DNA from: Williamsia sp.
GTDB lineage: Bacteria; Actinomycetota; Actinomycetes; Mycobacteriales; Mycobacteriaceae
Direction: 5' to 3'
Assembly: GCF_016462415.1 (NCBI RefSeq)
Contig: NZ_JAEMTF010000036.1
Location: 1-39,868 of the forward strand
DNA: 39,868 bases
In this document: positions 1-39,868 of the stretch, piece after piece
How positions within the stretch are numbered: position 1 is the stretch's first letter
How the letters are laid out: each line of letters starts with the position of its first letter
Notes under the pieces: generated by a model
Database searches by the model: none
Told to the model about the DNA's origin: nothing
What the model saw: the letters and a program-made list of their open reading frames with translations, nothing else
Made by a program: the position numbers and the translations under genes

Positions 1-11
1 GCGCGCCATCA

Positions 12-84
12 GCGCGTATAGCTCAGTGGTTAGAGCTCTGGTCTTACACACCAGCTGGCGGGGGTTCGAATCCCTCTACGCGCA
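12..84 (+). tRNA. tRNA-Val (anticodon TAC), left attachment site
   Basis: The sequence folds as a complete cloverleaf. The acceptor stem GCGCGTA (12-18) pairs perfectly with TACGCGC (77-83), followed by discriminator A84. The D arm is at 21-36. The anticodon stem CTGGT/ACCAG (38-42, 50-54) has loop CTTACAC and anticodon TAC at 45-47. The T arm is at 60-76 with TTCGAAT in the loop. No CCA is encoded. The 3' half from position 38 is repeated with four mismatches at 13734-13780. This tRNA is therefore probably a chimera of a host 5' half and an element-supplied 3' half. It should still be functional. Confidence 0.95.
38..55. other. attL core (18-bp identity)
   Basis: CTGGTCTTACACACCAGC is the tRNA-Val anticodon stem-loop plus one base. 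It is identical to 13734-13751. The dyad CTGGT/ACCAG around the 7-nt loop fits core-type binding sites of a tyrosine recombinase flanking a 7-bp overlap. Beyond this block the two tRNA 3' halves differ at four positions, which places strand exchange at the anticodon loop. Confidence 0.8.
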
Positions 85-278
85 CAGTGTTAGTGCAGGT
101 CAGAGGCCTGCGGATCGTTCATTTGGTAAACGAGTTCGATGTCGGACCGCAGAGAGACCGCAGCACTTTGCTTCGAGTGTGTTCGATGTCTTCGACTTGG
201 GTAGGTAGTACTGGCTCTGAGCGCGCGCATGCGTGGCTAGATCCTGTGCGTTGCGGGGAGAGTGTGGGTGTGGGTAGG
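85..278. promoter_or_regulatory. Left end of element: attachment arm, no gene
   Basis: No convincing gene lies here. It holds two GACCGCA motifs, at 145-151 and 156-162, 11 bp apart. The same pair with the same spacing occurs near the right end at 13566-13572 and 13577-13583. They are candidate arm-type sites for the integrase or the AlpA/Xis-like protein. Confidence 0.5.
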
Positions 279-866
279 TCAGCTGGTGTGCGCTTGCTGT
301 GCCTGTGCTCTTGCTCGATGCCACTTGGTAGTAACAAGGGCATTGAGGCGTGTAAGTGAGATAGGTGCGCGGCCACCCTTGGCGCGTATGCGGTTGGCGT
401 GGTCTGCCTGCTGTCGTGTGATCAACCGTGGTGCAGGTGCGTATCTGAGAAGTTCGTAGCGTTCTGGGCCGGTGAGGATGTCGGATAGGCGGGTTTGTGG
501 GCGCTGTTGTGGTGCAAGCACTCTGCGCACCACAAGCGTCCAGGCGGCGTTTACGAGATCGAAGTCTGCGGCGGCGGGGTGCACACATACGAGAGCGGCA
601 TAGTCGGCTGACATCGTCGTGCCGAAAACCCATTCGTCGCGCAGCTCCGGTATCTGTTGTGTGAGTGCGGGGGTCCACTTGGTGGCGCGCTCTGGTGGGG
701 ACGCGTTTTCGGCTGCGGCCATGGCTTCGAGCTTGCTGGCGTATCGGGGTGCTCCGGTGGTGACCAGTGGGACCGAGTCGGGGGCTTCGAGGTCGTAGGT
801 CAGCTTCGATAGCGCGAAGGGGTGACCGCTGGTGTGCACCAGAGAAAACGAGAATTGGTCGGTCAT
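279..866 (-). CDS. Hypothetical protein, paralogue of the next gene
   Basis: This is a 195-residue protein of no family I recognise. Its start ATG (864-866) overlaps the TGA of the upstream gene (863-865) as ATGA, so the two are probably translationally coupled. Residues around 40-115 share a pattern with the upstream protein: a YASxLEA-like segment, an AE pair, then a hydrophobic stretch ending in VHP, then an alanine-rich helix with AW. The C-terminus is basic, with many R, Q and A residues and no membrane segment. It is the last gene before the left attachment site. A role in element maintenance or helper interaction is possible, but nothing in the sequence shows it. Confidence 0.65.
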   Translation of the reverse strand: MTDQFSFSLVHTSGHPFALSKLTYDLEAPDSVPLVTTGAPRYASKLEAMAAAENASPPERATKWTPALTQQIPELRDEWVFGTTMSADYAALVCVHPAAADFDLVNAAWTLVVRRVLAPQQRPQTRLSDILTGPERYELLRYAPAPRLITRQQADHANRIRAKGGRAPISLTRLNALVTTKWHRARAQAQQAHTS

Positions 867-1234
867 GCGGTTCGGCTTTCGTGAGTACTATTCCGTGCTT
901 GGGCGGCGCGGAGGGTAAGGCGAATCGCGCTGAGGTTGATGGCTTGGTTCGCGGCGGCGTGCCACGCGTCGAGGATCTCTGCGAGTGTGGCGCTCACCGG
1001 GTGCACGATGAGGATCTGTCGGCACCGGTTTTTCGGTGTGGTGACTCGCGCAGTGCGGTATCCCTCTGGGGGCGTGAACCCGCTATCCCACGTTAGCGGG
1101 TGCGCGCGCTCGGCTACGGCGCTTGCTGATTCGAGAGATGCATATGTGACGTCAGAGGTGTTGGCGCGCAACGGTGCTGCGGTGCGTCCGATCTTCAGCA
1201 CCGTGTAGGTGTAGCGCGGGTTCATGGTGTCCAT
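863..1234 (-). CDS. Hypothetical protein, paralogue of 279-866
   Basis: This is a 123-residue protein of unknown function and the first gene of a two-gene minus-strand unit. A GGAGG lies only 3 nt before the ATG at 1234, and an in-frame ATG at 1225 would have a spacing near 12. The start is therefore uncertain by three codons. It contains the TYASLESASAVAERA and ILIVHPVSA segments that match the downstream protein in order, suggesting tandem duplication and divergence. It is preceded by the iteron region, so its promoter must lie close to the putative replication origin. Confidence 0.65.
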   Translation of the reverse strand: MDTMNPRYTYTVLKIGRTAAPLRANTSDVTYASLESASAVAERAHPLTWDSGFTPPEGYRTARVTTPKNRCRQILIVHPVSATLAEILDAWHAAANQAINLSAIRLTLRAAQARNSTHESRTA

Positions 1235-1421
1235 TGTCCTCCGTGTGACGTCGTTTCACCAGCTGCGCGGGTGTGTCGTCGGCGCTGGTCTGTGGGCGCG
1301 TGCGTGCGCTTGCTGGTGTCGGTGACTGTGGTCGAGGTGGTCCTCCTCGTGCACGCGCACGCGAGGGGTGGGCGCGCGCGCAGTTGGCAAGCGCGCGCAT
1401 GGATCGGGGGTTTTGGCGGTC

Positions 1422-1538
1422 TGACACCGGTAGATGGTGCTCTGACACCGGCATGACACCGGCATGACACCGGTAAAACTTTCGCCATTTATGCCCTTTG
1501 AGCTGGACTTATCGGGGTCTGACACCGGCTGACACCGG
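1422..1538 (+). repeat. Iteron group 1, TGACACCGG x6
   Basis: There are six exact copies of TGACACCGG in direct orientation, starting at 1422, 1443, 1454, 1465, 1520 and 1530. Three are in perfect 11-bp register with spacer CA. They are likely binding sites for the element's primase-helicase. Confidence 0.85.
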
Positions 1539-1623
1539 AAAAACGTCAAACCACCACCTACTACGTATGTGTGTGTGGTGCGTGTGTAGAGAATCAGAAA
1601 GTTACAGCCTCAATAGTGTTTTG

Positions 1624-1762
1624 CTGGTGTCTACTGGTGTCAGAGGTACTTGTAACCCTCTGACCTGGTAACTACGCCAGATTCCTGACACCGGTACGTG
1701 GAGTTTGTTGCTGGTGTCAGCCAGTGTCACGCTGGTGTCATTCTCAAAAACCGTGACACCAA
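1624..1762. repeat. Iteron group 2, mostly inverted
   Basis: Inverted copies of the CTGGTGTCA type start at 1624 (last base T), 1634, 1711, 1721 (CCAGTGTCA) and 1732. Forward copies are at 1686 (TGACACCGG) and 1754 (TGACACCAA). An 11-mer CTCTGACCTGG at 1658-1668 recurs at 6153-6163. Confidence 0.8.
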
Positions 1763-1772
1763 GTGATTTTGG

Positions 1773-4496
1773 CTAGCTACCGAGTCGGATTCCGGAATAT
1801 GCGCGCCATCGTGTGGTTCCACTGCGGCGGTCGACGCGTTTGATGGTTGGGTTGACGGCGTTGAGCGACTTACCGAAGATCGCGCCGTCTTGGGGGTGGT
1901 CGACTTCTTGGTCGGCGCACCACTGTGTGTAGGCCTGATGGAGTTCAACGGTGTTGACCTCCGCGCCCTCGGCGACGGTGCAGCAATCGTCGATGAACTC
2001 TTTGATGGGTGATCCGATGACGGCGAGCATGTTCTTGGCTGAGAGCGACGATGCGGGTTCGGTGATGGTGCCGGTAGCTGCGACGCGGTCGTATCCCTGC
2101 AGGCTCCAGGAGAGGATCTGGGGCAGTTCTTCGAGTAGTCGGTCGGTGAGTCCGATGTCCTCGTGTCCGATGAAGCTGGTGGCCATGGTGATGATGATGA
2201 ATCGGCTGGCGAGCGCACCGGAGTTGTCGACGAGTTTGAGTAGCTCGTTGGCCATGATCATGAACCGTGTGGGGAAACGTCCGGTCCAGCTGGTCTTGTT
2301 TTTGCGGTCGACGGTGCGGACGTCTTCGCCTGAGATGGCTTTGAGGTTTTCGATGATGTCGATGGCGCTCGCGGATCGGCTGAGGTGGGCGTCGGCGACG
2401 ATGGCGAGTTGTTTTCCGATGAGGCCTTCGAGTCCGAAGTTCATCCCGACGTGTTTCAGTGATGGCCCTGCGACGTTGGCGTTTCCGATGAGTTCGGTGA
2501 GGATGCGTCCGACGGTGCCTTTGCCGGATCGGGGTGGGCCTTGGATGAGCATCATCTTTTGGATGTCGGTGCGTCCGGAGAGGACGTAGCCGAACCATTC
2601 TTGAAGTGTTGCGATGGCTTCGGGGTCGTCGGGCCAGACGGATTCGAGGAACCGTAGCCATTCGGTGGGTGAGGTGTTGCTGGTGTCGTACTCGAAGTTC
2701 AACGAGTTGAGGTTGAAGTAGGCGGGGGTGTGTGGGTGCAGGGTGCGTGTGGGCAAGTGCAGCAATCCGCTGCGCAGTGCCAGTAGTTCTTCTGCTGGAT
2801 AGCCCGCTGGTGCGCCTGTGGGCCAGCTGGGGGGTTGTACGGCGCTGTCGAGGAGGACGATGCCGCGTAGGGCGTCGATGACGTTGGTGACCTTGTTGCG
2901 GTTGGGGTTCCATGCCTTGGTGGGCTTGCCTGGTTCTTCGAGGTATCGAGCGTGTTCGAATGCGGCGTAGATGGTTTGCCGTAGCTGGTGTTCGTCGATG
3001 CCGTTCCAGTAGCCGTCTCGCCACCGGAGCCATCGGTCGTTCCAGAATCGGAGGGTGGTGTGTCCGTCGGTGGTGAAGTGCGTTGCGGTGAGGTGGCGTG
3101 CGGAGTCCATCGTTACGTGTGGTGACGGAACGATGAGTGGTGTGGTGTCTTCAGTGAATCCGGGTGGTCGTGGGATTGCGTGTTTGATGCCGTACCAAGA
3201 TTCGGCTTGTGCCGCGACGTGGAACTTGTATCCCTCGGGGTCTACGTTCTGGTGTGCTCGGACGCGTCCGAGTGCCCATTCTGCGATGCCTTGGAACTCG
3301 GTTTCGGCGGCGTCTTCGTCGGCGTGGTTACCGGGCCGGCTCGTGTCTGTGCGGATGTCGACGAAGGCTTGTTGCATCGCTGTGAGTGCGTCGACTCCGG
3401 TGCAGTAATCGTGTGCGGCCAGCGCCAGAACGTTGACGGTGGCGTTGAGGGCTGCGGGGTGGAGTGCTAGTCCGACTGTGTACACCTGTGCGCGCAGGAA
3501 CTCGGTTTGTCCGTTGACGACGTCGGGGTGGTTGGCCGTGGTGGTGGTGGCGCAAAACTCGTCGAGGTCGTGCATGTCTGCTGCGGAGCTGGTGATGGTG
3601 TGGCCGTTGAACGTGGTTGCGCTGTGGCGGCTCTGGCACCATTCGGCCACCTCGGGCGGCATGACTTCAATGCAGCCGGTGCGTTGCCATTGGTATCGGC
3701 GTCCGAGGTTGGCTTTGGTGTGTGGGGTGGGTGCGCTGATTGCGATGGAGTTCCCGGTGCGAATTTCTCCGGGTGAACCTTTGCCTGGTGTCGCCGTGAT
3801 GCCGCCACTGGCGAAGTGATAGCCGGTGGGCTTGCGATAGACGTAGTGCCCGCGCTTGGAGTCGTTGGCACTGGTCGATTGGTAACGGCTGCAGGTGTCG
3901 AGGTACGGCCAGATGTGGGCGGGTACCGAGTCCGAATCGTCGATGTCGACGACGACGTGGTCGGGGCCGACGACGTAGCCGATTCCCATCGTTGACCATG
4001 GCACTGCGCGGTAGAGGCCTCGGCGTCTTCCGTCGGGATCGGTGGTGCCGGTTTCGCAGAACCACGCGTCGAGTGTTTCGGGGTTTGCGGATGCCTTCTC
4101 GTGCCAGTTCTTCCCTATGAGCGATCCGGGGTTTTTCTGTGCGTTCACACCGGGGCGGTTGGGTGTGGCTACCGAGGTTGTGGGTACGAGTCGAAAGCCT
4201 TCTGAGGCGAGGATGGAGGCTGTGGTGCGCATGCTCGGGTCGTCACGTAGGAGCGCCGGTGGGTAGTGCGCGGCAATCTCGCTGGGTGCAGCTACCGACG
4301 GTGTTGGTGGCGGGTTGTCGATCGGGTCCGGGACACCAAGATCGATCTCCAGTTCGGCGGGATCGAAATCGATGTCGTCCTCGGGTACCACCGGCTCGGG
4401 TGCGCTCGGGGATGAGCCGTCGCGTAGAAAGTCGAGGTTGCCTGTTCGTGGTGGCTCGGGTGTGTGGTTGGTGTCTGGCACTTGATCAATCTCCAT
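1773..4496 (-). CDS. Primase-polymerase / SF3 helicase (P4/D5-type Rep)
   Basis: This is a replication initiator of about 907 residues when started at ATG 4496. An ATG at 4577 would add 27 residues, but it has no Shine-Dalgarno and sits against a hairpin. Residues 1-90 are acidic and proline-rich linker. An archaeo-eukaryotic primase-polymerase domain follows, with VVVDIDDSD (181-189), RGHYVYRKP (215-223) and GEIRTGNSI (243-251). The C-terminal half is a phage/plasmid-type SF3 helicase: Walker A GPPRSGKG (653-660), AIVADAH (698-704), a MIMANE motif near 746 and an arginine finger in ASRFIII. It should recognise the iterons immediately 3' of its own gene and unwind and prime there. Control through its 136-nt leader is likely (see the antisense RNA). 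Confidence 0.93.
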   Translation of the reverse strand: MEIDQVPDTNHTPEPPRTGNLDFLRDGSSPSAPEPVVPEDDIDFDPAELEIDLGVPDPIDNPPPTPSVAAPSEIAAHYPPALLRDDPSMRTTASILASEGFRLVPTTSVATPNRPGVNAQKNPGSLIGKNWHEKASANPETLDAWFCETGTTDPDGRRRGLYRAVPWSTMGIGYVVGPDHVVVDIDDSDSVPAHIWPYLDTCSRYQSTSANDSKRGHYVYRKPTGYHFASGGITATPGKGSPGEIRTGNSIAISAPTPHTKANLGRRYQWQRTGCIEVMPPEVAEWCQSRHSATTFNGHTITSSAADMHDLDEFCATTTTANHPDVVNGQTEFLRAQVYTVGLALHPAALNATVNVLALAAHDYCTGVDALTAMQQAFVDIRTDTSRPGNHADEDAAETEFQGIAEWALGRVRAHQNVDPEGYKFHVAAQAESWYGIKHAIPRPPGFTEDTTPLIVPSPHVTMDSARHLTATHFTTDGHTTLRFWNDRWLRWRDGYWNGIDEHQLRQTIYAAFEHARYLEEPGKPTKAWNPNRNKVTNVIDALRGIVLLDSAVQPPSWPTGAPAGYPAEELLALRSGLLHLPTRTLHPHTPAYFNLNSLNFEYDTSNTSPTEWLRFLESVWPDDPEAIATLQEWFGYVLSGRTDIQKMMLIQGPPRSGKGTVGRILTELIGNANVAGPSLKHVGMNFGLEGLIGKQLAIVADAHLSRSASAIDIIENLKAISGEDVRTVDRKNKTSWTGRFPTRFMIMANELLKLVDNSGALASRFIIITMATSFIGHEDIGLTDRLLEELPQILSWSLQGYDRVAATGTITEPASSLSAKNMLAVIGSPIKEFIDDCCTVAEGAEVNTVELHQAYTQWCADQEVDHPQDGAIFGKSLNAVNPTIKRVDRRSGTTRWRAYSGIRLGS

Positions 4497-4514
4497 GCGT
4501 AGGTTTGGGTTTCG

Positions 4515-4543
4515 TTGCCGAGATCCTCGTGACCACCTACACT
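4515..4543 (+). promoter_or_regulatory. Predicted promoter antisense to the rep leader
   Basis: TTGCCG (4515-4520), a 17-bp spacer and TACACT (4538-4543) fit the actinobacterial sigma-70 pattern TTGNNN-17-TANNNT. It points rightward, against rep, toward the terminator at 4588-4628. The expected start is near 4550. Confidence 0.55.
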
Positions 4544-4549
4544 GGAAGG

Positions 4550-4628
4550 CGGTGTTCTTGTGAGCGGGACCTCGCATTTACCGGTGAAGCGCCGTCGATC
4601 CTTGTTGGTGGGATCGGCGGCGCTTTTT
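4550..4628 (+). ncRNA. Predicted antisense (counter-transcribed) RNA of rep
   Basis: A transcript of about 79 nt is predicted between the promoter at 4515-4543 and the intrinsic terminator ending in T5 at 4628. It would be fully complementary to the rep mRNA leader, in the only sizeable gap (136 nt) of this minus-strand operon. The terminator loop TTGTTGGTG contains UUGG, which fits the YUNR kissing-loop motif of plasmid antisense RNAs. Known parallels are ctRNAs of theta and rolling-circle plasmids and the CI RNA of satellite P4. The existence of this RNA is inferred from sequence alone. Confidence 0.5.
4588..4628 (+). terminator. Strong intrinsic terminator
   Basis: A 14-bp stem, AGCGCCGTCGATCC (4588-4601) with GGATCGGCGGCGCT (4611-4624), has one T-G wobble and a 9-nt loop. 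It runs into TTTTT on the plus strand only. No plus-strand gene precedes it, so it most likely ends the antisense RNA. Read on the minus strand it would be a stable leader hairpin before rep. Confidence 0.75.
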
Positions 4629-4632
4629 CATG

Positions 4633-5181
4633 TCATGTGGCCTCCGGCGACGAACGGATGGCGTTTCCTCGGTCGCGGGTTTGTCGGCGGAACTGTTCCC
4701 ATGCCTCTGGTGTGGCGAATTCTGCGGCTAGTCGGGCGATGAGCCCGGGTACGATGCAGCAGATTCCACGTGCGAGATCCGGGTGGTTGTAGACGTCGCG
4801 GCGCTCGGCGTCTATGCCGGTGGTGAGTGTGCGGGCCTCGCTCGCGGTGAGGGTGCGCGTCGTCAATCCAGTGGTGATCCATGCGTGGGTGGCGGCTTGG
4901 CGGGCGATAAAGTCTCCGACGCGTGGGTCGTGAGTGTCGTCGGCGATGAAGTCGCGGAGTCTGTCGAGAACTCGCTTGGGGTGCCCGACGTGGGTGCGGA
5001 GTGTGCTGATGTCGCGGTTCATGTCGCGGATGCATCGGTCTGCGATCTGTGCGGTGAGGGCTAGGTCGTCTGCCACTGAGGTCGGGCACTCGCCGGAGTG
5101 GTGCGTCGGTTCACCGTTGCTGATGATGGCTGTGTCGAAAAGCCTTTGGACCCATTGATCGAGTACGGGTTCGGTTTCCAT
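4633..5181 (-). CDS. Hypothetical protein upstream of rep
   Basis: This is a 182-residue, mostly helical, soluble protein. An AGGAG lies 8-9 nt before ATG 5181. I recognise no domain. The central part is rich in R, T, D and A, there is a single CC pair near residue 141, and no signal or membrane segment. It precedes the replication gene in the same orientation, separated by the hairpin leader, so it is likely co-transcribed with rep. Replication accessory or regulatory roles are possible but unsupported. Confidence 0.6.
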   Translation of the reverse strand: METEPVLDQWVQRLFDTAIISNGEPTHHSGECPTSVADDLALTAQIADRCIRDMNRDISTLRTHVGHPKRVLDRLRDFIADDTHDPRVGDFIARQAATHAWITTGLTTRTLTASEARTLTTGIDAERRDVYNHPDLARGICCIVPGLIARLAAEFATPEAWEQFRRQTRDRGNAIRSSPEAT

Positions 5182-5286
5182 GTGGTCGTGCTCCTAGGTG
5201 GCGTCGGACGGGGACCTCGCTTTCTTTGGATGTCATGGGTGTGCACGATGTGTGCGGTCGTGCTGGTGCTGTGCTTGGTGGTTACG

Positions 5287-5550
5287 TCATGCGGCGACGC
5301 TGCGAATGCTCTCGTCGCGGACCTTTGCTCCTGCTGCGATCTCGATGAGTAGCGAGCGCTCGGCGCGGGTGAATTCCGTTGTTGCGACGCGTTTTGCGAG
5401 ATTGTTGACCGCTGCGAGTGCTGTTAGGCGTTTGCGGAGTTCAATCGACCGGGGCGCGTCGTATCCATAGGTTCGGCATGACCGGGCGTGGGTGCCTTGG
5501 ACGCTTCGCAGCTGCGCCTCTAGATCGGTTTGTGGTCGGGGTGTTGGCAT
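5287..5550 (-). CDS. Small hypothetical protein
   Basis: This is an 87-residue, basic, helical protein that starts at ATG 5550. It contains a central RSIELRKRLTALAAVNNLAK helix and an ERSLLIEIAAGA segment. It is the first gene of the minus-strand rep unit, about 105 bp before the 182-residue gene. I see no convincing gene in the 105-bp gap. The function is unknown. A small DNA-binding or accessory protein is plausible from charge and size only. Confidence 0.5.
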   Translation of the reverse strand: MPTPRPQTDLEAQLRSVQGTHARSCRTYGYDAPRSIELRKRLTALAAVNNLAKRVATTEFTRAERSLLIEIAAGAKVRDESIRSVAA

Positions 5551-5795
5551 CGGGGGTTCCTTCGCGTGGAGGTTGGTTGATGGTCAGAGTACAACCGACA
5601 CGTATGTGTAGCGAATTTCGAGAGACTGAAATACGTTACGTCAGAGCTAGTTTGATGATCCGCGCTCGTGTGTGGTCGTCGGTTGAGAGTGGCTATTCTG
5701 GTGGGTGGAGATGAAAATCCAATGTGTCGGACTCACATCTTCGTTTGTGGGCGGCGAGATACGTGCGTCAAACAGTCGGCGCGCGGTCTCGTCAC
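5551..5795. promoter_or_regulatory. Upstream region of the rep operon
   Basis: No gene is seen. It carries CGAATTTCGA at 5612-5621, a 10-mer repeated just before the integrase start at 6300-6309. The sequence is AT-richer than its neighbours and should hold the promoter for the minus-strand rep unit. Confidence 0.4.
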
Positions 5796-6071
5796 CTACT
5801 TCGTGGTGGTGACGACGTTGCTTTCGTCGTAGGCCCGTTGTACGAAGTCTCGGACGTCACCGAGCTTGTATCGGACCACCCGACCGAGGACGAACGACGT
5901 TGGTCCCCCGCGTCGGACTTCGCGGAATTTGCGCAGGCTGGACACTGTGTAGCCGGTTAGCTGCGCGCAGACGTCTACAGACACGATGGCGCTGTCGGGT
6001 GTGGATTCGGTGATCTCGCTGGCGTCATCGATGACGGGTCCGAGGCCGATGGTTCGTAGTGGTGTTGTCAT
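5796..6071 (-). CDS. AlpA/Xis-type helix-turn-helix protein
   Basis: This is a 91-residue protein when started at ATG 6071, which has AAAGGA about 10 nt upstream. Longer in-frame starts lack this. Residues 33-80 are a MerR-like winged HTH of the HTH_17/AlpA type: DVCAQLTGYTVSSLRKF, then a GPTSF loop, then LGRVVRYKLGDVRDFV. Proteins of this family act as excisionases or as activators of integrase genes in P4-like and PICI elements. It is divergent from the integrase, with 256 bp between. The GACCGCA-type motifs upstream of int and at both element ends are good candidates for its binding sites. Confidence 0.85.
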   Translation of the reverse strand: MTTPLRTIGLGPVIDDASEITESTPDSAIVSVDVCAQLTGYTVSSLRKFREVRRGGPTSFVLGRVVRYKLGDVRDFVQRAYDESNVVTTTK

Positions 6072-6327
6072 GCTTGCTGTTCCTTTGTGGTGGTGGTCTG
6101 ACACCGCCGAAGTTAGGCCCGCGCCCGGTCGTTCTGCAAGTGTGAAATAAAACTCTGACCTGGAGTTATGCAACTATTTGACACCAAAAATGTTCTCCAC
6201 CAGCGTATTTAGTCCTAGTTGCAAATTTAGTGACGCCGGTTTTGGGTTCGGACCGCACTAGAACCAGCGGTCCAGATATGTGATAATCAAGTAAGACAAC
6301 GAATTTCGAAAGTACGATGGAGTCACG
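6072..6327. promoter_or_regulatory. Divergent xis/int control region
   Basis: Visible signals are rep-type iterons TGACACCGC (6099-6107), TGACACCAA (6179-6187) and TGACGCCGG (6231-6239). There is also CTCTGACCTGG (6153-6163), identical to the origin copy at 1658-1668. A perfect inverted repeat GGACCGC-10-GCGGTCC (6250-6256, 6267-6273) matches the motif at the attachment arms. A TGATAAT -10-like element is at 6281-6287, and CGAATTTCGA is at 6300-6309. The region therefore appears to integrate signals from several element proteins. Confidence 0.6.
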
Positions 6328-7632
6328 ATGACAGTTCAAAACGGCGGTGAGCGACCTACGGTGAAGCGTGGCGTTCGTTCGGGTGTGGTTGATCGGTGGC
6401 ACTCGCGCAAGGATCTCGACGGCGGTGAGAAGTGCTGCGGTACGACGAAGGCTCCCACGTCGCGCCACAAAAAGGGTCTGCGTTGGCAGGCACGTTTCGT
6501 CGATGCCGATGGTCGTGACGTTGGCAAGGGCTTCGAGCGGAAGCACGACGCCAAGATCTGGCTAGACGAACAGATGGCCTCTGTGACTCGGCGCGATTAC
6601 GTGCACTCGGATCGGTCGTCGATGACGGTGGCAGAGATGGGCGAAAAGTGGGTGGCATCGTCGTCGTCGCTGAAGCCGTCCACTCGCGCGGGGTATCTCA
6701 ATCGGTGGTCAACTCACGTAGAACCGTATTGGGGTTCGATGCGGTTGTCTGATGTCGAGCACGGGGACATCGTGACGTGGGTGAGCGGGCTAGCGAACGC
6801 TGATGGCTCACCGATGTCGGTGTCGTCGAAGCACGCGTGCTGGGGTGTATTGAACAAGGTTTTGGCAATGGCGCTGGCGGACCGTCGGTTGTCGGTAAAC
6901 CCTGCGGCTGGTGTGAAGTTGCCGAAGAAGGGCTCGTCGTCGCATGACTTGACTGTGCTGGACGCTCCACAACTACTTGCGCTAGCTCGGGCTGCGACTG
7001 GTGAAAGCGAAACCGGTTCGGAGGCTGAGACCGTGATCCTGACTCTGGGGATGGTGGGTCTGCGGTTCGGCGAGATGACGGGGTTGCGGGTCGGGGACGT
7101 AGATCTCTCGCGCAAGACGATGCGGATTCAGCGCAATGTGGTCGAGGTGGGAGGCAACCTCGTAATTGGTTCGCCGAAGTCGGGTGAGGAGCGGACTGTG
7201 AGCTATCCGCCGGTGTTGGCAGACCGGCTGGTGGCGCTGTGCCGCGATCGTGGTGCTGAGGAATACGTGTTTCAGCTAGGCGGTCGTGATGCCAAGGGGC
7301 CATCGCGTCCGCTGCGGCGCACGAACTGGAATCGGCGGGTGTTTTACCCCGCTGCTATTGCTGCGGGGCATGTGGATTCTGAGGGCAAGGCGACGATTTC
7401 ACCGCACGATCTTCGTCACTGCGCAGCGGCCACGATGGTGCGCGCTGGTGCGAGTGTTCATGTGGTGCAACGTCAATTAGGACACTCAAAGCCGTCGATC
7501 ACGCTGGACGTGTACAGCAACCTTTTCGCGGAGGACCTAGGTGCGGCTGCGGCGAGTCTGAGCAAGGTCTACGAGGACCTCGCACGTGCAGACGATGACG
7601 ACGACGGTGTCGTCGTTCAGATGGCGCGCTGA
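6328..7632 (+). CDS. int: Tyrosine recombinase integrase
   Basis: This is a 434-residue site-specific recombinase that should insert the element into the tRNA-Val gene. ATG 6328 has GGAG seven nt upstream. The order is: an extended, cysteine-containing N-terminus (1-45); an arm-binding AP2-like domain (about 46-92); a SAM-like core-binding domain (about 98-190); and the catalytic domain. All catalytic residues are visible: R246 in GLRFGE, K284, H360 and R363 in HDLRH, H386 in QLGHS and Y396. It is of usual length for actinobacterial phage and plasmid integrases. It sits mid-element, about 6.3 kb from either end, followed closely by small plus-strand genes. Confidence 0.96.
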   Translation: MTVQNGGERPTVKRGVRSGVVDRWHSRKDLDGGEKCCGTTKAPTSRHKKGLRWQARFVDADGRDVGKGFERKHDAKIWLDEQMASVTRRDYVHSDRSSMTVAEMGEKWVASSSSLKPSTRAGYLNRWSTHVEPYWGSMRLSDVEHGDIVTWVSGLANADGSPMSVSSKHACWGVLNKVLAMALADRRLSVNPAAGVKLPKKGSSSHDLTVLDAPQLLALARAATGESETGSEAETVILTLGMVGLRFGEMTGLRVGDVDLSRKTMRIQRNVVEVGGNLVIGSPKSGEERTVSYPPVLADRLVALCRDRGAEEYVFQLGGRDAKGPSRPLRRTNWNRRVFYPAAIAAGHVDSEGKATISPHDLRHCAAATMVRAGASVHVVQRQLGHSKPSITLDVYSNLFAEDLGAAAASLSKVYEDLARADDDDDGVVVQMAR

Positions 7633-7655
7633 GCGCGTCGATTGGAGATGTACCT

Positions 7656-7916
7656 ATGGGTGATCTAGCACCGGGTGATGCTGCGGCTGCACGCCGACGG
7701 CTGAAGGCGGAGCGAGACGACGGTCGGTGGATTCTGCCGGTTGGTCCCAACCTGTCCTATGCCGACGGGAGTCTGGGCGTCTTGCTGGCGAAGAAGGGCT
7801 ACAGGGGCGGCTTCGTCTGGACGGCTGATCCGTTGCGGTCGGGTCGGCGGATGGTTGAGCTTCTAGACGCTGATGACGTGTCGGCGTGGACGGTCGGTGA
7901 TCACGATGAGTCGTAG
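7656..7916 (+). CDS. Small hypothetical protein downstream of int
   Basis: This 86-residue protein has GGAG 9 nt before ATG 7656, only 23 bp after the integrase stop, so it is probably co-transcribed with it. It has an N-terminal charged helix, then a GRWILPVGPNLSYADG segment and a short C-terminal domain with many D residues. I recognise no family. The end overlaps the next gene by 11 bp. Confidence 0.6.
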   Translation: MGDLAPGDAAAARRRLKAERDDGRWILPVGPNLSYADGSLGVLLAKKGYRGGFVWTADPLRSGRRMVELLDADDVSAWTVGDHDES

Positions 7917-8373
7917 ACGTCCGGTGACAACAATGCGCAATCTCGCGGCGGCAAAAGCGGTCGAAGCGCGGGTCGACGACGTGAATGAGACGCTCGGGCG
8001 TCTCGGGATCACTGAGGAGATCTTGGTGGTGTCGCGGCCATGCGCCGACGGCTCGGTTCGGGTGGCGATGAGTCACACCATGAGCGAGATCAGCGCTCTA
8101 GGTGTCATCGCGCGGTCACTGGTCGAGGGTCGGGCCGGTCTGTGGGATGACGACGGTGACGGTCTGACGGCGTCGGTTGGTCGTGTGGGTACTTCGACGT
8201 CGTCGTGGCGCGAACGCGCCGAGGCGCTGAGAACTCAGAGTGTGGCGCGGCGATTGGTGCGTCGTCATGAGGTGTGGCGGGAAGCATCGGAGCACTTCGG
8301 GTCACCGGGTCAGTGGCTGGAGCTGAAGCGCAGTCAGCGCGCGCGGCGTCGGTTTGAACGAGGGTACGACTAG
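7906..8373 (+). CDS. Hypothetical protein
   Basis: This 155-residue protein starts at ATG 7906, inside the end of the previous gene. Upstream in-frame starts would overlap it further and look non-coding. The N-terminal helix is charged, the middle contains LVVSRPCADGSVRVAMSH, and the C-terminal third is strongly basic (R-rich, ending in RSQRARRRFERG), suggesting nucleic-acid or acidic-protein contact. No known domain is visible. It is a member of the compact int-downstream gene set. Confidence 0.6.
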   Translation: MSRRRPVTTMRNLAAAKAVEARVDDVNETLGRLGITEEILVVSRPCADGSVRVAMSHTMSEISALGVIARSLVEGRAGLWDDDGDGLTASVGRVGTSTSSWRERAEALRTQSVARRLVRRHEVWREASEHFGSPGQWLELKRSQRARRRFERGYD

Positions 8374-8375
8374 CG

Positions 8376-8612
8376 GTGACCTCTGCGTCGTGGTCACGTC
8401 AGAGCTGGGGTGTCTGGTGGCTTCGCTTCGCTGACCGTGAGGCTGCGATGCATGCGCTGCGTTGGGCGCGGGATCGTGAGATGCCGACGAAGGTCTTCGA
8501 CTCGCCTCGCGGTGTGGTCGTGGCTCTGACCCACCACGTGGATGACGTGCCGCAGATCGAGGCGGCGTGGGGTCGGTCGAAGCGCTATCGCAGGGTCTCT
8601 GACGTGCGATAA
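8376..8612 (+). CDS. Small hypothetical protein (GTG start)
   Basis: This 78-residue protein starts with GTG 2 bp after the preceding stop, consistent with translational coupling. The sequence is rich in W and R, with a pattern (WWLRFADREAAMHALRWAR, then a VVVALTHHVDDV segment) that suggests a small alpha-beta fold. I do not recognise the family. Confidence 0.55.
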   Translation: MTSASWSRQSWGVWWLRFADREAAMHALRWARDREMPTKVFDSPRGVVVALTHHVDDVPQIEAAWGRSKRYRRVSDVR

Positions 8613-8629
8613 TAGAGGTGGAGGCACTC

Positions 8630-8899
8630 ATGACTGACGATCTCGAATTGATTCGGCGTCTCGTTGATGGCGAGTGGTCGGCGGCGGATCTCGTGGCGCA
8701 TGTAGCCGAGAACCCACGTCCGAAGTTGTCACGTCCTCGGTTGCGCACCTACGAAGAGATCGAGGGCGATCCGGATCGGATGCCGCTGTCTGAGAGCGTC
8801 TCTGCGCTGTACTCGGCGCGGTACGCAGGCAAGGTGACCGACGAAGACTTCTGGACGGCCTACGGGGCTCTGTGGCCTGGTGTCGGGGCTACCTCGTAG
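8630..8899 (+). CDS. Small hypothetical protein
   Basis: This 89-residue acidic protein starts at ATG 8630 with GAGGTGGAGG just upstream. An in-frame GTG at 8618 falls inside that ribosome site and is less likely. The fold looks helical (DLELIRRLVDGEWSAADLVA, then SVSALYSARYAGKVTDEDFW). It is the last gene of the int-proximal plus-strand run, and its end overlaps the convergent gene 8889-9113 by 11 bp. Confidence 0.6.
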   Translation: MTDDLELIRRLVDGEWSAADLVAHVAENPRPKLSRPRLRTYEEIEGDPDRMPLSESVSALYSARYAGKVTDEDFWTAYGALWPGVGATS

Positions 8900-9113
8900 G
8901 TGACCGGTTGTCGTCCTCTGCCAGCTTCTTACGGACGTTGGCAAGCGCAATGCCGATGGATGTATTCGGTAAGACCACTGCGAATCGATGCATCTCTTCG
9001 ATGAATCGCACCAGCTCACGTTCGCCGTCGGGTGCGTCCCGTAGGCGGTCGTGCCACTTGATGTATTCGTCGAGGTTGCGCCACTGGTCGTCTTCGAGGA
9101 TCGGCTCTGCCAT
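8889..9113 (-). CDS. Small hypothetical protein, convergent
   Basis: This 74-residue protein starts at ATG 9113. A longer in-frame extension to 9479 runs into the next gene's leader and looks non-coding. The sequence is helical and charged (DDQWRNLDEYIKWHDRL, then ELVRFIEEMHRFAVVLPN). No strong ribosome site is seen. The gene is convergent with 8630-8899 and divergent from the cargo gene at 9306. The function is unknown. Confidence 0.45.
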   Translation of the reverse strand: MAEPILEDDQWRNLDEYIKWHDRLRDAPDGERELVRFIEEMHRFAVVLPNTSIGIALANVRKKLAEDDNRSPTR

Positions 9114-9182
9114 ACACCGGAGCGTAGATGTCGGCGCTCCGTCGTAGCGTCGCTTCGGGCCGGAGGGAAGCCGGTTCCTAGG

Positions 9183-9213
9183 GACCCCCGTCGGCGTGAT
9201 GCCGGTGGGGGTC
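9183..9213. other. Stable hairpin in the cargo leader
   Basis: A 13-bp stem is formed by GACCCCCGTCGGC and GCCGGTGGGGGTC (two G-T wobbles) with loop GTGAT. There is no T-run on either side. It lies about 90 bp upstream of the cargo gene at 9306, in a divergent intergenic region. It could be a leader structure, a U-less terminator or a protein-binding palindrome. Confidence 0.5.
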
Positions 9214-9305
9214 GCTCCGGCTTTACCGGCTCCGCGCTGATCAACCGATCGTGTGAAACGTTCGAACGTGGAACCGGATGCAAGACAGCGAGCAATACTT
9301 ACACC

Positions 9306-10187
9306 ATGTCCCCCGATGCGACTGAATCCACAGTAGAGACCATTCCAGCGAATCCGGCTACGGCGCTGTACAACATCCTCAGCACTATCGCGATCAGCAA
9401 CCCTACGGCGTCGATAACCGATGGGTGGCAAGCTGCGCTCGGCGTGCCAGCTGAGAGCGTTGATTTCACCCGGTTGCATGCTGAGGTAGTGGGTCTTTTC
9501 TCCTCAGTTTGCACCTGCCTGCGCGTCAATTCTGAGTTATGGACCGACTACAGCGAGTATACGAATCAGTGGTATCGCGGAGTCATTTTCCCGGGCGACT
9601 GGGGTCACCCCGCTTCTGAGCTCTTTCCCAATATCGAGGTATTGAAGCAGCTTCGCGGACTTGGCAACAACTTAAAGTATGCGGGTATCGCCGGAGGACA
9701 ATGGAATGCTGATGTCAAAATAAAACTCAACAAACTAATAGAAATGTGGAACGGCGTACTTGGAAAAGATTCTCTACCATCGGATGTGGCCCGGGATATT
9801 CATCGCCGTTTAGATGAACTTATATGGCTAGCAAGCCAGATTAGACACCTCGGTATCGAACCTGTCGCTATGGCAGGTAACCAATTGCTGATGGCCGGTG
9901 ATCGAGCACTTGTTCGTGAAAAGCTGCCTAAGAACATCAAGAAGACAATTATCAAAGCAATGGCTGCGAGTTTGATTTTTGTTGGTGCGGTCGACGAGGG
10001 AACGGATCACGTTGCTGGCATCCTTACAAACACAAACAAGATTATCGAGCAGGTCGAGGTTTTGAAGGATGAGCAAAGGCAATTGGAGAAAGGGCCACCA
10101 AAGCAGTTGGAGTCGGGGCGAGGCGCTCAGGACTCATCGGAGGCCAATGACGAAGGGCCGACGCCACCCACCGAGTCGTCACAGTAG
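9306..10187 (+). CDS. Cargo gene 1, hypothetical AT-richer protein
   Basis: This 293-residue protein starts at ATG 9306. The open frame extends back to 9051, but that part covers the hairpin and the opposite-strand gene and reads as non-coding. Base composition from about 9600 to 10100 is visibly AT-richer than the rest of the element, with AAA and ATA codons rare elsewhere in the window, suggesting recent acquisition. The protein is mainly helical, with a WYRGVIFPGDWGHPASELFP segment near 83-102, a lysine-rich stretch (KLPKNIKKTIIKA) near 204-216, and a polar C-terminal tail. I see no signal peptide and no clear membrane helix. The function is unknown. With the next gene it occupies a cargo position where satellites often carry defence genes. 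Confidence 0.65.
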   Translation: MSPDATESTVETIPANPATALYNILSTIAISNPTASITDGWQAALGVPAESVDFTRLHAEVVGLFSSVCTCLRVNSELWTDYSEYTNQWYRGVIFPGDWGHPASELFPNIEVLKQLRGLGNNLKYAGIAGGQWNADVKIKLNKLIEMWNGVLGKDSLPSDVARDIHRRLDELIWLASQIRHLGIEPVAMAGNQLLMAGDRALVREKLPKNIKKTIIKAMAASLIFVGAVDEGTDHVAGILTNTNKIIEQVEVLKDEQRQLEKGPPKQLESGRGAQDSSEANDEGPTPPTESSQ

Positions 10188-10332
10188 AGCCAGAGGCCGC
10201 CTTGCCCGGGCAGGCATCTGCAGCTATCAACGTACGGCTAGGGCAGACGTCTACTGAGGTGTACCCCGATTGACCGGGTGGTTGACGTCGAAGTCGAGTC
10301 TCATGTCGGTACTGGGGGAGATACTCGACCGC

Positions 10333-11034
10333 ATGACATCCACTGAGAACACAATCCAGGACCCGGATCGACTCCCCGACACGGCTGAACCAAACGGCCG
10401 ATGCCCTGTGTGTAGCTACCGTAGCGCTTTTAACGTTTTGGACGTCTTACCCCTAAGTCCAACCGTCAATCACGGGACTCCAAAATCGCAAGTAGCGCGC
10501 CTAGAATGCATGGGATGTGGCAACGGAATTGCGGTGTTCGAAATGTACCGCAATGATCTTTACTTGCAGAGCAAAATCCCCACTCGTTACCAAGCTGTAC
10601 ATTGGTGGCCGACGCCGAATACACAATTTTCATTGCCAGATGTAGTTCCAGTCGAGGTCCAGAATCCGTTTGATGAAGGATGCAGATGCGCTGCGGTTTC
10701 TGCCCCCAATGCGGCGGTCGCAATGTTTAGAAATGCGATTGCTGCAATTGTTCAAATTAAGGGTTCAGATGAAGCGAATAGTAAAAACACACTGTTTCTA
10801 ACTATTCAGCAGATGGGAACCGACGGAACGCTATTTAACGACTTCACTGAATGGGCGCATCATGTGCGATTGACCGGCAATGCCGGTGCGCACCAAGAAC
10901 AGTTTGAGGATGTTACTTCAGAACAAGCAAGCGACTTGCGTGAATTTACTCGCCAACTTATCGAATTTCTCTTCGTTCAACCAGCGCGCCGCAAAAACGC
11001 CATGCCAACCACGCGACGCGCGGTCGAATCTTAG
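10333..11034 (+). CDS. Cargo gene 2, DUF4145-like protein
   Basis: This protein has about 233 residues from ATG 10333 (GGGGGAG about 12 nt upstream). ATG 10303 in frame is an alternative start. The N-terminal part has two CxxC pairs (CPVC and CMGC) in a zinc-ribbon arrangement. A helical domain follows with the features of DUF4145: a VPVEV-type strand, a segment of paired alanines with an R before a long helix, a QMGTDGTLFNDFTEWAHHVR segment, and a GNAGAH motif before the last helices. DUF4145 proteins recur in phage, restriction and defence neighbourhoods, but their biochemical role is not settled. AT-richer like its neighbour. The stop TAG overlaps the TAA of the convergent gene within TTAG (11031-11034). 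Confidence 0.75.
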   Translation: MTSTENTIQDPDRLPDTAEPNGRCPVCSYRSAFNVLDVLPLSPTVNHGTPKSQVARLECMGCGNGIAVFEMYRNDLYLQSKIPTRYQAVHWWPTPNTQFSLPDVVPVEVQNPFDEGCRCAAVSAPNAAVAMFRNAIAAIVQIKGSDEANSKNTLFLTIQQMGTDGTLFNDFTEWAHHVRLTGNAGAHQEQFEDVTSEQASDLREFTRQLIEFLFVQPARRKNAMPTTRRAVES

Positions 11035-11726
11035 GTGGCCCGAACCACGCGCATGCGATCGAATTCGATTGCTGCGAAGCGTGAGGTTTCGACCTGTCGG
11101 CGGTTGATGTCGGTCTGCACGCTGGTCACGGTCTCGATGGGTGACAAGTGCACCACGACTCCGCTGGCGCTGTTGCGGTCGGTGACTGCGACGGCGTCTG
11201 GTGGGTAGCCGCTGGCGGTGGTAAACGGCACTGCGAGGTTGTTGAGTCCGATTCCCATGACGATGGCGGCTTCGAATCCCAAGTGCAGCAACGGATCTAT
11301 GTGCGGGTTGTCGGCGTAGGCGCGTTCGAGCACTTTGGCGACGGTGGCAAAGTAGGTTGCTCCACGGTCGACGGTGGGGATGCTGGGGTTGGTGAGGTAG
11401 AGGTCGTAGTCGTCGGTGACGTCGGTGCCGAACCACAACAGTTTCGACACCTGGTGTTCCACGGCGTTGCGCATGGCCGTGTCGACGATCTCGGCGAAGT
11501 CCTCGGGTGAGCATCGGGTGGGCGCTTTGGCGTAGCCGAGGATCGCGACGGGGAGGGTATCTTCACCGAACTCGACGTCGGGTCCTTCGACGAATGGCAC
11601 TGGTTCGCAGATGTCGGAGAGGCCTGTTTCGAACGCGCGATCGAAATATTCGATCGGGAGTTTGGTGCCGAATGTCCACTCTCCGGAGTGTTCGATCACG
11701 GTGACGCTGTCTAGGAAGTGGGCCAT
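11031..11726 (-). CDS. Possible HK97-like capsid protein
   Basis: This 231-residue protein is the last of a four-gene overlapping minus-strand operon. The order resembles the latter part of phage major head proteins: a middle helical region with an AMRNAVEHQVSKLLWFGTD segment, a long helix ending in HIDPLLHLGFEAA, then strands containing SGYPPDAVAVTDR, and a terminal FAAIEFDRMRVVRA segment of the kind that closes many actinophage capsid proteins. This is a pattern judgement, not a database match. It is shorter than usual (231 against about 280-400). No portal, protease or terminase lies nearby. Another phage structural or a non-phage element protein is possible. Confidence 0.4.
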   Translation of the reverse strand: MAHFLDSVTVIEHSGEWTFGTKLPIEYFDRAFETGLSDICEPVPFVEGPDVEFGEDTLPVAILGYAKAPTRCSPEDFAEIVDTAMRNAVEHQVSKLLWFGTDVTDDYDLYLTNPSIPTVDRGATYFATVAKVLERAYADNPHIDPLLHLGFEAAIVMGIGLNNLAVPFTTASGYPPDAVAVTDRNSASGVVVHLSPIETVTSVQTDINRRQVETSRFAAIEFDRMRVVRAT

Positions 11727-11914
11727 GTTTGTACCTCGTTAGATGTGTTGCGCTGGTTCGGGTTTGGGGTTGCGGATCGGTCTGCGCAGGATGCGTAGCG
11801 CGGGATGAGAATCTCTATGAGGTCCGCGAACAGGGAGTGTTCGGCATCCTTAGCCGGGTTGATGAGCACCAACTCTGTCCCGTCAGTTGACGCAGATCGA
11901 TCCGCAAGTCTCAT
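11711..11914 (-). CDS. Small hypothetical protein in the operon
   Basis: This 67-residue protein starts at ATG 11914, whose ATG overlaps the TGA of the upstream gene as ATGA. Its own end overlaps the start of the next gene by 16 bp. It contains one hydrophobic-acidic segment, HSLFADLIEILIPRYASC, and a polar tail. The tight overlaps on both sides are the main support for it being real. Confidence 0.55.
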   Translation of the reverse strand: MRLADRSASTDGTELVLINPAKDAEHSLFADLIEILIPRYASCADRSATPNPNQRNTSNEVQTWPTS

Positions 11915-12831
11915 GAGGCTTTGACCTCGGTGGGTGCCGGGGCTGGTCGCGCGGCTTCGGCTTGTTTCGCGGTGAGGGCGGCGGGTTCGGCTCCGGCTGT
12001 GATGGCTCCGGCGATCCACAGTGCTGCGCTCTCGGGTGTGTGCGCTGTGTATCGCGATACGGGTGCGCGTTCGATATGTCGCCATCCGTAGCAAGCTTCG
12101 GGGAAGTTCTCGTCGGCGGCGCGGGCGATGAATCCGTGGTCACGGAGTTCGTGGGCGACGAGTGCGACGTGCTCCAGCTCGGCTGTCAGCTGTTGGGCGC
12201 GCAGGATCTCGTAGTGCACGCGTACTTTCTGCGGCATCGATGCGTGGGCGCGGATGTTCTCTGTGAGGTCTTCGTCAGCGTCAAAGTTCACGCGCTGAAA
12301 GTCCTGCGCGGCGTAGATGCCTTCCCACCCGGCTTCAGAGAGGACGGTGGCGAGTGGCTTCAGCTCGCTCATGACGCGCTCCACCCACGGCTGCAGGAGT
12401 CCGGTGACGATGTCGTCTCCGAGTGTGCGGAGTCGCTGGGCGGCTTCTCGGCTGCGGAAGAATCGGATCTGGTTTTCGAGTCGGCGAAGTTCTTTGGCTT
12501 GGTTGGGGGTGTTACCGGCCAAGAGTTTCGCGGTCGCTTCGTAGCGCTGTTCGTCGGTGACTGCGGCATTGTCTTTACCTCTGGTAAGGACAGCTAGTGC
12601 CTCGGTGAGTTTGAGTCCTCCGTGGGTGCGGATGTGGTCGACGTCGGCGAGTTGGTCGGCTTCTTCTGATGCTGTGTATCCGATGTCAGCGCGTGCGCCC
12701 ATCACGGACACAGAGGGGTTCACGGCGGCGGTTTCGATGAGCTTGTCCAACAGCTCTAGCGTGCGCTGTGCGGTCTCGTAGGGCACCAGCGTCGAGTGCG
12801 CGGGGTTGGTTCTGGTGGTGAACGGTTTCAC
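11911..12831 (-). CDS. Hypothetical helical protein, possible scaffold
   Basis: This 306-residue protein starts with GTG 12831, sharing one base with the upstream TAG (TAGTG overlap). It is strongly helical and charged, with a heptad-like segment (QAKELRRLENQIRFFRSREA, about 115-134) and a C-terminal tail rich in A, P and E. If the last gene of the operon is a capsid protein, this could be a scaffold or head-size-determining protein, as satellites often encode. That is inference from shape and position only. I recognise no domain. Confidence 0.6.
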   Translation of the reverse strand: MKPFTTRTNPAHSTLVPYETAQRTLELLDKLIETAAVNPSVSVMGARADIGYTASEEADQLADVDHIRTHGGLKLTEALAVLTRGKDNAAVTDEQRYEATAKLLAGNTPNQAKELRRLENQIRFFRSREAAQRLRTLGDDIVTGLLQPWVERVMSELKPLATVLSEAGWEGIYAAQDFQRVNFDADEDLTENIRAHASMPQKVRVHYEILRAQQLTAELEHVALVAHELRDHGFIARAADENFPEACYGWRHIERAPVSRYTAHTPESAALWIAGAITAGAEPAALTAKQAEAARPAPAPTEVKAS

Positions 12832-13322
12832 TATGTGTCCTTTGTTGTGGTCCGCGCGCGCAGTGCTCGGCGGAATGCTCCAGCGCCGGTGCCGGGGCGT
12901 GGTGGTCGATCGGCGACTACCTGCATGACTTTGGCTAGTTCGCCGTCTGCGGAGCGCTGGTGGGCTGGCACGAGGCGTGTCAGCGCGACGATTGCGTCGT
13001 CACGGATGCGGTCGATGGCTTTTGGGTCGAGGGGTAGGCCTTGGGCGGATTGGTCGCGGCGGTGAATGTTGTACGCACGGCGCGCGCGAGAGATGACGTG
13101 GCCGTAGACGTGGATGGGTTTTGCTTTGAGCGCGTCCCATGTGGCGTCTGGCAGGCCTTCGGCGGTCACGGCGCGGGCGGCGAGGGCGATGAGTGGGTGG
13201 TTGGGGTCGAGGCGCTCTGAGTCGGGGATGTCTGCGAACGGTGATCGGGGTGGGCGTGCTTCCGCGAACGGGTTCCAGGCGGCGGTGATCGCCGATGCTG
13301 TCGGGTGGTTTTGCCTGGTCAT
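12831..13322 (-). CDS. Hypothetical protein, first of right operon
   Basis: This 163-residue protein is taken from ATG 13322. A TTG at 13373 would add 17 residues. The N-terminus is proline-rich (NPFAEARPPRSPFAD), followed by helical segments with many A, R and D residues and a basic tail (FRRALRARTTTKD). No known domain. It leads the four-gene overlapping operon that ends at 11031, so the set is probably made from one promoter in the region before 13374. Confidence 0.6.
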   Translation of the reverse strand: MTRQNHPTASAITAAWNPFAEARPPRSPFADIPDSERLDPNHPLIALAARAVTAEGLPDATWDALKAKPIHVYGHVISRARRAYNIHRRDQSAQGLPLDPKAIDRIRDDAIVALTRLVPAHQRSADGELAKVMQVVADRPPRPGTGAGAFRRALRARTTTKDT

Positions 13323-13733
13323 GTGGCTAATCTCTACGCGCGCGTGCGTGGCTGTCAAGTTTCGACATACCAAATACGTTGGGACAGTTGATGACTAGGA
13401 TTTGAGCAAATTATTAGCGCAGTTCAGAGGCGGTAGTTAGGATGGCTTTTGACTTGAGTTGGTGCAACTGTTACTGCGGGTTCCGACCGGACGCGGGCAG
13501 TCGGTTACTGATCTCGCGCAGATCTGGACGTCTGACCGGGTCATATACGAGGACGAGATCGCAGAGACCGCAATGGGACCGCAGAAGGGTCTACTTCGGG
13601 GTTCTGTGTGTGTTCGGTCGAGGTTCGTCCAAATCGAAGACTGGCGTACTATATGACCAGCTCAAAGCTGTTTCTGATTCGCTAAAAGTTGTTCGGACTC
13701 CGGTTGGAGCGGGTTGAGCTTTTCGTGGGACCG
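13323..13733. promoter_or_regulatory. Right end of element: attachment arm, no convincing gene
   Basis: It should contain the promoter of the minus-strand operon. GACCGCA occurs at 13566-13572 and 13577-13583, 11 bp apart, as at the left end. Open frames here (such as 13442-13717) have no ribosome site and unlikely composition. Confidence 0.5.
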
Positions 13734-13780
13734 CTGGTCTTACACACCAGCGGTCGGGGGTTCAAATCCCTCTGCGCGCA
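13734..13780 (+). other. attR: tRNA-Val 3' half remnant
   Basis: The core CTGGTCTTACACACCAGC (13734-13751) is identical to attL, followed by a T arm (TTCAAAT loop) and TGCGCGCA. It differs from 38-84 at four positions. No D arm or 5' acceptor strand precedes it, so it is not a tRNA gene. The core sits in a perfect 10-bp inverted repeat, GACCGCTGGT (13729-13738) and ACCAGCGGTC (13746-13755), around a 7-nt centre, as expected for recombinase core sites. Confidence 0.85.
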
Positions 13781-13995
13781 CCATCTGTCTCCGTCGACCG
13801 GTTGATCGTCGTCATCCACGACACCCGGGTGTGTCGCACATCGTCCGCACAGAGGGCCACCGGTGTAGCGTGAGGAACAGGTTCAACCATCTGCCGGCTA
13901 TCCGGTGGAAGTCTCAACCCCGTGACGGTCGGCATCCTTCGATCGTCGCCTCTGAAAACAAGCGGCGCATGTCTTCGCGCCCTGTGAGGATCACC

Positions 13996-14133
13996 ATGGA
14001 TTACACGCAACTCTTCTCGCACACGGCAGTGGCCGAGGCGCCCGCCGAGTCCAGCGACGCGTCGGTACGCAACCCCACCTTCTCCGACGCCGAGAATGCG
14101 GACAAGCATCCGCATTCCGCCTCTGACCACTGA
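13996..14133 (+). CDS. Small hypothetical protein beside attR
   Basis: This 45-residue peptide starts at ATG 13996 with GAGGA seven nt upstream. The sequence is hydrophilic, rich in A, S, D and H (ends DKHPHSASDH). It precedes the DUF5994 gene by 5 bp and may be co-transcribed. The function is unknown. The ribosome site is the main support. Confidence 0.45.
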   Translation: MDYTQLFSHTAVAEAPAESSDASVRNPTFSDAENADKHPHSASDH

Positions 14134-14138
14134 TCACC

Positions 14139-14609
14139 GTGGGTGAGGTCGATCGGCGCAGCGCACAGCCGGTTCGACTTGCCCTGTCGGAAGTCGCGGG
14201 ACGCGACGTCGACGGAGCGTGGTGGCCGCAGACCAATCGGGTCGCCGGCGAACTCCCGCACCTCATGCTGGCGCTCGCGTCGCGTGTCGGTGCGGTGGAG
14301 GGCATCGGCGTCAACTGGACGAACACGTCCGCCTTCCCCAACTTCAATGCCGCCGAATTCCCGGCCCATCCCGGGACCCCGGCGTCGATCGATCTCCATC
14401 TGATGGTCATCACCGGGAGTCTTCGCCGGATAACCTTGTTGCTCATACCGTTTCGGACCTCGGTGCGCCTGGCCACCCTGGTGCTGCGCGAAGCGGTGGC
14501 GCTACCGATCCCGATGGACCTCCTCGACACCCGAGCGCACATGGCCGCGCGTCGAATCGTGCAGAGCGCCCAGACGCAGGCGGCAGACGGACGCGCGAAG
14601 ACCCACTGA
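14139..14609 (+). CDS. DUF5994 family protein
   Basis: This 156-residue protein starts with GTG 14139. It shows the family's pattern: an opening RLALSEV strand, a DGAWWPQTNRVAGELPHL motif near 25-42, a GVNWTNT segment, and a LHLMVITGSLRRITLLLIP pair of strands followed by a C-terminal helix. DUF5994 proteins are common in mycobacteria and relatives, and the molecular role is not known to me. It is the first recognisable chromosomal gene right of the element. Confidence 0.8.
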   Translation: MGEVDRRSAQPVRLALSEVAGRDVDGAWWPQTNRVAGELPHLMLALASRVGAVEGIGVNWTNTSAFPNFNAAEFPAHPGTPASIDLHLMVITGSLRRITLLLIPFRTSVRLATLVLREAVALPIPMDLLDTRAHMAARRIVQSAQTQAADGRAKTH

Positions 14610-14631
14610 GCACGACGGGCCGGTTCTCGTA

Positions 14632-15609
14632 TCAGGACACCGCGGACCGGTATCGCCGGCTCATCTGCTCGTGATAGCGCGCGACCTCGACGCATTCGTC
14701 GGCGAGCTCGGGCGGATCCACCACGGTGAAGTCCGTGCCGAACGCACGCAGCCATCGGGCGATCGACGTCATCGACGTGCCGAACAGGGTTATCTCACAA
14801 CTGCTCTCGTCACCGGTCTCGACCACGCCCCAGTCGCCGTCGACCATCGGTGCGACATCCTCGATCGGCGCGTGGATCCGAACCCGCGCGCTCGTCGTCC
14901 GCCAGAGGGCGCCGATACTGGCCGCGACGTGGGCCGCGGCTCCGCCCTCGGGTAGCGGCCGCGGTGTGAACCGCGGGCCGGTGGGGATCTTCGGTGTCAT
15001 CCGGTCGACGCGAAACGATCGCCAGTCCTCCCGACTGATGTCCCACGCCACCAGATACCAGCGAGAACCACTGCGCACGAGTCGATATGGTTCGACCTCG
15101 CGTCGACTGGCCTGTTCGGACCGATCGAGGTAGTCGAAACGCAGCCGCTCGGTCCGATGGCAGCACGCCGCGATGTCGGAGAGGGTGCCCGCGTCGACCG
15201 ATGACCTCGACGCCGGCGACGTGACGGTGTCGACCTGCAGTGAGTCGAGCCGGTGCCGCAGCCGCGACGGCATCACCTGTCGCAGCTTCTGTAGCGCCCG
15301 GATGGCCGCGTCGTCGAGACCGGTGACCGAACCCGTTGCCGCCGATTGCAATCCGAGAGCGACCGCCAACACCTCCTGGTCGTCGAGGAGCAGCGGTGGC
15401 ATCTCCGCGCCCGCGCCGAGTTGGTATCCGCCGCCCACGCCCACCGTCGCGTCGACGGGATAACCGAGTTCGCGCAGCCGGTCGATGTCGCGTCGCACCG
15501 TTCGCGTCGTCACGTTCAGTCGTGCTGCGAGATCGCCGCCGGACCAGTCACGTCGCATCTGCAGCAACGACAACAGCCGCAGCAACCGCGCGGAGGTCTC
15601 CATCACCAT
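14632..15609 (-). CDS. WYL/YafY-type transcriptional regulator
   Basis: This 325-residue protein starts at ATG 15609, with GGAG six nt upstream. The frame opens further back, but those codons lack a ribosome site. N-terminal HTH_11 domain (about 5-60, with SGGDLAARLNVTTRTVRRDI), then a WYL domain (about 140-220, with RLRFDYLDR and SRWYLVAWDISREDWRSFRV), then a WCX-like C-terminal domain. Such proteins bind DNA and sense ligands through WYL. It is divergent from the ABC exporter genes, and a perfect inverted repeat lies between them, so it most likely controls both itself and the exporter. Confidence 0.9.
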   Translation of the reverse strand: MVMETSARLLRLLSLLQMRRDWSGGDLAARLNVTTRTVRRDIDRLRELGYPVDATVGVGGGYQLGAGAEMPPLLLDDQEVLAVALGLQSAATGSVTGLDDAAIRALQKLRQVMPSRLRHRLDSLQVDTVTSPASRSSVDAGTLSDIAACCHRTERLRFDYLDRSEQASRREVEPYRLVRSGSRWYLVAWDISREDWRSFRVDRMTPKIPTGPRFTPRPLPEGGAAAHVAASIGALWRTTSARVRIHAPIEDVAPMVDGDWGVVETGDESSCEITLFGTSMTSIARWLRAFGTDFTVVDPPELADECVEVARYHEQMSRRYRSAVS

Positions 15610-15658
15610 GTCGTGCTCCGTTCGTTCGAAGGTGTCTGCGCCCCACCACGAGCATCGG

Positions 15659-15689
15659 TCCATTGAGGACCGTAAGCGTCCTCAATGGA
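15659..15689. promoter_or_regulatory. Perfect inverted-repeat operator
   Basis: TCCATTGAGGAC (15659-15670) and GTCCTCAATGGA (15678-15689) are perfect 12-bp arms with a 7-bp spacer. The repeat lies between the divergent regulator and exporter genes and abuts a TATAGC hexamer (15691-15696). It is the likely binding site of the WYL regulator. Confidence 0.75.
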
Positions 15690-15758
15690 CTATAGCGTTC
15701 ATCGCAGCAGGTCATCGAGACCTCGCCGAGGATTCGACGCCGACAACAGGAGCAGAAG

Positions 15759-16727
15759 ATGGCAGCCATCGAGGTACGAGAGCTCACCAAGACGTTCACA
15801 CAGGGCAAGCGCAGGGTCGACGCGGTCAGGGGGATCTCACTCGACGTCGCCGACGGTGAACTCGTCGCGTTGCTCGGGCCCAACGGCGCGGGCAAATCGA
15901 CCACCCTGCGGATGCTCACCACGCTTCTGCGGCCGACCTCCGGATCGGCACGACTCGGCGGCCACGACGTCGCCACCGAGCCGGAACGGGTGCGGCGCAG
16001 CATCGGCTACGTCGGTCAGGGCAACGGCGCCGGTCACAACCAGCGGGTGCGCGAGGAACTGATCACCCAGGGGCGTTGCTTCGGTATCGGCAAGCGCGAC
16101 AGCATCAGTCGCGCGGACGAACTCGTGGCCGCGTTGGACCTCGGTGATCTCGTGGACCGCCGGGTCGGCACCCTGTCCGGTGGACAGCGCCGCCGACTCG
16201 ACATCGCGTTGGGGATCGTCCACCGTCCGTCGATCCTGTTCCTCGACGAGCCGACCACCGGTATGGATCCACAGAGTCGCGCGAACCTGTGGGAACACAT
16301 CGGGACCCTGCGCCGCTCGACCGGCGCCACGATCGTGCTCACCACCCACTACCTCGACGAGGCGGACGCAATGGCCGAGCGGGTGGTGGTCGTCGATCAC
16401 GGCACGGTCATCGCCGACGACTCGGCGGCGACGCTCAAGGACACCCTCGCCGGCGACCGCATCCGTCTCGGGGTGGTGACCGCGGACCTCGGCGAGATCG
16501 CCCGGATCGCGGAGGGGTTCATCGAGACACGTGGTGTCGAGGTACTCGGTGACCGGGGCGTCGTCGAGATCGTCGCCACCGGCGCGGAACATCTGCTCCC
16601 ACGTCTGATCCTCGAGGCACGACGTAGCGGCGTCGAGGTCACCTCCGCGACCGTTTCCCGACCCACACTCGACGACGTCTTCCTGTCCCTGACCGGCCGA
16701 AGCCTGCGCGAACACGCAGCCGCCTGA
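15759..16727 (+). CDS. Drug-exporter ABC ATPase (DrrA type)
   Basis: This 322-residue cytoplasmic ATPase of an ABC-2 type exporter has GGAG upstream of ATG 15759. Walker A GPNGAGKST (40-48), a Q-loop near GYVGQGN (83-89), the signature LSGGQ (139-143), Walker B ILFLDEP (159-165) and the H-loop histidine 197 are all present. The extra C-terminal domain (about 215-320) with SRPTLDDVFLSLTG is typical of daunorubicin-resistance ATPases. It pairs with the permease 36 bp downstream to export hydrophobic compounds. The substrate cannot be told from sequence. Confidence 0.93.
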   Translation: MAAIEVRELTKTFTQGKRRVDAVRGISLDVADGELVALLGPNGAGKSTTLRMLTTLLRPTSGSARLGGHDVATEPERVRRSIGYVGQGNGAGHNQRVREELITQGRCFGIGKRDSISRADELVAALDLGDLVDRRVGTLSGGQRRRLDIALGIVHRPSILFLDEPTTGMDPQSRANLWEHIGTLRRSTGATIVLTTHYLDEADAMAERVVVVDHGTVIADDSAATLKDTLAGDRIRLGVVTADLGEIARIAEGFIETRGVEVLGDRGVVEIVATGAEHLLPRLILEARRSGVEVTSATVSRPTLDDVFLSLTGRSLREHAAA

Positions 16728-16763
16728 GCAATCCATCCCCACCGCGAACCCGAGGAGCCCACC

Positions 16764-17531
16764 ATGAGTGCATCCACCATTGCCCGCGACAGCTCGATCG
16801 TGATGATCCGAGAGCTGCGACCGACCATTCGTGACCCGTTCACGGTCATCTTCAGTCTCGTACAGCCATTGATCCTGCTCGCCCTGTTCGGCCCCCTGCT
16901 CAAATCGGTACCCGGAGCCGGATCCGGGAACGTGTGGAACTGGTTCATCCCCGGTGTCCTGGTCATGATCGCGATCTTCGGGACGTCGATGACCGGGTCG
17001 AATCTGCTGGCCGAGATGCAGCAGGGGAGCCATGAGCGGATGTTGGTGACACCGCTCGCGCGGTCATCGCTGTTGATCGGCCGCGCGGTCAAGGAGATGA
17101 TCCCGCTGGCTGCGCAGGCCGTGATCATCCTGGCCATCGGTCTGCCGCTGGGGTTCGGCGTCGATGTCGGTGGAGCGGTGGTGGGGATCGCGATCCTCGG
17201 GATCTTCGGCGTGGGACTCGGTGCGTTGTCCTACAGCCTGGCTCTCGCTGTGCGCCAACAGGACTGGGTGTTCTGGACCGTACAGCAGACGCTGATGTTC
17301 CCGCTGCTCATCCTGTCCGGGACGATGCTGCCACTCGACTCGGCGCCGGGATGGATGCGTGCTCTGGTGAACGTCAACCCGCTGGCGTACGTCGTCGATG
17401 CCGAGCGCAGCCTGTTCAGCGGATCGTTCGATCTGTGCATCGTCGGTGAGGGTGTGATCGCGGCGGTCGCGGTCGCGGTCGTGGGTCTCGCGGTGGGGAT
17501 CCGGGGTGTCGGGTCCGCCGGTCGGCAGTGA
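16764..17531 (+). CDS. ABC-2 type permease (DrrB type)
   Basis: This 255-residue membrane protein has six hydrophobic segments (about 27-47, 60-80, 104-129, 138-165, 170-195, 228-248). The ABC-2 membrane signature region (MFPLLILSGTMLPLDSAPGW, about 178-197) lies before the fifth/sixth segments. An MLVTPLARSSLLIGR motif near 94-108 is typical of daunorubicin-type permeases. It forms the exporter with the preceding ATPase and is in the same operon. Confidence 0.92.
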   Translation: MSASTIARDSSIVMIRELRPTIRDPFTVIFSLVQPLILLALFGPLLKSVPGAGSGNVWNWFIPGVLVMIAIFGTSMTGSNLLAEMQQGSHERMLVTPLARSSLLIGRAVKEMIPLAAQAVIILAIGLPLGFGVDVGGAVVGIAILGIFGVGLGALSYSLALAVRQQDWVFWTVQQTLMFPLLILSGTMLPLDSAPGWMRALVNVNPLAYVVDAERSLFSGSFDLCIVGEGVIAAVAVAVVGLAVGIRGVGSAGRQ

Positions 17532-17624
17532 GGGGACACCGGGCGAACCCGAGTGGCGCGATATTTGCGAACGACGTCACTCCTGCCTGTAGACCATCTG
17601 CGTCGCGGAGGACATGATTGCGCG

Positions 17625-18947
17625 ATGACAACAGAGCCCGCCACCGGTGGCCCCCGCGTGCACTGGGCGTGGGTGGTGGCGGCCACCAGTTTCCTGGCGA
17701 TCCTGGCCGCGGCAGGGTTCCGGTCGGTGCCCGGTGTCCTGATGGACCCGCTGCACATGGAATTCGGTTGGTCGCACGCGACGATCGGCGCGGCCATGTC
17801 GGTGAACATGACGTTGTTCGGCCTCACGGCGCCGTTCTCCGCGGCGTTGATGGACCGATTCGGTATCCGACCGGTACTGGTGGGGGCGCTGGCCCTCATC
17901 GCCTCCGGTACGGCCCTGAGCGTGGTGATGACGGCGAGCTGGCAGCTGATCCTGCTGTGGGGTGTCCTGGTCGGGCTCGGCACGGGTGCCATCTCCATGG
18001 GCTTCGTGGCCACGGTCGCAACGCGGTGGTTCGTCGAGCGCAGGGGAGTGGTGACGGGGATCCTTACGGCCGCGAGCGCGACCGGTCAGCTCATCTTCCT
18101 GCCTGTCGTCGCCCGGATCAGCACGTCATCGGGGTGGCGGTGGGCCGCGGTCGTGGTGGCTCTGGCTGCTCTCGTGGTGATCGTCCCGGTCGTGGTGTTC
18201 ATCCGCGATCACCCGGCCGACAGGGGTCTTCGCGCGCTCGGCGACGTCGAGTCGGCCACGCCCACGTCCGTGACCACGGTGACCGGGCCACCGCGGGGTT
18301 CGTTCGCCGTGGCGTTCGACGGTCTTCTCATCGGTGCTCGCACGCGCGCTTTCTGGTTACTCGCAGGCAGTTTCGCGATCTGCGGCGCGACCACCAACGG
18401 GCTCATCGGAACCCACTTCATCCCTGCTGCCGGCGACCACGGCATGCCCACGACGGTCGCGGCCGGACTGCTGGCGACCATCGGGATCTTCGATGTCGCG
18501 GGAACGGTGTTCTCCGGTTGGCTGACCGACCGCGTCGACCCGCGCATCCTGCTGGTCGTCTACTACCTCGGCCGTGGGGTTTCTCTGGTGGCGCTGCCCA
18601 CTCTGCTGTCACCGCACGCGGAGCCCAGCACCTGGGTGTTCATCACCTTCTACGGGTTGGACTGGGTGGCGACGGTTCCGCCGACGATCGCGTTCTGCCG
18701 CTTGTACTTTGCCGAGCGCACCCCGATCGTCTTCGGCTGGGTCTTCGCCGCGCATCAACTCGGTGCGGCCGTTGCCGCGTTCGGCGCCGGTTATGTCCGC
18801 GACGCCGACGGCCGCTACGACCTGGCGTTCTATGTCGCGGCCGGGCTGTGCGTCGTTGCGGCCGGGCTGTGCGCCGCGCTGCGCAAACCCGAACGCTCAC
18901 TGGGTGAATCGGCACCCGGCAAACCGGTGGTCGACATGTCGGCGTGA
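17625..18947 (+). CDS. MFS transporter
   Basis: This protein of about 440 residues starts at ATG 17625 (GGAGGA 12 nt upstream). Twelve hydrophobic segments are visible. A DRFGIRP motif after segment 2 and DRVDPR after segment 8 are the usual major-facilitator loop signatures. The sequence resembles the monocarboxylate/oxalate-formate antiporter-like branch (N-terminal HWAWVVAATSFLA). The substrate is unknown. It lies 93 bp after the ABC permease in the same direction and may or may not share its control. Confidence 0.9.
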   Translation: MTTEPATGGPRVHWAWVVAATSFLAILAAAGFRSVPGVLMDPLHMEFGWSHATIGAAMSVNMTLFGLTAPFSAALMDRFGIRPVLVGALALIASGTALSVVMTASWQLILLWGVLVGLGTGAISMGFVATVATRWFVERRGVVTGILTAASATGQLIFLPVVARISTSSGWRWAAVVVALAALVVIVPVVVFIRDHPADRGLRALGDVESATPTSVTTVTGPPRGSFAVAFDGLLIGARTRAFWLLAGSFAICGATTNGLIGTHFIPAAGDHGMPTTVAAGLLATIGIFDVAGTVFSGWLTDRVDPRILLVVYYLGRGVSLVALPTLLSPHAEPSTWVFITFYGLDWVATVPPTIAFCRLYFAERTPIVFGWVFAAHQLGAAVAAFGAGYVRDADGRYDLAFYVAAGLCVVAAGLCAALRKPERSLGESAPGKPVVDMSA

Positions 18948-19115
18948 TGCACATTTGTTACGCATATGAAACTACTCTGAGCTCTTCGGCCCCACCGGCA
19001 CCAGTAGTCTCGTGGACGTCTCCGGGTCGCTGACCCGGTACCGCGCGCAACGACGCCCGCGTCAACCGTCGGCCGTCACGGTCGTGGCCGTCCGCCACCT
19101 CGGAGGAGCATCGTC
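18948..19115. promoter_or_regulatory. Intergenic region before the DUF218 gene
   Basis: This is a short AT-richer stretch (18949-18975, with TTGTTACGCATATGAAACT) followed by GC-rich leader and a GGAGGAG ribosome site just before 19116. It probably carries the promoter. No hairpin with a T-run is seen. Confidence 0.3.
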
Positions 19116-20015
19116 ATGCAGTTGTGGTCCCGCGTCCGCCGACTCGGCCTGGTGATCGGCGCCCTGGCGGTCATCACCACCGGTGTCGGCGCAACCCAGG
19201 TTCTCGTGGCGCCCGCGCCCGCGTCGGCGAAGCCGGCCCCCTCGGTGACCCTCTACAACTCCGCGCAGAGCAAGTTCTCCAACGGGAACGTCGCCGGTGG
19301 ACTCGGTGACCTGGCGGCTCTGGTGCGCATCGCTCCCAACGACAGCCAAGCGCTTGCGCTGCAGGCCATCTGGGCCGACTATGCCTACGACTTCCCGACC
19401 AAGGCCGCTGCGCTGGCACGTCTCAACACGGTCTCGCCCGCCACGGCGCGCGGTGTCGGCGGGGTGTTCGGCGCGATCGGAGCCGGAATCGCGACGGTTC
19501 CCAACCCCTTGCCAGGGATCATCGGTCCGCGGACGGCCATCGTGGCGCTGGGGTACGGGTTGCTGCCGAACGGCACGATGCGACCCGAACTCGTCGAGCG
19601 GTTGACCAAGACGTGGGTGCAGGCCCTGATCGCACCGTCCTCCCCGGTCATCGTGACCGGTGGCGCACCGCAGAACGGTGTCACCGAGGCGGCCGCGATG
19701 AAGAGGTGGCTGGTCGGACGCGGCATCCCCGCCTCCCGGATCGTCGCCGAGACCCGCGCCGGGTCCACCGTGGCGAACGCCCTGAACAGTGCCGCGATCA
19801 TGAAGTCGCGCGGCTGGGGGAACGCCATCATCGTGAGCAGCGCCAACCACCTCCGTCGTGCGGTCGCCGACTTCATCGTGGCCGGCGTGCCGGTGGTGGG
19901 CACCACCACCCAGTTCAACGGATGGACGTCGGAGATCCTGCCACCCACGCGTGACGCGCAGCGCGGCATCTATCTCGACGTGACACGAACGTTCCGCCTG
20001 CCCGCAGGGCGCTGA
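19116..20015 (+). CDS. DUF218 / YdcF-like secreted protein
   Basis: This 299-residue protein has GGAGGAG eight nt before ATG 19116. A signal peptide is visible (basic start, hydrophobic 11-33, then an alanine-proline APASA region). The C-terminal half is a DUF218 (SanA/ElyC/YdcF) domain: TAIVALGYGLLPNG (about 141-154), PVIVTGGAP with E in TEAAAMKRWL, ASRIVAETRAGSTVANAL, and AIIVSSANHLRRA. DUF218 proteins act in envelope maintenance, and some bind nucleotides. The N-terminal half holds a short helical repeat-like region (about 45-110). Confidence 0.88.
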   Translation: MQLWSRVRRLGLVIGALAVITTGVGATQVLVAPAPASAKPAPSVTLYNSAQSKFSNGNVAGGLGDLAALVRIAPNDSQALALQAIWADYAYDFPTKAAALARLNTVSPATARGVGGVFGAIGAGIATVPNPLPGIIGPRTAIVALGYGLLPNGTMRPELVERLTKTWVQALIAPSSPVIVTGGAPQNGVTEAAAMKRWLVGRGIPASRIVAETRAGSTVANALNSAAIMKSRGWGNAIIVSSANHLRRAVADFIVAGVPVVGTTTQFNGWTSEILPPTRDAQRGIYLDVTRTFRLPAGR

Positions 20016-20035
20016 TCGGACTTCGCTCGCGGCGG

Positions 20036-20776
20036 TCAGGCCGTCGCGAGGTCGGGCAGGGCGATGTCGGGCAGATGGATCCAGCCCTCGCGAACCGCCA
20101 CCGCGCGCTGTGGACCGGTCGGCAGGTGGGTCCGCCCGATCGCCGCGGCGCGAGCCAGGAACGCGGCCAACACCGCGTCGAACGCGTCGTCGCTGCGCAT
20201 GCACAGATCGTCGTACGGCCCCAGATCGAACCATGGTGCGGCGTCGGTGAACTGGCCGACGAGGGTGCGTCGTACGGCGTCGTTGGCGCGGCCCTTGTAA
20301 CCCCGTGACGTGAACCCCCAGGTGGACAGAGCCGCCGCCGGATAGGCCTCCACCGCGCGGCCGTCGACCCGGTCGGTGACGCCGAGCGCGTGCAGGACGC
20401 CGACGCATCGCAACGCGACATGGGCGATGAGGTCGGCGGAGACGCTCAGCGGGATGAGGCCGGTGCGTTCGCGGACGACGTCGTCGGTCGTCCGGCGGAC
20501 CAGGGGCCCACGCGCGGCGCGGGTGTTCAGCGGCCCGTGGGTGGGGGCGTCGTGCCGGTGATGGGCGGAGATGAAGGTGACGAAGTCATCCGGCCACCCG
20601 AACGGCGAGTCGATGCCCACCCGCGCCGCGCCCTCGCAGGCGGCGACCAGGTCGTCGTCGGTCGCGCCGAGTCGGACGTCGGCGAGCGTCGCGCGTCCGC
20701 GCTGCCAGTCGATGGTGGCGACGGCGGTCTTCGCCGGTTCCGCGGCGAGGTCGACACCCACAGTTCGCATGGCCAC
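20036..20776 (-). CDS. DUF429 domain protein
   Basis: This 246-residue cytoplasmic protein starts at 20776, with an in-frame ATG at 20770. An RNase H-like fold is suggested by the opening VGVDLAAEPAKTAVA (about 5-19), a GIDSPFGWP strand-turn (about 54-62), an RRTTDDVVRE segment, VEAYPAA (about 142-148) and the late DDAFDAVLAAFLARA (about 195-209). These are DUF429 hallmarks and carry the acidic residues of the fold. The cellular role is unknown. Convergent with the DUF218 gene. Confidence 0.85.
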   Translation of the reverse strand: MAMRTVGVDLAAEPAKTAVATIDWQRGRATLADVRLGATDDDLVAACEGAARVGIDSPFGWPDDFVTFISAHHRHDAPTHGPLNTRAARGPLVRRTTDDVVRERTGLIPLSVSADLIAHVALRCVGVLHALGVTDRVDGRAVEAYPAAALSTWGFTSRGYKGRANDAVRRTLVGQFTDAAPWFDLGPYDDLCMRSDDAFDAVLAAFLARAAAIGRTHLPTGPQRAVAVREGWIHLPDIALPDLATA

Positions 20777-20794
20777 ACGCTAGCGGGATCGCAG

Positions 20795-20834
20795 TACAGG
20801 GTTCTCTGAATACAGATTCTGCTGTACATTCCTC
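20795..20834. promoter_or_regulatory. Candidate metal-sensor operator
   Basis: TACAG (20811-20815), six bases and CTGTA (20822-20826) form an inverted repeat just before the sensor start. Another TACAG is at 20795-20799. This is the only AT-rich dyad between the divergent DUF429 and sensor genes. Confidence 0.5.
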
Positions 20835-20838
20835 GGTC

Positions 20839-21165
20839 ATGAACGTCGCGACGAACGTGTCCGTGCTGGCGAGGTTCGGCCATGCGTTGTCCGACGAGAC
20901 GCGCACCCGGATCCTGCTCGCGCTGGCCGACCACGCGCGGTATCCCGCCGATCTCGCCGACGACCTCGGGGTCAGCCGACAGAAGCTGTCGAATCACCTG
21001 GCGTGCCTTCGTGGTTGTGGTCTCGTCGTCGCGGTCCCCGAGGGACGACGTACGCGATACGAGGTCGCCGACCCGGCCATCGGACGGGCGATGGCGGATC
21101 TGTTGACCGTCGTGCTCGCCGTGGACCCGGCCTGCTGCGCCGACTCCGCCGGCGGGTGCTGCTGA
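20839..21165 (+). CDS. cmtR: ArsR/SmtB-family metal sensor, CmtR-like
   Basis: This 108-residue winged-helix repressor closely resembles M. tuberculosis CmtR, a Cd/Pb sensor. DNA-recognition helices lie in YPADLADDLGVSRQKLSNHL (35-54). The CLRGCG motif provides C56 and C60, matching C57 and C61 of CmtR. The third CmtR ligand (C102, from memory) has likely equivalents in the unusual tail with C99, C100, C107 and C108. It is translationally overlapped (TGATG) with the CDF transporter downstream, so it should de-repress metal efflux. No clear ribosome site is seen, so the mRNA may be nearly leaderless. Confidence 0.85.
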   Translation: MNVATNVSVLARFGHALSDETRTRILLALADHARYPADLADDLGVSRQKLSNHLACLRGCGLVVAVPEGRRTRYEVADPAIGRAMADLLTVVLAVDPACCADSAGGCC

Positions 21166-21857
21166 TGTCGCAGGACGCCGCGATGTCGCCTGCGCCCGCG
21201 TCGCCGACGGACACGCGACGGGGCCTGCTGTCCCGGCGTATCCGGATCCTGGTCGCGGTGACCATCGCCTACAACGTGATCGAGGCGGCGGTGGCCCTGA
21301 CCGAGGGCGCGCGGGTGTCGTCGACGGCGCTCGTCGGTTTCGGGCTCGACTCGGTGATCGAGGTGTCCTCGGCTGCGGCGGTCGCCTGGCAGTTCTCCAC
21401 GTCCGACCCGCAGCGGCGCGAGCGCACCGCGCTGACGATCATCGCGGTCTCGTTCTTCGCGCTGGCGGTCTACGTCGCGGTCGACGCGGTCGCCTCCCTG
21501 CTCGGCACGTCGAACGCGGAGCACTCGCGGATCGGGATCGGGCTGGCCGCGGTGAGCCTGGTCGTGATGCCGGGCCTGTCCTGGTTGCAACGCCGGGCCG
21601 GTCGCGAGATCGGATCACGCTCTGCGGTGGCCGATTCGAAGCAGACCCTGCTCTGCACCTATCTGTCCGGGGTCCTGCTGGTCGGTCTGGTGCTCAACAG
21701 TGCGCTCGGGTGGTCGTGGGCCGATCCGATCGCCGCCCTGGTGATCGCGGCGGTCGCGGTGCGTGAGGGTCGGGCGGCGTGGAAGGGCGACGCGTGCTGT
21801 GCGCTGCCGACCCCGCGACCGACCACGACAACGACGGGGTGCGACTGCTGCGATTGA
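21165..21857 (+). CDS. CDF-family cation efflux protein
   Basis: This protein has about 230 residues when started at ATG 21165, which shares its A with the sensor's stop. It has six hydrophobic segments. The metal-site acidic motifs are visible: GFGLDSVIEV (59-68) in segment 2 and ADSKQTLLC (about 156-164) before segment 5. It lacks a large cytoplasmic C-terminal domain but ends in a cysteine-rich tail (CC, then CDCCD), a plausible soft-metal binding site. With the CmtR-like partner it probably exports Cd, Pb or Zn. Confidence 0.88.
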   Translation: MSQDAAMSPAPASPTDTRRGLLSRRIRILVAVTIAYNVIEAAVALTEGARVSSTALVGFGLDSVIEVSSAAAVAWQFSTSDPQRRERTALTIIAVSFFALAVYVAVDAVASLLGTSNAEHSRIGIGLAAVSLVVMPGLSWLQRRAGREIGSRSAVADSKQTLLCTYLSGVLLVGLVLNSALGWSWADPIAALVIAAVAVREGRAAWKGDACCALPTPRPTTTTTGCDCCD

Positions 21858-21881
21858 CCCGTGCCGTCGACCGGTCCTGCG

Positions 21882-22994
21882 TCATGCGTTCGGCGACACC
21901 GACATCCGCAAGGCGGCGCCGACCGTCGCGTAGGTCGCGTCCCAGACCTGCGCCTCGCGGCACGCGGTCGCGCTGCCATCGGCGTCACCGGCACCTCGTC
22001 GCCGGTCGGCCCAGTTCATCCAGGAGATCGACCGGCGTCGGCACAGGTCGAGCGAGTCCAAGAGCTCCGAGCGATCCAGTCCGACGAGATCGTCCCACTC
22101 GTCGGACCCGACGCGCCGGTCGTCGCGGTGGCGGCTGATCACCGCGCGCAGAGCGGACGGCACCTCGGTGGGGGTGTCGTCGCCGGGGCGGACGAGTGCC
22201 TCCACGACTGCGCGGTACCCGTCCCGCATGAAGTCATGCCAGCGGTCGAGCGCCGAGATCATCGATCGCGTCGGACGGTCGCCGAGGTCGACGGCGAGTT
22301 CGACGTCCACGAGTGTGCCCTCGGCGACGAGTTCGAGCCCCGGCCACCCGTCGAGGATCGCTCGCGCGGTGTCCAGACCGCCCGGATCCACCACGCCCCG
22401 GATGGTGGTCCAGAGCAGCGCGCTGCGCTCGACCTCCCACAGCTGCAGCTGCACCAGAGCATCCGGATACCGCAGCTCCAAGGCCTGGTAGTGGTCCACC
22501 TCGACCGACCCGGCCAACCGCTCGTGCACGACCCGCCGCACGGTCCGTCCGATCCCGCCGGCCGGGTGATCGGCCATGGCCGCGGCCCGTGACCCCGGGG
22601 TGATCGGGGGGACCGAGCGCACCGCTCGGAGGAAGCTCGGGTGGGTGATACCCCAGATGGTGCGGGCCACCACGATCACGGAGTCCACGAGATCGCCCGG
22701 CGCCTGCGAGGACCCGAGTCCGGTGAGATGGCGTTCTCCGGTCCGCGACCATCCGTCGGCGAGTGCGGTCTGCTCGATGTCGGCGTCGATCGTGAGCACC
22801 GCACACACCACCCCGGCGTGGAGGCGACGCACGGTCAGGTCGGGCGTCGAGTCTGCGTCGGCACGCTCCCGCCGGAAGGCCACCACCTCGTCGTCGGTGA
22901 TCTCGGACAGGCGGGACACCAGCGACCCGTGGAATCGCGACCACGCGCGATCGATCTCGTCGTCGAACTCGACGTCGGTGAGGGGCAAGGACAT
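21882..22994 (-). CDS. Possible TY-Chap-like protein
   Basis: This 370-residue protein starts at ATG 22994. The frame continues upstream to 23045 without better support. The N-terminal third (about 8-135) has features of the actinobacterial TY-Chap N-terminal domain (YbjN/CesT-like peptide-binding chaperones): a charged opening helix with AWSRFHGSLVSRL, strands VRRLHAGVVCAVLTIDAD, a GWSRTGERH turn, and a helix ending THPSFL. The remainder is variable, with WDDLVGLDRSELLDSLDL near 312-329. The assignment is from pattern memory and tentative. It is divergent from fadD36. Confidence 0.5.
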   Translation of the reverse strand: MSLPLTDVEFDDEIDRAWSRFHGSLVSRLSEITDDEVVAFRRERADADSTPDLTVRRLHAGVVCAVLTIDADIEQTALADGWSRTGERHLTGLGSSQAPGDLVDSVIVVARTIWGITHPSFLRAVRSVPPITPGSRAAAMADHPAGGIGRTVRRVVHERLAGSVEVDHYQALELRYPDALVQLQLWEVERSALLWTTIRGVVDPGGLDTARAILDGWPGLELVAEGTLVDVELAVDLGDRPTRSMISALDRWHDFMRDGYRAVVEALVRPGDDTPTEVPSALRAVISRHRDDRRVGSDEWDDLVGLDRSELLDSLDLCRRRSISWMNWADRRRGAGDADGSATACREAQVWDATYATVGAALRMSVSPNA

Positions 22995-23108
22995 GGCGAC
23001 TCCCAGGTGACGGTGGAACGTTGTGGCGACCCTACGATCGGGCACCGACAGAGTCGCCTCGACAGGCGCTCACCGAGTCGCCCGGTGCGGGTGTGCCACA
23101 GTGATCTG

Positions 23109-24536
23109 GTGCTTCTCCCACTCCTGACCCCCGACGTCGTCGCAGGCCGTTCCGATGTTCCCGACGCGATCACCATCGGCGACGAGGTGTTCTCGCGCAG
23201 CGACTTCGTCGGTGCCGCGACGTCGACCGCCGAACGTCTCGGCGCCGTCCATCGCGTCGCGATCGAGGCGGTCCCGTCGATGCAGACGGCCATCGCGGTC
23301 GTCGGCGCGCTCATGGCCGGTGTGACCGTGGTGCCGGTGGCACCCGACAGCGGCACGGCCGAACTGCGGCACGTCCTCGACGATTCCGGCGCACAGGCGT
23401 GGCTCGGTGCGACACCGACCGACGCGTGCGGTCGGCCGCACATCCCGGTGCGCCTCTACGCCCGGTCGTGGCACCGACACCCCCAGCCGCGGGCGAGCGC
23501 CCCGGCGATGGTGATGTACACCTCCGGGACCACGGGCCCGCCGAAGGGTGTGGTGATGACGCACGGGGCCATCGCGGCCGGGATCGACGCGTTGGCGCAG
23601 GCGTGGCAGTGGACATCGCAGGACACGCTGGTGCACGGGCTGCCGCTGTTCCATGTCCACGGACTGATCCTCGGGCTGCTCGGACCCCTGCGGATCGGCG
23701 GACGCCTGGTGCACACCGTGAAGCCGACCCCGGAGAACTACGCGGCCCATCCCGGCAGCATCTACTTCGGTGTGCCCACCGTGTGGTCGCGGGTGGCCGC
23801 CGCACCCGAACACGCGCGGGCGCTGCGCTCGGCCCGGCTCCTCGTCTCGGGGAGTGCGCCGTTGCCGCCGTCGGTGTTCGAGTCCCTCCGTGAGCTGACC
23901 GGCCACGAGCCGGTGGAGCGATACGGGATGACCGAGACCCTCATCACGATCAGCACGCGTGCCGACGGAGAGCGGCGGCCCGGGTGGGTGGGCCTACCGG
24001 TCGAGGGGGTGCAGACGCGGCTGCGCGACGACGCCGGGGCCGACCTGCCCCACGACGGTGAGGCCGTCGGCGAACTGCTCGTCCGCGGGCCGATGGTGGC
24101 GTCGGGGTATCTCGACCGGCCTGATGCGACGGCCGAGTCGTGGTTGCCGGGTGGGTGGTTCGCCACCGGGGACGCCGCCCTCATCGACGGCGACGGCATG
24201 CACCGGATCGTCGGACGGATGTCGACCGATCTCATCAAGTCCGGTGGCTACCGTGTCGGCGCGGGCGAGATCGAGGGGTCGTTGCTCGGTCACGGATCCG
24301 TCGACGAGGTCGCCGTGGTCGGTGTCGCCGACGACGATCTCGGGCAGCGGATCGTCGCGTTCGTGGTGCGGTCGTCGGATGACCCGACCGACCCCGACGT
24401 GCTTGCGCGAAGCCTCATCGATCATGTGGCGCAGTCGCTCTCGGCGCACAAGCGTCCGAGGGAGATCCGCTTCGTCGACGACCTGCCCCGTAATGCCATG
24501 GGCAAGGTGGTCAAGAAGCTGTTGATCGAGGGCTGA
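23109..24536 (+). CDS. fadD36: Acyl-CoA synthetase FadD36
   Basis: This 475-residue AMP-forming ligase starts with GTG 23109. The frame is open back to 22641, but that stretch is opposite the divergent gene. ATP P-loop YTSGTTGPPKG (137-147), HGLPLFHVHG near 180-189, YGMTE near 274, the TGD motif near 351, the hinge IVGRMS and the catalytic lysine in GKVVKK near the end are present. Length and sequence match mycobacterial FadD36, which activates short or medium acyl groups (propionate has been suggested). It converts acid, ATP and CoA to acyl-CoA. Confidence 0.9.
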   Translation: MLLPLLTPDVVAGRSDVPDAITIGDEVFSRSDFVGAATSTAERLGAVHRVAIEAVPSMQTAIAVVGALMAGVTVVPVAPDSGTAELRHVLDDSGAQAWLGATPTDACGRPHIPVRLYARSWHRHPQPRASAPAMVMYTSGTTGPPKGVVMTHGAIAAGIDALAQAWQWTSQDTLVHGLPLFHVHGLILGLLGPLRIGGRLVHTVKPTPENYAAHPGSIYFGVPTVWSRVAAAPEHARALRSARLLVSGSAPLPPSVFESLRELTGHEPVERYGMTETLITISTRADGERRPGWVGLPVEGVQTRLRDDAGADLPHDGEAVGELLVRGPMVASGYLDRPDATAESWLPGGWFATGDAALIDGDGMHRIVGRMSTDLIKSGGYRVGAGEIEGSLLGHGSVDEVAVVGVADDDLGQRIVAFVVRSSDDPTDPDVLARSLIDHVAQSLSAHKRPREIRFVDDLPRNAMGKVVKKLLIEG

Positions 24537-24558
24537 CGCGCGGCTCGTTCACCGCGCG
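24537..24558. terminator. Hairpin between convergent genes
   Basis: CGCGCGG (24537-24543) and CCGCGCG (24552-24558) pair around an 8-nt loop. It sits directly between the fadD36 stop and the stop of the convergent ComB-like gene. No T-run. It is probably a bidirectional terminator of the actinobacterial kind. Confidence 0.5.
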
Positions 24559-25280
24559 GCCCGGTAGACGTCGCCGTCCATCACCGGGACCACCGTCGAC
24601 GCGCCGATCTCACCGGCGACCCGGACGTCGTCGGGGAATCCGAGCGCGTCCAGTTCCCGACCGGTGACCGTGTCGTGCAGCGTCCGCGACGCGTCGGCGG
24701 CAGCGCCCCGCCACGCATGCACGGCTGCGAGGGCCTCCGGCGACAGATCCGGACGACCGCGGCGTGCGAGCGCGTCGAGGACCGCCCCCGCGCCCCACAG
24801 GGCCTCCACCGCGGGACGGAGCGAACCGTCCTCCCACCGCTCGCCGGCGGCGATGACGGCCACGACGGTGTCGGGGTGATCGCGGTGCACGTGCGCCGCG
24901 ACGGCGTCGGCATTGCGCAGGGACGCCGCGATGACCGCGCGGCCGCCGCCGCCGAGCAGTTGGGAGATCGTCGAACCGTTGGGGGACGGCAGGACCAGTC
25001 GAGCCGGCGGATCGACGCACCGTCGAACACTGTCCGGCGACAACGAGATCGCGCTGCGGTCGTGTCGGTCTCGACGCCGCGCGAGTACCGCGTCGTGCTC
25101 GTCGGCGAATCGTTGTGCGTTCTCGTACTCGTGGTAGGGCAACACCGTCATGCCCCGCTCGCACGCGATGCCGACGGTGGTCGTGAACGACAGGACGTCG
25201 ACAACCACCGTGACACCGACATCACGAGGGAGATGGCGGGCACCGGCGGCACCCCAGTCCAGAAGCGCACGGCCGCTCAC
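24549..25280 (-). CDS. 2-phosphosulfolactate phosphatase family (ComB-like)
   Basis: This 243-residue protein shows ComB-family motifs: VVVDVLSFTTT (about 25-35, metal-site aspartate), LPSPNGST (about 95-102) and VIAAGERWEDGSLRPAVE (about 142-159). In methanogens ComB acts in coenzyme M synthesis. Actinobacteria do not make CoM by that route, so the substrate here is probably another phosphate ester. Its ATG (25278-25280) overlaps the stop of the spermidine-synthase-like gene as ATGA, so the two are coupled. Confidence 0.85.
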   Translation of the reverse strand: MSGRALLDWGAAGARHLPRDVGVTVVVDVLSFTTTVGIACERGMTVLPYHEYENAQRFADEHDAVLARRRDRHDRSAISLSPDSVRRCVDPPARLVLPSPNGSTISQLLGGGGRAVIAASLRNADAVAAHVHRDHPDTVVAVIAAGERWEDGSLRPAVEALWGAGAVLDALARRGRPDLSPEALAAVHAWRGAAADASRTLHDTVTGRELDALGFPDDVRVAGEIGASTVVPVMDGDVYRAAR

Positions 25281-26110
25281 CGCCCGTCCACCCCGGCCGT
25301 CGCGTCGGTGAGGGGTGCCGCGGCGCGCGCGAACTCGGCCGCCTGGCCTGCGGCACGGATCCCGGCGGGGACCGCGCCGGCGAGCAGTTGTTTGACCAGT
25401 GCGGGGGTCGACTCCATCGGGCCGTCGCTGCCGGCGATGATGACGTTGCCGTAGCGCCGGCCCTTGAGCATGGCGGGGTCGGCGATGATCGCGACATTGG
25501 CGAAACGATCGGCGACGGTGGCGGTCTGGGCGCGGGCGTGCGCGAGATCGCGGGTGTCGGCGCAGTTGACGAGATAGAGACCGTTCGGTCGCAGCACCCG
25601 GTGGACCTCGGCGGTGAACTCGACGGTGGTCAGATGCGGCGGTGTCACGGCCCCCGCGAACACGTCCCGGATCACCACGTCACGACTGTCGTCGGTCAGC
25701 GATTCGGTCACCGCCCGCGCGTCACCGACCCGCACGCGCAGAACCGGTGCTCGCGGCAGGTCGAACTGTTCCCGGATCAGCTCGGCCAGTGCCGCGTCCA
25801 CATCGACCGCGACGTGTCGCGAACGGGGAAAGGCGTCGATGAGGTAGCGGGGGAGCGAACAGGCGCCCGCGCCGAGATGCAGTACGCGCAGGGCTTCGTC
25901 GCGGGCGTGTCGCGACTCGATGACCGCCACCATCCACCGCATGTACTCGAAATCGAGGCGACGCGGGTCGTCGGGATCGATGTGCGAACTCTGCACGCCG
26001 TTGACCTCGACGAGCCACCCGGCGCCGTCGTCGTCGCGGATGATGGCGCAGGTCCCGGTGTCGATCGGGTAGACGCCGGCGCTCGGTCCGGTGTTCCGAC
26101 GGCTCGCCAC
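25277..26110 (-). CDS. Spermidine synthase-like methyltransferase-fold protein
   Basis: This protein has about 277 residues from GTG 26110. The open frame goes further back, but only into the start of the divergent cobD. Rossmann-type SAM-fold motifs: motif I LRVLHLGAGACSLPRYL (about 102-118), the acidic end of strand 2 in VAVDVDAAL, VRVGDAR (motif around 157), and RDVVIRDVFAG (about 171-181). The D of GGD in true aminopropyl transferases is replaced by GAGA, as in many actinobacterial homologues. Real substrate unknown. Confidence 0.8.
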   Translation of the reverse strand: MASRRNTGPSAGVYPIDTGTCAIIRDDDGAGWLVEVNGVQSSHIDPDDPRRLDFEYMRWMVAVIESRHARDEALRVLHLGAGACSLPRYLIDAFPRSRHVAVDVDAALAELIREQFDLPRAPVLRVRVGDARAVTESLTDDSRDVVIRDVFAGAVTPPHLTTVEFTAEVHRVLRPNGLYLVNCADTRDLAHARAQTATVADRFANVAIIADPAMLKGRRYGNVIIAGSDGPMESTPALVKQLLAGAVPAGIRAAGQAAEFARAAAPLTDATAGVDGR

Positions 26111-26180
26111 CCGCCCGACCCTATCGGTGCACCGCGGGTACGTCGTCGCCACGGCGCGGCCGGGTGGGAAGGTGGTGGGG

Positions 26181-27134
26181 ATGCGTACCCACCCCACCAC
26201 CCTCTCGCCGGCGTCCGCGCGTGCCCTCGGACTCGCGATCGGCGTCGTGCTCGACCGCCTGCTCGGCGACCCGGCTCGGTTCCACCCGGTTGCGGGCATG
26301 GGGACGGCCGCCGGTCGCGCGGAACGTGCCCTCTACGCCGACACCCGTTCTGCCGGAGCGCTGTTCACGGTGTTGTGCGTCGGATCGGCCGTCGCGGTGG
26401 GCGTGCCGGCCGACCGTCGCGGGGGCTGTGTCCGGTGTGCGGCAACCGCGGCGTCGACGTGGGCGGTGCTCGGGGGGACCAGCCTGGCCCGGGTGGGCGG
26501 CGAGGTCGCCGACGCGCTCGACCGCGAGGACATCGACGCCGGGCGGGCCCTGATCCCCAGTCTGTGCGGGCGTGACCCGCTGAGCCTGGACGGGCCGGGC
26601 ATGGTCCGCGCCGCTCTGGAGTCCGTCGCGGAGAACACCTCCGACGCGACCGTCGCGCCGTTGGTCTGGGGCGCGATCGCGGGGGTTCCGGGCCTGCTCG
26701 GCTACCGGATGATCAACACCCTCGACGCGATGGTCGGGTACCGATCGCCGCGATACCTCCGGTTCGGGTGGGCCTCGGCACGCCTCGACGATGTCGCCAA
26801 CCATCTGCCCGCACGTCTCACCGGAGCGCTGATCGTCGTCATCGGTCCGCGCAGGCATGACGCTGTGCGCGCGTGGCGGGAAGATGCGCACCGCCACCCG
26901 AGTCCCAATGCGGGAGTGGTCGAATCGACGTTCGCCGGCGTGTTGGGGGTCGGCCTGGGGGGAACCACCGTGTACCGACACCGCACCGAGGAACGTCCCC
27001 GTCTGGGCGACGGACCGGCGCCGACCCTGACCGATCTGCACCGAGCGGTCGCGTTGTCGCGGCGGGTGCAGGTGGCGGCCGCGGTGGTCGCGGCGCTCAT
27101 CCCGCTGATGGTGCGGCGTCGTCAGTCGCCGTAG
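26181..27134 (+). CDS. cobD: Cobalamin biosynthesis protein CobD/CbiB
   Basis: This 317-residue membrane protein starts at ATG 26181. It joins aminopropanol (or its phosphate) to cobyric acid to give cobinamide. Family motifs: DRLLGDPARFHPVAGMG (about 24-40), SVAENTSDATVAPLVW (about 153-168), YRMINTLDAMVGYRSPRY (about 180-197), and SPNAGVVESTFAGVLGV (about 239-255). Hydrophobic segments lie near 55-110, 165-180, 210-225 and at the C-terminus. Its 3' end overlaps the convergent SURF1 gene by 13 bp. It lies in the conserved cobD-cobC neighbourhood. Confidence 0.95.
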   Translation: MRTHPTTLSPASARALGLAIGVVLDRLLGDPARFHPVAGMGTAAGRAERALYADTRSAGALFTVLCVGSAVAVGVPADRRGGCVRCAATAASTWAVLGGTSLARVGGEVADALDREDIDAGRALIPSLCGRDPLSLDGPGMVRAALESVAENTSDATVAPLVWGAIAGVPGLLGYRMINTLDAMVGYRSPRYLRFGWASARLDDVANHLPARLTGALIVVIGPRRHDAVRAWREDAHRHPSPNAGVVESTFAGVLGVGLGGTTVYRHRTEERPRLGDGPAPTLTDLHRAVALSRRVQVAAAVVAALIPLMVRRRQSP

Positions 27135-28093
27135 CGGCTCGCCAGCTTCTCCCGGATCCGGTCCGGGGCCTCCTGCTGATCCGGTCCGGCGCCAATGGTG
27201 CCCTTCACCCGTGTCTGGCCCATGCCGACCGACGAGGCTTTCGTCAGGGTCTGGCGGCGCTCGCGTGAGCGTTTGACCGGTGCGTCGGGCGCATCGGGGA
27301 TCGCGTCGGCGGCATCGGCCCCGAGCCGTGCCTCGACCTCGGCGCGCTGGGCGGCTGTGGCGCGACGATGTTTGATCTCCGACCAGACGAAGTAGAACAG
27401 GCCCAGTGGCGCCATGACGCCGAACGCCAGCCACTGCAGGCCGTAGGAGAGATACGGGCCGGCGTCGAGTTGGGGGATGGGTATCTCGGCGAGCGAGCCC
27501 GGCTGGCCGGAGGACAGTTGCAGATAGGCGGGCATGGTCGGCAGGCCCACCTGTGTGCCCAGGACGGTCGGGTCGATCGTGTACACCTGCAGCACGCCCG
27601 CCTCGACGCGCGGACCACGTCCGGGACTGGTGCCCTCGGGGGCTCGGATACGGGCCTCGATCGAGGTCGTGGTCGACGGCGCCGCGCTCACGGGCGGCAG
27701 TGCGGTGCCCTGCTGCGGCCGGACGTATCCGCGGTTGACGACGAACACGCGGCCGTCGTCGGCGCGGAACGGGGTGAGGACCTCGAAGGCGGGGCTGTCG
27801 TCGACCGACCGCAGACGCACGACGGCCTGCTTGTCGGGCAGGTACTGCCCGGACAGCGTCACCTCACGCCACTCGGTGTCGGTGGGGATCGGGCCGGTGC
27901 CCGGGTAGACGGTCCCGATGGCGACGGGGCTCTTGGTCACCGCGCTCTTGATCAGGTCGTTCTGGTGCTCGGTGCGGGTGTTCTTGCCCAGCTGCCAGGG
28001 TGCGAGGACCCAGAAGCACGCGAGGGCGAACCCGACCACCACGATCGCGAGCGCCACCCATCCGGGGCGGACGAACGCACGCAGGATTCGCAT
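27122..28093 (-). CDS. SURF1 family cytochrome oxidase assembly protein
   Basis: This 323-residue membrane protein is probably involved in cytochrome c oxidase assembly. First membrane helix about 12-33 and second about 214-236 flank an extracytoplasmic domain with GQYLP (about 82-86) and VNRGYVRPQ (about 119-127) and a YLSYGLQWLAFG motif. A long cytoplasmic tail (240-323), charged and proline-poor, is longer than in mitochondrial SURF1 but usual for mycobacteria. Matches Rv2235 in position and type. It follows the ptpA-like gene by 28 bp in the same direction. Confidence 0.92.
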   Translation of the reverse strand: MRILRAFVRPGWVALAIVVVGFALACFWVLAPWQLGKNTRTEHQNDLIKSAVTKSPVAIGTVYPGTGPIPTDTEWREVTLSGQYLPDKQAVVRLRSVDDSPAFEVLTPFRADDGRVFVVNRGYVRPQQGTALPPVSAAPSTTTSIEARIRAPEGTSPGRGPRVEAGVLQVYTIDPTVLGTQVGLPTMPAYLQLSSGQPGSLAEIPIPQLDAGPYLSYGLQWLAFGVMAPLGLFYFVWSEIKHRRATAAQRAEVEARLGADAADAIPDAPDAPVKRSRERRQTLTKASSVGMGQTRVKGTIGAGPDQQEAPDRIREKLASRYGD

Positions 28094-28121
28094 GGTTCAA
28101 CGGTACGTCACACCGCGCGCG

Positions 28122-28598
28122 TCACCGCTGTGTGAGTTGCTCCCGGACCCAGGCGAGCAGACCCGGGGTGGCGGCCTCGACCTGCGCTCGGACGGTCGCG
28201 AAGTCCTCGGGGCCGCCGTAGTAGGGGTCGGCGACGTCCAGGTCGTCGCCGGCGTCGGGGTCGAAGCTGCGCAGGAGGCGACTGCGGTCGGCGAGCTTCT
28301 TCTTCGTCAGCGTGCGCAGGTGTCCGGAATCCATCGCCACCAGCAGGTCGGCGGAGGTGTGCTCGGGTCCGATCACCGCCGCCACGTGCTCGTCGTCATG
28401 GCCGCTGCGACGCAATTCCGTACGCGCCCGGTCGTCGGCGGGTTCGCCGACGTGCCAGGCTCCGGTGCCGCAGCTGTCCACCAGGACCAGATCGGCCAGT
28501 CCGGCGTCGCGGACCGCGTCACGAAAGATGTTCTGCGCCATCGGTGACCTGCAGATGTTCCCCGAACACACGAATGTGACGTGACAACGCTCAGACAC
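28122..28598 (-). CDS. ptpA: Low-molecular-weight protein tyrosine phosphatase
   Basis: This 158-residue protein starts with GTG 28598, which overlaps the end of the HAD gene by 8 bp. Active-site loop CSGNICRS (11-18) with nucleophile C11 and R17, and the general acid in DVADPYYGG (about 119-127), are present. It removes phosphate from phosphotyrosine. The M. tuberculosis counterpart PtpA is secreted into macrophages and is modified by PtkA, which is the neighbour here. In this non-pathogen-like context a housekeeping role is more likely. Confidence 0.93.
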   Translation of the reverse strand: MSERCHVTFVCSGNICRSPMAQNIFRDAVRDAGLADLVLVDSCGTGAWHVGEPADDRARTELRRSGHDDEHVAAVIGPEHTSADLLVAMDSGHLRTLTKKKLADRSRLLRSFDPDAGDDLDVADPYYGGPEDFATVRAQVEAATPGLLAWVREQLTQR

Positions 28599-29268
28599 CC
28601 AGCACCTCTCGCAGTTCCTCGACCGTCCCGACCACCCATCCGGCGCCGTCGGACTCACCTTCGAGAGCGTAACCCCACCCGACAAGCACTGCAGGGATGC
28701 CGAATTCGCCTGCGCCGTGGATGTCGTGCTCCCGATCTCCGATGATCACGACGTCGGTCGTACGGTCGTCCGAGGTCGCCACGCCCAGTTCCCGCAGGGC
28801 GTGGGCGACGACGTCGCTCTTGGTGCGGCGCGACCCGTCGTCGCTCGCGCCGGCGATGTACTCGAAGTGGTCGGCCAGCCCGAAGTGGGTGAGTATGCGG
28901 TGCGCGGTGCCCTGGTTCTTCGAGGTCGTGATCGCCATCCGCCGCCCCGCGGCCTGCAGATCGGCCAGCACCGCCGCCATCTCCGGGAACACGGAGTTCT
29001 CCAGCCAGCCGACGTCGTTGTAGCGGGTGCGGTAGGCCGACATCGCGGCGTCGGCCGACTCGTCGTCGAGTCCGAGCGCGTGCAACGTGTCCATCATGGG
29101 CGGGCCGGCGATGCCCGCAACCAGGGCCGGATCCGGATCGGGGTGCCCGATGACGGTCAGGGCGTGCCGAAAACTGTTGGCGATGCCGTCGAACGAGTCG
29201 GTGATGGTCCCGTCGAGGTCGAACAGCAGCAGGGTCGACGGGTGGGCGGGATCGATGGTGAGCGGCAC
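28591..29268 (-). CDS. ptkA: HAD-family protein, PtkA homologue
   Basis: This 225-residue protein starts with GTG 29268. The frame is open for 400 more codons opposite cobC, which is shadow. Motif I LLLFDLDGTITD with D17 and D19, motif II TTSK (about 103-106), motif III lysine in RRTKSD (about 144-149) and motif IV GDREHD (about 175-180) are complete, as in phosphoglycolate-phosphatase-like HADs. By position it corresponds to M. tuberculosis ptkA, reported as a protein tyrosine kinase for PtpA. The long N-terminal extension known there is absent. An ordinary phosphatase activity is equally possible. Confidence 0.85.
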   Translation of the reverse strand: MPLTIDPAHPSTLLLFDLDGTITDSFDGIANSFRHALTVIGHPDPDPALVAGIAGPPMMDTLHALGLDDESADAAMSAYRTRYNDVGWLENSVFPEMAAVLADLQAAGRRMAITTSKNQGTAHRILTHFGLADHFEYIAGASDDGSRRTKSDVVAHALRELGVATSDDRTTDVVIIGDREHDIHGAGEFGIPAVLVGWGYALEGESDGAGWVVGTVEELREVLGV

Positions 29269-29298
29269 CGCCTCATTCTCCCCGTAGGCTGGACCGCT

Positions 29299-30351
29299 GT
29301 GACATTCGGTGTGGTGCGTCCCGACGCGGCGGATGCGGATCTGACCGCGCTCGACCGGCACGGCGACGTCGACGCAACCGCGGGCATGGTCGACTTCGCG
29401 GTCAACGTCCGAGGCGACACTCCCACCTGGCTGAGCGAGGAGTTGCGCGACCGGGTCGGTGACCTGGCGAGCTATCCCTCCCGGGCCGACGAGCTCGCCG
29501 CGGTGCGAGCAGTGGGCGAGGCGCACGGCCGGGCTGCGTCGGAGATCCTGCTGCTGGCGGGTGCGGCCGAGGGATTCGCGCTCCTGCCGAACCTGCGCCC
29601 GCACCGTGTCGCCCTCGTCCAACCCTCGTTCACCGAACCCGAGCGGGTGTTCCGAGCGGCGGGCATCGACGTCGATCAGGTGGTCCTTCCGCAGCCGTGG
29701 GGCCTCGATCACGCCGACATCGGCGACGACGTCGACATGGTGGTGCTGGGCAACCCGACCAACCCGACGTCGGTGCTGCATCCGCGCGCGGCCGTCGACG
29801 CCCTGCGCCGCCCCGGCCGGATCGTCGTGGTCGACGAGGCGTTCGCCGACGTGACCGTCGGAGAGCCGGAGAGCCTCGCGTCGTCGGCACCCGACGACGT
29901 CGTCGTGATCCGCAGCGTCACGAAGACGTTCGCGCTGGCCGGGCTGCGCGCCGGCTACCTGCTCGCCGCCGCGCCGATCGTCGCGCGACTCGCCGCGACA
30001 CGCCCGCACTGGCCGCTGGGAACGCTGCAGCTGGCCGCACTCGAACTGTGCCTCGGCGAGCGCGGTCAGGCACACGCCCGGTGCGAGGCGCGGACGGTGG
30101 CCGATCACCGCGACGCGATGGTCGCCGCGCTGACCGAGGCGGGTATCGAGGTGTGCGGCACCCCGGCCGCGTCGTTCGTGGTCGTCCGGGTGGCCGACGG
30201 CACATCGGTCAAGAAACGCCTGGCGGAGCGTGGGTTCGCCGTCCGTTCGTGCGCCAACTTCGTCGGGATGACACCCGACCATCTGCGTCTGGCCGTGCGC
30301 GATCCCGCCACGGTGCGCCGTCTGCTCGACGTCTGGAAGGACGTGATCTGA
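29299..30351 (+). CDS. cobC: Cobalamin biosynthesis aminotransferase-like CobC
   Basis: This 350-residue PLP enzyme starts with GTG 29299. It is a fold-type I protein, with GNPTNPTS (151-158), D179 in IVVVDEAFAD, the PLP lysine K209 in RSVTKTFALAG, and GLRAGY following. The family includes L-threonine-phosphate decarboxylases that supply aminopropanol phosphate for the nucleotide loop of cobalamin. This gives it a common pathway with cobD, 2.2 kb away. Histidinol-phosphate aminotransferase is the closest alternative. The next gene starts one base after its stop. Confidence 0.9.
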   Translation: MTFGVVRPDAADADLTALDRHGDVDATAGMVDFAVNVRGDTPTWLSEELRDRVGDLASYPSRADELAAVRAVGEAHGRAASEILLLAGAAEGFALLPNLRPHRVALVQPSFTEPERVFRAAGIDVDQVVLPQPWGLDHADIGDDVDMVVLGNPTNPTSVLHPRAAVDALRRPGRIVVVDEAFADVTVGEPESLASSAPDDVVVIRSVTKTFALAGLRAGYLLAAAPIVARLAATRPHWPLGTLQLAALELCLGERGQAHARCEARTVADHRDAMVAALTEAGIEVCGTPAASFVVVRVADGTSVKKRLAERGFAVRSCANFVGMTPDHLRLAVRDPATVRRLLDVWKDVI

Positions 30352-30352
30352 C

Positions 30353-31480
30353 ATGGCCGTGTTGGCCGACCTGATCGAACTGCTGGAGACGCGGTACCCG
30401 CCGCATCTCGCCGAATCATGGGACAGCGTGGGTCTGGTGTGCGGTGACCCCGCCGACGCGGTGACCGCCGTGCTCACCTGTGTCGACGTCACCGATGCCG
30501 TCGTCGACGCCGCGGTCGGTGGCGGATTCGAACTCGTCGTAGCGCATCACCCGCTGCTGTTGCGCGGGGTGGACACGGTCGGGACCCACACCCCCAAGGG
30601 CCGGCTCGTGCACCGACTCATCCGGTCGGGGTGTGCGCTCTACACCGCCCACACCAACGCCGACGTCGCGTTGCCCGGGGTCTCCGACGCGCTGGGTGAC
30701 GCGCTCGGACTCGTGGACATGCGTCCGCTGCAACCGACCGCGACGCCACCGATGGACAAGTGGGCGGTGTTCGTCCCGCAGTCCGACACCGATCGTGTCG
30801 CCGAGGCGATGTTCGCCGCGGGCGCCGGCGAGATCGGGAACTACAGCGAGTGCCGGTGGTCGGTCACCGGGACGGGTCGATTCCGGCCGGGCGACGGTGC
30901 CGATCCGGCGATCGGCACGGTCGGAGTGGTGGAGTCCGTCGTGGAGGACCGTGTGGAGATGGTCGCCGCCCGCGGACGCCGAGACGCGGTCCTGGCGGCG
31001 CTGCGTGATGCCCACCCCTACGAGGAACCCGCCTTCGACCTGCTCGAGACGGCCCCCGTCGCCGCTGACACCGGCCTCGGACGGATCGGTCGGCTGCGCG
31101 AACCGATGTCGCTGCGCGACTTCACCGACCACGTGGCCAGGTCGCTGACGGTCGCGCCATGGGGTGTGCGCGCAGCGGGCGATCCCGACGCGACCGTCAC
31201 CACCGTCGCGGTCTGCGGCGGGGCCGGCGATTCGCTGATCGACACCGCCGCCGCATCCGGGGCCGACGTGTTCGTCACGGCCGATCTGCGACACCACCCC
31301 GTCGACGAGCATCTGCGTCGGCACGATCTCGCGGTGATCGACGCCGGGCACTGGGCCACCGAGTTCCCGTGGTGCGCGCAGGTGTCCTCGGCGCTCGCCG
31401 AGCACGACCCGTCGCTGGTCGTGCACGAGTACGGCGACACCACCGATCGCTTCACGATGCACGCCGGGCCCCAGGCGTGA
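30353..31480 (+). CDS. Nif3-like dinuclear metal centre protein
   Basis: This 375-residue protein is of the NIF3/DUF34 family, thought to form a hexameric ring with a two-metal site. GAAGGA precedes ATG 30353. Motifs: SWDSVGLVCGD (about 22-32), VVAHHPLLLRG (about 61-71), HTNAD (about 97-101), and the late VFVTADLRHHPVDEH plus VIDAGHWATEFP that supply metal ligands. An inserted middle domain (about 130-235, CutA-like, with HPYEEP) is typical of the long bacterial form. Function in cells is not established. Homologue of Rv2230c. Confidence 0.93.
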   Translation: MAVLADLIELLETRYPPHLAESWDSVGLVCGDPADAVTAVLTCVDVTDAVVDAAVGGGFELVVAHHPLLLRGVDTVGTHTPKGRLVHRLIRSGCALYTAHTNADVALPGVSDALGDALGLVDMRPLQPTATPPMDKWAVFVPQSDTDRVAEAMFAAGAGEIGNYSECRWSVTGTGRFRPGDGADPAIGTVGVVESVVEDRVEMVAARGRRDAVLAALRDAHPYEEPAFDLLETAPVAADTGLGRIGRLREPMSLRDFTDHVARSLTVAPWGVRAAGDPDATVTTVAVCGGAGDSLIDTAAASGADVFVTADLRHHPVDEHLRRHDLAVIDAGHWATEFPWCAQVSSALAEHDPSLVVHEYGDTTDRFTMHAGPQA

Positions 31481-31567
31481 CCTGGGGCTCGGTCGCACAG
31501 CGGTAGGCTCGCGACACCGAACACCCCACACACGACATCACGGACGACGAAGGGACACCGCTGCGTT

Positions 31568-32305
31568 ATGAAGGCAGATCCGGCCGATCAGAGGTTGCTG
31601 CTGGAGCTGGCCGACTGCGACGGTGAGGTGTTGCGGCTGACCCATCGCCGCGGCCATGCCCCCGAGGTGGCCGCACTGGCCGAGCTCGACGTGGCGATGC
31701 GCGGGTACCGCGACGAGACGGTCAGCGCCCAGATCGCCGCCGAGGACCTCGACCGCGAGGTGCGGCGACTCGAGAACGAGATCGCGGTGCTCAACACTCG
31801 CGAGACCAAGGACTCCCAGTTGCTCAACGGCGGCACCATGGCGGGCAAGGCTCTCGTCGAGCTCGAACACGAGATCGCCGGTATCGGCCGGCGGCGCGGG
31901 GTGCTCGAAGACGAGCTGCTCGAGGTGATGGAACGCCAGGAGGCGACCGCGTCGCAGGAGCTGCGGTCCCAGGCGTTGGTGTCGCACACCGAGACCCAGA
32001 TCGCCGAGGCCACCGCGAAGGTGGATGCGGTGCGCGCCGAGATCGACGCGTCGGCGCAGGTCGCCATGGCCAAGCGCGACGAGATCCGCGCCGGCGTCGA
32101 CCCTGCTCTGCTCACCATCTACGACAAGCAGGTGGCACTGGGCAAGACCGGCGCCGGACTGCTGCGCCAGGCCCGGTGCGGCGCGTGCCGGATGGAGATC
32201 GACCGGGGCACCCTCAGTCGGATCGGAAAGGTCGCACCCGACGAGGTCGTACGGTGCGACGAATGCGGCGCGGTGCTGATCCGTACCCACGAGTCCGGCC
32301 TGTAG
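31568..32305 (+). CDS. Coiled-coil zinc-ribbon protein
   Basis: This 245-residue protein resembles Rv2229c. A long coiled coil spans about residues 10-185 (many E, A, R, L heptads). It is followed by a C4 zinc ribbon, CGACRMEID (about 203-211) and VRCDECGAVL (about 229-238), giving four cysteines. It may act as a protein or nucleic-acid adaptor. Its conserved place between Nif3 and RNase H genes suggests a shared operon, but the function is unknown. Confidence 0.9.
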   Translation: MKADPADQRLLLELADCDGEVLRLTHRRGHAPEVAALAELDVAMRGYRDETVSAQIAAEDLDREVRRLENEIAVLNTRETKDSQLLNGGTMAGKALVELEHEIAGIGRRRGVLEDELLEVMERQEATASQELRSQALVSHTETQIAEATAKVDAVRAEIDASAQVAMAKRDEIRAGVDPALLTIYDKQVALGKTGAGLLRQARCGACRMEIDRGTLSRIGKVAPDEVVRCDECGAVLIRTHESGL

Positions 32306-32310
32306 CCCCG

Positions 32311-33429
32311 ATGTCCGTCGAGACGATGGCGGTGATCGTCGAGGCCGACGGCGGCTCCCGGGGCAACCCGGGCGTCGCCGGATACGGCGCGGTGGTCTTC
32401 GACCACACCGGAGAGCTCGTACTCGCCGAACGCAGGGAGTACATCGGCACCGCCACCAACAACGTCGCCGAGTACCGCGGCCTGATCGCCGGACTCGGCG
32501 CGGCCGCCGAACTCGGGGCGGCGCGGGTGACGGTACGGATGGACTCGAAGCTGGTCGTCGAACAGATGTCGGGCCGGTGGAAGGTCAAACACCGCGACAT
32601 GATCCCGCTGGCCCGTCAGGCGCAGGAACTCGCGGGCCGGTTCGACGAGATCGAGTTCACCTGGATCCCACGCGCACAGAACTCCCACGCCGACCGGCTG
32701 GCCAACGAGGCCATGGACGCCCTCGGCGAGACCGACACGTCGACCCCGTCCGCCGGGAGTGCCGCCGCTCCGACGGCACGCGTGAGTGCCGGTCCCGGAT
32801 GGACCGCGACGGCCGGGGCGCCGACGAAGCTCATCTTGTTGCGGCACGGTCAGACCGCGCTGTCGGTCGAACGCCGCTACAGCGGCCGCGGCAATCCCGC
32901 ACTGACCGAACTCGGTCGCGAGCAGGCGCAGCGCGCCGCGGACCGGCTCGCCACGCTCGGCGGGATCGACGCCATCGTCGCCTCCCCGCTGGGACGGGCG
33001 CAGGAGACGGCGACCGCCGTCGCCGATCGACTCGGCCTCCCGGTGCACACCCATGACGGACTGACCGAGACCGACTTCGGCGAGTGGGAGGGACTCACGT
33101 TCCGTGAGGCCATCGAGCGGGATGCGGACCTGCACACGCGCTGGATGGGTGACATCGGCGTCGCCCCGCCGGGCGGGGAGAGCTTCGCCGACGTGACCAC
33201 CCGTGTGCGGTCGGCGACCGCAGATGTGGTGTCGCAGTACGGACCGGGCACCGTCCTGGTCGTCACACACGTGACCCCGATCAAGACGATCCTGCGGCTC
33301 GCGCTCGACGCCGGACCGTCGCTGCTGTTCCGACTCCACCTCGACCTCGCGTCGCTGTCGATCGCCGTGACCTATCCCGACGGCGGGGCATCGGTGACGT
33401 TGGTCAACGACACCAACCACCTGGTCTGA
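32311..33429 (+). CDS. Bifunctional RNase H / acid phosphatase
   Basis: This 372-residue fusion is like Rv2228c. The N-terminal type I RNase H domain (about 7-140) has D13 in EADGGSRGNPG, E54 in NNVAEYRGL, D78 and D128 as the catalytic acids. A short linker (about 141-172) joins a histidine phosphatase domain with RHG (178-180), a second arginine near SGRGNPALTELG, and late VVTHVTPI. The mycobacterial enzyme degrades RNA in RNA-DNA hybrids and its phosphatase half resembles alpha-ribazole phosphatase (CobC of enterobacteria), which would link it to the cobalamin genes nearby. Confidence 0.93.
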   Translation: MSVETMAVIVEADGGSRGNPGVAGYGAVVFDHTGELVLAERREYIGTATNNVAEYRGLIAGLGAAAELGAARVTVRMDSKLVVEQMSGRWKVKHRDMIPLARQAQELAGRFDEIEFTWIPRAQNSHADRLANEAMDALGETDTSTPSAGSAAAPTARVSAGPGWTATAGAPTKLILLRHGQTALSVERRYSGRGNPALTELGREQAQRAADRLATLGGIDAIVASPLGRAQETATAVADRLGLPVHTHDGLTETDFGEWEGLTFREAIERDADLHTRWMGDIGVAPPGGESFADVTTRVRSATADVVSQYGPGTVLVVTHVTPIKTILRLALDAGPSLLFRLHLDLASLSIAVTYPDGGASVTLVNDTNHLV

Positions 33430-33433
33430 GGGT

Positions 33434-34663
33434 TCAGGTCACCAGCCACAGCGCGGTGACCGAGGCGACGATCGCGGGCGGGACCGTCAACAGGCCCAAC
33501 GCCGAGAACCGCGCCACCGAGGCCTCCGCGTCGTGCGACCGGCTCACGTTGCGCCACAGCAGGTTCGCCAACGACCCCACGTAGGTCAGATTCGATCCGA
33601 TGTTCACCCCCAGCAGCATCGCCAGGATCAGCGGGGGATCGGCGTGCGTGCCGAGCGCCGCGAGCAGCAGCAAGGTCGCAGGGATGTTGTTGATGAGGTT
33701 GGCCGCGACCGCGCCGATCGCCGCGACGGTGAGCAGCGAGACGATCCCGGAACCCGTCGGCACGATCTCGCCGACCCACCGACCGATGCCACCGTCGGCG
33801 ATGGCAGCCACCAGCACCCCCAGCGCCAGCACGAACAGCAGGAACAGCGGAGTGGTCGCCGAGGCCACCGCCCGCAGCGTCGTTCGGTGCGCGCGCATGG
33901 CGGTCGCCGACAACACGATCGCACCGGCGACGGCGAACCAGACCGGTTCGACACCGACGGTCGAGGACAGTGCGAATCCCACCAGGGTCGCCCCCAGGAC
34001 GACCAGTGCCCAGATCGGCGCCCGCACGGGCTCCTCGGTGCTGCGCTGCGGGGCGACGCGCAGGTCGTCGCGGAAGAACACGCGGTAGATCGCGAACTCG
34101 ATGAGCACGGTCACCAACCAGGGCAGCGCCATCATCGCGGTGAACTGTATGAAGCCCAGCCCCGTCGCCGCGAACGCGAGCAGGTTGGTCAGATTCGAGA
34201 CCGGCATCAGCGTCGACGCCGAGTTGGCCAGTCCGATGGTTGCGTACCCCATCGGACGCGGTGACACCTGCAGACTCCGAGCCATCGTGATGAGGACGGG
34301 CGTGAGGAGCACGACGGTGGCGTCGAGGTTGAGCAGGGCCGTGGTCAGCGCCGCCCCGCCGAATGCGAGGGCGAACAGACGGACCGGGCCACCACCGTTG
34401 GCGCTGCCCGCCGTGCCGATCACCTGCGACAGCCACCGGAAGACACCCAGCACGCCGCATGCGTGCGACAGCACGAGCAGGGCCGCGAGGATGATGACGG
34501 TCGACGTCAGCTCTCTCATCTCCGCGAAGGCCCGGTCGAGGGTCACCGCTCCGATGACGACGGCCAGCACCGCCGCCGGGATCGCGACGGTGGCCTCGGG
34601 GAGGCCACGGGGGCGCCACACGGCAAACGCCAGTGCGACCGCCATCAGGACGACGGCGCTCAC
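33434..34663 (-). CDS. ArsB/SLC13-type permease
   Basis: This 409-residue membrane protein has about 11 hydrophobic segments. It belongs to the arsenite/citrate transporter (ArsB, SLC13) group: TTALLNLDATVVLLTPVL (about 107-124), ANSASTLMPVSNLTNLL (about 146-162) and the later INNIPATLLLL and GVNIGSNLTYVGSLANLL (about 357-374) are the paired hairpin motifs. No arsR or arsC lies nearby, so arsenic specificity is uncertain. Another anion is possible. Its start overlaps the end of the DUF1697 gene (ATGA), so the two are coupled. Confidence 0.85.
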   Translation of the reverse strand: MSAVVLMAVALAFAVWRPRGLPEATVAIPAAVLAVVIGAVTLDRAFAEMRELTSTVIILAALLVLSHACGVLGVFRWLSQVIGTAGSANGGGPVRLFALAFGGAALTTALLNLDATVVLLTPVLITMARSLQVSPRPMGYATIGLANSASTLMPVSNLTNLLAFAATGLGFIQFTAMMALPWLVTVLIEFAIYRVFFRDDLRVAPQRSTEEPVRAPIWALVVLGATLVGFALSSTVGVEPVWFAVAGAIVLSATAMRAHRTTLRAVASATTPLFLLFVLALGVLVAAIADGGIGRWVGEIVPTGSGIVSLLTVAAIGAVAANLINNIPATLLLLAALGTHADPPLILAMLLGVNIGSNLTYVGSLANLLWRNVSRSHDAEASVARFSALGLLTVPPAIVASVTALWLVT

Positions 34664-35193
34664 GCGACGATGCTGCGTACCGTGCGGAGGTTGCGATTCG
34701 TGGTCGTCGCCTTGTACCGCGCTCGGCCGAGTGCCTTGCCGAAGGGGCTGGTCAACGTCATCTTCTTGACCACGTCCCAGTAGAGGACACCGTCGCCGTC
34801 GGCGACCCGTTCGACGGCGGGATCGAGATCGGATGCAGCGTCGAGCAACTCGGCGCGGATGTCGTCGTCGGCGACGAACAGGACGTAGGAGTGTCGGTCG
34901 GCCTGGTCGGTTGGGAACGGATACCCGTCGAGGGCGGACCGGATCGCATCCCGTGAATGTAGGAACACGTATGCCCGATAGTCGAATCGGGCACTCAGGG
35001 CCGACTCGATCTCGGCCCGCAGAGCGACCACGTCGGTCCGGTCGGACGTGAACCGGACGTTGCCGGTCGCCAACACCGTCGACACCTCACCCACGCCGAG
35101 GGCCTCGAACTCCGCGCGCAGATCGGCCATCGCGATGCGTATCCCGCCCACGTTGATGCCGCGCAGCAGTGCGACGTAATCGGTCACCGACAA
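34660..35193 (-). CDS. DUF1697 family protein
   Basis: This 177-residue protein has the family opening YVALLRGINVGG (about 6-17), a VSTVLATGNVRFTS segment (about 37-50), and a late LYWDVVKKMTLTSPFGKALG stretch. It is a soluble alpha/beta protein of unknown role. It is the first gene of a two-gene unit with the permease. Confidence 0.88.
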   Translation of the reverse strand: MSVTDYVALLRGINVGGIRIAMADLRAEFEALGVGEVSTVLATGNVRFTSDRTDVVALRAEIESALSARFDYRAYVFLHSRDAIRSALDGYPFPTDQADRHSYVLFVADDDIRAELLDAASDLDPAVERVADGDGVLYWDVVKKMTLTSPFGKALGRARYKATTTNRNLRTVRSIVA

Positions 35194-35218
35194 AGGATAA
35201 CGGTGACCGCCGATCGCA

Positions 35219-36244
35219 TCAGCGGTAGTCGGCCGGGTCGACCGGGGGGAGTCCCAGTGCCTTCACCACGGTCGGCCACGAGCGGTGCAGATCCTGCGCC
35301 CAGTACCCCCAGGCGTGCAGACCGCTCCGGTAGTTGTAGGTGACGTCGACGTCGGCCTTGCGGGCCGCGGCCGAGAAACCCTTGGTGCACATCAGTGCCC
35401 CGGTCTCCAATGCACCGCCGATGGCCGAGGCCTGCCCGACCTTGCCCAGACGCGGATCGGCCTTGCCGTCGCCGACCGCGACGTAGATCTCGGTGCCCTT
35501 GAGCGCGCTGATGTTGGTGGTGGGGTCGTGCTGACGCCACGCCGCGCTGCCGGCCGGGCCCCACATGTTGTCGGGGTTGCCGAAGCGGCTCAGGATGCTG
35601 GCCTGCGTCGCCTGGGCGGCCGCCGGGTCGACCAGGTCGAGGCAACCACTCAGGGCCACGACCCCACGGAACAGACCGGGGTGACGGACGGCCAGCGACA
35701 TCGCGCCGCTCGCACCCATCGACACGCCCTCGACGGCGTTCACGCCGTTGCCCTCGAAGGTCTTGTCGATCAGCGGAGGCAACTCGGTGGACAGGAAGGT
35801 GTCCCACTTGATGACGCCCAGCACGGGATCGGTGCGCTGCCAGTCGGTGTAGTAGCTGGCGGTGCCGCCGATGGGGAGTACGACGTTGACGTTCTTGTCG
35901 GCCATGAACTCGACGATGTCGGTCTGGGTGGTCCAGGCGCTGTCGCGGTAGCCGGACTGGAAGCCGGCGTCGATCCCGTCGAGCATGTAGAGAGTCGGCC
36001 GCGGCGCTGTCCGGTCACGGGGGACCAGGACGTCGACGACCACGTTCTTGCGCATCGCGGGCGAGTAGATCGTCAGCCGCGCCTGCTGCGGGGTCTTCAT
36101 GGTCGTCCGGACGATCTTCGCCGGCGCCGCGGGCGCGGCGACCGATGGCTTCTCCGGTGCGGCCGACGACGGTGCGATGACCCCCACCGACCCGCCGACC
36201 AGTGCGAATGACGTGGCAACAGCGGCGATGATCCTTCGTCGCAT
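35219..36244 (-). CDS. Secreted mycolyltransferase (antigen 85 family)
   Basis: This 341-residue alpha/beta hydrolase starts at ATG 36244 with GGGGGAAG upstream. Signal peptide: basic start, hydrophobic 6-23, SSAAP near the cleavage site at about 29. Motifs of the esterase/Ag85 family: LYMLDGIDAG (85-94), IGGTASYYTDW (125-135), the nucleophile S175 in VSMGASG, and the histidine in GLHAWGYW (about 310-317). It should transfer mycolates between trehalose monomycolates or onto arabinogalactan in the envelope. It indicates a mycolate-containing host. Confidence 0.9.
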   Translation of the reverse strand: MRRRIIAAVATSFALVGGSVGVIAPSSAAPEKPSVAAPAAPAKIVRTTMKTPQQARLTIYSPAMRKNVVVDVLVPRDRTAPRPTLYMLDGIDAGFQSGYRDSAWTTQTDIVEFMADKNVNVVLPIGGTASYYTDWQRTDPVLGVIKWDTFLSTELPPLIDKTFEGNGVNAVEGVSMGASGAMSLAVRHPGLFRGVVALSGCLDLVDPAAAQATQASILSRFGNPDNMWGPAGSAAWRQHDPTTNISALKGTEIYVAVGDGKADPRLGKVGQASAIGGALETGALMCTKGFSAAARKADVDVTYNYRSGLHAWGYWAQDLHRSWPTVVKALGLPPVDPADYR

Positions 36245-36347
36245 GACAGACTTCCCCCTCCATGGCACGAAGCCAAAGACTATGACGCAGCACTGCACCG
36301 CTGTACTTGCGCACGTGACGGTGACCCCCGGGAGTTATCATAAACCC

Positions 36348-36772
<425 letters not shown>

Positions 36773-36796
36773 ACCCGCTCCTGTGGTCCGGCCGGG

Positions 36797-39327
<2,531 letters not shown>

Positions 39328-39368
39328 TCACATCGCGGCGGGTGGATTCGTGTCCCGCCGCGGGGGAC

Positions 39369-39868
39369 TCAGTAGCTGTGCTCGGGCCCGGGGAACGTCC
39401 CGCGTCGGACGTCGTCTGCGTACTGCTCGGCGGCGCGACGAAGATCGCCACCCACATCGGCGTACCGCTTGACGAACTTCGCGGTCTTGCCGTGGGTGAA
39501 CCCGGCCATGTCCTGCCACACGAGGACCTGGGCGTCGGTCTCGTTGCCCGCGCCGATCCCGACGGTGGGGATGGTCAGCTTGCGGGTGATCTGACCGGCG
39601 AGGTCGGCGGGCACCATCTCCATGACGACGGCGAACGCACCGGCCTCGGCCACCGCGATGGCGTCGGCGATCAGCTGATCACCCGCGTCGCCGCGACCCT
39701 GGATGCGGAATCCGCCGAGACCGTTGACGCTCTGCGGGGTGAAGCCGATGTGGGCCATGACGGGGATCCCCGCCGCGGTCAGTGCGGCGATCTGGTCGGC
39801 CACGCGTTCTCCGCCCTCGAGCTTGACGGCGTGCGCCCCGCCCTCCTTGAAGAACCGGATCGACGACT
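39369..39868 (-). CDS. panB: Ketopantoate hydroxymethyltransferase, 3' part
   Basis: This is the C-terminal 165 or so residues of PanB. The start lies beyond the window. Motifs: [12 protein letters not shown] at the cut end, [21 protein letters not shown], and IPTVGIGAG before the metal and ketopantoate site. It makes ketopantoate from alpha-ketoisovalerate and methylene-tetrahydrofolate, the first step to pantothenate and CoA. The tail ([20 protein letters not shown]) is as in actinobacterial PanB. Confidence 0.93.

Follow-up and report, generated by a model that had tools for sequence, protein, structure and literature searches.

The window, i.e., the whole stretch of 39,868 nucleotides analyzed here, contains an integrated element of approximately 13.7 kb, which is probably a phage satellite whose pentamer-type capsid protein replaces the vertex protein of a helper phage or competes with it (estimated probability of about 0.6). 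As read from the nucleotide sequence, the element is inserted site-specifically into a tRNA-Val gene and encodes its own integrase, a primase-helicase accompanied by an iteron array, and a conserved operon of three genes specifying proteins of 163 aa and 306 aa and a lone pentamer-type protein (Table 1). The satellite reading holds up because the element is bounded by att sites, possesses its own replication module and features only one phage head gene, and no packaging genes were found in it. These findings suggest that the shell of a phage may be taken over by replacement of its corners.

Table 1. Features of the integrated element (positions refer to the window).
Feature	Position	Strand	Basis or remark
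tRNA-Val (TAC) on the attL side, a hybrid gene reconstituted upon insertion	12..85	+	ARAGORN; comparison with six same-genus genomes
attL core	38..55	+	18 bp, identical to 13734-13751
Accessory ORF, 195 aa, small family common to G821 and G828	279..866	-	blastp 34% and 32% over ~75 aa
Accessory ORF of 123 aa with a relative in G821	863..1234	-	blastp 35% over 106 aa
Iterons of the TGACACCGG type, arrayed in two orientations on the 3′ side of the prim-pol gene	1421..1740	.	Presumed replication origin
Prim-pol/D5-type helicase, 934 aa	1773..4577	-	Pfam Prim-Pol 2e-8, D5_N 2.5e-7
ORF, 182 aa	4633..5181	-	Without convincing HMM match (Pfam, PHROGs, NCBIfam)
ORF of 87 aa with a relative at the corresponding place of G821	5287..5550	-	blastp 39% over 75 aa
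AlpA/excisionase-like regulator by position, divergent from int	5796..6173	-	Probable start ~6071, 91 aa
Tyrosine integrase	6328..7632	+	Pfam PF00589 Phage_integrase 1e-17; phrog_1 1e-53
Four small ORFs	7656..8899	+	For some, weak relatives at the equivalent position in G821, G828 or G048
AT-rich cargo gene, same gene and slot in G821	9051..10187	+	True start probably ~9315; 35% over 279 aa
AT-rich cargo gene, DUF4145	10270..11034	+	Pfam 4e-10; phrog_1305 1e-24
Lone major capsid pentamer-type (vertex) protein, 231 aa, HK97-like fold	11031..11726	-	Sequence homology and weak structure model
Partner protein, 306 aa, predicted all-helical	11911..12831	-	Gene through which related elements were found
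Partner protein, ~163 aa, probable start 13322	12831..13373	-	41% to G821 (z 32), 33% to G828 (z 14)
attR core	13734..13751	+	Original 3′ half of tRNA-Val adjoins it

The insertion comprises 13,696 bp and is flanked by a direct repeat (positions 33-85 and 13729-13781, 89% identity) containing the 18-bp crossover core. This repeat pair and its identical core agree with the initial annotation, which had placed a single 13.7-kb unit in tRNA-Val at positions 44 to 13739. An intact, single tRNA-Val gene was present in all six same-genus genomes fetched. Since its 3′ half corresponded to the right copy in the window, with small differences in two of the genomes (G003 and G004), the right 3′ half is regarded as chromosomal and the left one as brought in by the element. 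The cargo had rightly been described as AT-rich, its GC content at 9-11 kb amounting to 52-55% vs. 65-73% in intervals located wholly within the chromosomal part.

The integrase and the primase-polymerase/helicase proposed initially were both recovered by profile searches, the latter also as a P4-family primase (NCBIfam TIGR01613, 1e-43), and the primase-polymerases of the window and of a related element in genome G828 share 40% identity over 861 aa (blastp). Iterons had likewise been predicted 3′ of the replication gene, and 13 near-matches to CTGACACCGG were detected in the window, nine of them within positions 1421-1720, a number reached in none of 100 shuffles; their role as an origin is presumed. 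G828 features a different iteron at the same place, arranged in two opposed sets around a stretch of 72% AT, and the AT enrichment that is clear there is modest in the window (53% vs. 40%). An integrase with a specific attachment site, as well as a pri-rep gene and, behind it, an origin whose two iteron sets flank an AT-rich stretch, are PICI features. The element shares them with Gram-negative PICIs of the EcCICFT073 type, in which an AlpA-like gene, putative in the window, is present as well (PMC6092414). In contrast to the latter, the integrase of the window is located mid-element in the integrated form instead of at one end, no recognizable packaging gene was found, and the partner genes are others. 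In G821, a further genome with a related element, and in G828, the integrase is terminal. The putative AlpA-like regulator lies in the right place beside int; the window protein itself obtained no Pfam match, whereas the proteins encoded at the equivalent position of G821 and G828 matched HTH_17 and MerR_1, and its similarity was z 4.5 to G828 and merely 1.3 to G821. Of the proposed PICI-type assignment, the integrase with its att site, the pri-rep gene with iterons and the satellite reading stood, whereas the mid-element integrase departs from the usual layout; with its regulator putative, the element is at most a candidate member of the PICI family proper.

AICEs share a primase-polymerase, an integrase and a tRNA insertion site, all of which occur in the window, and relatives of the helicase half were found on 5 of 72,556 plasmids, two of them typed as conjugative. 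It is nevertheless quite improbable that the element represents a conjugation-moved integrative element (AICE or mobilizable) with a captured phage gene, considering that neither the FtsK/TraSA-type DNA translocase expected of an AICE nor a relaxase family was detected among the window ORFs given (Pfam, NCBIfam), and that the pentamer protein was unmatched in the plasmid collection.

Over its full length, the 231-aa protein is homologous to the product of the gene that immediately follows the main capsid (hexamer) gene in the Gordonia phages GMA2, GodonK and Sixama, whose genomes are 103-123 kb long. In phage Leaf, one gene intervenes between the hexamer gene and the match, and in five prophage-like loci the pentamer and hexamer genes are adjacent. 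The name 'pentamer' rests on the database annotation of distant relatives (GMA2 to Ariadne, 27.5% identity), some of which are labeled "major capsid pentamer protein", most still being hypothetical. The pentamer gene of the window shows a strong coding signal (GC3 0.78). The pentamer profile found no sequence relative in the PDB; its AlphaFold model, although weak with a pLDDT of 48.6, coherently matches HK97-fold shells, including the SaPIbov5 shell entry 7rwz, as expected for a satellite-encoded, Ccm-type homologue of a phage capsid protein. Encapsulins were also among the structural matches of this model, and a protein forming pentamers only could assemble into a closed T=1 shell. That the protein builds a small, encapsulin-like shell of its own, holding protein or nucleic acid, is highly improbable, as its relatives by sequence are encoded alongside a hexamer gene, both in phages and in prophage-like loci, and 13.7 kb of DNA would not fit into a T=1 shell.

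Compared with 53 phage structural-region proteins, among which the GMA2 terminase was represented only in part, the element matched solely the GMA2 and Sixama pentamers at E ≤ 0.01. A hexamer (major capsid) gene was not found in this comparison or by Pfam and PHROGs, nor was a recognizable small terminase detected in the element. As the initial annotation had stated, terminase, portal and protease families were absent from the 20 ORFs searched with Pfam and the 20 searched with PHROGs, each set including a few doubtful overlapping ORFs. Within the scope of these searches, neither the gene set of a capsid-forming PICI (own major capsid, portal, protease, terminase) nor that of a complete prophage (terminase, portal, major capsid, tail) was found in the element. 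The possible capsid-type operon suspected initially does contain one phage head gene; it consists of a lone pentamer-type protein and two partners not assigned to capsids, and a different mechanism is therefore proposed below.

Neither partner protein had a phage match, and profile-profile comparison of both families with 26 GMA2 proteins yielded nothing credible, the best probability being 1.3%. For the 306-aa protein, the structure model gave no credible match, and neither did its profile against PDB sequences (best E 0.086). A 67-aa ORF between the 306-aa and pentamer genes was dropped, no counterpart having been recognized by eye in that gap of G821 and G828.

G821 and G828, belonging to two other genera, carry att-bounded elements of 13-14 kb in which a lone pentamer gene is likewise accompanied by both partner genes. 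The pentamers of the three satellites group together in a single clade, and identity between elements is kept at 51% for this protein, the integrase and replication genes being far more diverged. A phage head gene and an integrase would also be found in a decayed prophage retaining one head gene by chance. This origin is very improbable, since the same lone gene with its two neighbors recurs in three genera in direct-repeat-bounded elements of 13.3-14.2 kb, with open frames and, in the window, the coding signal of the pentamer gene given above. Homologues always residing within complete prophages or conjugative plasmids, named beforehand as evidence against a satellite, were not what was encountered: three relatives are att-bounded elements of 11-14 kb containing no other phage structural gene among those tested. 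For this structural-protein comparison, the bounds of one element (C12 in G048) were set by hand.

Searches with the pentamer alone in 151 relatives and by profile in 397 genomes of the order recovered only the window; G821, G828 and G873 were probably absent from these samples. The relatives surfaced only with the 306-aa neighbor as query. Its first search alone yielded 3 of 151 genomes (the window's own, G048, and G054 with a weak match containing stops), and its profile had no match outside the window in 249 genomes of the order and 236 of the class, indicating that this element group is rare in these samples. A first scan of genome contigs recovered no relative and a second only the contig of G821, a genome assigned to the family of the window, while scans of viral contigs gave one contig with the GodonK protein, four loci with relatives of Ariadne gp36 and otherwise no relative. 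Several loci were left uncounted: those with primase-polymerase matches in G014, G044, G013 and G100, which had in common with the window the primase-polymerase and, in three of them, an integrase (tblastn vs. window proteins, E 1e-3); the weak-match stretch in G054, having nothing in common with the window proteins (same search); and a second 306-aa copy in G048 (C11), with no primase-polymerase or pentamer match in its 18-kb stretch.

Among the five genomes with the 306-aa gene, two (G048 and G873) gave no pentamer match, and the cargo beside the pentamer gene differs between the window and G828. Such a variable cargo slot is a usual place for defense genes, and assembly could be poisoned by a head protein that stands alone, with no packaging genes around it. 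The pentamer homologue might hence be purely an anti-phage decoy vertex acting on GMA2-type heads, the element moving otherwise or rarely. This explanation is considered unlikely: the pentamer gene ends the conserved three-gene operon, on the strand opposite to the cargo, and its 51% identity is maintained between elements with differing replication and integration genes. Moreover, interference and packaging are not mutually exclusive in known satellites.

For the preferred reading, a satellite with its own vertex protein, the following course is conceivable. Upon infection by a phage with a GMA2/Sixama-like head, composed of a hexamer and a separate pentamer protein, the element would excise and replicate. 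The satellite pentamer would then occupy vertex positions in shells of the helper hexamer protein, favoring shells adapted to the satellite, which would probably be smaller, and cutting the helper yield. The best candidates for assisting in this would be the 306-aa and 163-aa proteins, in the roles of scaffold or size determinant and of packaging adaptor, and portal, terminase, protease and tail would be supplied by the helper. Identity of the helper, induction, packaging and capsid resizing are all inferred in this scheme. A GMA2-type major head gene was not found in the host genome, and a resident helper is thus not evident.

ICP1, the helper of the Vibrio cholerae PLE, is a large virulent phage. 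This satellite remodels the helper capsid by TcaP, described as an external scaffold (PMC10945586), whereas the window protein is a capsid protein homologue and its remodeling activity is proposed. The closest parallel in function appears to be SaPIbov5, a cos-type SaPI of the PICI family also encoding a capsid protein homologue, Ccm, which is described as occupying pentamers and redirecting assembly (PMC8569155). Ccm derives from a helper capsid protein forming both hexamers and pentamers, whereas the window protein, as judged from sequence comparison, derives from a separate pentamer-type protein of the 103-123-kb Gordonia phages; the best reading is that it functions like Ccm with a dedicated pentamer protein as its source. 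In SaPIpT1028, one satellite protein, Rcm, redirects helper capsid assembly and, in the account cited, is helical and likened to a scaffold competitor (PMC12409344); the 306-aa protein is also predicted to be helical, with no sequence or fold link to Rcm found. Candidate Mycobacterium PICIs and phiRv elements are likewise integrated, several at tRNA genes, and carry a capsid gene, but the description cited defines them by a major capsid protein gene, some having terminase and scaffold genes as well (PMC10654092), whereas the searches of the window element revealed no gene for a major (hexamer) capsid protein. The MulchRoom and MiniFlayer satellites of Streptomyces, also from Actinomycetota, are outlined as having head and packaging genes and no recognizable primase (PMC10690885), the reverse of the window element.

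More tentatively, at somewhat less than even odds, these elements may constitute a satellite lineage of their own within this actinobacterial family, with a hallmark capsid-takeover operon (dedicated vertex protein captured from a large-headed phage, helical 306-aa protein and 163-aa partner), in which satellite vertices combined with helper hexamers switch a 103-123-kb shell to approximately 14 kb, a pentamer-substitution piracy independent of SaPIbov5 Ccm. If so, this would represent a second, independent route to shell takeover by owning the corners, using an already pentamer-specific protein; the way vertex proteins set shell size would become testable with two or three proteins, and phages of the GMA2, Sixama, GodonK and Forza types would be concrete candidate helpers. 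Such elements would probably be missed where satellites are searched for by means of their major capsid or terminase gene.

Regarding the remaining genes, the 195-aa accessory ORF had no HMM match in Pfam and PHROGs, the Pfam search assigned no family to the first cargo gene (9051..10187), and ten proteins gave no match in a defense library. The DUF4145 cargo gene shares 69% DNA identity over 143 bp with gene 1 of Gordonia phage Meyran.

The last gene of a three-gene operon in the 13.7-kb element (see table below) encodes a 231-aa protein that matched 13 phage records with 37–42% identity, the alignments covering 80% or more of the protein. All of these records represent Gordonia phages (GMA2, Sixama, Phendrix, GodonK, Mareelih, Forza, BlueNGold, and Boopy, several being duplicate records), and no match was found among plasmids; the Gordonia connection of the element comes from phages. 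In all five phages viewed, the homologous gene is located directly 3′ of the main head gene, which is annotated as major capsid hexamer protein in GodonK, Sixama, Forza, and Phendrix, and as "putative structural protein" in GMA2, where it corresponds to the major head protein family phrog_777. The homologues belong to phrog_779, to which PHROGs assigns no function. The GMA2 homologue matched gp36 of the Microbacterium phage Ariadne (27.5% identity, E 3e-5), whose gene also immediately follows the hexamer gene. Among 40 listed of 83 records related to gp36, six are annotated as major capsid pentamer protein, most others being hypothetical; in Crisis, one of these six, the gene lies directly 3′ of the phage's own hexamer gene, and in Leaf, one gene separates the hexamer gene from the pentamer-type match. 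Annotations including both hexamer and pentamer proteins are mentioned for mycobacteriophages (PMC10893344). The pentamer label thus represents the annotators' inference plus gene position, and on these grounds the 231-aa protein is considered a putative major capsid pentamer-type protein. In a viral contig (L031, 6001–7164), a pentamer homologue is extended at its C terminus by a Gly-rich, collagen-like segment, as though a fibre were attached to the vertex.

Features of the element and of related elements in other family genomes
Feature	Location or length	Strand	Remarks
tRNA-Val(TAC)	12–85		start of window
tRNA-Val 3′ half, right copy	13729–13781		89% identity to 33–85
att core (18 bp, identical)	38–55 and 13734–13751		13,696 bp core to core
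Iteron array	1421–1740		
Prim-pol/D5 helicase	1773–4577	-	
Tyrosine integrase	6328–7632	+	
Three-gene operon	13373–11031	-	163-aa, 306-aa, pentamer genes
163-aa gene	12831–13373	-	
306-aa gene	11911–12831	-	
Pentamer-type gene	11031–11726	-	231 aa
G821 element	14,245 bp		tRNA-Arg; 36-bp exact direct repeats
G828 element	13,283 bp		tRNA-Arg; 38-bp exact direct repeats
G873 element	11,137 bp		tRNA-Ala; 94-bp exact direct repeats

From the left end, the minus strand carries two accessory ORFs, the iteron array, the prim-pol/D5 helicase gene, two ORFs, and an AlpA-like gene; on the plus strand, the integrase gene is followed by four small ORFs and a pair of AT-rich cargo genes, of which one is a DUF4145 gene. 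The initial annotation had named an integrase and a primase-polymerase/helicase, and both were recovered, the latter with the Pfam families Prim-Pol and D5_N and as a P4-family primase. Its AlpA-like regulator is rightly positioned, but the label derives from position only. As it had also stated, no terminase, portal, or protease family was detected among 20 ORFs by Pfam or 20 ORFs by PHROGs. The same searches detected no major capsid family, and of the proposed capsid-type operon it is the last gene, the pentamer-type capsid homologue, that stood. Within the DUF4145 gene, DNA at 10848–10990 is 69% identical to gene 1 of the Gordonia phage Meyran.

Insertion in tRNA-Val, as previously proposed, was confirmed by the 18-bp core repeat and by the undisturbed gene in other genomes. 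The right flank or the tRNA was matched in all eight same-genus genomes searched (the window's own counted), and the site was compared in six of the seven others, all but G002. Each of these six contains a single intact tRNA-Val with a 3′ half like the right copy and unlike the left, G003 and G004 showing small differences from the right copy. This indicates that the 3′ half native to the chromosome is the right copy, that the left one was brought by the element, and that the crossover occurred within the core. In G001 and G007, approximately 800 bp that are missing next to attR in the window separate tRNA-Val from the next shared flank, perhaps the trace of an earlier insertion or deletion there.

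Near-matches to the iteron CTGACACCGG numbered 13 in the 39.9-kb window, nine of them within 1421–1720, and none of 100 shuffles reached 13, in agreement with the earlier claim of an iteron origin. AT content is 53% in the stretch 1541–1684 and 40% in the element overall; 3.6% of windows of equal size reach the former value. In E. coli PICIs, the origin is described as an AT-rich region between two iteron sets (PMC6092414). This layout also appears in G828, where, at the corresponding position, two opposed sets of a different iteron, TGCACAGGC, flank 67 bp with an AT content of 72%, whereas the AT rise in the window is modest. No such array was found within the 1.3 kb examined in G821.

A profile search detected the 306-aa gene in 5 out of 251 sampled family genomes, namely the window's own, G048 (two copies), G821, G828, and G873; no additional copy turned up in 249 order and 236 class genomes. 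In G821 and G828, the 306-aa (48% and 34% identity to the window, respectively) and 163-aa (41% and 33%) genes are accompanied by a neighbouring pentamer gene (51% and 37%); no pentamer gene was seen in G048 and G873. The window, G821, and G828 elements share a circular gene order. The att site of the window has the 163-aa gene on one side and the accessory ORFs on the other and does not adjoin the integrase gene, which is mid-element in the integrated form; on the circular map, about 6 kb on either side separate the two, unlike in G821 and G828. At E 0.01, blastp with the window integrase gave no match in either G821 or G828. Furthermore, G821 encodes a separate primase and AAA_25 ATPase (L055, 13820–16440) instead of the fused protein, representing a replication-module swap; its primase had no blastp match to the window's, both matching phrog_1156. 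Thus, the three operon genes were kept, while replication and integration genes diverged much further or were exchanged.

Among 53 structural-region proteins of GMA2, Ariadne, and Sixama used as queries (the GMA2 terminase being included only in part), the GMA2 and Sixama pentamers alone matched the window, G821, and G828 elements strongly and over the full length. Weak matches in G821 were obtained for Ariadne gp36 (to the pentamer, E 0.002) and GMA2 orf23 (51 aa). A small ORF of G828 (L061, ~6634–6831) shares a 63–66-aa stretch with GMA2 orf11 and a Sixama relative, both head-gene-region proteins. In total, phrog_779 was detected in 6 out of 394 class genomes. Five of these loci look like ordinary prophages, with a hexamer-type gene within a few hundred bases and protease (5/5) and portal (4/5) matches; the sixth, a weak match (E 9e-4), had no hexamer, protease, or portal match. 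The three satellite pentamers formed one clade (100/99) in a tree of 12 sequences, clustering with GMA2, GodonK, Sixama, and Forza; the inner order of this cluster is not settled, and six of the nine inner branches are open.

The element unites integration and replication genes with a captured pentamer-type gene conserved without its partner. Following helper-dependent induction, it would borrow hexamer, portal, terminase, and tail from the helper, and its pentamer-type protein may redirect shell assembly by replacing the vertex. A precedent is Ccm of SaPIbov5, which cryo-EM showed to fill the pentamers of a shell whose hexamers consist of the helper protein (PMC8569155). Likely helpers have genomes of 103–123 kb compared to 13.3–14.2 kb for satellites carrying the pentamer gene, which would call for either a multimer or a far smaller shell. 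No GMA2-type head gene was found in the window's own genome, and the helper would therefore come from outside. The 306-aa protein is modelled as all-helical with one helix of ~74 residues, which would suit a scaffold, although nothing ties it to one.

No satellite encoding a dedicated pentamer protein could be recognised in the literature searched, as far as titles and the openings of abstracts showed. A major capsid gene is the defining feature of candidate PICIs in Mycobacterium (PMC10654092), and small actinobacterial prophage elements were supposed to be possible satellites in one survey (PMC10023795). From its genes for a terminase-family protein, a prim-pol, a P4-type primase, and a tyrosine integrase, a 16.3-kb Streptomyces virginiae plasmid (NZ_CP108186.1, 1–16292) resembles a satellite in episomal form or a prophage-like element.
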